64,000 nucleotides of DNA. Source: Notolepis coatsorum (Eukaryota; Chordata; Actinopteri; Aulopiformes; Paralepididae). Numbering within the stretch: the first letter of the stretch is position 1; every line of letters begins with the position of its first letter. Of the stretch, positions 1 through 64,000 are shown piece by piece. The translations under genes were made by a program, and so were the position numbers. Below the pieces are notes generated by a model. It worked only from the letters and a program-made list of their open reading frames with translations. It was not told where the DNA came from and did no database searches. The stretch is taken from the NCBI GenBank assembly GCA_963971535.1, contig OZ020591.1, positions 13,113,577-13,177,576 of the forward strand, given 5' to 3'.

Positions 1-549
1 ATGAACGTCCTTCCAAGACAAAATTTCCTTTTTCAAATGTTACCATGTTACTTATCTACAGAATTTTTCAAATCTATGAATAGACCCATCTCAAAATGTA
101 TTTGGTGTAACAAAATGCCTAGGACAAAGTTATTGACACTTGGGAGGTCTCGGTCTCCCCAATCTCCAACATTATTTTTGGTCAGCCCAATTAAGAAATG
201 TACTGTCATGGTCGTTGGGAAGACGAGACTCAGTGGTTTCAGCTAGAAGCTAAATTTGTTGACCCGTTACCATTGGATTCTCTCATATTTATAAAACAAT
301 TTAAAAAGATAAGAAACATAGGTAATTGTTTCACTGTTTTTAACACTGTGCTTGGAAGGACTGCTCAAAAAAACTTGGCATCACCAATTGTACCTCCATA
401 TTCTCTCCTATCACAATCCTGATCTAGATAAACATCTAAGATCAATTAATATACTCAAATGGGCTCAGTTGGGGATAAGTCAATTCAAAGACCTGTTTCA
501 CACAAATATGCAGTTCAAATCATTTATGGATTTAAGAACAGAATATGCC

Positions 550-773
550 GGGGGCTCCAGTAGCTCACTGCGTATCTCGGCGCTATTTCTGCGTCGGGAG
601 GAGCCGTGCTGCGTCACGGTTCTGGTTGACTCCGAGTTCGATTCCCGGACCCGCCGTCATTTGCCGAATGTCTTCCCCTGCTCTACATCCCGTTTCACCC
701 TGTATCTGTCGGGCATGCTTGACCAGAAAAGCGATAAACGCTAAAAAAATAAAGTTAAAAAAAAAATAATAAT
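550..773 (+). mobile_element. tRNA-derived SINE inside the L1
   Basis: A 224-bp insert flanked by a perfect 13-bp target duplication, AACAGAATATGCC, at 537-549 and 774-786. It has a pol III B-box-like GTTCGATTCC at 636-645 followed by an acceptor-stem-like GGACCCGCC, and ends in an A-rich tail with AATAAAG. This is the standard layout of a tRNA-headed SINE. The intact duplication suggests it is younger than the host LINE. The exact family is not identified. Confidence 0.88.
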
Positions 774-1370
774 AACAGAATATGCCTTCCCAAATACTGA
801 TTCCTTTAAATATTTACAAATGCGAAACATTATACATATACTGAGAAGAGAAAATAAACTAAGACTAGAATTACATGAAATAGAAGAAATACTAATGTCA
901 TCGACCACAATTAAGGTAAAATTAGTGAATTGTATGACATCTTCTCCAAAGAATGTCACTCATCTTTTTTGCCTTTGTTGAGGATCTGGGAGACAGATCT
1001 AACCATGAAATTTGAAGAAAATACATGGCTAAATATGTGATAGAATACACTTTCCATTTACAAGTAACAAAATCAAAGAAGCTAATTTTAAATGTATCCA
1101 TAAATTGTATCTAACTCACATTTCTACACATGTTTTGGCACTGTGATAAACTAAAACGATTCTGGAATTGTATTCATTCATTTACAAAATCTGTATTAGA
1201 AACGGAATTTGACTTGTCTCCATGTGCCTACTTACTAAATGAATTACCTGAGATCCAGATGGATCAAAAAAAAATATAGATTGCTGATTGTTATAACATA
1301 CTTTGCCAAGAAATGCATTCTCCTGTTTTGGAAAAATGACTCTTCGCCCACTTTTGAGATGTTTCAAGTA

Positions 1371-1471
1371 GAGCTGGGCGATATGGAAAAAAATCATATC
1401 GCGATAACGATATGATAATTTTATTTTATTTCTCGATATCGATAATTATCGAATTGTTATAAGTATAAATT

Positions 1472-1506
<35 letters not shown>

Positions 1507-1944
1507 GATTTATGTTTATTTTGCAGCAATTCTTTGTCATTGCCGCCATCTTTAGTGTTACATCCCCTCACACTCCAGTTCTCAGGCTGCAGCTGGTTTA
1601 AAAGCTAAAGTAAACCGGCTTCTCTGCTGGCTGTGGCTCCAGAGGAGTTGAACAGTTCTGGCTCTGCTAGTTTATTTTCGATCTTTTGGCGCTTTTTTGG
1701 TGGACAAACCACCGCACATGTGTACTGTGACTCGTGACTGGAGTTTAGTTCTGCTAGCACACATAGCCTACTGTGTACAGACGGTTTCAAAATGTATTTT
1801 AAATTAGAAAGCAAACAAAATAAATTGACAAGAAAAAAAAAAAAAAAAAAAAACGATTTTTCGATTTTTTTTTTATTTAGATATTCGATATCGATTATTA
1901 AAATATATCGCGATATTTATCGTTATCGTTATATCGCCCAGCCC
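1371..1944. mobile_element. TA-target MITE with GAGCTGGGCGATAT termini
   Basis: The ends are inverted repeats (GAGCTGGGCGATAT at 1371; ATATCGCCCAGCCC at 1931-1944), flanked by TA at 1369-1370 and 1945-1946. Subterminal parts are rich in ATATCG palindromes. A run of about 27 T at 1473 and about 24 A at 1831 form a further inverted pair. No coding capacity. TA targets occur in Tc1/mariner and some IS-like (ISL2EU-type) families; which one applies is not decided here. Excision in silico restores the L1 reading frame. Confidence 0.85.
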
Positions 1945-1976
1945 TAGAGATCAATTATCCCAGCTTCTTCCATTGA

Positions 1977-2460
1977 AGAGATTGACCTTGGAGGAGCGTG
2001 GTCGGGGTGGATGTTCCGGGACCTTTGGTCTCCGCTGTTTTCTCGATTGAGCAGGGGGGCTGTTGATTGATACGGCTAATGGCGGTATGTGAATATATCC
2101 GCATGCTGCCGCTGGCCGTGTCGATTGGTGGTTTTGCTGTTTGGTCGGGGGAGGGGTGGGGACCGAGGGTCTTGGGGTGTCTATCCCCGGTTGTGTATTT
2201 TCTTGGAGGTGGGTTTCCCTAGTGGAAGAAGTCGTACAACAGACGCGTAAGAGGCCTGTCTGTTGTATAACAATGATGTTGTTGTCATTGTTGTTATTAT
2301 TTAGTATTGTTTATTTTTAATTGTATTATTGTCCTGTCTTTATTTAGTTTTGTTGGCCGCAGGTGGGGGAAAGGACCAGAGAGTGAGATAATTGCTGTGT
2401 GCTGTGGGACATGTATCTGCTGTACACCTGTTATTCAAATAAAAAGAAGTTGAGAAAGAA
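1977..2460 (+). mobile_element. L1-type LINE 3' untranslated region
   Basis: G-rich, then T-rich noncoding DNA following the LINE stop codon. It ends with a polyadenylation-type AATAAA near 2439 and a short A-rich stretch. Position and composition fit the 3' end of the LINE that starts the window. Confidence 0.6.
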
Positions 2461-2917
2461 AATAGTAATGATAATACCAAATATATAAAAATACGTATGA
2501 GAAAAAATAAACAGTGTAAACAATATCATTAACTCTGAATATAAAAATATGAGAAAAGAAAACAAGACGCGGTCTTGGACTGGTGGGGGCTCCTGATTCG
2601 AGGTCTTGGTGAGTCGGAGTGTTAAAGAGGCATGATGGTCTGGTTCGCTGGGGCGCCGGATTTGGGGTCCTCACGGGGTGGGACCTTGGTTGTCGATACT
2701 GGAGATGATGAGGTAATCTCGCCTTATGGTACATATTTATAAATAGGTATATATATATATATTCTTATTCATTTATATATTTAATTTATACATGGCTATT
2801 TTATTTTTCATTATTCTGATTTAACTGATGGTCTTGTCATTGTTATTATTACTGTTATTGTCCTGTGATGTCTTGTTTATTAGTATTGTTACTGTATTGT
2901 GTTATCTTGTTTCATGT
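2461..2917 (+). other. Unassigned stretch, partly like the LINE 3' UTR
   Basis: The right half (about 2820-2916) repeats the style and words of 2270-2350 (TGTCATTGTTATTATT..., ATTGTCCTGT), so it is probably another LINE 3' UTR fragment. The left half has no features I recognise. Confidence 0.35.
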
Positions 2918-2921
2918 TTAA

Positions 2922-3538
2922 AGGGGAACTCCAACATTTTGGGAAATTAGCTTATTTAACATCTTCCCTGGAGTTAGAAGAAGATACATACCTTTTTTGT
3001 CTCTGTGCGTGCATTTTAGCTTTGGGAATAGACGCTCCGTTAGCATAGCTTAGCTTCATCACTGGAAGTGAGGCAGGACAGTAGCCTTAGAGTGCCTTAC
3101 AGTGTATTGCAAGGTCTGACATTGACCAAATTTGATATGCATGACCTTGGTGAGCTCTAGGTCAACTCCTGAAAAGGGGGTCAATGTCAGACTTTGCAAT
3201 CAAAAGTTAGGGGGCTAATAACCCTTGCCATAATTTCAGTGCGCCCCCTAACTTTTGATTGCAAGGTCTGACATTGACCCCCTTTTCAGGAGTTGACCTA
3301 GAGCTCACCAAGGTCATGCATATCAAATTTGGTCAATGTCAGACCTTGCAATACACTGTAAGGCACTGTAAGGCTACTGTCCTGCCTCACTTCCAGTGAT
3401 GAAGCTAAGCTATGCTAACGGAGCGTATATTCCCAAAGCTAAAATGCACGCACAGAGACAAAAAAGGTATGTATCTTCTTGTCTAACTCCAGGGAAGATG
3501 TTAAATAAGCTAATTTCCCAAAATGTTGGAGTTCCCCT
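2922..3538. mobile_element. Long palindromic TTAA-target MITE (Kolobok- or piggyBac-like)
   Basis: About 617 bp in which the left arm (2922-~3212) and right arm (~3248-3538) are near-perfect reverse complements around a ~35-bp centre near 3230. The termini read AGGGGAACTCCAACATTTTG and its complement. TTAA occurs directly outside both ends (2918-2921 and 3539-3542), the target-site signature of Kolobok and piggyBac transposons. There is no reading frame. The arms are so complete that the whole element can fold into one hairpin. Confidence 0.88.
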
Positions 3539-3542
3539 TTAA

Positions 3543-3947
3543 GGGAAAATAAAGAAAAATTGTGAAAAAAAAAAATGTGTTTACAGCCATATTATTTAAG
3601 TTGTTATGAGTTGCAGCTAAATGCTTTTATTTTGAAGGGGTTTTGGGCAGTTGGGAGGCACAGCTGGGTGTATTTAGGTGATTAGAGGACAACAGCAATA
3701 GTGGGCACCAGGGAAGGTGTATGGTTTTTTACCAGCGTCAGGGAGAGACAGGAGATCATAGTTTCAAACCTCTTTTTGCTGTATTCTTTGATCACAATAG
3801 ATGCCACCAAACTGTAAAAAAATAAAAAATAAAAAGATAGAATGGTGGACCTAATTGTAACAATTTAGTTGTAATTGTTGACAATACTTTGTGTGAATAA
3901 TATATTGTAATTGTAGGCTGGACAAATGCAAACCCGTCCTAATATGA
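3543..3947. other. No recognisable feature
   Basis: AT-rich DNA with several A runs. I see no gene, repeat border or known element. Confidence 0.3.
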
Positions 3948-4199
3948 ATGCATATTTATTTACTAGATACAAGGGTTCTTAAACCTTTCAAAGTGGCAAC
4001 ATATCGAACTGCGTCGGCCAAACAGCCTTTAAAACACCTTCTATTCTCTTGCCTGGGCAAGCGAACGCCAGACGACCCACCGGCGTTGATGAAGACACAG
4101 ATCATGACCGATCTGGAGAAGCGGTATAGTGAGGAAAAGAGGGTGTTCATGCTGCTGAGCAAAGCTAGTTACTTGGATCCACACAAGAAGGGAACATAA
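3948..4199 (+). pseudogene. hAT (ZBED-type) transposase C-terminal remnant
   Basis: An 83-codon stretch carries VLKPFKVAT near the start and TDLEKRYSEEKRVFMLLSKA then YLDPHKK near the end. This resembles the segment before the dimerisation domain of hAT/ZBED1-like transposases (consensus L..RY......LL..A..LDPRFK, where this copy reads LDPHKK). It has no DNA-binding BED finger or catalytic half, so it is only a fragment. A one-base shift after LDPHKK leads into QEVALLEEMKQVNESR, which is the unit of the adjoining minisatellite. Confidence 0.7.
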
Positions 4200-4208
4200 A
4201 CAGGAGGT

Positions 4209-4812
4209 GGCCTTACTGGAGGAGATGAAACAAGTGAATGAAAGCAGGAGGTGTAGATGGCCTTACTGGAGGAGATGAAACAAGTGAATGAAAGCAGGAG
4301 GTGTAGATGGCCTTACTGGAGGAGATGAAACAAGTGAATGAAAGCAGGAGGTGCAGGTGGCCTTACTGGAGGAGATGAAACAAGTGAATGAAAGCAGGAG
4401 GTGTAGATGGCCTTACTGGAGGAGATGAAACAAGTGAACGGAAGCAGGAGGTGCAGATGGCCTTACTGGAGGAGATGAAACAAGTGAACGGAAGCAGGAG
4501 GTGCAGATGGCCTTACTGGAGGAGATGAAACAAGTGAACAGAAGCAGGAGGTGCAGATGGCCTTACTGGAGGAGATGAAACAAGTGAACGGAAGCAGGAG
4601 GTGCAGATGGCCTTACTGGAGGAGATGAAACAAGTGAATGAAAGCAGGAGGTGCAGATGACCTTACTGGAGGAGATGAAACAAGTGAATGAAAGCAGGAG
4701 GTGCAGATGGCCTTACTGGAGGAGATGAAACAAGTGAATGAAAGCAGGAGGTGCAGATGGCCTTACTGGAGGAGATGAAACAAGTGAACGGAATCAGGAG
4801 GTGCATATGGCC
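4209..4812 (+). repeat. 50-bp minisatellite, about 12 copies, derived from hAT coding DNA
   Basis: The unit begins GGCCTTACTGGAGGAGATGA and recurs every 50 bases (4209, 4259, 4309 and so on). Units differ at few positions (AATGAA/AACGGA, TGTAGAT/TGCAGAT). In one frame the unit reads ALLEEMKQVNESRR, continuing the upstream transposase remnant. 50 is not a multiple of three, so the array cannot be read through in one frame. Confidence 0.93.
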
Positions 4813-5010
4813 TAATGGAGGCCAACCTCATCCCAGAAGCATTAGCATAGCCTCTCAAGTAAAGCTGAAACAGTGGCTGAAAGGCTCAACAGTTGAGATG
4901 TTCGGTCATTATTAGTAACGAGCTGAATAAACGCACATGTCTCTCTATACAGAGTCGCACCAGTTTCTGACCGAACGTCACACATTGTCACTCAGTAGTA
5001 GCATTAGCAT
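4813..5010 (+). repeat. Module repeated in inverse orientation at ~43010-43235
   Basis: Words such as CTCAACAGTTGAGATGTTCG, ATTATTAGTAACGAGCTGAA and ACATGTCTCTCTATACAGAG here recur as reverse complements around 43080-43190. The shared DNA includes CAACCTCATCC-AGAAGCATT at the left edge. It is next to hAT coding DNA here and next to a LINE 5' region at 43 kb, so which element it belongs to is unclear. Confidence 0.7.
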
Positions 5011-5480
5011 AGCAGCTTAGCTTGTTAGCTGCTCCAGCTAACTTACCTCTGGTCAAGGCCCAGTCTGGATGAAAAGTGGCAGAAACGCCCAACAGATCAG
5101 ATGTGCGCTCAGTAGATGATAAAAGCAGAGTTTACTGTAACTAAACGGAGAGGTGGACATGCACCTACCTGTGTTTGTTCTCCTGTGTTGTTCTGAACGC
5201 AGTAGAGTCCAGCAGCGTCTCCTGCTGCAGGTGAAGCTCCGTCGTGTAACTAACTACTTGTTAGAAGTAGCCGGACTTCGGGGTAACTCCCTCTGGAAGG
5301 TGGTGACAGTTAACCAGTAAACACTTCTCTCGAGGACTGGGCATTTATCTGGGTTTGCAGGGTTGACAACAGCTCTCTGTTCTTAATGTTATTAACTAAC
5401 GTAACTCTACTGTTCCCGCTGCACTCTGACTACAATAGACCACGCACATATCCCACAATGCATCACTCCTCCCGCTCTGG
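5011..5480. other. Unassigned, gene-desert-like
   Basis: Contains TTAGCTTGTTAGCTGCT-type words common in fish intergenic DNA, but no frame, element border or RNA gene I can support. Confidence 0.3.
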
Positions 5481-5935
5481 AGGACCCGCGCATGCGCTGT
5501 GAGGGCCGCTCAGCTCACTCCCAATAGTAACCAGCTGCAGAGCCGCAGAGAGAGAGTAGGGGGTATCTGCAGAGCCGCAGAGCCAGGCTGGACGCGTGAA
5601 TATTAAAGGCAACCAACTTGTGTTCGGCTTTTCTCTGATTGGCCGCGCCCCCCCGCCCCCACGCGCAGGCAGCAGGCTGGACGGGTAGCCTATTGCTTAA
5701 TGACATGTCATGAGTGCTGCTTTTGCTTCCGCGTTTTCCCTGATTGGCTGCGCCATGCCCGGCGGCAGGCGCGGCAACCGCAGAGCAGAGCGGCAGAGCG
5801 GCAGAGCGGCGGAGCGGCAGAGCGAGCGGAGCGGCAGAGCGCGAGCGGAATTAGGTAACCGCCGCAGGAATCCGCCATGATTTTCATTCGGCGCTTCAGC
5901 TCACCTGGCATAGCAGCGGTCCGCGGTCCTGCGGT
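5481..5935 (+). repeat. GC-rich repeat with CCAAT boxes and GCGGCAGA tandem units
   Basis: Two TGATTGGC CCAAT-box motifs (about 5636 and 5741), each followed by a GC-rich stretch. A short tandem of AGAGCGGC-type units covers 5776-5850. The segment around TATCTGCAGAGCCGCAGAGC (5566-5590) recurs inverted near 19895-19920, and the part AATATTAAAGGCAACC (about 5598) recurs near 60808. It looks like a dispersed repeat with promoter-like content. Confidence 0.55.
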
Positions 5936-5939
5936 TCGT

Positions 5940-6290
5940 TGTTGATGAGTTTGAATCCCATGATTTTTTTTTTTTTAACGTGATTTTTTTTTAACGTGTA
6001 TTCTTTCGCCGGTTAAGGTTAGGCATGGTTAAGGTTAAGGTTAAGGTTAGGCATTGTTTCGGAGTTGGTTAAGGTTAGAACGGTTAAGTTTAGGCGCTGT
6101 TAAGGAGCTGGTTAAGGTTAGAGTTTGTCAAAGAGAATGGCAATATTCTTTCTATGGTTAAGGTTAGGCATGGTTAAGGTTAAGGTTAGGCATTGTTTCG
6201 GAGTTGGTTAAGGTTAGAACGGTTAAGTTTAGGCGCTGTTAAGGAGCTGGTTAAGGTTAGAGTTTGTCTTAGAGACAGCCTATTTCCGCA
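5940..6290 (+). repeat. Telomere-like GGTTAAGG module (copy A)
   Basis: Starts with a tRNA B-box-like GAGTTTGAATCCCAT, a T-rich spacer with TTTTTTAACGTG twice, then repeated GGTTAAGGTTAGGCATGG and GTTTCGGAGTTGGTTAAGG words in two ~125-bp tandem units. It ends at AGACAGCCTATTTCCGC. The same module with a more complete tRNA-like head lies at 20938-21347. Confidence 0.75.
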
Positions 6291-6462
6291 CTGCCGCTCT
6301 CCCGCGTTGCCGCGGTCACATGGTCAAATTGTCACATTCTTGCACTCATGACCTGTCATAAAGCAACACGCGGACGGGTATAAGTGGTCTGGACAAGTAT
6401 AAGTGGTCTGGACAAGTAGTTGCGAATGGGGGGGGGGGGTACCTATTACCTAGTACCTATTT

Positions 6463-6888
6463 CGCTATTTTGGACATTAGGTTTGCTTATCAAGGCCACC
6501 ACAGACCACCTGTGCAATCGAATTTAATTAGCTAACTGGCGCTCTCTTTCTCTCTCTGCTCTCTCTGCTATCTTTACTAAATATAAACGTGCAAGTACAT
6601 GGTGTAGTAGGACTGCTATCTTTACTAAATAAACTTGCAAGTGCATGGTGTGTATAGGACTGCTATCTTTACTAAATATGTAAAAATGTAAGTACCTATT
6701 TTGGACATTGGGTGTGTTGCTTATCAAGGCCACCACAGACCACCTGTGCAATCGAATTTAATTAGCTAACTGGCTCTCTCTTTCTCTCTCTGCTCTCTCT
6801 GCTATCTTTACTAAATATAAACGTGCAAGTACATGGTGTAGTAGGACTGCTATCTTTACTAAATATAAACTTGCAAGTGCATGGTGTG
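6463..6888 (+). repeat. ~235-bp tandem repeat, left part (target of the BEL element)
   Basis: Nearly two units, each starting TATTTTGGACATT and containing CACCACAGACCACCTGTGC, a CTCTCTTTCTCTCTCTGC pyrimidine tract and two or three TGCTATCTTTACTAAATA words. The array continues after the LTR element at 14859, so the element split a pre-existing tandem repeat. Confidence 0.85.
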
Positions 6889-8318
6889 TGTAACTGAGGG
6901 GTACAATTCCCTGACTGTATTACTAGATATGATACTTACTACCACTACCTTTGTACTTAATATTCGGCCACCCAGTACTCGGCATAAATATATTATGGTA
7001 AACACTCCCACGTAGATGAAACGGATCCAACACAAATGTACGAATTAGAAATAGGTCTTTATTTCTACACAGCGATGGTGTGTAGAGCAAGCACTTAATC
7101 AAATCAATCACATTTATGAATGGGAATTAGTATGCACTTTTATGGCAAGTGAGTATTCGTTGGTATATCAATAGAGAACGTCCAATCTCTGGTGGCGCAG
7201 GCGGTAAATATACAACCTGGAATATTTAAGGAATAATAGCAATGATACTTTAATGATTATAGAACTGGATACACTAGGGGGGAATTCCGGTCGCTTGTAA
7301 GACAACTGGAGAAGGGGGGGGGGGGTAGAGTCTGGCTGTATCCGTCTGGCCGAGGGTATCCTGGGAGAACCCACGGTTGTGCGGCTCGGTGCCTCAGCGA
7401 TCCTCGATCCACAGATGAAAGCAGTTGGACTCTCTGTGGGCCGGCTTCCTTCGGTCCACGATGGAGAGACGTGAAGCGACCTCGTCGTGTAGAGCGTCTC
7501 CTCACCTGTCGTCCTCTCCGGGGGGGGGGTTTCCAACACACGGCAGTGTTGGTCTTTATCCATAGAATAATCACTGTATACAAAGCATAATCCGTGCCTG
7601 GGAAGGCGGGCTGTCGTCGGTAGAATAATCCGGTATGCAGGTCCACTCGCTCGTCGGCTCTGGGGCTCCTCGGGTGCAGCCTCACATGGGGTCGGCCATC
7701 CTGGATAAGCAGCCAGTTCTCTGCCCGAAACGATGGGGTACTGACTACGATAGTATTCTCACCGTACGAAGCACTATATATTAACAGACTATTATTAGCT
7801 TAATAGACTACGTCCAACTCGACGATATAGTGCCAAATATGACTATTCAAATATTAATATACACGATGTCTCAATACCGATGGTAGGCCGAACTTGGCCT
7901 TTCTCCCACACGTGGCGTCGCAGGGAGGCTTTACGTCTGTCACTCTATTGGAGGGTAAGAAACTGGACTAAAAAGGAAGTCCTACTTTAGTAGCGCAGTA
8001 TATATACGCACTATGAACAAATAGTACCGTTAGTGGTGCGGTAGCCAGATTCCTACGCGGAACTAGGACTTGTTCGTACATGTTGAGCGGTACGTTTGAA
8101 CTGGGTCTGGGGGGTATGGCAGCCTGGCACCAAGGTCTCGACCAATAGTAGAATGGAGACTATTATGGGATGTTCAGTAGGCTAGAATGGATATTCAATG
8201 CATATTGTACAAGGAATATACAAGGGATATCAGGGAATATTAGAGAATATACAAATACAATTAAATATATATATATAAATAAATATATATATTCGGTTTA
8301 ATCTGGCCCTTCACAACA
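6889..8318 (-). repeat. BEL/Pao LTR (3' LTR in the sense direction)
   Basis: 1430 bp beginning TGTAACTGAGGGGTAC and ending CCCTTCACAACA on the + strand, i.e. TGTTGTGAAGG...GTTACA in the sense direction with canonical TG...CA ends. It includes two G runs and an AT-rich end. Small open frames inside are repeated in the other LTR and have no recognisable product. Confidence 0.95.
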
Positions 8319-8340
8319 GCCACCCCCTGATTGGTCCCAG
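8319..8340 (-). other. Polypurine tract of the BEL element
   Basis: In the sense direction the bases before the 3' LTR read AATCAGGGGGTGGC. This short purine-rich stretch abuts the TG of the LTR, where plus-strand DNA synthesis is primed in LTR elements. Confidence 0.55.
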
Positions 8341-8426
8341 ACCTAATCAGTTAAGCAGAGACAGATTAATCGCGTTGTCTATTTACACATAAGGGTTTGC
8401 TGTAGGGGTCAGTCAACTTCACAAAG

Positions 8427-11400
8427 TCATATGGTTATAGGGTCATGGTCATCATCGATTGTGTCTGGGAGTCGGGGCAGTTCTATGAGCCTCGCCACGG
8501 GACGGGTGTAAGTGCGACCCTGGACAAGCACTTCAGCTGCTCGGACCTTGCCGTCGGCACCGGTGATCACTTTGCTTACGCGGCCGGCCGGCCACATAGC
8601 TCTGGGCAGTGATTGATCAATAATCATGACGACTGTTCCTTCTGTCAAATTGTCTCTCTCCTTTACCCACTTCTGGCGGGTCTGTAGAGACGGTAGGTAG
8701 TGTAGTAGGAATGTCCTTTGTTGTGCACTCTCTATGGTAGTGCAATCATCTATGTTGGGGTCTGCGGAGATAACAGTGCTCAATCCACAGAACACAGGCT
8801 TCTTATTCTCAGCCTCCTCCTGACTGGCTTCCCTCGGGATAGGCGTGGGCCACTCTCCTTCCGGGAGCTTTAGGAATGCTGGGCCGTCACTGTAGACATT
8901 GCGACGGGTGAGGTCATCTAGGGGCATTCCCCGGGTGATGACGTCAGCTGGGTTCTGTTTTGTATCAACGTAGCGCCACTCTGTTTCTCCGGTTAACTCT
9001 TCGGTTAAGTCTTGAATCTCGGTGACTCTGACTCCCACGAAGACTTTGTACTTGCATGAGTCCGATTTGATCCAGGCGAGTACTGTCGTGGAATCTGACC
9101 ACAGGATTGTTCTAGACACCGGTATGGTGAGCTCACGTTGGATGAGCGTGGCTAGGTGCGCTCCGGCTAGGGCTGCGCAGAGCTCTAGGCGTGGGATAGA
9201 TTGTTGCTTGCGTGGGGCTATTCTCGAGCGGGCGAGGACAAATGCTGTGTAGATCTCTCCCCCCTCTTCTTGGGCCCGCAAGTAGGCTACTGATCCGTAT
9301 GCGACCTCTGAGGCGTCACTGAAGACGTGTAAGTCCATTTTACATGTCTCTGGCCTCACCGTGGGTGGGAAGTAGCTTCGGCGCATATTAACGCCTGGGA
9401 GTGAGTGGAGCTCCATCTCCCACTCTCTCCAGGTGGATGCAAGGTGTGCGGGAATGGGGTCGTCCCAGCCCTGGTCCTTGTCCCACAATGCTCGTACAAT
9501 CATTTTTGCCCTGGTGGTGTACGGTAGAATACATCCTAGCGGGTCATATTGTCGGGCGAGTGTTGTGTACACACTCCGTCTGGTGGTCGGCGCCGCCGCC
9601 GGCCTTCCCTGCTCCGTAGTCAGGGGCCTGTGTCTGTAGTGAAGCGAATCTGTTTTGAATCGCCACACCAATCCCAGGGTCATCTCCTGGGCTTCTCCCG
9701 GGATTGTAGCCATCCAGGTCTCGCTGCTGGCTGCCTTGTCCTCGGAGGAGAGGCTGCGCAGTACTTGCGGATCGCTGCTGGCCCACTGCCTGAGATCAAA
9801 GCCGCCTTTGATCAATGAGGCGCGGAGTTTAATCAGGAGAGCCTCGGCTTCTTCCTGGGTTGAAAGGCTTTGTAGACAGTTGTCTACGTAGAAGCTGTTC
9901 TTTACGCTGTGTCGGACCTCTTCGTCCGCTGCTGGGTCCTCTGCTACATGTTTCTGTAGTGCAAATGTAGCACAGCAGGGGCTGCACGTCGTTCCGAAGG
10001 GGAGGACGTCCCATTGGTAGATGGCTGGGTGCTCATCTCCTGGCTTCTCTCTCCATAGGAACCGTAACAGGGGCTTGTCCTCCTCTACTAATCTCACCTG
10101 CAGGAACATTCCTTTAATGTCCCCGCTGATGGCCACCTTTTCCTGGCGGAAGCGGAGTAGAACGCCGAGTAGGGAGGGGCCGAGTGTGGGACCGGGCAGT
10201 AACTCTTTATTCAGATTTTGGGATCCGATCTGGTAGCTGCAGTTAAATACTATGCGGTCTTTACCGTTGTGATGGACCTTGTGGTGAGGCACGTACCACG
10301 ATTCAGTGGTCTGGTCAGCCTCTTTAATGTCCATCTTTGTGACGTGTCCCGCTGTGATGAGCTTCTCAATCTCGGCGCGGTATACACTCTCTTGGGCGGG
10401 GTTCTTGGCTAAGCGCCGCTCCGTGTTCAGCAGGTACCGTTCTGTGGCGTCTGTCTTGGCGTGGAAAGTAGGCATTCCTTCTCGCCGCAGGAGTGGCGTG
10501 GCGTATCTCAACACGCCGTTGACCGGGACTCTCTTGGTCCCTGTCTCGAGGAGGTGAATGGCGTAAATGTCATCTTTAGAGCGAATGTCTTTCTTTCCGT
10601 TCTTAAAGGGCATTTGTTCCAAGGTCCATAACCGCTCTACGTGTTGCAGGAGTGCGGTTTCTCCCTCTGTGACTCGGGAGTGGAGACATCTAGTGGCTGT
10701 ACTTCGGTTGAGAGATTTGGCGAGCGGGCCTTGGAGAGTCCATCCCAAACGGGTCTCGACTGCTGCAGGACAGCCTCGGGGTCCGGTATGAACCCGGTCT
10801 ATCGGGACAATGAGGTCTGCATGGTCGGAGCCTATCAACAGGGTCGGCATAGCATTGTCTATGAGCGGGATCGGTAACTTGCGCAGATGTGCATATTTCT
10901 CCATCAGCTTGGCGACGGGGTATGTGTACCGCGACAGTCCTATTTCTTGGCTGGTGAGAGCGTCTGTAATCTGGTACCGTCGCTCAGGCTGGCCGCTTGC
11001 TGCGATAGAGAATGAGACATTCTCGCCCTTTATCGTCTTCAAATCTCGTCTTATTGTCCGAATTGTCATTTGGGTTTCGCTTCCCCGCAGCCCTAGCTGG
11101 GCCGCAGCGGAGGCGAGCAGAAGGGTCTTCTCTGACCCGTCATCGAGGACGGCGTAAGTGTCCAGGACTTTATTCTGGTAGCTTAGTGTCACACGCACTA
11201 CTTTTAGGAGTACTCGGGCTCCACTGCTGCTGGCGGGATCGATGTACATGACGCTCGCTTTGCTGCTGGATGGTGCGGGTGAAGGGCGCCGTCTGTTACT
11301 GTCGTGAAGTATGTCCAGATGGGCTCCATCGCACTTGGTGCACCTTTTCTTTAAGCGGCATTCGGCTGCCATGTGTGAGCGCGCACAGCGAAAACAGCGC

Positions 11401-13379
11401 TTGTTGGACTTTATCCATTGACTTGCTTCCTCCGCGTTCAGCTTGGGGAAGGAGTCACATTGCGCTAGCCAGTGTTCTTTCTCACAGTAGGGGCACACTA
11501 TCTTCCACTTCTCCGTTCTGGAGGGGGTACTGTGGCTCCTGCTGCTCGGTACTGACTCCGATTGGTGCATCAGAGTCACCGATCTTCTTCCATCATTTAG
11601 TCGTCTGGTTCCTTCTCTGGAGCCAGGGGTGCTCCGTCCGAATGTATCTAGCCGTAGGCTGCTGACTTCTCTCGCCAGGAAGTCTGCTAGATCGAGGAGG
11701 TTCGGTTCGGGGCCATTCGGGTCTCGGTGGTCTCTCTGCCGCCTAAAACGCTCCTGTCGAGCGGGCGGCAGCTTCTCCAAGATCCTTTCCACATTTGAGT
11801 TGGCGTAAAGTTCATGCCTCCCCTTCTCTCTCTGCGCTCCCAACATCCCTACCAGGGACTGCACTCTGATGGACAGGTCGTCCAGTGCTCGATTGTCTAT
11901 TGCTGGGGGTAAGCGGATCTCCTGGATCACGTAATCCCATATGCGCCCATACCTCTGGTCCAATGCTACCAGCGCTGCTGTGTATGGGGTGGTGGAAGTC
12001 GCGTAGGCGAGCGCTATATTATGTGCGCGGGGTACCTTTAAGTGCTTCAGTAGGATGGCGTATTTATGGCGTTCATCCAATACATCCACCAACATGGTCT
12101 CCAGACACATGCGGAGTTCTGTATACTGGGCCCGGTTCTCTTGGGTGAAGTCGGGTACCATAGGCGTGCCAATGTATGACGCTGACTGTGGATACATCGG
12201 CGAGCGTTGGGGGAGAGGCCTCCTAGGCGAGTCTCCTCCCGCTCCTTGGTATGGGCTGGTACCGGCAGTGTACCATGGCCCGCTTGTCCAGGTGCTGTTC
12301 CTCGGTGCGGGTCGTGCGTCGTGCTCACCCGGGTATAGAGTCGGGGGTCTGTAGCGCAGCTCCGTTGGAGTATAGCCTGGGCTGTACCGGACCTCCTGGT
12401 CCGGTAGAGTACTGTGCTGTCGTCGGGCGCGGTTCTCCTCCTCTTCCTCTTCGTCTTCAGTTAGGTCATCCAGTGCTTGTAGTCTCTGGTTTAGCCTCTC
12501 CACAGGATATGCTGCTCCTTCCCGGTTGCTAGGTCTCGCTTGGACCGGTGGGGGGAGGTGGTCTGTGGGGGGTATAGACCTCGTCTGTTGGTCAAGTTCA
12601 GGGTTGTTTACTCGGCTAGGGGATGCCGCCCTGGAGGTGTGTCTAGACAAGTTCCTGGAGCCTCTGGCGGAGGGAGAGGGTGTTGTCCGTCTGATCAGCT
12701 GTTCTATTAGTTGCGCTTGCTGTCTGTCGCGCTCTGCGTCCCGTAGAGCACCAGCAGCTGCTCGCTGGCTGTCTGCTCGGTCTCGGGCCACATTCTCTTC
12801 CCTCTGAATGCGTCTTATTTCTAGACGTATATGCTCTTCTTCGCTCCGCTGCTGGATCTGCAGTCGGTCGCGTTCAGCAGCGGCGTTCAGGCTGATGAGG
12901 AAGGCCTGCTGTAGGGTCCTCTCTGCCTCGCTGGGAGAAGGCGGTTGTATAGGGGAGCCTTCCCTCGGGGTACTCCTTGCGGAGCCTTGGAGCTCTATCT
13001 CCACGGTGCTCTCCCCGTCTTCTTCCGTGCCGAGTTCTCTCTCGGTAGCGTTGTATTCCTCCCGGGACTCATCGGGGACTACTTCTTCAGTACTGGCGGG
13101 GTGTGAAGTCATGTCTGGTTCCCACTGGTCCCCACCGTGAACTTGGTCAGTTACATTAGAACCCGTAGGGGCCTCTATGGTCGGGGTAGTCTGGGCGTTG
13201 GGGTTAGACATACTTTTACTTTCTAGTTTTACCGCGTTTACTGTTAGTAGAAGACTAGGTTGTTGACTGACAGCGTAAGCCTCTAAGTACTGAGGGAGCC
13301 GTCGTTCGCGCTGCGGGCGTTGGTTAGGAGGATCGTTTCGTGGAGTGTTCATCATAGGCCATTTCAATATTAATAACAC
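8427..13379 (-). pseudogene. BEL/Pao Gag-Pol open frame (fossil)
   Basis: A long single frame of about 1650 codons. Parts in order: a charged coiled-coil-like Gag region with many Arg/Gln/Glu (about residues 150-330); a Gag core; cysteine-histidine knuckles (about 620-695); an aspartic-protease-like domain of the BEL type (about 730-790); reverse transcriptase (about 1010-1200); an RNase H-like domain (about 1340-1440); and the C-terminal tail domain typical of BEL polyproteins (about 1550-1640). Domain order and single-frame Gag-Pol are BEL/Pao traits. The element is not whole. The annotated first Met lies close to the LTR, and a second Met eight codons later is an equal candidate. Confidence 0.9.
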
Positions 13380-13404
13380 TATATTAATATTACACTAATT
13401 ACCC

Positions 13405-13421
13405 TCCGGCTCGAAGGACCA
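13405..13421 (-). other. Primer-binding site complementary to tRNA-Tyr
   Basis: In the sense direction the DNA two bases after the 5' LTR reads TGGTCCTTCGAGCCGGA. These 17 bases are exactly complementary to the 3' end of eukaryotic tRNA-Tyr including CCA (TCCGGCTCGAAGGA + CCA). They fix the orientation of the element. Confidence 0.85.
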
Positions 13422-13423
13422 AT

Positions 13424-14853
13424 TGTAACTGAGGGGTACAATTCCCTGACTGTATTACTAGATATGATACTTACTACCACTACCTTTGTACTTAATATTC
13501 GGCCACCCAGTACTCGGCATAAATATATTATGGTAAACACTCCCACGTAGATGAAACGGATCCAACACAAATGTACGAATTAGAAATAGGTCTTTATTTC
13601 TACACAGCGATGGTGTGTAGAGCAAGCACTTAATCAAATCAATCACATTTATGAATGGGAATTAGTATGCACTTTTATGGCAAGTGAGTATTCGTTGGTA
13701 TATCAATAGAGAACGTCCAATCTCTGGTGGCGCAGGCGGTAAATATACAACCTGGAATATTTAAGGAATAATAGCAATGATACTTTAATGATTATAGAAC
13801 TGGATACACTAGGGGGGAATTCCGGTCGCTTGTAAGACAACTGGAGAAGGGGGGGGGGGGTAGAGTCTGGCTGTATCCGTCTGGCCGAGGGTATCCTGGG
13901 AGAACCCACGGTTGTGTGGCTCGGTGCCTCAGCGATCCTCGATCCACAGATGAAAGCAGTTGGACTCTCTGTGGGCCGGCTTCCTTCGGTCCACGATGGA
14001 GAGACGTGAAGCGACCTCGTCGTGTAGAGCGTCTCCTCACCTGTCGTCCTCTCCGGGGGGGGGGTTTCCAACACACGGCAGTGTTGGTCTTTATCCATAG
14101 AATAATCACTGTATACAAAGCATAATCCGTGCCTGGGAAGGCGGGCTGTCGTCGGTAGAATAATCCGGTATGCAGGTCCACTCGCTCGTCGGCTCTGGGG
14201 CTCCTCGGGTGCAGCCTCACATGGGGTCGGCCACCCTGGATAAGCAGCCAGTTCTCTGCCCGAAACGATGGGGTACTGACTACGATAGTATTCTCACCGT
14301 ACGAAGCACTATATATTAACAGACTATTATTAGCTTAATAGACTACGTCCAACTCGACGATATAGTGCCAAATATGACTATTCAAATATTAATATACACG
14401 ATGTCTCAATACCGATGGTAGGCCGAACTTGGCCTTACTCCCACACGTGGCGTCGCGGGGAGGCTTTACGTCTGTCACTCTATTGGAGGGTAAGAAACTG
14501 GACTAAAAAGGAAGTCCTACTTTAGTAGCGCAGTATATATACGCACTATGAACAAATAGTACCGTTAGTGGTGCGGTAGCCAGATTCCTACGCGGAACTA
14601 GGACTTGTTCGTACATGTTGAGCGGTACGTTTGAACTGGGTCTGGGGGGTATGGCAGCCTGGCACCAAGGTCTCGACCAATAGTAGAATGGAGACTATTA
14701 TGGGATGTTCAGTAGGCTAGAATGGATATTCAATGCATATTGTACAAGGAATATACAAGGGATATCAGGGAATATTAGAGAATATACAAATACAATTAAA
14801 TATATATATATAAATAAATATATATATTCGGTTTAATCTGGCCCTTCACAACA
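13424..14853 (-). repeat. BEL/Pao LTR (5' LTR in the sense direction)
   Basis: 1430 bp, the same length as the left LTR and nearly identical. It abuts the primer-binding site on its left and the GTGTG duplication on its right. Confidence 0.95.
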
Positions 14854-14858
14854 GTGTG

Positions 14859-15040
14859 TATAGGACTGCTATCTTTACTAAATATGTAAAAATGTAAGTA
14901 CCTATTTTGGACATTGGGTGTGTTGCTTATCAAGGCCACCACAGACCACCTGTGCAATCGAATTTAATTAGCTAACTGGCTCTCTCTTTCTCTCTCTGCT
15001 ATCTTTACTAAATATAAACTTGCAAGTACATGGTGTAGTA
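14859..15040 (+). repeat. ~235-bp tandem repeat, right part
   Basis: Completes the unit interrupted by the LTR element and adds part of a third unit (CACCACAGACCACCTGTGC near 14937). It ends near TGGTGTAGTAG. Confidence 0.85.
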
Positions 15041-15179
15041 GTAAGCCATCTCCAAGTGGGCAAGTGATGTGGTGATTAGAGGCACGAGCGAATTTTTTTT
15101 GGCCCATTTATTTATTGATGAAAACGCATAATATGGTTTTTACCTATACATTCGGATCAGCAGTTCAGCACCTGCACTG

Positions 15180-15560
15180 TTGGTGGGTGAGCCTAGTAAA
15201 GGATGTCGCATTGCGTTCATCTTCAATGAATGGACCAATGCAATGGTCTACCAAAGAACCTTGAGTCGCACTAGGCTGGGAACAACCCTGGGTCAAGTGA
15301 TAGTAAACTGGACTGGACGAACAACATTGAGGCCCTACAGGAAGGGACAGAGCAGACTGTTCTTCCTGAGAAGGCTCAGGTCTATTAATGTCTGCAGCAA
15401 ACTGCTGCAGATGTTCTACCAGTCTGTGGTTGCTGGTGCCCTCTTCTTCGCTGTGGTATGCTGGGGGGGCAACACCAACACAGACAAAATAAACAAACTG
15501 GTCAAAAAAGCAAGCTCTGTGGTGGGAGCGGACCTGGACAGTCTGAATCACATTTTATTT
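15180..15560 (+). pseudogene. CR1/L2-type LINE fragment
   Basis: The translation contains GQSRLFFLRRLRSINVCSKL then FYQSVVAGALFFAVVCWGGN, the conserved stretch after the reverse transcriptase in fish CR1/L2/jockey-type LINEs. Only about 125 codons remain, and it begins and ends abruptly. The subfamily is not resolved. Confidence 0.75.
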
Positions 15561-16053
<493 letters not shown>

Positions 16054-16109
16054 CAGAAACAAACATAGTATCAATGAGAGCATCAATCATACACCTGAGT
16101 GATGTCTAG

Positions 16110-16205
16110 TAAAAAAAAAAAAAAGAAAAAAAAAATGTTGGGCCCCCCCCAGTGCTGGGCCCTTGGAATCATCCTAAGCTACCCCCCCCCCCAGCTACGC
16201 CCCTG
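16110..16205 (-). mobile_element. Possible DNA-transposon end (CAGGGGCGTAGCT)
   Basis: In the minus direction the sequence from 16205 reads CAGGGGCGTAGCTGGGGG, a CAGGGG-type terminus as in many fish hAT-like elements, running into a T-rich tract. The other end was not found. Single-ended, so tentative. Confidence 0.35.
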
Positions 16206-16287
16206 CCGACGCATATGGTGGTCATGTATAATAATAATGGTCAGTGGTCATATTATGCTTTTATTACTTTTCATGTTTGTGTTACAG

Positions 16288-18518
16288 AATACACTATACA
16301 CAAATGTGGATTGGACTGCAGACAAGGCTATCACTACCACTGCCCCTACTGCCAGGCAACAATTGTAAGAAAAAAAAATGCTTCGCACCATATATTATCA
16401 TGCAAGCCCCTGCTCAGATGTGGATTGGACTGCAGACCAGGCAGCCCAGACTATCATTACCACTGCCTCTACTGCCAGGCAACATTTGTAACCAAAATAC
16501 AGGCTTTGGTCCATATATCATCATGTAAGAGCCAGCCCTCCCCTCAACCGACTCTGCCATCTCCTCAACCGACTCTGCCATCTCCTCAACCGACTCTGCC
16601 ATCTCCTCAACCGACTCTGCCATCTCCTCAACCACCTCTGGCTGCAGAAACATCCCCAAGTCGGGCCAGAAGGCGGCCAGTCATTCAAAGAAGTGTCCGA
16701 TGTGTAAGATTACCATGAACGCCAGAAATATGAAGAAACACATCGAAAGGAAACACACGGATCAAACGCATGACATAACAGCAAGGCATCACCTTACCAG
16801 TGAGTGCATAGATTCAAAGAATAGAATGTTCATAGTATTCAAGTCATTCCAGGGGGCGAGTACTCCACTGCATGTCGTGCAAAAATTTGGGGTGGAAAAC
16901 ATTGATGTTGGTTGTGAGTCACAGGAGTGCCAACAAAATATGAAGTTGGCATGGCTGAGTGGATTCAACTCCTTCAAGTGTATACATCTGAGGTCACTTG
17001 ACTATTGCACATCCAACGCTCCCATTGAAGTGCTAGCCGAAGAAACGCTCTCTAGGATGGTGCAAGAAAAATGGTTTGGTGAAGATAAGAAGAGAGACTG
17101 CCTTAATCATCAAAGCCTAGCCGTAGCCCAATATGAACCACTTTCTGTTTTTTCTAAAATTGCAATCCCTCCGTCAAAGAAGTACATTTCCGTATATGAG
17201 CCCAAAGCTTCATGGTACAGCCGCCTTGGAAGAGTCATGGTTGTGTACGATGCCAAGATCAATACGTGGCACTGTCCATGCGCCAAACCCAAAAAGTCAT
17301 GTATCCACAAGTACATAGCAAAATGGCACTTGTTTCAAACGGACAGTCAATTGTTCAGGACAGCCAGAAGCACAGAGTTGGATCCAAGCACTGTACCACA
17401 TGCATCACAGAATGAAGGTGATTGTGACATGTACTATCCACCGAAAGACAAACTGCAGAGCATGGTTGAGTACATGCAGGAAAAAAAGATGATCCCCGCT
17501 GTGCTCCCAGAAAACTTGAGGCTTCCTTCAGTGGAAACTGTTTATCCACCATGCCTAGTTCCTGAGGAGATGATGTGCCAGCGATGCCCAGACAATGTGC
17601 CCCTCTCGGATCCTGTCCTTATTACTACAAAGGCCAAAATCCTGACTAGCACCAAAATTATTCAAGGTATTTTGATTATGATATTGAAATGTACAGTGTT
17701 AATTAAATCAACCATGTGAGAAAGTACTGTATCAAGTGTAATGCTGCATATTTCCATCTCTAGATGTTGCCACCTACTACAAATACTGCAAACAATGTAG
17801 AATGCATTACCGTTACCAGGAATGGAAAGATGGTCTACACAACTTCAACGACAGTGTTCTACTTGACCTACCATTGTGCCTTTTCTTGAGGAATATGTTA
17901 CAGGTTAGAAACTGTGGCTCAACAACTTATTAAATGTACATGGAAATTAAAACTTAATCATTGCACTAATTTTGCTTCCATAACTGTTTCTCCCATAGGT
18001 CCACACTGCAGTCAGCAGAGTAGTAGAGTCCCTGGAACTCACTACTGGGGTACAATTCCCCCCTGCAAAAACAGTTCTCAATGCCTACCTTCACTTTGAG
18101 GCTCTTACAGAACATGAGTATTCATACTCTTGTGTAACCTGTGGTGATAACCCTCCGGTGGTGGTGATGGACCTCCACAAGAAAGGAGTGTTCCATTTAT
18201 CCAGTAAGAATATTCATATATTACTTGACTTGGTTGAATACTCAATTCAGTCTCGGTCAATGAACACGATTTTCTCTCCTGTGACCTTGTAATGGACATT
18301 TAGAGACATCATTTTCACTGATAACCGCTGTGCACTATCTCTTACTTGGATGTTCCTAATCGTATGACTTGGAGAATATGCTTTTGCATGTAAATGTTCC
18401 TTGTTTTTCTTAGTAAGTGACCTCAAACGACCTCCAGATGATTTCAGTGGAGAGGTGGACTTGGAACACTTCTGGAAGACGCTGTCTATGGATATGATTG
18501 GTCGTGGTTTTGTAACGG
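16288..18518 (+). pseudogene. KDZ/Zisupton-type (HMGXB3-like) gene, truncated after exon 4
   Basis: Four exons can be placed with consensus splice sites and matching phases: 16288-17666, 17764-17903, 17999-18203 and 18414-18518. Exon 1 has two tandem cysteine-rich units (KCGLDCRQG..YHYHCPYCQ..H..SCK), a Pro-rich 21-bp repeat at about 16538-16640, a C2H2 finger (KKCPMCKITMNARNMKKHIE) and a SWIM zinc finger (CPCAKPKKSCIH). Exons 2-4 read YCKQCRMHYRYQEWKDGLHN, CVTCGDNPPVVVMDLHKKGV and DLEHFWKTLSMDMIGRGF. This order recalls vertebrate HMGXB3-like proteins, domesticated relatives of KDZ/Zisupton transposases. The Pro-rich part and the C2H2 finger lie in different frames. The later catalytic part is absent: beyond 18518 come unrelated repeats. 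It is therefore a broken gene or transposon copy, not a complete enzyme. Confidence 0.72.
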
Positions 18519-18974
18519 GTAACTCGCAGCGCTTAGTCGACATCTCCTTTTATCAATCTAATCAATCTAATCAAACTAATCTCTCTACCCCGCGCTCGGT
18601 TGCTAACTTGCTATTGTTTTTTACAGTCTGCCGTGAACATGGGAAATAATTGCGACAGCTCTGCTGTACACTGGGAACCTTGGTTGCTATGCCCACACAA
18701 AACCGCAAAACTTCACCCTGGACTCCGGTTTTCAAAGACCGGGGTTGCAGTGTAGCAAATCCCCGGTTGTGTGTGGCCGAACAGTGCAACTGCGCACATA
18801 CAATCATGGTTATATTAAATCCAGCGCTCGTGTGGACTGGGCAACTTGCCTGCCATTACGTTGCGTTCTGAAAAGCGAAACTGACCCTGAAAACGAAACG
18901 AAAATGGCCCTGTGTGTAACTGCAGCCGTCTCTGTGCTAACAGTCACGTTTTCAGTACGAGAAGACAAGACAAA
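18519..18974. other. Unassigned DNA downstream of the truncated KDZ gene
   Basis: Contains a (AATCTAATC)-type short repeat near 18555 and TCAAAGACCGGGGTTGCAGTG-like GC-rich sequence. I cannot assign it. It separates KDZ exon 4 from a LINE tail. Confidence 0.3.
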
Positions 18975-19085
18975 ACTTCTTTCTCTGGTCTGCATCCCCT
19001 TAACAATTGTGTGTATTGAGCCGTACTGTATTGTACCCATTCTGCAATCTTGTTGCAATAAAGTTTTCATTCACACTCAAAATCT
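18975..19085 (+). mobile_element. LINE family D 3' tail fragment
   Basis: TTCTTTCTCTGGTCTGCATC, CCTTAACAATTGTGTGTATT and an AATAAAGTTTTCATTC end are shared with the tails at 21745, 22260, 43375 and 51140, the last of which lacks the AATAAAG end. Confidence 0.75.
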
Positions 19086-19203
19086 GTGTTCATTTTTTAT
19101 TTTGCATACTAATGTTCTGTGTCTTGAGTCGTACTTGTATTGAAAAACTGATTTTATGTCTGAGGAGAAGACCGGTACTCATCATCTTCGTCTCCACAAA
19201 AAG

Positions 19204-19670
19204 AAAAATGACATGTGAAGTATGTTGTGTGCCAGGTTCAAACAGTGCTGTATATGTACAGTTTATTCCTACTCCTATCCAAGCTCCGGGAGGGTCATCA
19301 AAGAGAAGTCGCCTATTCTTAGTCCTTGCCCCACAATGGTGGAATAACAAAAAGAAAAATGACATGTGAAGTATGTTGTGTGCCAGGTTCAAACGGTGCT
19401 GTATATGTACAGTTTATTCCTACTCCTATCCAAGCTCCGGGAGGGTCATCAAAGAGAAGTCAAAATGACATGTGAAGTATGTTGTGTGCCAGGTTCAAAC
19501 GGTGCTGTATATGTACAGTTTATTCCTACTCCTATCCAAGCTCCGGGAGGGTCATCAAAGAGAAGTCGGGTCATCAAAGAGAAGTCGCCTATTCTTAGTC
19601 CTTGCCCCACAATGGTGGAATTGTCCTAATAAACTAACCTACACTGTAGCACTCAACACTTTATGAACAT
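19204..19670 (+). mobile_element. L2-type LINE 3' end, internally tandemly duplicated
   Basis: The stretch encoding PTPIQAPGGSSKRSR-LFLVLAPQWWN is the C-terminus of the L2-type LINE also seen at 33.6 and 46.7 kb. A ~105-bp segment starting ATGACATGTGAAGTATGTTG occurs three times (about 19208, 19358, 19465). The last copy runs into the L2 3' UTR (ACCTACACTGTAGCACTCAA). The triplication is local and not part of the L2 family structure. Confidence 0.75.
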
Positions 19671-19814
19671 TGTTACTGAGACGAAAGTTAAGTTTACTCT
19701 ATTATTACTAGATCTGGTATGTCTAGATGTAACACTGTATGGGTACAAGTTTACTCTATTATTACATGTCTAGATGTAACATTACTGTCTATGTATAATG
19801 TACCTATGTAAACG

Positions 19815-20085
19815 AGACGACCCCCCCCCCCCCCCCCCATTCGCAACTACTTGTCCAGACCACTTATACTTGTCCAGACCACTTATACCCGTCCAGCCTG
19901 GCTCTGCGGCTCTGCAGATACCCCCTATTGCAGAGAGACGCTCTCAGGTCCTCAGGACCAATAGTATCCAACTGCAGAGCCTTCAGAGCGCCACATCAGG
20001 TCCTCAGGACCGGTGTTCTGCGAAATTCTACTACTTCCTCGAAAACTGCTGCCGTAGCGCGACTCGATAGATGCGCCTGCGAAAT
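19815..20085 (-). repeat. Inverted relative of the 5.55-6.44 kb repeats
   Basis: A C run followed by CATTCGCAACTACTTGTCCA and two GACCACTTATAC words are the reverse complement of 6370-6440. CTCTGCGGCTCTGCAGATAC near 19900 matches 5566-5590 in reverse complement. Confidence 0.65.
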
Positions 20086-20340
20086 TCTACTACTTCTCCA
20101 TTGCTATACAGACCAGGGTCGGGATAAGTATTATGACGCGTCTGCAAAATTCTACTACTTCTCCATTGCTATACAGACCAGGGTCGGGATAAGTATTATG
20201 ACGCGTCTGCAAAATTCTACTACTTCTCCATTGCTATACAGACCAGGGTCGGGATAAATATTATTAACACACAAGTGATTTTTGATGCATAAAAAAGTGA
20301 TATTATTAACACACAAGTGATTTTTGATGCATAAAAAAGT
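20086..20340 (+). repeat. Two short tandem arrays (68-bp x ~2.5 and ~48-bp x 2)
   Basis: AAATTCTACTACTTCTCCAT then TGCTATACAGACCAGGGTCG recur with a period of about 68 bp at 20088, 20148 and 20211. Then TATTATTAACACACAAGTGA occurs twice. Confidence 0.85.
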
Positions 20341-20713
20341 GATTTTAAAACAAGATAACGCTAAACTCAGGCCTATATCTTTTGACAGCTGGGTGTCGTC
20401 ACGGTCACTCCGAACTACAACAGGTGTACGACATTTTATCATCTACTTTATACATACTTTATACATTCTGCTGCAAAGCCAATTACATGCAAATATTTAC
20501 ATGCTTATACAGTAATAAGTTATGTATGTACAAATATGTTTAAGATATTGCTCACCATCAATAAGACTCAACAAGACGTTCGGCAGTAGAATATTGTTGA
20601 GTTAAAACGCGTGAAAAACTATTGTGGGTCATGCGCATGCGTGCGCAAGCGCAGAAGCGCTGGCAGCAGAATTCTGGTGTGGAGTAGAATTACGCAGGAC
20701 GCCTGTACGTTAA

Positions 20714-21430
20714 TGCCAAGCAAGCAGTGCAAAAATGCTTCCGCATTCGTCACCGCACGCTAGTGCGGTAAAGCGCCCTTCTTTTCAGACAAATGCTACC
20801 GTGCGTGCACCGGCGGCGGCGTGCTCGCTCAGGTGCGTGCGTGCGCCGGCGTGCTCGCGCGAGGTGCCCGCGCATGCGCATGAGATCCCGCCTTGAGCGG
20901 AGCTCAATATATATAAGTCACCGCCCCTTATTCAGTATCTACCAATAGCTCAATTGGCAAGGACACATGGCTGTGGATCCTATGGCTTGTTTGCTGGCGA
21001 GTTTGAATCCCATCGAAAATATTTTTTAACGTGATTTTTTTTTAACGTGTATTATTTCGCCGGTTAAGGTTATTTCGCCGGTTAAGGTTAGGCATGGTTA
21101 AGGTTAAGGTTAAGGTTAGGCATTGTTTCGGAGTTGGTTAAGGTTAGAACGGTTAAGTTTAGGCGCTGTTAAGGAGCTGGTTAAGGTTAGAGTTTGTCAA
21201 AGAGAATGGCAATATAATTTCTATGGTTAAGGTTAGGCATGGTTTCGGAGTTGGTTAAGGTTAGAACGGTTAAGTTTAGGCGTTGTTAAGGAGCTGGTTA
21301 AGGTTAGAGTTTGTCAAAGAGAATGGCAATAGACAGCCTATTTCCGCGCGACCTGGGCGCTGGGCGGCGGAAAATGAAAGGCGCATTACTGCATGCCACT
21401 AAGGTAAATTTTTGCACTGCTTGCTTGGCA
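20714..21430. mobile_element. Harbinger-like MITE with TAA target duplication
   Basis: Perfect terminal inverted repeats of 23 bp (TGCCAAGCAAGCAGTGCAAA... at 20714 and its complement ending at 21430) are flanked by TAA at 20711-20713 and 21431-21433. TIR plus a TWA-type 3-bp duplication is the PIF/Harbinger signature. There is no transposase. The interior carries a CG-rich left part and the tRNA-like/GGTTAAGG module. Confidence 0.82.
20938..21347 (+). repeat. tRNA-like head plus GGTTAAGG module (copy B)
   Basis: TAGCTCAATTGG (A-box-like, about 20946) and GAGTTTGAATCCC (B-box-like, about 21000) are spaced as in a tRNA. Downstream are TTTTTTAACGTG, GGTTAAGG/TTAGGCATGG repeats and the end AGACAGCCTATTTCCGC, as in copy A at 5940. 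It could be a tRNA-derived SINE-like unit. It lies wholly inside the Harbinger-like MITE. Confidence 0.68.
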
Positions 21431-21744
21431 TAAAGCTACACGCTTGCAGGCAGCCTCCGGCTCTGAGGACTGCTCAGCAGCGCCACCCACCCAATGGCTG
21501 AATTGGAGTATTGCACTGTGCGGGCACAGCTGTGAGATCCGCGCGAGGCCAGAGGATGTACATACTGTATGAGTAAATTAACTATACTTTTGCTTACACA
21601 ATATCTTGAATGAATGTGTTTATTTATTTCGAACATAAATTGAAAATAAATTATAATAAAAAAACAAGTAATAAACAGATTAAAAAACAAACACGCAGGA
21701 GTAGGAGGATGAAGTGTAAACGTATGTATTCCTACCCCCTTGAT

Positions 21745-22030
21745 TGATTGATTGAAAACGTTATTAACAGATTGCAGAATGGGTACAGTAGAGTACAGCT
21801 CAATACATACAATTGTTAAGGGGATGCAGACCAGAGAAAGACTTTCGTCTTGTTTACATCAGGGTCCCCCATTTTCAATTAATCGTAACATATGACATAC
21901 ATGACATACAGATAGACAGTACTGCTACATCTATACATTTATGACATACCAGATTTGCAAATACAGTACTGTTTGTGATACGAAAAGAGTCCAGAAAAAA
22001 AGTATATACATTTGACGTAGAAACTGTACA
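21745..22030 (-). mobile_element. LINE family D 3' UTR fragment
   Basis: Starts with TTGATTGATTGAAAACGTTA (the tail in minus sense) and continues with GATGCAGACCAGAGAAAGAC and CAGTACTGCTACATCTATAC. All of these are shared with 43375-43670. Confidence 0.78.
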
Positions 22031-22250
22031 TTGGGGTTGGGTAGGATGGGGTGCGTCTATGCCAAATACAACGCAGTTCGGTTTCCGGGTTCCTCTGATT
22101 GGCCACTAAGCCCACGTTATCGCCCACTGCCGCGCTGTGAGGCGGAAGAGCCAGCGGGAGCGGGGCGACGCGAGGTGGTGGTTTAAGCAGCAGCGGCCGT
22201 CTTCTTCCGAGGCGGCTCGTTCTTATTAATCCCCCATATGTAAACAAGAC
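22031..22250 (-). repeat. CCAAT-box repeat, inverted partner of 29200-29430
   Basis: CAAATACAACGCAGTTCGGT, CTCTGATTGGCCACTAAGCC and GAGGCGGCTCGTTCTTATTA recur as reverse complements at 29200-29430, with one ~25-bp length difference. Confidence 0.8.
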
Positions 22251-22375
22251 AAACGTCTTTCTCTGGTCTGCATCCCCTTAACAATTGTGTGTATTGCGCC
22301 GTACTGTATTGTACCCATTCTGCAATCTGTTAAATAAAGTTTTCATTCATTCATTCATTCATTCATTCATTTCTC
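22251..22375 (+). mobile_element. LINE family D 3' tail with (ATTC)n end
   Basis: GTAAACAAGACAAACGTCTT through AATAAAGTTTTCATTCATTC, the family D 3' end in plus orientation. Its 5' edge abuts the inverted CCAAT repeat. Confidence 0.8.
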
Positions 22376-22576
22376 CCCCACTACTCCCAAAAGTAACACT
22401 AAATAGATAAAGTACAACAACGCCAGACTCAAGAAACTGTGTTCCCTTTGGATGTGTTCTCATAAACAATGTTTGTTTACACTGCACACGACACTCGAGG
22501 CTGCATGGGTGTAATCTCTCCTCTATCAAAGAGGTTGCGTTCAGGAATCGACGTTGTGATGTCCTACGGATCTTCC

Positions 22577-23148
22577 TCTCTAAAAGCCCCACGCAATAGC
22601 ACAGAAAGACTCAGAAGGAGCTTCTATCCCCAGGCCATCAGGCTGCTAAACGAACAATAATCGCTAAACGAACAATAATCACTATGCAACAACCATCAAA
22701 TGCACACAGCACACACACCCACACGCACACACTCACTCAAACAAACAACACACTGCAGCACCCACTCTCCACACTTTAGATCACACAAACACACTTACAC
22801 TTTATATTTATTGATAAAGGATTTGCACTACAACTCGTACACCTACTGTGAATTGTACCTAAACTGCACCTCGTCCATTTATGCCTTGCACTATATAGTA
22901 TTGTATATTAGTACACTGCACAGTATTGTATATTGTATGGTAACTACGTAACGTCTACGAACATTGTACATATGTCTAAACTGAACACTGTGACCTCTTT
23001 TTTTACTTCTAATTTTTACTATGTTTTTATTTCATACTTATCTTGTCATGCACAGTCTCTGGAGCGCAACAGTAAGAAGCATTTTGTACAAAAGTATTCT
23101 GTACTTCTGTATGACAACTATTAAAGAAACTTGAAACTTGAAACTTGA
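22577..23148 (+). mobile_element. 3' end of LINE family C
   Basis: Encodes KAPRNSTERLRRSFYPQAIR-LLNEQ then stop, the C-terminus of the LINE at 52259-55244 (there STERLRSSFYPQAIRLLNEQ). The 3' UTR words GCAACAGTAAGAAGCATTTT and ACTATTAAAGAAACTTGAAA match it in reverse complement. It ends with (GAAACTT)n. Confidence 0.88.
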
Positions 23149-23741
23149 ATGTTCAGGCAAGAATTCACCGCAAGAAAATGTGTTGCTAATCTTTGTTCAG
23201 TACAATATGATTGGAAAAATAAGCTACATCTGGAATGAATAAAGTGATTTCTTTTTTTTAACTGTCAAGGGTACCAGCGTCTTTTTCTCCAGTAGCGCGA
23301 CTAATATCCATATCAGTTACATCATCCAAGGTATTGTTACTCAATGTTTGTGAGCGTGGTTTGGAGATATTCACAGTAATTGTTAATTCAGTAAAGTAGT
23401 CAGATCTACTCTTTATTGAAGGTACTGATATGATATGATTCTATGATTAATACTACAAATGTAATGGTCCTCAATGAGTATAACAATTACACAAAACATT
23501 AGCTTTATATCAGCCTTTCTGAAAGAAGAAATGGTTTCTTTATATAATTTGAAATAAAAAAATAACATGTTCCTTAGTCCTGTATTATGATCAAACAATT
23601 ACACAAAAATACATCCTATATAGACTCATATGCCAAAACATTCAGAAATACCCAAATGATGCGAGTTTGTTTTTTTATGACATGCACAACTACAAGCTTT
23701 TAAGAACACTGACATAACCGCTGAATATCACTGAAATCCAA
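23149..23741. other. AT-rich DNA, nothing recognised
   Basis: No frame, border or RNA gene seen between the LINE end and composite element copy 1. Confidence 0.3.
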
Positions 23742-26700
23742 GTTCTGTTTCATTAGGGGCTCTGCTTGGCATCACTACTGCACTATCTCGCGTACGTGCA
23801 CGCGTACTGAATAAACCACAAATGTACCTCTAATACCAGTATTAGTCTGACCACACCCCTCATCAGCTTACCTTCATAAGCAGGTGTGTGGTCACCTGCT
23901 CTCCTCCTTCTCGCTTTCACCACAAGGAAGAAGTGCCTCGGTAGATCCCCACACTTGACACCATGATGGAAGAAAGGTTTAGGAGCAGCTTTGGGAAACA
24001 AGGATACGTTGACATCATATCTTTATTTTCTCTCTCACTATTTTCGAGAAAATACGGCGATATTGTCTTCGTACTGGAGTGTCTGGAAGATGATGATCAT
24101 TCTAAAAACCCTCCACCGGTTTTCGTATTGGGAGCACGCCGCTGCATGCTTCTCAACTGCAGTTCCTTGCTGTGTTTGTTGGGGTGAAACCTGTCAGGCC
24201 ACAGCTGAACTGTCGGACATGCCGCTGTTGTGAGAAGCGGTGCGTTCCAGGTTGGGTGAGTAGTGTTTGCTGGCGGGCTCCACTTGTCTGTTAGTGCTAT
24301 GGGGGCTACTTGACAAAGTTTATGGAAACCGGCCCCAGGCTAGGGTCCTTTGTTCAGCCACCTAGGCGACAGAAGGCCTTGGTCTGGAGACCATTATAGT
24401 TTTAACTAGTGGGCCGCGACCATTGACACTGGTGATCCCTGTGTGTTCTGGACGAGTGGATTTTCTCTGTCACCGTGTTAAGGCCCCATCTTTCATATCC
24501 AAATGAGAGTATTCCTTCACGAGGGGATATGTGCATGTAATGTGCGATAGCGGCAGATTCATGTTCAAAGTCAGCTACACAGGCCAGTTGGTACTGTGCT
24601 GATTCCGTCGGATGTGGTAAAGTCACCGTTGTGAAGCGGTGTTGACATCTTGTTTTCTCTTTTCTCTTAAAAAGTGAGGAGAGGTTCAGAACGGCGGCCT
24701 GTCTGGGTGAGTGTTATGTCATTGTTTACATGTTCATAGCTTACGGTTAGCCAGTCAGCTGTTAACTGCTGCGTTAGCCTGCTGGATCGCTGCATGGCCT
24801 GCTTAAGGCCTACTATTAGCCAGTCAGCTGTTAGCTGCGGGGCTAGCATGTCGTGGTCGCTAGGTAACGTTAGCTTGCTGCTATGGCCATGGCCTGGCGC
24901 GGGGTAGCTTAGCTTCTCGCGCGCCGCCGTGAGCTCGCTTCTGATCGCGTGCGTCGTTAGATCGGCGTCTCGCGAGCAGAAGCAATAGCACCCGAACGGT
25001 TGGAGCAGCCGTTAGCTTGATGCTATTCTGTTGAACGTGCTTTGATTTTAACATGTTTTACACTCTTGACCACGACGTCATCCTTGACAGGGGATGTTCG
25101 TCGACCCTGCCCTGAGCCTGGACGGGGATTGCGTCAACAAAGAGGACTGTAGCGACTGGTTGGAGCGGCGACGCTGCCCGGATCGAACAACACAGGACGG
25201 CTGTGTTCTACGGTGTCTTGTGACTGCACTTCGCTGATCTGCGTTCCGGGTAGGAACGGGGTTGACCAGACCTCATAACACGTCTTCTGGTTTTACTTTG
25301 CTAAATGTATTGTGAATAACGGTGTTTTTCCCAAAACGTGTGTTGCTACAATGCATTTAGGATACGTTGCGGGTTATGTGTGAGCTGTTTTTGTCACTGG
25401 CAGTTAGCTTCTCCGTGCAAACGGGATGTAATGATCTGGTTGTTGTGTGAGTAACACGGCCGTGTACTCACAACTAAGGTAACTAACCTATGAAGCTATG
25501 CTTGGTGACAAGTGAGTAAAAGAATTTTCTTTCTCAGACTGTAATGACAATGAACAGTGTGTTCACACATTAACAGGTTTTCCTGTTTTAACTGGCCGTA
25601 TTGAGGGTAAAATAGGAGGATTGTGTTTTCCCCCCCGGTTCCCTGGGGACTTTATCACCTCCTATCAGACATGTTGTGCATTAATTGTGTCTTTTGTGTG
25701 GTAGGGATACGATGTAACTCTTAGCTTGATTGCTGAGGTTGTGCTAAATCTGCTGGAGAAACTTATTTCCTAAAGGGAAATTGGTTTGGTTGCTGTCATG
25801 TGTGCTTAGCAAGGCCTGTGGTCGATACTAATCAAGAATGATGTATTCTCTCATTGTGAAAAAAACGGCGTTCCTCTGTTGAGTGTTTTTGCCATTTTTT
25901 GTAGGTGATGATGGGTTGTGTGTGTCATGTGACCTACAACTGGGTTGTACTGGCCACAGAAGCACATGTGTATGTTGGACCGGGGTTCTTATAGCCCTCT
26001 CTATTCTGTGTTTTTCCTTAGTAAAAATCAGATAGCAGGTTAGCTCATGCGCTGTGTGGAGCTGTGAAACGCTTCATAGAGCTGACTATGACTGTGTCAT
26101 ATTCTCTTTTTGTCGTTACGTCGTATCATGGGTGTGGGGTCGTAAAGGGGTGAACTGGTAACCTTTCCTCTCCCCATTGTTCTGTCGGTCAGGGGTACAC
26201 CCCCTGTCCTTCAAGGTTCCCGTCACGTGGCGGTTCGGCACGTTACGGGGGGGGGGGGGGGGGGGAGGGAGTTCCTGGTCCCACGGCCTGGTATATTGGG
26301 CGTGTGCACCGCAGGAATTCCCCCGCCATAGAGTACGTCACCGTGCGCGTCTCTGTTGGTAGGACTTCCGTGTGCTGTTCAGGTCCATGTGATGGATCTG
26401 TTTTCAGGGGGGGTGGTCAGGGCTCCTCCTCACCAAGCGCCTATTCAGGCCTTCTGTGAGTTCGGACTCCTTCTTCCATGTGAGGAAGCCTCCATCAGAG
26501 TACAGAGCCTTCCTCCTCAGATTGTCAAAGTGAGTGGACCCTCTAGAAGGGTCCTTTTCTATTGTATGTATATTCGATTCAATTCGTTTATTGAGTGTGT
26601 ATGGGTTCAGTGCCTCTTCCCCGGAGGCCCTAAAACCAGTTTTTTACATGGCTCAAGGTGCAATATATTCTTTTCAATCTGTACAGCTCGCGTGGGAAGT

Positions 26701-27464
26701 CTCTCTGGGGATCCCCGTCTCTTTCCTATGGGAGGGTGGTGGGATGTAAAAATGTGAACATTTTTTACCCCGGCTGTGTAGACTGGGATACATACTGTTG
26801 ATGCTTCCTTCTTTCTATTCCAGAAGTGTTGGAGTTAGGGAGTGTCACACCCCTCTTGTCGTTCCCCTGGGCGCCTTGGGGATTCAATGACAGGTCTCAA
26901 TAGCCTGTTCATTGATGGGGGTGTGTCCCGACGCACGTATAGTGCTAGCTCGCTGTAAACAGGCGATTGACTGGCACGCCTTGGTTGCTTGTGGTTGAAA
27001 CAGCGTTTTTATAAAGCAACTGAGATGGGGGTTTTTCCTCTTCCGACGACCACATCCCATGACCTGGGTGGGTTGTCGACGGATTCTCGTTCATGTCTGG
27101 GGGATGATGACGGGATGGATCTGAACATATGTAGTGGGGTCTCACGCCCTTGGGGTGGGCCACCAGGAGCGGTTCGTCCGAACGTCTGGGTGGCGCCTTC
27201 TTTTCATGTTAAGATCAACACGCATATCTGCCCTTCTCCTGGAGTAGGCATGTCGGCGTGGTTAGGGCACGGGACTGGTTCTGGTCACGCTGGTCCAGAT
27301 CAGTTGAACCCGTTGTCCGCCGGGGATGCAGATCTGCTGTTCTGGTACCCTGAGGGACTTGGGCTTTTTTCAGGGGGAAAAATGCCAGGTCGGTCTGGGT
27401 GTCACAGGGTTAAGCGCTATGGAGACCCTGGTTGGGTATGTTTTTACTCAGCACTGTCGTCATG

Positions 27465-27583
27465 GCTTACAGCCATGCCATTCTGTACGCGCTCGATCTC
27501 GTCGGATCTCGGCCGCTACACAGGTTGGTCCTGGTTAGTACTTGGTTGGGAGACCGCCGGGGAATACCAGGTACGGTGTGCTT
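27465..27583 (+). pseudogene. 5S rRNA-derived sequence 1 (full length, diverged)
   Basis: 119 bp align end to end with vertebrate 5S rRNA: GCTTACAGCCATGCC at the start, GATCTCGTCGGATCTCGG in the middle, CTGGTTAGTACTTGG, GGGAGACCGCC (box C region) and GAATACCAGGTAC near the end. The box A region is altered (GGCCGCTACACAGG). A TTTTT, the usual pol III stop, follows about 20 bp downstream at 27603. The same stretch and T run are kept in copy 2 (56949-57067). Too diverged to be a working ribosomal RNA, but the internal promoter could still be used. Confidence 0.85.
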
Positions 27584-28162
27584 AGGGGCTGGTTCTCCAT
27601 TATTTTTCGCTCCTCTCTCACGCATGGCGAAGAGGGGCCTGTGGGGGTGGTTTTTTGACCTCCTCTGGTGACCCTGTGCTTCCCGTACCGCCAGGCCCGG
27701 TCCGAAGTGATGTTTGCGACCCGTAGGCCTGGGTTAACCCTTTTTGGAAACTGAAACACTTGTACTGCGGTATAGCCGGTGTATACCCGCAGGTGTGTTT
27801 TGGAGTTTTTTCTTGAGGGGTTATAGGAACAACCACCGCATTGGGTAACACCGAGGTGGTTGATTCCCTGGTGTGTTGGAGCAGTGTCAACTCCCGGGTT
27901 CACCGTTTGAGGGTGCCCCTGCACGTTCATGACGTCTGCCAATCGTGTCAGCCTTCTCTGCCTCGACCCCTCTGGGTGGGGGTTTTTAAATGGAGGCTTG
28001 GTCATGCAACACCGCCAGCTTACGCTCCTTCCGCCGGGGCGGCTGTGTTCAGCTGTCCCCTCTGGCGCCTGTCTCGTCCGCAGTCTCCAGGCTAGGGTTA
28101 ACAGCCTGTTGCCTGGTTTTTCCCCGGTGCGCTGCCTGCTTCCGTTGGTTAACCTTTTTTGT

Positions 28163-28200
28163 GTGCTTACGGCCATGCTGACTGTCTGTTCTGCAGGGTT
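28163..28200 (+). pseudogene. 5S rRNA-derived stub
   Basis: GCTTACGGCCATGCTGACTG resembles the first 20 bases of 5S rRNA and then departs. It lies between the two longer 5S-like stretches and is also present in copy 2 near 56345-56370. Confidence 0.55.
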
Positions 28201-28243
28201 AGTGTGCCAGGCGGTGTACTGTTGGGGGGACGGGGCCCGCTCG

Positions 28244-28357
28244 GCTTACGGCCATACCGACCTGAACACGCCCGATCTCGTCCGATCTCGGAAGCTGAGC
28301 AGGTTCTGGCCTGGTTAGGACTTGGGATACCGCCTGGGATTACCAGGTGCAGTAACT
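28244..28357 (+). pseudogene. 5S rRNA-derived sequence 2
   Basis: About 114 bp very close to fish 5S rRNA: GCTTACGGCCATACC, TGAACACGCCCGATCTCGTC, CGATCTCGGAAGCTGAGCAG (box A region), CCTGGTTAGGACTTGG, then CCGCCTGGGATTACCAGGTG. A few bases of the GATGGGAGACC box C are missing. In composite copy 2 only the two ends remain (56240-56288), so the middle was lost there or gained here. Confidence 0.88.
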
Positions 28358-28886
28358 GGGGGGCCTTTGTCCGAATACGCTGGCGATGTGGGGGGCGGGG
28401 CACTACGTGCCCACCTGGTGGGGTCTTGATGCTGGCATCATGGACTTCTCCGGGCCCCCATTCCAGGGAGTCCAGTCCTTTTGGTGGGTCTGGGTCTTCC
28501 TTCGCGCTCCGCTGCTACGGCCTTGCCACGGGGTTGGGTTTGCCCTTGACCCCGTGATTCTGGGGGCAGTAACGAGGTTGTTCCTCCGTTCGTTCCCGGG
28601 TGGCATGCGGGTTGTGCGTGTGTGTAGTCGTGGGGTCAAGCCACGGTCTGCTCACCCTGTGCGTTAAGTTGCTTGAGTGCCTCTTCGCACGGTCGGGTCC
28701 GTCGCCTTCCCGTGAAGCCTCTAATAGGGGGGATACCCTCCATTAGGGGGGGTCGGGGGGGCTCGGCCCTCCCTGTTCTGATGGTTTTGGGGGGCTGTCA
28801 GCGGGGTGTATTTGTCAGCCAGCGGCTCCGCTTGGCCTCCCTTTGTGCAGTAGTGATGCCAAGCAGAGCCCCTAATGAAACAGAAC

Positions 28887-29175
28887 GTTAGGTTATGACT
28901 ATAACCAAGTTCTGTTAATTAGGGGTGACGCTTGGCATCAGACGGCCGCTGCAGCCCTTGACCTCACCTTGTGGTTAAAGCTTGGGAAGGAGGAGAGCAG
29001 GTGACCACACACCTGCTTATGAAGGTAAGCTGATGAGGGGTGTGGTCAGACTAATACTGGTATTAGAGGTACATTTGTGGTTTATTCAGTACGCGTGCAC
29101 GTACGCGAGATAGTGCAGTAGTGATGCCAAGCGTCACCCCTAATTAACAGAACTTGGTTATAGTCATAACCTAAC
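28887..29175. mobile_element. Short unit of composite copy 1
   Basis: 289 bp with identical 54-bp inverted arms. The inside shares the terminal ~200 bp of the long unit (TATCTCGCGTACGTGCACGC, AATACCAGTATTAGTCTGAC, AGCAGGTGTGTGGTCACCTG in either orientation), plus GACGGCCGCTGCAGCCCTTG. It looks like a deletion derivative of the long unit that now forms its neighbour. Confidence 0.8.
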
Positions 29176-29199
29176 GTTAATGTATATCTTAGAAGTTTG

Positions 29200-29435
29200 C
29201 GACCATGTCGACCTGAACAATGGGGGATTAATAAGAACGAGCCGCCTCGGAGAGAAGACGGCCGCTGCTGCTGAAACCACCGCCTCGCGTCGCCTCGCTG
29301 GCTCTTCCGCCTCACAGCGCGGCAGTGGGCGATAATGGGGGTGTGCTAGCGCGCGGTCACGTGGGCTTAGTGGCCAATCAGAGGAACCCGGAAACCGAAC
29401 TGCGTTGTATTTGGCATAGACGCAGGAGGGGTGGG
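29200..29435 (+). repeat. CCAAT-box repeat, inverted partner of 22031-22250
   Basis: AATAAGAACGAGCCGCCTCG, GGCTTAGTGGCCAATCAGAG and ACTGCGTTGTATTTGGCATA match 22031-22250 as reverse complement. With that segment it brackets composite copy 1. Confidence 0.8.
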
Positions 29436-29439
29436 TGGG

Positions 29440-29765
29440 GGACACTGTACCACTGTACAAGCAAAACTGTACATTGGAATATTGACAAGACCATACTTGG
29501 TAATTTACTGTACATTGGAGGGGGTTGTGTTAGGACATTTACAGGGGCCACTCTATTCTCTTATGCAACTCATATTCACTCCACAAACTGAAATATACAT
29601 ACATTGTTGAATGAACAGCCTGTTTCTTGAAGTTAGACTCTCCTCTAAATTGTAACCCGCCTCTCTATAACAGAATTTTTGGATGTTACCCGGGAGTGAA
29701 TTGTTTCGTGCTTTAAACATGATTTGTGCAGTCTTAAATTCAGCCAGGTCCCAGAGTTTCATGGC
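29440..29765 (-). pseudogene. LINE C-terminal fragment and 3' UTR
   Basis: In minus sense the reading MKLWDLAEFKTAQIMFKARN-NSLPGNIQKFC matches the post-RT end of jockey-group LINEs. The 3' UTR part (AACTGTACATTGGAATATTG, ATTGGAGGGGGTTG) recurs at 44020-44215. Confidence 0.65.
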
Positions 29766-29911
29766 ATGTGATTTAAAAAATAGTGTGTGTTTGTGTGTTT
29801 CAGATATCCTACCTTATTGATAATCAAATCAAAATCAAATGTATTTGTAAGGCCCGACAACACACGTTAATGTCCCCATGGGCCATACTTTTGCTATGCT
29901 ATACACTACAG

Positions 29912-29985
29912 CAGGGGTGGCCAACCCGCGGCTCGCGAGCCGCATGCAGCTCTTTGCCCGTCAATGTGCGGCTCTTCCATCCATA
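29912..29985 (+). mobile_element. hAT element end (CAGGGGTGGCCAACCCGCGG)
   Basis: CAGGGGTGGCCAACCCGCGG followed by CTCGCGAGCCGCATGCAGCT is a typical vertebrate hAT terminus. It runs directly into a long TA repeat, and the opposite end was not found in the window. Confidence 0.55.
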
Positions 29986-29991
29986 AAAAAA

Positions 29992-30122
<131 letters not shown>

Positions 30123-30179
30123 TTTTTACTTTTTTTTTTTTTCTTTACTTTTTTTTTTTTATGTCACTCATTCCATAAG

Positions 30180-31020
30180 GACATAGAATAAACATTTAAA
30201 AAAAAATTTAAATGGTCCATTGGCATGTTCTTGCGATCTGAATCTAGGGACATAATAGATCAGTGTCAGAAATAGTGTGTCTGTTACTAGGCTTGAGTAA
30301 ATTGTAATGAACCAAAGGAGAATATCAATTCTATTTAATATTTTTTTTATCTTTGACTGTGAATAACACCATGCTAAAACTGACCAGACCTGAAAAATCT
30401 AAGCAAATGAATAAAGGGAAGATTATTAAACAGAAGGTTTTGTAGATACAGTACTGAATTCTGCCATCTTTTTTATAATGTAAATTTCTCCACCATTTTT
30501 CATCGTATTACAACACCGTTTTTTGCAAGACGTTCACAGAAAGGTATAGAGAAACTAACTGTGTTCTGTTTTATGGCAATAACGTTCAGGTTTGTGGGAG
30601 ATAATCCCAAAAAATAAGAGAAATAAAAAAGTAAATCCAGAAGTCATGATTGACAGGGGCTGGTGTGAGTAGGGTAGTTTTTCGAAATTCGAAAGCCCTG
30701 AGTCTCTTCCTTCAAAAGACTACACTCACTTTTGGCTGTGCCACTTCCTCCTGTCAATAGACCACGCAACACTTCTGGGATTCTGAAATCGGGGAGGAGA
30801 TTGCGGGGGGGGGGGGGGCAAATGAATGAATGTGGATGAGAGCCTTGACATTAAGTGATTGCAGATACGGCTGTGGGGGTGCTAGAGACATGATCGAATA
30901 GACTTGTATGCGCCTGAATCTCCTGAACACGGCGCGAGACATTCCTAATCGATCAGAACTAAATCGGCCGCGAAAAAGACCGTTTTTAAGCATCGATTCC
31001 CCATGCACATGCGCAGATTG
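30180..31020. other. No recognisable gene
   Basis: AT-rich, with a G run near 30807. TGACAGG...CCTGTCA flanks about 100 bp at 30650-30758, a weak inverted pair. Nothing else can be supported. Confidence 0.3.
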
Positions 31021-31029
31021 GCCACGGAG

Positions 31030-31560
31030 CAGTGGCGGCCCGTCAATGGGGGCGCTAGAGCGCCGCCCTCCCTGTTAAAAGAGAGAAGAAGAAGACATTT
31101 TAAATTTTTTTTTATTATAGCCCTATAAATAATATAAACATGTTTAAAATGAATAATATTTACTCATTTTAAGTATGTTTGTGTTTCCAATGCACAATAT
31201 AACGTTAATATATCAAATATAAATAATTGTTTTCATGAACAGGAAGTGACTGTCTGATAGAGAATACGTTCCGTAGCCGCATTTCTCTCGGGCAACCCGT
31301 AGCTGCATTTCTCTCGGGCTAGATGCAATAGCGCTTACAGTGGGCGTGCTGTATCCGTCGCAGCCAATCAGTGCGTAACGCGCTGTGCGTTGAAATATGA
31401 TGTATTATGATGGAAGCCGGGCGCGTTTTAAAGCGATCAAAGCAAGCAGCGTCTATAATTTCCGTAGCCGCATTTCTCGGAGACGCTCTCTGATTGGCCG
31501 ATGCCAGTTTTTTCCGTAGCCGCATTTCACGGAGACGCTCTCTCTGATTGGCCGACGCCA
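31030..31560 (+). repeat. Possible hAT-like end and CGTAGCCGCATTTCTC repeats
   Basis: CAGTGGCGGCCCGTCAATGG at 31030 looks like a CAGTGGCGG-type hAT terminus. Further on, CCGTAGCCGCATTTCTC-type words occur four times (31274-31525), and CTGATTGGCCGA CCAAT motifs occur twice. It may be the 5' part of the element that carries the SWIM-YqaJ gene; this is inference. Confidence 0.4.
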
Positions 31561-31768
31561 GTTTCTGGTTAGTAGATAGTTACTCGATGCTAGCTGTTGC
31601 TCGTCACTCACACAGTACTTGTTGCCTAAGGCTAACAAGAAGCTATATATATGGATGCAGTGTGGACATGGATGGACATCAACACAGTCTGGACAGTGGA
31701 TATACTTTATCAAGCCCTTCTGCCCGCTGGACCACTGTGCGTTTCAACTTAACAAGTGAGAGTTGCGA

Positions 31769-31912
<144 letters not shown>

Positions 31913-33368
31913 TGTGTAGGGCATATTGGAAGCGTGGCTGCATTTGACTGACTGTGATCATATATTGATTGATGGCAATGGTGATAGTTGTACCTAATTA
32001 AATATTCGCCAATGCGTGGTACATGTTTGCAAAATGTTTGGTATAGCGCCCCTCATGGAGAAGAATGTACCGGCCGCTACTGCCACAGAGTGTGACGCAA
32101 CGCACATCCACCCTGGAATGTTCCATTAGAGGGGGTGTTGTGTTGTGAGAATGTGAGCGGCAGGTTACGATATTTAAAAAATTGCTAGCTATATGAGTAC
32201 CTTGCCAGCTGCTGAAAAGTGCCGGTATTTGAACAAAATTGCCTGCTTTGGTGGCCAATGTCCTTTCAGCAGAACAGGAGAATGGAAAAACGATCCCACT
32301 CAATGGGCAGACGTGTCTTATGGCGACATCTACAATTACCTGATTGAGTCTCCAGGTATAGACTAGTAATGTTGATTTTCAGTCATCTATGACATTTTTT
32401 GCCTAGATATACAAAAAATGTCATATATGTCATATATTATACGTCTATACCAGCACCTGCTAGACTAGAATAGGCTGTCATTAGCCTACTATGTAGCCTA
32501 AGCTACTGATTATAAATGCACAACACTGTGCAATATTACACTTACTGTATTCCTTTTACTGTTATATTATATTTTATTCTATCTTAGGCACTTTGTTTTG
32601 TTATTCTTATTTGTGACTTGTTCTGTCTAAATGTTTAATGTGAGCGATGTGTAGTGTCAAATGTCCCTTGGGATAATAAAAGTATTTGTATGCTATCATG
32701 CATAGCATTAATTTCCATGGTCTCATACAGGTGTTTACACAGCTACAAAAATGAAAAACTATAAATCCCTGGAGGCGCACATGTTTTTTTCGAGTGGTTG
32801 GGTATCTATTGTGCAGCACTATAAACCCGAAAAAGACATGACAGTATTCAGAACCCAGGTGAAGCCATCCTGGAGGGTCACAGAGAAACCCCACAATACA
32901 TGGGTCGCTGCCAGGAGCACAGGAGACATTGTAAGTGCTCACTGCGATTGCATGGCAGGGTAAGCTGACACTCAAACAATACTATAATTAATAATACCTA
33001 CACTTGGTTGAGAAAAGTAATGAGTTCTACATCTTAATATAACATATTGAATGAAATTACTGTAGTTAAAAGTAACTTCCATTTCAGACTCGGAGAGACA
33101 TGCTCTCATGTGGGGGCATTGCTTTTTAAACTGGAGACATCGGTCCCTTTGGGCTTTACCAGTGTGGCCCCCACCAGCATAGCCTGTGCATGGAACAAAG
33201 TCTCCACCAAAAAGGTGGAGGGAGATAGAGTTTCAAATATAAACTTTTATTCGGACAAGGCAAAGAGTACGGGAGGCAGGGCACGGAAAGGCCCAATTCC
33301 AGTCGCCAACCCACAGCAACAAGAGCAGTTCCTTCACCTGTTGGCTGCGACTGGAGATCTCCCTGTAC

Positions 33369-35165
33369 ATTTACATTTTTACATTTAGTCATTTAGCTGA
33401 CGCTTTTATCCAAAGCGACTTACAAGTTCTGTAAGACAAGCCATCAGGAAGGGCACAACTCTATCAGCTGAGTAACAATGTTCATCAAAGTGTTGAGTGC
33501 TACAGTGTAGGTTAGTTTATTAGGACAAGTGCATGACAGTATGGTTAGTTAGGGTTAGATTTATTTTTTATTTAATTTTTTTTTAATTCAGATAATGGTT
33601 GAAGAAGTGCGTCTTTAGTCGACGGCGAAAGATTGGACGTGTTTCGGCTGTCCTAACTGGGGTGGGTAGTTCATTCCACCATTGTGGGGCAAGGACTGAG
33701 AATAGGCGACTTCTCTTTGATGACCCTCCCGGAGCTTGGATAGGAGTAGGTCTGAGGCGGCCAGAAGATGCAGAGCGTAGGGGTCTTGAGGGTGTGTAGT
33801 TAGAGACCATTGACCGGAGGTAGGCGGGAGCGGTTCCCTTTGCCGCACGGTATGCTAGGTCGAGGGCCTTGAAGCGGATTCGTGCAGCAATGGGGAGCCA
33901 GTGCAGGTCCCTAAGAAGTGGGGTGACATGGGCCGACTTCGGTAGGTTTGAGATCAGGCGGGCCGCTGCGTTCTGAATGAGTTGAAGAGGCTTAGTGGCA
34001 GTGGCCGGGAGGCCAGCGAGCAGTGCGTTGCAGTAGTCGAGGCGGGAGATGACTGTTGATTGGACGAGGAGTTGGGTGACTTATTTTGTCAGGAAGGGGC
34101 GGATCCTTCTGACGTTGCTCAGGAGGAATCGGCAGGTTCTGGTTGTCGCTGCGATGTGAGCAGAGAAGTTCAACTGGTCGTCGAGGACAACACCAAGGTT
34201 CTTGGCGGTCGGGGACGCGGTCACAGCTGCATTCTCGACTGTGATGGAAAGGTCGGTCAGGGGGGAGGATTTGGCCGGCAGGTGGAGCAATTCTGTTTTG
34301 CTTAGGTTCAGTTTGAGGTGGTTGGTCGTCATCCAGGCGGAGATGTCGGACAGACAGGCCGAGATCCGCTCAGAGACGTGGATATCTGAGGGAGGGAAGG
34401 AGAGGAAGAGTTGAGTATCGTCGGCATAACAATGGTAGGAGAAGCCATGAGACGTGATAATGTTACCCAGTGATTTAGTGTAGAGGGAGATGAGAAGGGG
34501 TTCTAAAACCGAGCCCTGGGGGACACCCGTCCGCAGGGGGCGGGTGGCCGACAGGGTTCCTCTCCATGACACTTGGTAGGTGCTGTCATTGAGGTATGAT
34601 GACAGCCATGTCAGCGCAGAGCCAGCCACTCCCATTCCTGCGAGGGCCGCGAGGAGGATTTGGTGGTTGACTGTGTCGAAGGCTGCAGATAGATCTAGGA
34701 GAATCAGGACAGAGGAGAGGCCTTTCACTTTTGCTAAGTGAAGTGCCTCTGTGACCGCAATGAGGGCTGTCTCTGTGGAGTGACCAGTCCTGAAGCCTGA
34801 CTGATTAGGGTCTAGGAGGTCATTCTGTAAGAGATAAGCAGTAAGTTGCTTGGATACAGCACGTTCAAGTGTTTTAGAAAGAAAGGAGAGAAGAGAGACA
34901 GGACGGTAGTTGCCTATGACGGTAGGGTTCAGGGATGTTTTTTTTATGAGGGGCGTGACTCTGGCTTGTTTTAGGGAGGTGGGGACCACCCCCGAGTTGA
35001 GTGAGGAGTTGATGGTTGCAGTTAGGAATGGGAGGATGTCTGGTGCTATGGTCTGGAGGAGTGGGGAGGGTAGCCGGTCCAGCTGGCATGTAGTCGGACG
35101 GTTTGACGTTACCAGTGTCAGGGTCCCGGCTTCTAGGTCTAAGCACCTTCCAAGGGTTTTCGGCA
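33369..35165 (-). mobile_element. L2-type LINE inside the SWIM-YqaJ gene
   Basis: The left end is the well-known fish L2 3' tail in minus sense (TTTACATTTAGTCATTTAGC type, at 33370-33420). The right part is reverse transcriptase. 5' truncated (about 1.8 kb). The right border is uncertain by some tens of bases because no target duplication was found. Confidence 0.85.
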
Positions 35166-35169
35166 CCAT
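34081..35169 (-). CDS. L2-type LINE reverse transcriptase, partial
   Basis: 362 codons open. Motifs: ARVTPLIKKTSLNPTVIGNY-RPVS (about residues 69-92), LLDLSAAFDTVN (about 157), GVPQGSVLEPLL (about 214) and YADDTQLFLS (about 246), the catalytic Asp pair. Then LKLNLSKTELL and NLGVVLDDQLNFSAHI. The endonuclease and N-terminal half are missing, and a stop follows IRPFLTK. Downstream coding to the APQWWN region continues out of frame, so it cannot give a full protein. The first Met probably lies just outside the LINE and is not a real start. Confidence 0.85.
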   Translation of the reverse strand: MVPKTLGRCLDLEAGTLTLVTSNRPTTCQLDRLPSPLLQTIAPDILPFLTATINSSLNSGVVPTSLKQARVTPLIKKTSLNPTVIGNYRPVSLLSFLSKTLERAVSKQLTAYLLQNDLLDPNQSGFRTGHSTETALIAVTEALHLAKVKGLSSVLILLDLSAAFDTVNHQILLAALAGMGVAGSALTWLSSYLNDSTYQVSWRGTLSATRPLRTGVPQGSVLEPLLISLYTKSLGNIITSHGFSYHCYADDTQLFLSFPPSDIHVSERISACLSDISAWMTTNHLKLNLSKTELLHLPAKSSPLTDLSITVENAAVTASPTAKNLGVVLDDQLNFSAHIAATTRTCRFLLSNVRRIRPFLTK

Positions 35170-35693
35170 TCAGGCCAACACCATGGTTCACAAATATTTC
35201 CATGACTGAGGAGCAAGTAGAGGCCATAGCAGAGGCAACTTTGGATCAGGCACAATGTGCTGCATGGCACCAAGAGAGGGTCGGAAGGGTGACAGGAACA
35301 TCAGCTCACAGAGTACTGCACACATCCACCGACACACCGTCTGCAACACTGGTGAGAGACATTCTGGAAAAAGGCTCAACTAAAAACAGACTCATGGCTC
35401 CTGGAATTGTCTGGGGTAGGGAGCATGAACGAGATGCCATAGCTATTTATAAATACACTCTGTCCCTGGAAGGGTCCACAGCCCAAACCTGCATTAAGAC
35501 TACAGACGAAATTCACAAGGTCCACACAAACCTGAACACTCAAAGAGCTGGCTTCCGTGTGTCAATAGACAGGCCCTATACCGGTGTCAGTTGTGATACA
35601 TATGTGTCCTGTGAGTGCTGTGGGAGAGGAGCAGTGGAGGTGAAGTGTCCCTTGAAATGGGTTGATGTTGCTCCAGAAGATTGGCCTAAATAG

Positions 35694-36362
35694 CCAGCCT
35701 CATAATTAGCAAAGACCACCAGAGGCTCCACTCCCTGCGCCAGCTTAAAAAGTTTGGTGTGTTCAGGGAGGCGATGCTCAGCTTTTATAGAGCCACTGTG
35801 GAGAGTGTCCTTACCTTCTCAATGACTGTGTGGTACGGAAACACCACTGTCCATGATAGGGGACATTTAGAAAGAACTGTACGCACAGCGTCAAAAATCA
35901 TCGTCTGTGAGCTCCCCTCTGTGGCCTCCATTTATGCCACACAAATCAGGCGGAAAGGGGAAAACGTGATTAGGGACCCTTCTCACCCTGCTTACGACCT
36001 CTTTAACCCCCTTTCCTCTGGCAGAAGACTCCAAAGTCTCAGGTGCAGGACATCCCGTTTTAAAAACAGTACATATCCCGAGGCTGTCCGTCACCTGAAC
36101 TCAAGTACAAATGTACAGGCACTTTGCACAACAAGGGCTAGCACCAGCCAACATGCACTTTAAGGCAATATGCACTTTAAACTGGAACACTGAGCAATTT
36201 ATTTTAGACACTGTAGCATTTTTTTTTATTTTCTATTGTTTGTGTAAAACCTTTATTGTGGGGATTGTATTCTTGTGTTTTTATATTGTATGTTTTTAAC
36301 AATGTCTGTACTGTATGTGGCACCAAGACAAATCCCAATCAACCGTGTTGAAATGGCAATAA
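35694..36362 (+). pseudogene. LINE 3' end (CR1/L2/Rex1 group) with AATAAAG tail
   Basis: The reading SLIISKDHQRLHSLRQLKKF-GVFREAMLSFYRATVESVLT then SHPAYDLFNPLSSGRRL is the conserved C-terminal stretch of this LINE group. The 3' UTR ends GGCAATAAAGTTTCTATCTA, leading into the TATC repeat that serves as the element's tail. It abuts the YqaJ frame at its left. CTAAA occurs at both borders (35687 and 36575) and may be a short target duplication. Confidence 0.75.
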
Positions 36363-36576
<214 letters not shown>

Positions 36577-36779
36577 AAGACAAGACCGGCCATCTTTGTT
36601 GACACTGAGGAAGAACCACAGCTACTACACACAGGTAATACAGTAAAGATTCTTACACATAATAGTTAATGCTCTGTTCTCCTTGTGTGGGACACTCACC
36701 TCAGGTTCCAGAGCTACAGGTAAAATGCACTGGTTCACACATTCCTTATATTTAAGATCTAAGAGCTTGGGTTTATTTA

Positions 36780-37310
36780 TTTTATTCGTTTATTTGGACG
36801 GGACAATGGAAAATTAATGAACACTGTGGAGTGTAAAAATTGCCGGATTTAGCACGAGGCTAATTTCCATCCGTTGTCCCCAAACATAAAAACAGGACTC
36901 ATAGAAACAGTAAGAAATGTACAAATACATAAAAACAGGACTCATAGAAACAGTAAGAAATGTACAAATACATAAAAACAGGACACATAAAAACAGTAAA
37001 AAAAATTACAAATACATAACAGCATGTCACATGTGTTCACATGACTGGTTGGACTTCAGCCATTTCATTTAGTTGCCCTCTAAAAGAAGCAAGGGTGGGG
37101 CTTTCCCTTATGGAAATGGGGAGACTGTTCCATGTTTGACTGCCTTTTATGGACAGGACGTTTTGGCCAAACGTGGTCAGTCAACTTTGGACCATGCAGT
37201 CACCTCTGGCAAAATAGCAGATCCGGTTTGAGGAAGAATAGACACTGCAGTCGGCACGGTTTGCCACATCAAGGACCAGCGCAGGGATCCGAGTGTAATA
37301 TTTAACTTTG
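36780..37310 (-). mobile_element. LINE 3' UTR and C-terminus fragment
   Basis: TTTATTCGTTTATTTGGACG and CATCCGTTGTCCCCAAACAT are LINE 3'-UTR-like. In minus sense 37090-37180 reads GQNVLSIKGSQTWNSLPISI-RESPTL, a typical LINE C-terminus. A ~40-bp unit (ACATAAAAACAGGACTCATA) is repeated three times at 36885-37010. Confidence 0.65.
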
Positions 37311-37599
37311 TGTGTAATGAATCTATAATCTATGAGAGTTTCGCATTTGAATTGAATTACTGAAATAAAATTACTTTTCCACGATATTCTAATTTATTGA
37401 GCTGCACCTGTATATGCATACATAGTAGCAATATAACCAAAGTATATAAGAACATTTGAAAGTTTAAAGTAATGATTAGAACTAGAACAAAGAAGCATGG
37501 GAATAGAAGGGCTGGTATACAGGATGGAATACAAGATGATGGCTCAGGGCCATCTCCCCAGAGGGGCAGGAGAATCACTCAGAATCTAGTCTAGGATGG

Positions 37600-38132
37600 A
37601 ACCTACCTGGGTTCCATCCTAGAGGCAAATCTTTCCTGTGACAAAATGGCATCCAATGTAATAAAAAAAGTCAACCAACGAACTCGATTCTTGTACCGGA
37701 TCTCCTCTCTGGTAAACAAGAATACCCTGAAGACTCTAAGGGCGCTTTCACATATAGACTCTGGCAGGAGCACTCATTCAAGGGTACTACGACTATGCTT
37801 GAACCTCATGGTACCAAAGCACCTCAAAGGCGCTAAAAACAAAATTACAAACATCTCAAAACAAACTGGTCAGACTACTACTTGACCTTACTCCTAGAAC
37901 CCACCTCACCCCTGCCCACTTTGACAACCTAGGATGGCTTAGAGTAGACGACAAAGTACAGCAACTTGCAATGGGCCTCTACAAGATACACTACACCACT
38001 AAGATACCCATGTACAAGTATTTCCCAAAGGTCAATGAATTCCACGACCACAACACTAGAGGGAGTTCCACAAATCATGTTCAACCCAGATTCGGCTCAA
38101 ACAAGGGACTAAACACGTTTCGCAATTATACC
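37600..38132 (+). pseudogene. LINE family D, C-terminal part
   Basis: Contains MASNVIKKVNQRTRFLYRIS and the downstream stretch also present at 63480-64000. Compared with that copy it has a 25-bp extra piece at 37739-37763 that shifts the frame, plus other frame changes. The right end is cut at 38132 by a hAT-like terminus. The left ~50 bases overlap in content with the opposite-facing copy that ends at ~38610. Confidence 0.85.
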
Positions 38133-38590
38133 CAGGGAACAAAATTAACTTTTTGACTTACCAGCCATTTGGCTGGTAGATTTTAAAAACTACCAGTCAG
38201 GCAGATTTTTTACCAGCCAAAAATTAAAAATAGCTTTTTAGTATATCGCCATGTGTTATTATTACTATATAATACTCTCATATGCTATTTTCAATTAATA
38301 TCATAAACAACATAAGGAATATTAGCATAATTTTGAGTGGACTGAAGGAATGAGTCAGCGTTAATAGTTTTAAATGCAAATAATTTATTGAAACATAGAA
38401 GTGGGGTCGGGGACACACACACTGTTTCAACTCACCACCCCCGCATCATATTGTAGTCTAGTCTGTCTTCAAACTTCCACTCCTCTCGAAACCTTTTTAT
38501 ATTTGAATATCAACATTATCTGTGCATCCTCAGTAATCCTCAGTTTACTACAATATACTCCTCTCCTGAGTCCTGACTAGTGACTTCATC
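38133..38590. mobile_element. hAT-like MITE fragment (CAGGGAACAAAATTAAC end)
   Basis: CAGGGAACAAAATTAACTTT then TTGACTTACCAGCCATTTGG matches the family terminus seen inverted at 50885-50925 (GTTAATTTCGTGCCCTG). The rest is AT-rich and noncoding. Only one end is clear. Confidence 0.55.
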
Positions 38591-40739
38591 ATTGGATTGC
38601 CAAATTGGATGCCATTTTGTCACAGGAAAGATTAGCCTCTAGGATGGAACCCAGGTAGGTAATTTCATCTTTCCTTGTGATAAAATTGTCACCCACTGTA
38701 ACCGAGAAGCCGTCGGTCTTGCTGAGTTTGTTATTTGAACCGAAGAGAATGGACTCTGTTTTGCCCATGTGTAATGATAGTTTGTTGTCGGCGAGCCATA
38801 TGCAGATTTTGCCTAGTTCCGAGCTGAGGGCTTTTTCAACCTGTAACTTGTTCTTGTCAGAGACCAGCAGGGCTGAGTCGTCCGCAAACAGGAACAAGTT
38901 GCAGTCACAAGCTGACGACATGTCATTTGCATAAATTAGGAATAGTAGCGGTCCTAGTATGCTTCCTTGTGGAACACCACAGCTCACTCTGAGGGGGGGG
39001 GATAGGGTACCGTTTACCTCCACCATCTGTTCCCTCCCCTCCAGGTAGGATTGTATCCAGCTCACTGATAAAATATCAAAATCAATTGCTTTTAGCTTGT
39101 CAATCAGAATGGTGTGATTGACAGTGTCGAAGGCCTTTTGTAGGTCCAGCATGACCATGCCGCAGTATTTGCCCGCGTCCACCTCTTGTTTGATGTGGTC
39201 GTTCAAGTAGAGAAGGCATGTGTCAGTGGAGTGGGATGTTCTGAAACCAGATTGGAATTCGTAGATTAGATTTTTTTCCGTGAGGTACTTTTCGACCTGT
39301 TCGTATACTATTTTTTCCATGACTTTTGAGATGGATGTAAGGATAGAAACAGGGCGGTAGTTGCCCGGGTCTAATTTGCTGCCCTTTTTGTGCAGGGGTG
39401 TTACTCTCGCAATTTTGAAGTCCTTGGGGACGTGTCCCTGTTTTTTGGAGAGGTTTATTATGTGTGTGATGACTGGGGTGATGGCTGCAGCTGAGTCTCT
39501 GAGGAATTTGGAGGGGATGTTGTCATGGCCAGTGGCCTTGTTTGGTTGGAGGGCGCTCAGTTTTTTGAGTACCTCATCTGTAGTTACCATTTCCAGTTTG
39601 AAGTCGTCTTTGTGGACGCCTAGGTTCTTGTAGTATGCTACTATGTGTTCTACCCCATACTGCCCTGAGTGGGAGGGTAGTTTGTTTACCAGTGTTGTGG
39701 CTATGTTTGTGAAGAAAGTGTTTAAGTAATTGGCTACATCCAGCTTGTCTGTGATGAGCGTGTTGTCCATCTTTATGTTTATGTTTGAGAACCTGGTTTT
39801 AAGTTTTTTACTGCAGCCTAGTTGATTGTTGAGTAATTTCCAAAGTTCACATGGTTTATTTTTGTTTTCCTCGGTTTTGTCATTGATGACATTTTTTTTA
39901 GCAGTTTTGATCATGGAGTTTACGTCATTTCTTAGTCTGTTTCTTTCTAGTTTGAGTTCAGTCACGTGGTCTTGGAGTTCACTGCTCGTGCTTTTGGTAA
40001 GCTTTGACTGGCTTTTACGAAACTCAGAGCATTTTTTGTCTCTGGCTTTCATAGCGGTCAGTATTTCAGTGTGCATCCATGGCTCAGCGCGATTTTTTAC
40101 TCTGGTGGTTCTTAGGGGGGCCATGTTGTTTAGTATTGATGAAAATTTGGTTTTGAAGCCAAGCCAAGTTTCTTCCACCAGTGTACCATTGAGTTCATCT
40201 GACCAGTCCAGACTCTCCAGTTCAAGGTTAAAGGCCTCGCTAGAGTAGGTTTTGAGGTCTCTAGATGTGACTGTTTTGTGACAGCCAGCCTTTAGTTTTA
40301 GCTTTTTGCGGGTACAGAATATCATATAATGATCACTTAACCCACATGCTATAACCCCTTTATTGGAGATCTTGGACTTGTCAGAGGTCAGTATGAGGTC
40401 AATGGTAGTCTGAGTTGATTCACATATCCTTGTGGGTTGGGTGATTAGCTGGCTGAGGCCGTGCAGATCACAAAACCTATTGAAGGATTTGAAGACGGGT
40501 GCATCTTTTTGTTGCATATCCGTGTTCCAATCCCCAATAAGAATTTTTTCCGCATCCTCAGCTCCAGCTAAGCACACATCCAGAGTATCATAAAAGCCAG
40601 TTTGATCTGGCGGTCTGTATATTGTGCCGACTAGAACAGATTTTGCCCTTTCAAATAAAATGTCCACCCATACGGTTTCAATTGTCTCATGATGAAGGTC
40701 AGTACGGGTAATGGATTTGGTGTCCTTATGCATGTACAT
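38589..40739 (-). CDS. LINE family D endonuclease-reverse transcriptase, partial
   Basis: 716 codons. The endonuclease part shows GTIYRPP (about 37), LIGDWNTD (about 70) and GLSDHYMIF (about 137). The reverse transcriptase shows RVTPLHKKGSKLDPGNYRPV (about 450), MLDLQKAFDTVNH (about 536), CGVPQGSILGPLLFLIYAND (about 590) and LFLFADDSALLV with the catalytic Asp pair (about 617). The first Met is internal to the endonuclease: upstream DNA still encodes YTIVRNDRNQYGGGVCMY, so the true start was further 5'. The last residues (NLAIQ) leave the family consensus, which continues NVIKKVNQRTRF. Confidence 0.88.
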   Translation of the reverse strand: MYMHKDTKSITRTDLHHETIETVWVDILFERAKSVLVGTIYRPPDQTGFYDTLDVCLAGAEDAEKILIGDWNTDMQQKDAPVFKSFNRFCDLHGLSQLITQPTRICESTQTTIDLILTSDKSKISNKGVIACGLSDHYMIFCTRKKLKLKAGCHKTVTSRDLKTYSSEAFNLELESLDWSDELNGTLVEETWLGFKTKFSSILNNMAPLRTTRVKNRAEPWMHTEILTAMKARDKKCSEFRKSQSKLTKSTSSELQDHVTELKLERNRLRNDVNSMIKTAKKNVINDKTEENKNKPCELWKLLNNQLGCSKKLKTRFSNINIKMDNTLITDKLDVANYLNTFFTNIATTLVNKLPSHSGQYGVEHIVAYYKNLGVHKDDFKLEMVTTDEVLKKLSALQPNKATGHDNIPSKFLRDSAAAITPVITHIINLSKKQGHVPKDFKIARVTPLHKKGSKLDPGNYRPVSILTSISKVMEKIVYEQVEKYLTEKNLIYEFQSGFRTSHSTDTCLLYLNDHIKQEVDAGKYCGMVMLDLQKAFDTVNHTILIDKLKAIDFDILSVSWIQSYLEGREQMVEVNGTLSPPLRVSCGVPQGSILGPLLFLIYANDMSSACDCNLFLFADDSALLVSDKNKLQVEKALSSELGKICIWLADNKLSLHMGKTESILFGSNNKLSKTDGFSVTVGDNFITRKDEITYLGSILEANLSCDKMASNLAIQ

Positions 40740-41122
40740 ACAAACACCACCTCCATACTGGTTTCTGTCATTACGGACTATAGTATAGTTCTCTAACTAA
40801 GCTTTGTTGTTGTCTCCGTGAGGTCTGTGTGTTGGTGTGTGGGGAGGGGGGAGGGGGGGGTCCTTTGTCCTGTGTCTTCTCTGGCGGCAACCCTTTGTCC
40901 TCCTGGGCTGGTAAACATAGCCATCCTGGCTAGGTTGGCTAATTTAGCAGGCGATTTGACCGTGGGGTTGCCGGTTGGGGGGGCTTTGTTGTCGTGGGTG
41001 GGAAGGGGGGAGGGGGGGGGAGGGTCCCGCGCCGTGCTGGTACAACAAAGGACTTGTTCCTGGATGTTTTCGCTGTTAGCTCTGCTGGCTAGCCGGCTAT
41101 CGGGCGTTGAGATGTTTAAATC

Positions 41123-42437
41123 TAGAGCCATATGAAATCCGTTTTATTATTTTCCAAATTCCATTTTATTTTTTCCCAAATTCCATTTTTTCCGTTTTAA
41201 TATTTTGGAATTCTGTATTTTGCTTTTTATGCTCATTTTACCATCAGAAATAGTGTCTAATAAGTGGGAATGAATAAATGTCCACAATTGAATAAGATAT
41301 AACAGTCCATTTAATGTTTTTAAGTGCTGCAACTCAGAAATACAGTTCAATTTTACACAATATTTTTCAATTAATATTGTGACAAAATAAAAATACATAT
41401 TTCAAGTGTAAACAATAGATACAGCTAGCTACTACTGACATTATCACAATGACAATGTCAGTAACCTAGCTATATCTATTATATTGTGATGAAATATAGT
41501 AATGCATAATTTAGGCACCTTTAGTTTAGTTTATTTCGATTATAAAGGACAGTGTATAATGACAATCGTTTGCATTAAACAAATGGATGAGTGCACCAGA
41601 TTTAGCAAGAAGCTATCATTTCCATCTATAGTCCTATGTACTCTAACGTTTCATAGCTATTTAAGTTTATTTAGATTATAAAGGGCAGTGTATAATGACA
41701 ATCGTTTGCATTAAACAAATGGATGAGTGCACCAGATTTAGCAAGAAGCTATCATTTCCATCTATAGTCCTATGTACTGTAACATTTCATAGCTATTTAA
41801 GTTTATTTAGATTATAAAGGGCAGTGTATAATGACAATCGTTTGCATTAAACAAATGGATGGGTGCATCAGATTTAGCTAGAACTTCTAGAAGCTATCAT
41901 TTCCATCTATAGTCCTATAACGTTACATAGCTATTTAAGTGTATTTAGTTTATAAAGGACAGTGTGTAATGACAATCGTTTGCATTAAACAAATGGATGG
42001 GTGCACTAGATTTAGCTAGAAGCTAAACGTCCTAACGTTATAGCTATTTAATCACAATAGTGTCGCAAGTGTTTTTGCGGGTCCAGTCCACGGAACGTTG
42101 ACAGAATTAGCAAAACACCTTATCACCGGAGGCATAAAAGTCATTAGGATACTGTTCTGCTCTGAATTGAGGGCTTATTGTGGATTTTTTTAGCTTCTTG
42201 ACGATGTTAACACTGAAGCAGCCAGACGCTTGAGCACCGCTTGTGTTGTGTGTAACACGCTGTAGCGTCCCGCCTCCCCGGTCGCGTGTGCACCAAACGT
42301 TCTACCCAAAAACGAAATTTCAGTCCAGATTAGGCCAAATTCTGCAATATTCCACGTTTTGCAGTTGATTCCATTTTTATTGGTTAATTCCGCGATTCCG
42401 TCCGCGATTCCGTGAACGCGGATTTCATATGGCTCTA
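41123..42437. mobile_element. hAT-type element with 8-bp target duplication
   Basis: Terminal inverted repeats TAGAGCCATATGAAATCCG / CGGATTTCATATGGCTCTA and a perfect 8-bp duplication TTTAAATC (41115-41122 and 42438-42445). 1315 bp, no transposase. Subterminal parts repeat TTCCATTTT/AATTCCGCGATTCC words. The middle (41520-42055) holds four tandem copies of a ~140-bp unit starting near TTTATTTAGATTATAAAGG. Its removal reconnects the LINE reading frame (TRDLNISTPDSR). Confidence 0.92.
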
Positions 42438-42482
42438 TTTAAATCCCGCGTCGAGTTGGTCGTCATGGTTTCGACCCTCGGT

Positions 42483-43019
42483 TCACCTCCTCTCGTCTGC
42501 CTCACGTGTGCTCGTCTGCTGCGGCGTCATTGGGGAAGAGTCGCCGTCCGCGCTGTGGATGTAGCCACGGGTCGAGTTGTTGATGTTGTTGTTGGTCGCG
42601 ATGGAAACCTCCCTCGCTTCTTGCGCTGCCAGACCAAGTCTTCTAGCCTGAGTTCTGGTCAAGACCGGGCCTGGGTTTAAATGAATGTCTCCCGAAAGTA
42701 GCAGAACCAGGATGATCATGGTCCTACGGTCCAATCTGCCATTCGGGGGTACGTTTTTACGTACCGGGCTCGCTGTTAGTAACGTGTGTATAGCCGCCGT
42801 TCCGACGTGTAGATGTTTCTTTTCAGAGCCATTGAGAAGGTAGAAGTCACTGTGGGTCTCGTTAAATCCGTTTTCACTTCTCTCCACTTCTGTTTGATGT
42901 TGCTTCATTGATGAATTGAGGTATAAATCCGTAATCCATATTAGCAGGAGGAGAAAATGTGCACAAAACCTTGTTGATTTGGTTCTGTGGTGAGAGCTCT
43001 CAGTAATGCGACTGCTCAT
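42483..43019 (-). CDS. LINE family D first open frame with 2A-like motif
   Basis: 178 codons. There are hydrophobic stretches FCAHFLLLLIWITDLYL (about 20-36) and MIILVLLL (about 104), directly followed by SGDIHLNPGP. This matches the 2A/NPGP ribosome-skipping motif (DxExNPGP) except for His in place of Glu. NPGP motifs at the start of LINE proteins are known in CR1/L2-like elements. A stop follows EADERR, and the next Met (MTTNSTRDLN) begins the second frame. Whether the motif still works with His is open. Confidence 0.65.
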   Translation of the reverse strand: MSSRITESSHHRTKSTRFCAHFLLLLIWITDLYLNSSMKQHQTEVERSENGFNETHSDFYLLNGSEKKHLHVGTAAIHTLLTASPVRKNVPPNGRLDRRTMIILVLLLSGDIHLNPGPVLTRTQARRLGLAAQEAREVSIATNNNINNSTRGYIHSADGDSSPMTPQQTSTREADERR

Positions 43020-43374
43020 GACTGCGCCGGATGTGTTATGTGCTACTACTGAGTTAGTGAGAACGTGTGAGTTAGGTCAGAAACTGTTGCGACTCTCTGT
43101 ATAGAGAGACATGTGCATTTATTCAGCTCGTTACTAATAATGACCGAACATCTCAACTGTTGAGCGTTTCAGCCACTGTGTGTCACTTTACTTGAGAGGC
43201 TATGCTGCTGAAATGCTTCTAGGATGAGGTTGGATGGAGGAGATAGCAGCAAACAGGTCTCTCCACACAGAGGAGACAACATTCTATCCTCTGGACAGGA
43301 CAGGAGATTCCTTTAGTGATCTACTTGGGGAGATTCAGTCTCATAGCAGCAGGGGGTACAGGTATGGTCTTGAT
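43020..43374 (-). other. LINE upstream region sharing the 4.8-5.0 kb module
   Basis: GAGAGACATGTGCATTTATT and CATCTCAACTGTTGAGCGTT are the reverse complement of 4890-4950. 43240-43370 reads as possible decayed coding DNA that I cannot assign. Confidence 0.45.
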
Positions 43375-44632
43375 TGATTGATTGAAAACTTTATTAACAG
43401 ATTGCAGAATGGGTACAGTACAGCTCAATACACACAATTGTTAACGGGATGCAGACCAGAGAAAGACTTTCGTCTTGTTTACATCAGGGTCCCCCATTTT
43501 CAATTCATCAGGACATGACATATATGACATACACGACATACAGATAGACAGTACTGCTACATCTATACATTTATGACATACCAGATTTGCAAATACAGTA
43601 CTGTTTGTGATACAAAGTCCAGAAAAGGGAGTATATACATTTGACGTAAAAACTGTACATTGGATGAGGTTGGGTGGGGTTGGGTGGGGTTGGGTAGGGA
43701 GGGGTTGTGGGGGGAAACTAGGCTGGTAAAGCTATGCCTCCTAAAATGTGAATCGGAAATACAGAAATACCGGCTACAGGCTTTCCGGTTTCCGGGCACC
43801 CCCTGATCTGTTTATAGTCCCCAGCGAAACAAACAACAAGCAGGTCTGTCAGCCTGTCGAGGGAGGCGATAACGAGGTTGTTTCTGGGGGGAATACATTT
43901 TCATGAGCACCGTGTCGTGATTTCAGGGGCGGGACTTCCTACCTGATTCCCACTTTCGGCCGTAGTGCTTTACCAGGCTTTATCTCTCAAGATAAAGCTG
44001 GGAACGAGGTTAGGGGGAAACACTGTACACCTGTACAAGCAAAACTGTACATTGGGATATTGACAATCATACTAGGTAATTTACATTGGAGGGGGTTGGG
44101 GGGGGGGGACATTGTACAAACAAGCAAAACTGTACATTGGAATATTGACAACCATACTAGGTAAATTACTGTACATTGGAGGGGGTTGGGTTAGGACATT
44201 TACAGGGGCCAGTTTCAAATTGCAGTCTCCTGTAGGTGTTCCTAGAGAGTGGTTTTGAAAGTGGGTAGTGATTCACATTCCTTTACAGCTTTGGGTAGGG
44301 CGTTCCACATTGATGTGGCATAATTGCTAAACGTGTTTAGTCCCTTATTTGAGCCGAATCTGGGTTTAACATGATTTGTGGAGCTCCCTCTGGTGTTGTG
44401 GTCGTGGTATTCACTGACCTTTGGGAAGTATTTTGACATGTACATGGGTACCTTGGTCGTGTAGTGTATCTTGTAGACCAGGCCCATTGCAATTTGCTGT
44501 ACTCTGTCGTCTACTCTAAGCCATCCTAGGTTGTTAAAGTGGGCAGGGGTGAGGTGGGTTCTAGGAGTAAGGTCAAGCAGTAGTCTGACCAGTTTGTTTT
44601 GAGATGTTTGTAATTTAGTTTTTTCAGGGTCA
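43375..44632 (-). mobile_element. LINE family D 3' UTR plus C-terminal coding part
   Basis: The tail TTGATTGATTGAAAACTTTA is at 43375. The UTR with tandem AACTGTACATTGG.ATATTGACA units lies at 44030-44200. Coding from 44632 to 44242 in minus sense reads KLVRLLLDLTPRTHLTPAHF, YKIHYTTKVPMYMSKYFPKV and MWNALPKAVKECESL, and is continuous. This copy supplies the true 3' end of the family. Confidence 0.85.
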
Positions 44633-44830
44633 GGGTAATAGGAGAACAATAAATATAAGCAATAAACAAATGTAATCTGAATATACCATTTTTATAAATA
44701 AAAACTATACACAGAGTTGCATATTTCATTTCAAACCTTTATTTATGCCCATATAAGCACTGGGGTTACCCTCATTTACAGTGATGACGAGTTAACAAAG
44801 GATACAAATATCATAACAGTTATTAATTAC

Positions 44831-46183
44831 TGTTACAAAGGATCAGATTAAACCGAATATATATATTTATTTATTGATATATATTGCATAGTATTTGTAT
44901 ATCGTTTGATATCCCTTGTATATTCCTTGTACATATACACGGAATATCCCTTTAGCCTACTACAGCCCATAATATCTCATTCTCCTATTGGATAGTGGTC
45001 CACCGGCGCCAGGGACCGGCCCCCGGAGCCAAGTTCAAGGTCACCGACACGACATGTCTGTACTTGCCCCGGCCCTGCCCAGGGATACGGCGACAGAGAT
45101 GAGAGTGGCACTATTTGTTCACCGTGCATATAAATACGGCGCAGGTGAATACAGAAGCACTTAGTCAGAAGTCAAGTGTTACCCACTAAGTTGAAGCCTC
45201 ACCCACGATACAACGTGCGGTGAAGTATGGCCTGTTTGGCCCCAGAATAGCATTGAGACCGCGTGCGAATTAATAACTGAATTGTCAGAGTTTGGCACTG
45301 TACCGTCGATTGCGACATATTTCTATTAAGTCAATAATAGTCTATTTGTGTATGGTGTATCGTGCGGTTAGAGTTCTAAAGTGACCAGCATCTCCAACGC
45401 TTCCTCGTGTTAGCTAGAGTTCTTATCCAGGCTGGGCTGACCACATGGCGCTTTCACCCGAGGAGACCTAGGCGAGAACCGTATGGACATGTACACTGGA
45501 TTAACCTACCCGACGACTACATAGCCCTTTGCGGCTGGAATATATATTTGCTTTGGTCCTGTGGTTTATGGAGCGGATAATCGCCGACGCCTGTGAGTGT
45601 TGGATTTACCCCGCGAGGAGTCAAGTCGAGTCGGCGCCTCAGACAGCCTGAGGCCGACTAGCTTCTTCACTGTGGAGCTACAGTCTACAAGAGAACCAAG
45701 CTGTATTCGTTTGTGGATCAAGAGGCTATCGCACTGTCTCCTGTACTCGGAGTCTCCCTAGTCATCGTTGACCAGACGTTCTACTACCGACAGCTCTCCT
45801 ACCCCCCCTGCCGGCTTACTACCGGGAGGACCCTTCCAGTATATCCCGCTATATCACTAGTGTACCATAGATATAATTCCCTAAGAGCCAGGTTGTATAA
45901 TTGCCTCCTGCGTAACCAGAGAATGGACATTCAGTGTTGATTTGCCTACGCATAATCCTTTGCCTTACAAGTGCAATCAAATGTAATATAAGTGTATGAT
46001 GTACCTTTTGCTCCATTAAATACTTGATAATTACTTTGTCTGGAACCGATTTCATTGTGGAAAGTGTTCATCATATTTAGATATCATGTACTGTATGGCC
46101 AGTAGTTAAAGTACATAAAGCGGTAGTGGTTTAATGATACCATACTTATCAATACAGTCAGGGAATTGTACCCCTCAGTTACA
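44831..46183 (+). repeat. Solo LTR of a BEL/Pao element (fossil)
   Basis: 1353 bp starting TGTTACAAAGGATCAGATTA and ending GTACCCCTCAGTTACA, related to the LTRs of the element at 6889 but clearly diverged (another subfamily or an older insertion). A perfect 5-bp duplication ATTAC flanks it (44826-44830 and 46184-46188). No internal region or second LTR is present. It probably arose by LTR-LTR recombination. It lies in the 3' UTR of LINE family E. Confidence 0.9.
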
Positions 46184-46188
46184 ATTAC

Positions 46189-47640
46189 AATGAATTACAA
46201 TTACTACAATGATGGATTAAAAACAATTACATGATTCGGTACATAGGTCAAGTGCAATGCCTTTAAACTCCATGAATGACGGGAATGCTCCAAGCTTTAG
46301 AGTCTGTTGTAGGGTATTCCATGTGTATGGAGCATCGTAGGAGAAGGCAGACTTTACAAGCTCAGACCGAACTATAGGCACCCTAAGCACAAGCCCATAA
46401 TTCGAACGACTTTGGTAGGTGACAGCACTCCAGACCAACAAAGATGTAATTTACATTTAGTCATTTAACTGAACGCTTTTATCCAAAGCGACTTACAAGT
46501 TCTGTACGACAGGTCATCAGGAAGGGTACAACTCTATCAGCTGAGTAACAATATTCATCAAAGTGTTGCGTGTTACAGTGTAGGTTAGTTTATTAGGACA
46601 AGTGCATTACAGTAAGGTTAGTTAGGGTTAGATTTTCTTTAATTTTTTTTATTATTATTTCAGATAATGGTTGATGTGTGTTTTTAGTCGACGGCGAAAG
46701 ATTGGACGGGATTCGGCTGTCCTAACTGGGGTGGGTAGTTCATTCCACCATTGTGGGGCAAGGACTGAGAATAGGCGGCTTCTCTTTGATGACCCTCCCG
46801 GAGCTTGGATAGGAGTAGGTCTGAGGCGGCCAGAAGATGCAGAGCGTAGGGGTCTTGAGGGTGTGTAGTTAGAGACCATTGACCGGAGGTAGGCGGGAGC
46901 GGTTCCCTTTGCCGCACGGTATTTTAGGTCGAGGGCCTTGAAGCGGATACGTGCAGCAATGGGGAGCCAGTGCAGGTCCCTAAGAAGTGGGGTGACATGG
47001 GCCGACTTCGGTAGGTTTGAGATCAGGCGGGCCGCTGCGTTTTGAATGAGTTGAAGAGGCTTGGTGGCAGTGGCCGGGAGGCCAGCTAGCAGTGCGTTGC
47101 AGTAGTCGAGGCGGGAGATGACTGTAATATAAGGTGGAAGTTTGTCAATAATTGCTTTGTAGATAAAAAGATACCCATGATAACTACGTCGCAACGAGAG
47201 AGATGGCCAGCCTTACCTTCTCATACAAAAGACAATGGTGAGTATCATATTTGTCACCCGTAATAAATCTTAGGGCGGAGTGGTAGGCAGAATCCAAAGG
47301 CCTTAATGTAGACGCAGACGCATGCCTGTAAATGACATCACCAATCACCATAGTCCAATATTGACAAAAAAAACAGCCTGAAAAAAAACAGAACATAGGA
47401 AAACTAGCATGGTTACGGTACAAGAAACCAATCTTTTGCTGTAATTTTGTAGCTATGTTATCTATATGGAATTTAAAAGAAAGTTTATCATCCAGCCATA
47501 TACCAAGATATTTATACTCACTAACTCTTTCAATATACAAACAATTTGCCGTTGTTAGGTGTAGCATGTCATAATCTATAACCCTGGCTCTAGAAAACAT
47601 CATAGACTTGGTTTTACTAGCATTAAGCACTAACTTGAGC
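46189..47640 (-). pseudogene. LINE family E, split by an L2 and bordered by an RTE-type LINE
   Basis: In minus sense 47640-47124 reads LNASKTKSMMFSRARVIDYD, LGIWLDDKLSFKFHIDNIAT, IYRHASASTLRPLDSAYHSA and YLFIYKAIIDKLPPYIT. After the L2 (46445-47123) it resumes at 46444 with GLVLRVPIVRSELVKSAFSY-DAPYTWNTLQ. The two halves are consecutive parts of one LINE C-terminus. Its 3' UTR continues leftward through the solo LTR to about 44640. Several frame changes. Confidence 0.8.
46445..47123 (-). mobile_element. L2-type LINE 3' end inserted in LINE E
   Basis: The L2 tail (TTACATTTAGTCATTTAACT) is at the left edge. The coding reads SRLDYCNALLAGLPATATKP, LIQNAAARLISNLPKSAHVT, PLLRDLHWLPIAARIRFKAL and QAPGGSSKRSRLFSVLAPQW in one frame. 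Nearly identical to 33400-34060 but with the frame preserved, so this is the better copy. Confidence 0.9.
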
Positions 47641-48850
47641 TTGACTTACTTGACTTAAGCCTTTGCACTCCCTGCGGAGCATATGCCACAGACGATTTCT
47701 TTCCATGTTGCGTGGTTTTTGGCCTCCCGAACGATGTTGTGCCATCCCAGTCCAGCCTCTTTCATTTCCCCTTCCCAAGAACGGCACCAGGTGTTTCGAG
47801 GCCTGCTGCGTTTCCTCTTTCCAGGTGGGTTCCATCGTAGGGCTTGCCGGGTGATGTTTTTGTCTTCCTTTCTCAGGGTATGGCCTATCCACATCCACTT
47901 TCTCTTCTTTATTTCTTCGGGCGGGGGTAGTTGTTTTGTGCACTCCCACAGGTCCAGATTTGTAATGACATTTGGCCATCTCACTCTTAGAATGCGGCGG
48001 AGGCAGGAATTTATGAAGGACTGTACTTTCTGCTTCAGCCCTACGTTTGTCTTCCAGGTCTCCGAGCCATACAGGAGGACTGATTTAACATTGGAGTTAA
48101 AGATCCTCAGCTTTCTGTTGGTTTTTATTTTTCGCGAGACCTCCATACTCAACCAAGTAGGTTGTATGCCGTTCTTGCTTTTCCGATTCGCACTCTGATG
48201 TCTTCTTCTGGCCACCCGCTGTATCTACTACGCTCCCAAGGTAGGTAAAGGAGTTAGTTTCTTCGATGGCCTCTCCCTCTAGTTCAATGTTTTGCTGGCA
48301 CTTTGTGTTGATCTTCATAATCTTGGTTTTTACCCTATTGATCTTCATTCCTAGAGTTGAGGCTGTTTCCTTTAGTTTGTTGGTCTTTTGTTGCATTTGC
48401 TGGTGACTGTGTGATAAGAGAGCTAGGTCATCTGCAAAATCGAGGTCTTCAAGCTGGTGCATCAGTGTCCACTGGATGCCGTTTCTGGCTCCTTCTGTTG
48501 TCTTCTTCATGGTCCAATCAATGGCCAGCAGGAACAAGAAGGGGGACAGCAGGCAGCCTTGTCTCACTCCGGTTTTTATCTCGAACGGGGTTGAGCAGCT
48601 CTGTTAAATGTTCTACCCATCTCCTTGTTTGTTCTTCCTTTGTGGATAGTGTGTTTCCTGCCTTGTCTTTTATGGGCTTCTCTGATCTCATCCTTCTCCC
48701 CGAGAGCTTCCTGGTGATGTTGTATACCTCTCTCATGTTTCTCTGTCCCGCTGCTTCTTCTGCTTGTGTAGCAAGCTCTTCATAGTAGCATGGTTGTTTG
48801 CCACACGTTTTTGATCTTCTCCCAGCTTTCGTCGATTTCTTAGCTGTTCA
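47641..48850 (-). pseudogene. RTE-type LINE, 3' half, broken
   Basis: Minus-sense readings include REVYNITRKLSGRRMRSEKP, MRQGCLLSPFLFLLAIDWTM, LEDLDFADDLALLSHSHQQM (catalytic pair), SFTYLGSVVD, RKLRIFNSNVKSVLLYGSET and GHTLRKEDKNITRQALRWNP. These are characteristic of RTE-clade LINEs of fish and invertebrates. At least three frames are used. The 3' end is the short (TTGACTTAC)-type repeat at 47640-47660. Its insertion interrupts LINE family E. Confidence 0.82.
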
Positions 48851-49440
48851 ATGCTATTAATAACACAATCAAGCGAACCCATCAACACCCCTCTCTCGGG
48901 AAAATGGCATTTAAGAAAGTATCTGCTGTTAAAATGACACAAACATTCGTTTTGTGGCATTAACGTTATATAGTTAGTGTTACACGTTCAAATAACATCA
49001 GCATATTATTTACCCGAAGATAGCAGTAAGCAAGGCATTACTCCGTTCATAGCTCAGTTCCATTCCGTTGCTCATTCCGTACCCAACTAGTACTACCCAT
49101 TCTGCAATCTGTTAATAAAGTTTTCAACCAGACAAATGTATAGAAAGGCTTTGTTTTATTATAACATTTGTTGCAGTAAAATCATTATGTCTCATTTGGT
49201 CATGCTGTGGAGCGCTGGTCAGCGGGCCGGGCAGCTAACGTCGTATTAGCTACGTTAAGTTTGTTGTGCTCTCGGAGCCTCTCGCAAGCAGATCAATGGC
49301 GACATGCCCTGAAGTAGAAAATGAATAAACGCCTGCCGATTGGTGGTAAGAACAGCAGGAGGTGGGTGCTAGCGGTGTGGCGTAATTGGCCGAATCGACT
49401 GTCAATCAAAATGGTTCTATTGCATTGGCTGAGAGCTCTG
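48851..49440. other. Unassigned, with one LINE D tail fragment
   Basis: CCCATTCTGCAATCTGTTAA-TAAAGTTTTC near 49097 is a short LINE D tail. The rest shows nothing recognisable. Confidence 0.35.
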
Positions 49441-49444
49441 GTTG

Positions 49445-49756
49445 AGATAATAGTATCCATCTGCAGGCCGCCAGACGATACTGGGAGAGGGATAGTGCTA
49501 CATGGCATGGTGGAATTAATACCATAAACATATTTCTTTATGTTTCCTTTTTTTAAGTAAGTAAAGAGGCCTACAAATACAAACATACACATACAAATAA
49601 AATAATAGTATCCATCTGCAGGCCGCCAGACGATACTGGGAGAGGGATAGTGCTACATGGCATGGTGGAATTAATACCATAAACATATTTCTTGATGTTT
49701 CCTTTTTTTAAGTAAGTAAAGAGGCCTACAAATACAAACATACACATACAAATATA
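49445..49756 (+). repeat. ~160-bp tandem duplication
   Basis: AATAGTATCCATCTGCAGGC through AGGCCTACAAATACAAACAT occurs twice in a row (from 49449 and 49606), differing at one base (TTCTTTATG/TTCTTGATG). Confidence 0.92.
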
Positions 49757-49819
49757 CAGTAGTTTCATTAAAAAAAATTAAAATAAAAAAAAAAAATAAA
49801 AAAAAAATTACAAATACTT

Positions 49820-49919
49820 ATTTTTTGCCACACGTATCGGTATCGGTATCGGCCGATTGTGTTAGTTGAACAATCGGTATCGGTATCGGTGGCCAATTTT
49901 CATATCGGTGCATCCCTAG
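49820..49919 (-). mobile_element. DNA-transposon end (CTAGGGATGCACCGATATG)
   Basis: In minus sense, ACTAGGGATGCACCGATATG is followed by ACCGATACCGAT repeats, a terminus common in fish hAT-like MITEs. The other end was not seen. Confidence 0.5.
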
Positions 49920-49927
49920 TGTGTACG

Positions 49928-50925
49928 CAGGGGGCGAAATTAAAGCCCGCCACCCGCCATTGGCGAGCAGTTTTTACGTTTGGCACCTCCCACTGAGAGG
50001 TCTGCCCGCCGTGTGGCGGGCAATAATAGTCATGTGAAAACCGAAAATCATGATCCAATTCTTAGCGCAGTTCTCACTCGCTGTCTCAGCACAGACATGC
50101 AGCGCACCGCGCACTGCTGCTCCTACCCCTCCCGCACCTGTTTCTGTATGCTGCATGTAAACAGAGGCTATTGCCTCGGGACAGTCACCATGACATTAAT
50201 CTAGTCAGAGGGACCTCCGTGAGCTAATGTTAGCTACTGTTACAAAATGACCCAGTCAACTATTCACTTTTAGTTTAATACATGAGGCATTGTGTAACGT
50301 TATCCAGCCGGCTAGCTACTGATAGCTCCCGACATCAACAACTACTCCAGCAAGTGTCCAGTGCATAATACCTCCGTTGGCTAGGTAGCTCATGTTAGCC
50401 CACGTTAGCACAAGTTGAGGAGGCTCTGCATTTACCATCTTCAGCTAAAATGTTTGTTTACTAAGACGGCTCTCTGTGACTCTGTGAGGGGGAGGGCTGG
50501 ACTCGGAGGAGCCGGGGGGCAAGCGCGCTGAGCGCTCTGAACAGCGCGTCAACAACTTGCGGTAGAACACTCGCCAGCTGGTACCGATACTGCAGAAAGT
50601 ATCTGTACTTCGGGAAATGAGTATCAAAGCCGTTTTAAATATTCAGTATCGATATGTATCGATACTTCGATATTTTTTACAACACTAACACAGACAGTGG
50701 AGCTGTTTGCAGACAGCGAGGTGGCGATGTCTCGCAGATAATACAACTACAAGTATGATTATATAATATATATATTTTATTTAAAAAATATTTTTTTATA
50801 TAAAATAATAATTATTATTTTTTTAATCAAAAAAAAGTTGGCAGGTAAGAAATATGCTTGGCGGGTAGATTCTTCCCATCTACCCGCCACTGGCTGGTGA
50901 GTCAAAAAGTTAATTTCGTGCCCTG
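49928..50925. mobile_element. hAT-like element with CAGGG ends
   Basis: The left end is CAGGGGGCGAAATTAAAGCC and the right end ACTTTTTGACTC...TTAATTTCGTGCCCTG in reverse sense; both enclose CCCGCCA/TGGCGGG words. The inner part holds a GTATCGATATGTATCGATAC palindrome near 50650 and may be a nested MITE. No matching 8-bp duplication was found, so the borders are tentative. Confidence 0.5.
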
Positions 50926-51117
50926 ACTGTATTGTTCTTTTATTTTTTGCTCACACAATATCTTAACAATATAAAACTCAAAAGTAGCCACTGCAGCCGT
51001 TGTCACGAGCTCTGCTCTTCTGTGTTCACATAACTTTCCCAAAACAGTACTGTCATAAATGTCATGATTAGATTAGATTAGATTTTTATATCTGTATGTT
51101 GTGTATGTCATAAATGT

Positions 51118-51230
51118 CATTATAAATTGAAAATGGGGGACCCTGATGTAAACAAGACGAACGTCTTTCTCTGGTCTGCATCCCCTTAACAATTGTGTGT
51201 ATTGAGCCGTACTGTATTGTTTTATACATA
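51118..51230 (+). mobile_element. LINE family D tail fragment
   Basis: ATTGAAAATGGGGGACCCTG, CAAGACGAACGTCTTTCTCT and AACAATTGTGTGTATTGAGC are the family D 3' UTR. Confidence 0.8.
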
Positions 51231-52055
51231 CAGTATGTTGTCTACTTGACCCTCAAAGTGCAGATTGATGCATTTAAAATTCTAAATGTTCAAAATGTTC
51301 ACCGGACTACGCCCCAAATGTGTTCCCCCTACCTTTGAAAACAAAATGACGCCCTTGCATACACAGTGGGTAATATCCTGGTTTCCTTTCCATGCTAAAT
51401 ATGCTAAAAGACCACAGGCTTCAAAGGCTGTTGCCAGGTAACCAGACATGAAAGCAGTTAAACCCAACAGTTATCGCTGGTTGGATACCAACTTTGAAAT
51501 CAACGAACAGACAGAAAATAAGAACAACTTACTGTATCACAAAAATTAATGTAGTGGAGACACATAGCCTATATATCGTGGATGGAAGCCATCTGTGAAA
51601 TGCCATTTTCATACATTAAATATAACTTTAATCTTGAATTCCATTTTTTTGTTTCGATACAAATGCACTGACAAAGGGAGAAGATTATTCACAGCATTTC
51701 TCAACAAACTGTCAGAATAAAACAAAGCATGGGGGGTAAAGACTGAGATGCCAGTATTTAAGAACCAAAGTCTTCGGTTTTAGAGTGAAACGTAACATCG
51801 AGTTGATGGCAATTCAAATGTCCAAGTTCATTTCTGTCAAATTTAATTAAAAGAAAATATATATCCCCATTTTCAGCAAATGGATCGTTTATCTCAACAT
51901 ACACAATATCTAGGAAACCGTATATTTATATCTAGGAAACCATATCTTCAAGCCTTTAGACGTCTTACCGTCTTCTCCAGAGAGAGACAAGAAGATAGAT
52001 ACCAGTCCTCCTCTCTGTGCGTTCAGTAGAAAGCTACCACACTACAGACGGTTAA
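51231..52055. other. No recognisable feature
   Basis: AT-rich unique-looking DNA. A short duplicate TATATCTAGGAAACC near 51920-51945 is all I see. Confidence 0.3.
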
Positions 52056-52258
52056 TTTGGTAGTGAAAGGTTAACCTTCTGTAGTGTGGTAGTGAAAGGT
52101 TAACCTTCTGTAGTGTGGTAGTGAAAGGGTTTACCTTCTGTAGCGTGGTAGTGAAAGGGTTAACCTTCTGTAGTGTGGTAGTGAAAGGTTAACCTTCTGT
52201 AGTGTGGTAGTGAAAGGTTAACCTTCTGTAGTGTGGTAGTGAAAGGTTAACCTTCTGT
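52056..52258 (+). repeat. 29-bp minisatellite, part 1 (~7 copies)
   Basis: Unit CCTTCTGTAGTGTGGTAGTG plus AAAGGTTAA. The array is interrupted twice: by the LINE at 52259-55244 and by composite copy 2 at 55422-60586. Further parts lie at 55245-55421 and 60587-60737. Confidence 0.95.
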
Positions 52259-55244
52259 TCAAGTTCAAGTTCAAGTTCAAGTTCTTTAATAGTTGTCATA
52301 CAGAAGTACAGAATACTTTCATACAAAATGCTTCTTACTGTTACGCTCCAGAGACTGTGCTAGACAAGATAGTATCAAATAACATAATAACATAATATAG
52401 CATGAATTTAGAAGAAGAATGAGGTCACAGTTGTTCGGTATAGACATATGTACAATGTTCTGAGTTACCATATAATATACAATACACAATACTATGCAGT
52501 GTACTAATGTACAGTACTATCTAGTGCAAAGCAGAAGTGGGATGAGGTACAATTTTAGGTACAATTTACAGTAAGGTGTACGAGTTGTAGTGCAATCCTT
52601 CATCCATAAATATAAAGTGTGGGGAGTGGGTGCTACAGTGTGTTTGTTTAAAGTGGGTGTGTGCTATAAAGTGTGTGTAGTGGGTGCTACAGTGTGTTTG
52701 TTTAAAGTGAGTGTGTGCGTGTGGATGTGTGTGCTATGTGTGTTTGGTGGTTGTTGTTGTGTAGTGTTCATTCATTGTTCGTTTAGCAGCCTGATGGCCT
52801 GGGGATAGAAGCTACTTCTGAGTCTTTCTGTGCTCGCCTTGAGACTCCTGTGTCGCTTGCCTGACGGCAGCAGTTCAAAGAGGCAGTTGTTCGGGTGGCT
52901 CGAGTCCTTAATAATTCTCTTAGCCTTCCCCTTGCAACGCTTGTTGTAAATGTTCTGGAGAGTGGGGAGCCCCCCTCCAATTGTGCGTTCGGCTGAACGT
53001 GTCACTCTTTGTAGTCTGCTTTGGTCTTTTGCAGTGCTATTCCCAAACCAGGAGGTGATGTTGCCGGTCAAGATGCTCTCTATTGTACATGAGTAGAAGT
53101 TCTTAAGGATCTTCTGGCTGACTTGGAACTTCCTTAGGCGCCTGAGGAAGTAGAGGCGTTGTCGTGCCTTCTTCACCACACTGTTAATGTGTATGGTCCA
53201 TTTCAAGTCCTCGGATATGTGGGCTCCGAGGTACTTGAAGCTGTTGACTCTCTCAACCGGTGCCCCGTCGATGCTGAGGGGGCTGTAGTCCTTGACCCCC
53301 GACCTCCTGAAGTCCACAATCATCTCTTTTGTTTTGCTGACGTTCAGGGAGAGGCTGTTTTCCTGGCACCATCCCGCCAGGACCTTGACCTCTTCCAGGT
53401 AGGCCCTCTCGTCGTTGGCAGAGATCAGGCCCACCACCACTGTGTCGTCAGCAAATTTGACGATTGTATTGCTACTCCGCTGAGCCACACAGTCGTGTGT
53501 GTACAGGGAGTAGAGGAGGGGACTCAGAACACAGCCCTGGGGGGCCCCTATGTTGAGGGTGATGGATGAGGAGGTGCAGTTGCCTGCTCTCACCACCTGG
53601 GGTCTGCCAGTCAGGAAGTCCAAGACCCACTGGCAGAGGTCATAGCCCAAGCCCAGGTCCCTGAGCTTGGCTATGAGTATGGAGGGGACTATGGTATTGA
53701 ATGCCGAGCTGTAGTCGATGAATAGCATTCTCACATAGTTCCCCTGCCTCTTGTCCAGGTGTGATGCTGCTGTGTGCAGCACATGGGATATGGCGTCCTC
53801 CGTGGACCTGTTGGGGCGGTATGCAAATTGCAGGGGGTCCATGTTGATGGGGAGGGAGGAGCAGATGTAGCCCTTTACTAGCTTCTCAAAGCACTTCATG
53901 GCTATGGAGGTGAGAGCTACAGGGCGGTAGTCGTTGAGGCAAGCAGGCTTGGATTTTTTGGGTACAGGGATAATAGTGGACTTCTTCAGGCAGGTGGGGA
54001 TGACAGCCTGTTCTAAGGACAGGTTAAATATGTCAGTGAATACTGGGGCCAGTTGGTCGGCACAGACTTTTAGGACGCGGCCGGGGATGCCGTCTGGACC
54101 TGCTGCCTTCCTGATATTCACTTTTTTAAAGGTCCGCCTCACCTCATGCTCTGTTACCCTGAACACTGCGCCTCCATCAGCAGCCGACCCCCCCCCCCCC
54201 ATTGCCGAGGCTTGTGAGCTGGTGTTGTTATTACCAGCATCAAACCTCGCATAGAAGGTATTGAGGTCGTTTGCTAAGGAGATGTCATTGTTCAGTTTGA
54301 GGGAGGCGCCTTTGTAGTCTGTCATCGTTTTGAGCCCCTGCCACATAGCTCTAGAGTCAGCTTGTTCAAACTGGAGTTCAATTTTATCCCTGTAGCGCCG
54401 TTTGGCCTCTGACACTGTCCTCCTTACGTTGTGTTGCGCCACCTTGTGGTCATTCATGTTGCCTGCCACTAGGCCGTCATTGTATGCTTTGGTGCGCTCT
54501 CTCAGAGCTTCACGGACGGATTTGTCTACCCAGGGTTTTTGATTTGGGTAAACTTTCATTTTGGTAGTGGGGATTGTTTCTTTCACCCTAGTACAGACAT
54601 AGTCCAGCACTGTCTCCGTGTAGGCATTAATGTTATCTGTGTCGCGGAATACAATCCAGTCTGTGTTGTGGAACACTGACCGGATCGTGTCCTCTGACGT
54701 CACATCCCATTTCTGCACCTCTCGCGAGACTACGGGAGTACTTTTAATTCTTTGTCTGTACTTTGGTGTAAGGAAAATGGATGCGTGATCTGACTTGCCA
54801 AAGCCACTATCAGAATGAGCCTTGTAGCCACCTTTAAATTGCGTGTAACAGTGATCTAGGATGTTACCGCCTCTGGTGTTGCAAGTCACATGCTGGTAGA
54901 AATCAGGCAATACCTTTCTCAGATTGGCGCTATTGAAATCTCCCAGTACTAAAATGGCGGCGTTAACGTTCGTCGCTTGTATATTATTTACCTCGTCGTG
55001 GAGTCTGGAGAGCGCGGCGTTGTTGTTGGCTTGCGGTGGAATATACACTCCGACCAGGACGATCGCCGTTAACTCCCTCGGGAGGAAGAAAGGACGACAC
55101 TTGATGGTTATATATTCCAGTTCTGGGGAGCAGTAGTTGGATAATTCCTTCACATTCGTTGGATCACTCCAATTTTTGTTAAACATGAAGGCAATACCTC
55201 CACCACGTTGTTTACCGGACTCTGATTGTGTCCGATCCTTCCTT
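52259..55244 (-). mobile_element. LINE family C (CR1/L2/Rex1 group), 5' truncated, inserted in the minisatellite
   Basis: The 3' end in minus sense is ACTATTAAAGAACTTGAACT with (AACTTG)n. The 5' end is cut inside the endonuclease at 55244. CCTTCTGT at 52251-52258 and 55245-55252 can be read as an 8-bp target duplication taken from the minisatellite. About 3 kb. Confidence 0.9.
52772..55186 (-). CDS. LINE family C endonuclease-reverse transcriptase
   Basis: 804 codons without interruption. The endonuclease shows LVGVYIPPQANNN (about 44), LVLGDFNSANLRK (about 78) and GFGKSDHASIFL (about 127). The RT shows KKSTIIPVPKKSKPACLNDY-RPVALTS (about 405), MLFIDYSSAFNTI (about 490), GAPQGCVLSPLLYSLYTHDC (about 545) and VKFADDTVVVGLI with the catalytic Asp pair (about 574). 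Then LSLNVSKTKEMIVDFRR and RQRLYFLRRLRKFQVSQKIL. It ends FYPQAIRLLNEQ. Upstream DNA to 55244 still encodes RTQSESGKQRGGGIAF, so the first Met is internal to the endonuclease and the true start is lost. RT motifs look intact; the missing 5' end should prevent autonomous mobility. Confidence 0.92.
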   Translation of the reverse strand: MFNKNWSDPTNVKELSNYCSPELEYITIKCRPFFLPRELTAIVLVGVYIPPQANNNAALSRLHDEVNNIQATNVNAAILVLGDFNSANLRKVLPDFYQHVTCNTRGGNILDHCYTQFKGGYKAHSDSGFGKSDHASIFLTPKYRQRIKSTPVVSREVQKWDVTSEDTIRSVFHNTDWIVFRDTDNINAYTETVLDYVCTRVKETIPTTKMKVYPNQKPWVDKSVREALRERTKAYNDGLVAGNMNDHKVAQHNVRRTVSEAKRRYRDKIELQFEQADSRAMWQGLKTMTDYKGASLKLNNDISLANDLNTFYARFDAGNNNTSSQASAMGGGGSAADGGAVFRVTEHEVRRTFKKVNIRKAAGPDGIPGRVLKVCADQLAPVFTDIFNLSLEQAVIPTCLKKSTIIPVPKKSKPACLNDYRPVALTSIAMKCFEKLVKGYICSSLPINMDPLQFAYRPNRSTEDAISHVLHTAASHLDKRQGNYVRMLFIDYSSAFNTIVPSILIAKLRDLGLGYDLCQWVLDFLTGRPQVVRAGNCTSSSITLNIGAPQGCVLSPLLYSLYTHDCVAQRSSNTIVKFADDTVVVGLISANDERAYLEEVKVLAGWCQENSLSLNVSKTKEMIVDFRRSGVKDYSPLSIDGAPVERVNSFKYLGAHISEDLKWTIHINSVVKKARQRLYFLRRLRKFQVSQKILKNFYSCTIESILTGNITSWFGNSTAKDQSRLQRVTRSAERTIGGGLPTLQNIYNKRCKGKAKRIIKDSSHPNNCLFELLPSGKRHRSLKASTERLRSSFYPQAIRLLNEQ

Positions 55245-55421
55245 CCTTCTGTAGTGTGGTAGTGAAAGGGTTAACCTTCTGTAGTGTGGTAGTGAAAGGT
55301 TAACCTTCTGTAGTGTGGTAGTGAAAGGTTAACCTTCTGTAGTGTGCTAGTGAAAGGTTAACCTTCTGTAGTGTGGTAGTGAAAGGGTTAACCTTCTGTA
55401 GTGTGGTGGTGAAAGGTTAAC
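55245..55421 (+). repeat. 29-bp minisatellite, part 2 (~6 copies)
   Basis: The same unit as 52056-52258, between LINE C and composite copy 2. It ends GAAAGGTTAAC, where AAC is the left target duplication of the composite. Confidence 0.95.
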
Positions 55422-55711
55422 GTTAGGTTATGACTATAACCAAGTTCTGTTAGTTAGGGGCGATGCTTGGCTTCGCCTTCTGCACTATCTCGCGTACGTG
55501 CACGCGTACTGAATAAACCACAAATGTACCTCTAATACCAGTATTAGTCTGACCACACCCCTCATCAGCTTACCTTCATAAGCAGGTGTGTGGTCACCTG
55601 CTCTCCTCCTTCCCAAGCTTTCACCACAAGGTGAGGTCAAGGGCTGCAGCGGCCGTCCGAAGCCAAGCATCGCCCCTAACTAACAGAACTTGGTTATAGT
55701 CATAACCTAAC
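55422..55711. mobile_element. Short unit of composite copy 2
   Basis: Identical inverted arms (GTTAGGTTATGACTATAACC..., 54 bp) around the same inner sequence as 28887-29175. Five arm positions differ from copy 1, each changed in both arms. Confidence 0.8.
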
Positions 55712-56239
55712 GTTCTGTATCGTTAGTGGCTTAGCTTGGCTTCGCCTTCTGCACAAGGGAGGCCAAGCGGAGCCACTTGGCTGACAAATACACCCCGCTG
55801 ACAGCCCCCCAAAACCATCAGAACAGGGAGGGCCGAGCCCCCCCGACCCCCCCTAATGGAGGGTAGCCCCCCTATTAGGGACGTCACGGGAGGGCGACGG
55901 ACCCGACCGTGCGAAGAGGCACTCAAGCAACTCAACGCACAGGGTGAGCAGACCGTGGCTTGACCCACGACTACACACACGCACAACCCGCATGCCACCC
56001 GGGAACGAACGGAGGAACAACCTCGTTACTGCCCCCAGAATCACGGGGTCAAGGGCAAACCCAACCCCGTGGCAAGGCCGTAGCAGCGGAGCACGAAGGA
56101 AGACCCAGACCCACCAAAAGGACTGGACTCCCTGGAATGGGGGCCCGGAGAAGTCCATGATGCCAGCATCAAGACCCCACCAGGTGGGCACGTAGTGCCC
56201 CGCCCCCCACATCGCCAGCGTATTCGGACAAAGGCCCCT

Positions 56240-56288
56240 CAGTTACTGCACCTGGTATTCCCAGGCGGAACCAACCAGGCCAGTAAGC
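56240..56288 (-). pseudogene. Residual 5S-like sequence 2 in copy 2
   Basis: In minus sense GGCTTAC is joined directly to TGGCCTGGTTGGTTCCGCC and TGGGAATACCAGGTGCAGTA, i.e. the start and the last third of a 5S sequence. About 62 bp present in copy 1 are absent. Confidence 0.75.
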
Positions 56289-56948
56289 CGAGCGGGCCCC
56301 GTCCCCCCAATAGTACACCGCCTGGCACACTGACCCTGCAGAATAGGCAGTCAGCATGGCCGTAAGCCCACAAAAAAGGTTAACCAACGGAAGCAGGCAG
56401 CGCACCGGGGAAAAACCAGGCAACAGGCTGTTAACCCTAGCCTGGAGACTGCGGACGAGACAGGCGCCAGAGGGGACAGCTGAACACAGCCGCCCCGGCG
56501 GAAGGAGCGTAAGCTGGCGGTGTTGCATGACCAAGCCTCCATTTAACAACCCCCACCCAGAGGGGTCGAGGCAGAGAAGGCTGACACGATTGGCAGACGT
56601 CATGAACGTGCAGGGGCACCCTCAACCGGTGAACCCGGGAGTTGACACTGCTCCAACACACCAGGGAACCAACCACCTCGGTGTTACCCAATGCGGTGGT
56701 TGTTCCTATAACCCCTCAAGAAAAAACTCCAAAACACACCTGCGGGTATACACCGGCTATACCGCAGTACAAGTGTTTCAGTTTCCAAAAAGGGTTAACC
56801 CAGGCCTACGGGTCGCAAACATCACTTCGGACCGGGCCTGGCGGTACGGGAAGCACAGGGTCACCAGAGGAGGTCAAAAAACCACCCCCACAGGCCCCTC
56901 TTCGCCATGCGTGAGAGAGGAGCGAAAAACAACGGAGAACCAGCCCCT

Positions 56949-57067
56949 AAGCACACCGTACCTGGTATTCCCCGGCGGTCTCCCAACCAAGTACTAACCA
57001 GGACCAACCTGTGTAGCGGCCGAGATCCGACGAGATCGAGCGCGTACAGAATGGCATGGCTGTAAGC
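56949..57067 (-). pseudogene. 5S rRNA-derived sequence 1 in copy 2
   Basis: The reverse complement of this 119-bp stretch is nearly identical to 27465-27583, including GGGAGACCGCC and GAATACCAGGTAC. The downstream T run is kept (AAAAA at 56925-56929 on the + strand). Confidence 0.85.
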
Positions 57068-60000
57068 CATGACGACAGTGCTGAGTAAAAACATACCCAA
57101 CCAGGGTCTCCATAGCGCTTAACCCTGTGACACCCAGACCGACCTGGCATTTTTCCCCCTGAAAAAAGCCCAAGTCCCTCAGGGTACCAGAACAGCAGAT
57201 CTGCATCCCCGGCGGACAACGGGTTCAACTGATCTGGACCAGCGTGACCAGAACCAGTCCCGTGCCCTAACCACGCCGACATGCCCCAGGAAAAGGGCAG
57301 ATATGCGTGTTGATCTTAACATGAAAAGAAGGCGCCACCCAGACGTCGGGACGAACCGCGCCTGGTGGCCCACCCCAAGGGCGTGAGACCCCACTACATA
57401 TGTTCAGATCCATCCCGTCATCATCCCCCAGACATGAACGAGGATCCGTCGACAACCCACCCAGGTCATGGGATGTGGTCGCCGGAAGAGGAAAAACCCC
57501 CATCTCAGTTGCTTTATAAAAACGCTGTTTCAACCACAAGCAACTAAGGCGTGCCAGTCAATCGCCTGTTTACAGCGAGCTAGCACTATACGTGCGTCGG
57601 GACACACCCCCATCAATGAACAGGCTATTTAGACCTGCCATTGAATCCCCAAGGCGCCCAGGGGAACGACAAGAGGGGTGTGACACTCCCTAACTCCAAC
57701 ACTTCTGGAATAGAAAGAAGGAAGCATCAACAGTATGTATCCCAGTCTACACAGCCGGGGTAAAAAATGTTCACATTTTTACATCCCACCACCCTCCCAT
57801 AGGAAAGAGACGGGGATCCCCAGAGAGACTTCCCACGCGAGCTGTACAGATTGAAAAGAACATATTGCACCTTGAGCCATGTAAAAAACTGGTTTTAGGG
57901 CCTCCGGGGAAGAGGCACCGAACCCATACACACTCAATAAACGAATTGAATCGAATATACATACAATAGAAAAGGACCCTTCTAGAGGGTCCACTCACTT
58001 TGACAATCTGAGGAGGAAGGCTCTGTACTCTGATGGAGGCTTCCTCACATGGATCACATGGAAGAAGGAGTCCGAACTCACAGAAGGCCTGAGTAGGCGC
58101 TTGGTGAGGAGGAGCCCTGACCACCCCCCCTGAAAACAGATCCATCACATGGACCTGAACAGCACACGGAAGTCCTACCAACAGAGACGCGCACGGTGAC
58201 GTACTCTATGGCGGGGGAATTCCTGCGGTGCACACGCCCAATATACCAGGCCGTGGGACCAGGAACTCCCTCCCCCCCCCCCCCCCCCCCCCCCCCCGTA
58301 ACGTGCCGAACCGCCACGTGACGGGAACCTTGAAGGACAGGGGGTGTACCCCTGACCGACAGAACAATGGGGAGAGGAAAGGTTACCAGTTCACCCCTTT
58401 ACGACCCCACACCCATGATACGACGTAACGACAAAAAGAGAATATGACACAGTCATAGTCAGCTCTATGAAGCGTTTCACAGCTCCACACAGCGCACGAG
58501 CTAACCTGCTATCTGATTTTTACTAAGGAAAAACACAGAATAGAGAGGGCTCTAAGAACCCCGGTCCAACATACACATGTGCTTCTGTGGCCAGTACAAC
58601 CCAGTTGTAGGTCACATGACACACACAACCCATCATCATCACAATGAGAGAATACATCATTCTTGATTAGTATCGACCACAGGCCTTGCTAAGCACACGA
58701 CAGCAACCAAACCAATTTCCCTTTAGGAAATAAGTTTCTCCAGCAGATTTAGCACAACCTCAGCAATCAAGCTGAGAGTTACATCGTATCCCTACCACAC
58801 AAAAGACACAATTAATGCACAACATGTCTGATAGGAGGTGATAAAGTCCCCAGGGAACCGGGGGGGGAAAAACACAATCCTCCTATTTTACCCTCAACAC
58901 GGCCAGTTAAAACAGGAAAACCTGTTAATGTGTGAACTCACTGTCCATTGTCATTACAGTCTGAGAAAGAACATTCTTTTACTCACTCGTCACCAAGCAT
59001 AGCTTCATAGGTTAGTTGCCTTAGTAGTGAGTACACGGTACACATAAACACCATGATGTTTCTCACACAACAACCAGATCAATACATCACGACCTGCACG
59101 GAGAAGCTACTGCCAGTGACAAAAACAGCTCACACACAACCCGCAACGTATCTCAAATGCATTGCAACAACACACGTTTTGGGAAAAAACACCGTCATTC
59201 ACAATACATTTAGCAAGGTAAAACCAGAAGACGTGTTATGAGGGTCTGGCCAACCCCGTACCTGCCCGGAACGCAGATCAGCGAAGTGCAGTCATAAGCC
59301 ACCGTAGAACACAGCCCTCTTTGTTGACGCAATCCCCGTCTAGGCTCAGGCAGGGTTGACGAACATCCCCTGTCAAAGATGACGTCGTGGTCAAGAGTGT
59401 AAAACATGTTAAAAATCAAAGCACGTTCAACAGAATAGCATCAAGCTAACGGCTGCTCCAACCGTTCTGGTGCTATCGCTTCCGCTCGCGAGACGCCGAT
59501 CTACGACGCACGCGATCAGGAGCGAGCTCCCGGCGGCGCGCGAGAAGCCTAAGCTACCCCGCGCCAGGCCACCGACCGGCTAACCGTAAGCTATGAACAT
59601 GTAAACAATGACATAACACTCACCCAGACAGGCCGCCGTTCTGAACCCTCCTCACTTTTTAAGAGAAAAGAGAAAACAAGACGTCAACACCGCTTCACAA
59701 CAGTGACATTAACACGTCCGGCGGAATCAGCACAGTACCAACTGGCCTGTATAGCTGACTTTGAACATGAATCTGCCGCTATCGCACATTACATGCACAT
59801 ATCCCCTCGTGAAGGAATACTCTCATTTGGATATGAAAGATGGGGTCTTAACACGGTGACAGAGAGAATCCACTCGTCCAGAACACACAGGGATCACCAG
59901 TGTCAATGGTCGCGGCCCACTAGTTAAAACTATAATGGTCGCCAGACCAAGGCCTTCTGTCGCCTAGACGGCTAAACAAAGGACCCTAGCCTGGGGCCGG

Positions 60001-60586
60001 TTTCCATAAACTTTGTCTAGTAGCCCCCATAGCACTAACAGACAAGTGGAGCCCGCCAGCAAACACTACTCACCCAACCTGGAACGCACCGCTCCTCACA
60101 ACAGCGGCATGTCCGACAGTTCAGCTGTGGCCTGACAGGTTTCACCCCAACAAACACAGCAAGGAACTGCAGTTGAGAAGCATGCAGCGGCGTGCTCCCA
60201 ATACGAAAACCGGTGGAGGGTTTGTAGAATGATCATCATCTTCTAGACACTCCAGTACGAAGACAATATCGCCGTATTTTCTCGAAAATAGTGAGAGAGA
60301 AAATAAAGATATGATGTCAACGTATCCTTGTTTCCCAAGCTGTTCCTAATCCAATTTCTTCCATCATGGTGTCAAGTGTGGGGATCTACCGAGGCACCTC
60401 TTCCTTGTGGTGAAAGCGAGAAGGAGGAGAGCAGGTGACCACACACCTGCTTATGAAGGTAAGCTGATGAGGGGTGTGGTCAGACTAATACTGGTATTAG
60501 AGGTACATTTGTGGTTTATTCAGTACGCGTGCACGTACGCGAGATAGTGCAGAAGGCGAAGCCAAGCTAAGCCACTAACGATACAG

Positions 60587-60737
60587 AACCTTCTGTAGTG
60601 TGGTAGTGAAAGGGTTAACCTTCTGTAGTGTGGTGGTGAAAGGTTAACCTTCTGTAGTGTGCTAGTGAAAGGTTAACCTTCTGTAGTGTGGCAGTGAAAG
60701 GTTAACCCTTCTGTAGTGTGGTAGTGAATGGGTTAAA
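60587..60737 (+). repeat. 29-bp minisatellite, part 3 (~5 copies)
   Basis: The array resumes after composite copy 2 in the same orientation and register, ending GTAGTGAATGGGTTAA. Confidence 0.95.
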
Positions 60738-60799
60738 CTAATAAAAATGTATGAATAATACAAAACAATAATCAGACGAGAGGCAGAGACACAGAAGGG

Positions 60800-60880
60800 G
60801 AGGCCTGAATATTAAAGGCAACCTACTTGTGTTCAGCTTTTCTCTGATTGGCCACGACCCCCCGCCCCCTTTTGACGCGA
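60800..60880 (+). repeat. Copy of the CCAAT-box repeat seen at 5.6 kb
   Basis: GAATATTAAAGGCAACCTAC, TTTTCTCTGATTGGCCACGA and CCCCCCGCCCCC match 5597-5662. Confidence 0.75.
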
Positions 60881-60915
60881 ACACGGCAGCGAACGCGGTA
60901 GCAGAGGTCCCTGCA

Positions 60916-60918
<3 letters not shown>

Positions 60919-61007
<89 letters not shown>
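60919..61007. repeat. (CT)n microsatellite
   Basis: About 44 TC dinucleotides. Confidence 0.97.
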
Positions 61008-61011
<4 letters not shown>

Positions 61012-61121
61012 AGTCAGTAGCCTGTCATTATATTTCTCTCCCAGACCTGACCGCTAAATTTAGCACTGGTCCATCACCTCCATGCCAAGGAAAGCACAAC
61101 AGTTTATGGGTTCTAAAATGG

Positions 61122-61124
<3 letters not shown>

Positions 61125-61201
<77 letters not shown>
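61125..61201. repeat. (GA)n microsatellite
   Basis: About 38 GA dinucleotides. With the CT tract 120 bp away it forms an inverted pair able to fold. Confidence 0.97.
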
Positions 61202-61202
<1 letters not shown>

Positions 61203-61209
61203 GTTCCAT

Positions 61210-62205
61210 AATTGACCCTTTTCTTCCTTTAAAAAGATTTGAGCTCTTAGTATTTTGTACGTGTGTAAGATGATAGTGTAAGGCCTAACCTAAGTGTTTG
61301 ATTTTGATATTCTGGTAATAGATAAAAGTTCTCAGTTCCAGTAAAAAGGGGTGACAGAGAGCTAAGACTAGTACATTCTAGTAATATACAGAACTAACTG
61401 CCAGAAACAGTACAGCCTGTCCACCACACCTGCAGCGACTTGGTTTAATAAGTTAATCTAAAACAAGGAAGTGACGAAGCCTCATGGCCGAGAGCGTTCC
61501 ACTAGTTGGATTTACACTGTCCAACGTATTTGGACTGAATCCTCGACAAGTCTTTTAATGAGGTGTCATACGTAACAGAGACATACAGAGGCTCCCGGGC
61601 AAAGAAACTGAGCTCATTTATCCCCTTTGAATACATGACCGTTTCTCTCTCTCGTGTTGTCAACTCCCTGGCCGTGAACCCTGCCCTCCCCTGCCCACTG
61701 TGAGCTCAGCACCCGTTTGTTCTGCGCTTAAGATAGATGGCCGGGTGGGCGCTGGCCAACACTAATGACACCGGTAGGGGATCCCGGCAAGAGGAACAGT
61801 ACACCGTAGAAAATACCAATTATTTCAGTGGTTATTAAATGCCGCAACCGAGGCCGGGGCCAAATCGATTGCCCCCCCCCCCCCCTTGTGGGCCCCTTGG
61901 GTGATGCGGTTGAATGTCAGTAGTACGTAGAAGAAAACGTCATTGGTCACAATTATCATCCATCCGGATGAGGTGTGGGGCGGTTGTGAGGGAGAGGTCA
62001 CTACTTTGTTGTGACACACAGTTAGATGTGTGTGTGTGGCACGCTGGCACTGGCGCACAAAGGAAGCATGTTTACGCGGTTTGAGACTAAACACTAAACA
62101 GCACTCGGCGCGGGAGAGGATTAACATCACAATAAGCTGCTCTTGTGTTGTGCATTACTAATTGACACTTCTACAGAGCCTGGCAACCAGGAGAGACACA
62201 CACAG
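61210..62205. other. Unassigned, unique-looking DNA
   Basis: Nearly 1 kb without a recognisable frame or element. It includes a C run at 61873-61885 and mixed-composition DNA. It could be non-repetitive host sequence. Confidence 0.35.
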
Positions 62206-62206
62206 T

Positions 62207-63224
62207 TCCACCTCCGCCCTCCACCTCCACCTCCACCCTCCACCTCCACCCGCCCCCCTCCACCTCCCCCCTCCCCCCTCCACCTCCACCCTCCACCCTC
62301 CACCCTCCACCCTCCCCCTCCACCCTCCACCTCCCACCCTCCACCTTCCCCCTCCCCCTCCCCCCTCCACCTCCACCTCCCCCTCCACCCTCCACCCTCC
62401 ACCCTCCCCCTCCACCCTCCACCTCCCACCCTCCACCCTCCACCTCCACCCTCCCCCCTCCACCTCCCCCCTCCCCCCTCCACCTCCACCCTCCACCTTC
62501 CCCCTCCACCTCCACCCTCCCCCTCCCCCCTCCACCTCCACCCTCCACCTCCACCTCCCCCCTCCACCTCCACCCTCCCCCCTCCACCCTCCCCCTCCAC
62601 CCTCCACCTCCACCCTCCCCCCTCCACCTCCCCCCTCCCCCCTCCACCCTCCACCTTCCCCCTCCACCTCCACCCTCCACCTCCACCCTTCCCCCTCCAC
62701 CTCCACCCTCCACCTCCACCCTCCCCCCTCCACCTCCACCCTCCACCTCCACCTTCCCCCTCCACCTCCACCCTCCACCTCCCACCCTCCACCCTTCCAC
62801 CCTCCACCTCCACCTCCACCCTCCCCCTCCACCCTCCCCCCTCCACCTCCCCCCTCCACCTTCCCCCTCCACCTCCCCCCTCCACCTTCCCCCTCCACCC
62901 TCCACCTCCACCCTCCACCTCCACCTTCCCCCTCCACCTCCACCCTCCACCTCCCACCCTCCACCTCCACCTTCCCCCTCCACCTCCACCCTCCACCTCC
63001 CACCCTCCACCCTTCCACCCTCCACCTCCACCTCCACCCTCCCCCTCCACCCTCCCCCCTCCACCTCCCCCCTCCACCTTCCCCCTCCACCTCCCCCCTC
63101 CACCTCCACCCTCCCCCCTCCACCTCCACCCTCCACCTCCACCTTCCCCCTCCACCTCCACCCTCCACCTCCCACCCTCCACCCTTCCACCCTCCACCTC
63201 CACCTCCCCCCTCCACCTCCCCTG
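62207..63224 (+). repeat. G-free minisatellite of CCACCTCCACCCT-type units
   Basis: About 1 kb made of CCACCTCCACC, CTCCACC, CCCCCTCC and CCTTCCCCCTCC words in 6- to 13-bp higher-order mixtures. The + strand has no G. It abuts the LINE at 63226, so the array separates LINE D coding DNA from its missing 5' part. Proline- or glycine-rich frames of 350-420 codons in all phases are artefacts. Confidence 0.95.
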
Positions 63225-63225
63225 T

Positions 63226-64000
63226 TCCTGTTTGCGGACGACTCAGCCCTGCTGGTCTCTGACAAGAACAAGTTACAGGTTGAAAAAACCCTCAGCTCGG
63301 AACTAGGCAAAATCTGCATATGGCTCGCTGATAACAAACTATCATTACACATGGGCAAAACAGAGTCCATTCTCTTCGGTTCAAATAACAAACTCAGCAA
63401 GACCGACGGCTTCTCAGTTGCAGTGGGTGACAATATTGTCACAAGGAAAGACGAAATTACCTACCTGGGTTCCATCCTAGAGGCAAATATTTCCTGTGAC
63501 AAAATGGCATCCAATGTAATAAAAAAAGTCAACCAACGAACTAGATTCTTGTACCGGATCTCCTCTCTGGTAAACAAGAATACCCTGAAGACTCTAGCAG
63601 GAGCACTCATTCAAGGGTACTACGACTATGCTTGCACCTCATGGTACCAAAGCACCTCAAAGGCACTAAAAAACAAATTACAAACATCTCAAAACAAGCT
63701 AGTCAGACTACTGCTTGACCTGACTCGTAGAACCCACCTCACCCCTGCCCACTTTGACAACCTAGGATGGCTTAGAGTAGACGACAGAGTACAGCAACTT
63801 GCAATGGGCCTGGTCTACAAGATACACTATACGACTAAGGTACCCATGTACATGTCAAAATACTTCCCAAAGGTCAGTGAATACCACGATCACAACACCA
63901 GAGGGAGCTCCACAAATCATGTTAAACCCAGATTCGGCTCAAACAAGGGACTAAACACATTTGGCAATTATGCCACATCAATGTGGAACGCCTGTAAAGG
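63226..64000 (+). pseudogene. LINE family D, RT end and C-terminus, runs off the window
   Basis: Begins LFLFADDSALLVSDKNKLQV (RT catalytic motif) and continues SLHMGKTESILFGSNNKLSK, SNVIKKVNQRTRFLYRISSL, LLLDLTRRTHLTPAHFDNLG, YKIHYTTKVPMYMSKYFPKV. The reading is largely continuous to the window edge, where NAC-KG departs from NALPKAVKE. The 5' side is cut at the minisatellite. Confidence 0.88.

Follow-up and report, generated by a model that had tools for sequence, protein, structure and literature searches.

The 64-kb window (the whole stretch of Notolepis coatsorum DNA analysed here) contains two copies of a DIRS1-like element, inverted relative to each other. Copy 1 extends from 23742 to 29178 on the + strand (5437 bp, GTT...GTT), its limits being drawn from BLAST together with the ends and flanks, and copy 2 extends from 55419 to 60589 on the - strand (5171 bp), within a 29-bp minisatellite; all features of copy 1 given below lie on the + strand and all those of copy 2 on the - strand. 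When copy 1 was compared with the window by BLAST, the alignment of 23742-29180 with 60589-55417 fell into three blocks, at 96.7, 93.9, and 95.9 percent identity. All results on this element derive from these two copies in the 64-kb window. Both copies harbor a long G run on the element strand (about 26247-26266 in copy 1 and 58268-58297 in copy 2), which is unequal in length between them. The core patterns of the element had no matches in viral_contigs, where records near the genome of the window may have been left out.

Other retroelements are also present in the window. An intact-looking Pao/BEL retrotransposon has a coding frame of 1655 codons at 8427-13394 (-), with Peptidase_A17, DUF5641, and RVT_1 matches, and is accompanied by direct repeats (6889-7188 and 13424-13723) that lie 6535 bp apart and are 100 percent identical over 300 bp, suggesting that its insertion was probably recent. 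In addition, a LINE frame of 832 codons at 52772-55270 (-) encodes an RVT_1 match followed by an ALKBH8_N match.

Terminal anatomy and insertion sites

In copy 1, the left terminus (lTer, 23742-23783, 42 bp) is the exact complement of the left half-ICR (lICR, 28845-28886), and the right terminus (rTer, 29122-29178), including a right extension at 29154-29178, is complementary to the 57-bp right half-ICR (rICR, 28884-28940). The same arrangement occurs in copy 2, where the left terminus (60547-60589, 43 bp) and the left half-ICR (55712-55754), as well as the right terminus (55419-55475, with the right extension at 55419-55443) and the right half-ICR (55658-55714), are exact inverted matches. 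The left end thus matches its inner partner over 42 bp in copy 1 and 43 bp in copy 2, and the right end over 57 bp in both. The preliminary description had given the long arms these same lengths and had rightly called the short arms identical, but it put the latter at 54 bp. The two half-ICRs overlap on AAC, at the same place in both copies (28884-28886 in copy 1), and this 3-bp circular junction is complementary to the terminal GTT. Joining the right end to the left end through a single shared GTT gives a sequence whose reverse complement is the entire ICR, at 96 of 96 positions in copy 1 and 97 of 97 in copy 2. An earlier division of the element into a nested "long unit" and "short unit" misread its anatomy, since the inner joint is the complement of both outer ends.

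The inverted terminal repeats (ITRs) comprise a divergent outer part of 22 bp (left) or 21 bp (right) and, inward of it, a conserved part of 147 or 148 bp, and the right end bears an extra extension of 25 bp. The conserved left ITR of copy 1 (23764-23910, 147 bp) is inverted-identical to the conserved right ITR (28986-29132), and that of copy 2 (60420-60567, 148 bp) pairs with its right counterpart at 55465-55612. The element therefore carries the terminal features of DIRS1-like elements, namely ITRs with a right extension, two half-ICRs near the 3' end, and a 3-bp junction.

GTT is found at both element ends. When the flanks of copy 2 are joined with a single GTT, a normal minisatellite unit is restored, with no target duplication beyond GTT, and the window contains 14 occurrences of AGAAGGTTAACC, the 12-mer spanning this joint. 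The joint of copy 1 reads AAATCCAA-GTT-AATG and likewise displays no duplication beyond GTT, this site having no independent empty counterpart for comparison. Insertion into a trinucleotide site without target duplication, as in DIRS1-like elements, is thus observed, with the empty site coming from copy 2 only. The 29-bp minisatellite has a palindromic AAGGTTAACCTT core and forms three blocks (52058-52258, 55245-55421, and 60587-60736), with copy 2 splitting one array. Copy 1 is flanked by a pair of inverted sequences that are identical over at least 31 bp (22207-22237 versus 29220-29250), about 1.5 kb to the left and about 40 bp to the right of the element, which suggests that copy 1 resides within an older inverted repeat element.

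Mirrored differences between the copies

The long (left) arms of copies 1 and 2 differ by eight substitutions and one 1-base indel, in agreement with the roughly eight differences noted earlier, and the short (right) arms differ by five substitutions of 57. Every one of these changes is mirrored, being carried by both arms of each pair. Moreover, each copy has its own 11-mer common to its four arms, GCTTGGCATCA in copy 1 and GCTTGGCTTCG in copy 2, bearing out the claim that the long and short units at each locus share a variant. Three changes are common to all four arms, an A/G change before TTAG and two in GCTTGGC[A/T]TC[A/G], which would follow if pairing of that block were required in every combination. 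At no more than 1 mismatch, the 16-base and the 17-base variant motif each have three occurrences in the window, with a mean of 0.00 in 100 shuffles, and 13 identical substitutions placed independently among 99 sites have a probability of about 1e-22. The mirrored differences reported in the preliminary description are therefore real, with all arm changes paired and chance excluded by the shuffles and this probability, and its assertion that independent mutation is inadequate to account for them holds. The arms are still identical within each copy, suggesting that both insertions are probably young and that the differences between them arose before insertion.

The differences are unevenly distributed along the element. 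Substitutions between the copies number 8 of 42 in the left pair and 5 of 57 in the right pair, 0 of 127 in each of the left and right conserved ITRs, 1 of 45 in the spacer between ICR and ITR, and 94 of 4624, together with 25 gap events, in the interior. The ICR/end pairs taken together (13 of 99) exceed the interior (94 of 4624), with a Fisher p of 2.4e-7 when each ICR position is counted once, a value to be read with the non-independence of neighbouring sites in mind. The interior is itself uneven, with up to 11 substitutions in 99-bp windows and up to 8, the left-arm value, in 42-bp windows, so the ICR/end excess could reflect patchy exchange between subfamilies. The copying model discussed below does not by itself explain this excess. 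A tentative and rather unlikely reading is that the ICR and the two ends constitute a fast-changing module, evolving several-fold faster than the rest of the element and rewritten blockwise, with the four arms changing together. If true, such a module would point to parasitic DIRS derivatives changing their helper recombinase through ICR exchange, a newly acquired ICR then serving as template for both ends one cycle later.

Interior of the element and 5S rRNA-like stretches

Read through stops, the six frames of copy 1 gave no Pfam family at E<=1, and copy 1 accordingly shows none of the gag, RT/RNase H/MT, and tyrosine recombinase coding regions of DIRS1-like elements. As a control, the same read-through procedure was applied to three frames of a broken LINE in the window and recovered RVT_1 in one. 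Ten ORFs, taken from the 45 of at least 80 codons listed for both copies and their near flanks, yielded a single sub-threshold match (Pep_M12B_propep, E 0.076, 14.1 bits versus a cut-off of 23.7). The longest open frame, of 236 codons, was matched by 22 of 300 block shuffles and is hence not unusual, and a protein search with it returned no matches at E<=0.001 among 161 candidates.

The interior does contain 5S rRNA-like stretches above the Rfam gathering score, two in copy 1 (27465-27582, 66.6 bits; 28244-28358, 76.4 bits) and one in copy 2 (56950-57067, 66.6 bits). They match the whole Rfam model, yet are degenerate. The second stretch was undetected in copy 2, where much of it has been removed by deletion. 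The two stretches are only about 77 percent alike over 110 columns, suggesting that they are old or were separately acquired. With no Pfam domain and with 5S rRNA-like stretches, the element looks like a non-autonomous DIRS derivative, and it is not assigned here as an autonomous member. No autonomous DIRS partner was seen in the few frames scanned in the window. Of 75 Xenopus tropicalis DIRS-like families, 36 are described as degenerate in terminal repeats or ORF domains (PMC9210276). Defective DIRS families as such are thus already known, and what appears to be new here is a non-coding interior with 5S sequence; no such element was found among the titles and opening abstract lines listed from open-licence papers, which does not imply absence from print.

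Proposed ICR templating of the ends and comparison with known elements

Both copies are very likely insertions of a non-coding, non-autonomous DIRS1-like retrotransposon whose ends were completed on the ICR. In Dictyostelium DIRS-1, the transcript is missing parts of both terminal repeats, and their rebuilding on an ICR template has been proposed; circular intermediates have been verified, and the replication model is described as not fully proven by experiment (PMC5633606). Completion of the ends with the ICR as template is the published DIRS-1 model (PMC5633606, PMC3266345). For the Notolepis element, we infer an RNA intermediate, with the ICR serving as template and the enzymes coming from an autonomous relative. 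Such a relative elsewhere in the genome would supply reverse transcriptase and tyrosine recombinase, and the element would be transcribed without its outermost ends. As in the published model, the cDNA ends would then lie side by side on the ICR, where they would be completed and joined. The resulting circle, with GTT at its joint, would recombine with a genomic GTT, leaving no duplication beyond GTT; the observed anatomy has this form, and the enzyme responsible would presumably be the recombinase of the helper.

Because the ICR would template both ends, one further round of replication should be enough to carry a change in the ICR over to the end that it matches. Mirrored arms are hence what ICR-templated completion should leave behind in two source lineages that differ in their ICRs, and the ICR does match the ends base by base in two copies that differ from each other. 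Mirrored change is a consequence of the known DIRS layout, in which the divergent ITR parts are mostly constrained by the ICR (PMC3266345). The preliminary description had named a "copy step during transposition" among its possible causes, which was right in kind, since the published model has the ends built up from the ICR (PMC5633606, PMC3266345). The refuting alternative that it named, two old subfamilies each fixed for their own arms, is probably also true as history, with a copying step still needed in each lineage. Copies whose ICR and ends differ in step provide sequence evidence for the DIRS copying step, and a non-coding element with arms still identical would offer a compact natural substrate on which that step could be tested.

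An improbable alternative retains the DIRS1-like anatomy and attributes the likeness of the arms mainly to chromosomal gene conversion after insertion instead of ICR templating. Complete arm identity in both copies and the three changes common to all four arms at each locus would fit such conversion, but one would not expect its tracts to end at the half-ICR limits or to skip intervening bases that differ between the long and short arms, and the conserved ITR is the same at both loci, which leaves no sign of locus-specific conversion in that segment. Compensatory arm changes produced solely by selection for a paired DNA or RNA structure are very unlikely. Pairing of the ICR with the ends is a requirement of the published model, so that mispaired elements would be immobile; however, all 13 substitutions and the indel are fully matched, with no half-changed state among them, and it is implausible that the two sides changed independently.

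Nesting of two DNA transposons, a long unit of 5 kb beside a MITE-like short unit with arm-to-arm gene conversion within subfamilies, is scarcely credible, because although each unit alone has perfect inverted arms and Galileo of Drosophila homogenises its terminal repeats within a copy, nesting predicts neither a 3-bp overlap of the units at the same place in both copies nor a joint exactly complementary to both outer ends. Target duplications are TA for Tc1, TTAA for piggyBac, and 8 bp for hAT, and no duplications of these types flank the insertion sites. The features of a cut-and-paste element are likewise lacking, there being no duplication beyond GTT and no transposase domain in the six frames of copy 1, although a family with a 3-bp duplication could mimic the GTT and a non-autonomous DNA transposon would also lack a transposase. 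Among specific candidates, piggyBac insertion into TTAA was dropped since the left flank lacks AA, and a Harbinger-type element with a 3-bp duplication, a nested MITE, and Galileo-type homogenisation were dropped as well; all four leave the complementarity of the inner joint to the outer ends unpredicted.

The reading of ICR-templated ends agrees with the published anatomy of DIRS1-like elements, which PMC3266345 describes as combining ITRs and a right extension with two ICRs whose overlap is a 3-bp circular junction, and as lacking a target duplication; PMC8969392 and PMC9210276 describe the same ITR/ICR arrangement. According to PMC3266345, the divergent ITR parts are mostly ICR-constrained, the extensions are in theory 100 percent identical to the ICR, and the ITR boundary carries a conserved sequence, 10 nt or longer, that the two ITRs share with the two ICRs; its counterpart here is the 11-mer shared by all four arms. 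The remark in the preliminary description that no fish family with four termini had been described does not stand, since PMC3266345 reports DIRS1 elements of stickleback and Tetraodon that share this layout. Table 3 of that paper gives divergent ITR, conserved ITR, extension, and half-ICR lengths of 19, 148, 27, and 46-56 for GaDIRS1 (Gasterosteus), 21, 144, 26, and 38-57 for GaDIRS2 (Gasterosteus), and 21, 146, 27, and 36-57 for TnDIRS1a (Tetraodon). Like these three elements, the Notolepis copies start with GTT, have an AAC junction, and combine a divergent outer with a conserved inner ITR (PMC3266345). Segment lengths are close as well (divergent ITR 21-22 versus 19-21, conserved ITR 147-148 versus 144-148, extension 25 versus 26-27, and half-ICRs 42-43/57 versus 36-46/56-57), as are total lengths (5437 and 5171 bp versus 5322-5931 bp), a likeness of layout and lengths (PMC3266345). 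However, the fish DIRS1 elements have RT, MT, and YR coding domains, of which none was found in the six frames of copy 1, and TnDIRS1a ends in GAT, whereas the Notolepis copies end in GTT (PMC3266345).

The element also resembles Dictyostelium DIRS-1 in having inverted terminal repeats and an ICR complementary to both ends (PMC5633606), but DIRS-1 is coding, with a terminal TTA (DIRS1-2 row) and conserved ITRs of 304 bp (PMC3266345). Like the non-autonomous LTR elements Cassandra and Ajax, it is a non-coding retrotransposon carrying 5S rRNA-derived sequence, placed inside the LTR in those elements (PMC10886601) and here in the interior, beyond the limits of the ITRs. With its 5S rRNA-like sequence, this DIRS-type element is thus a parallel to Cassandra among LTR elements.
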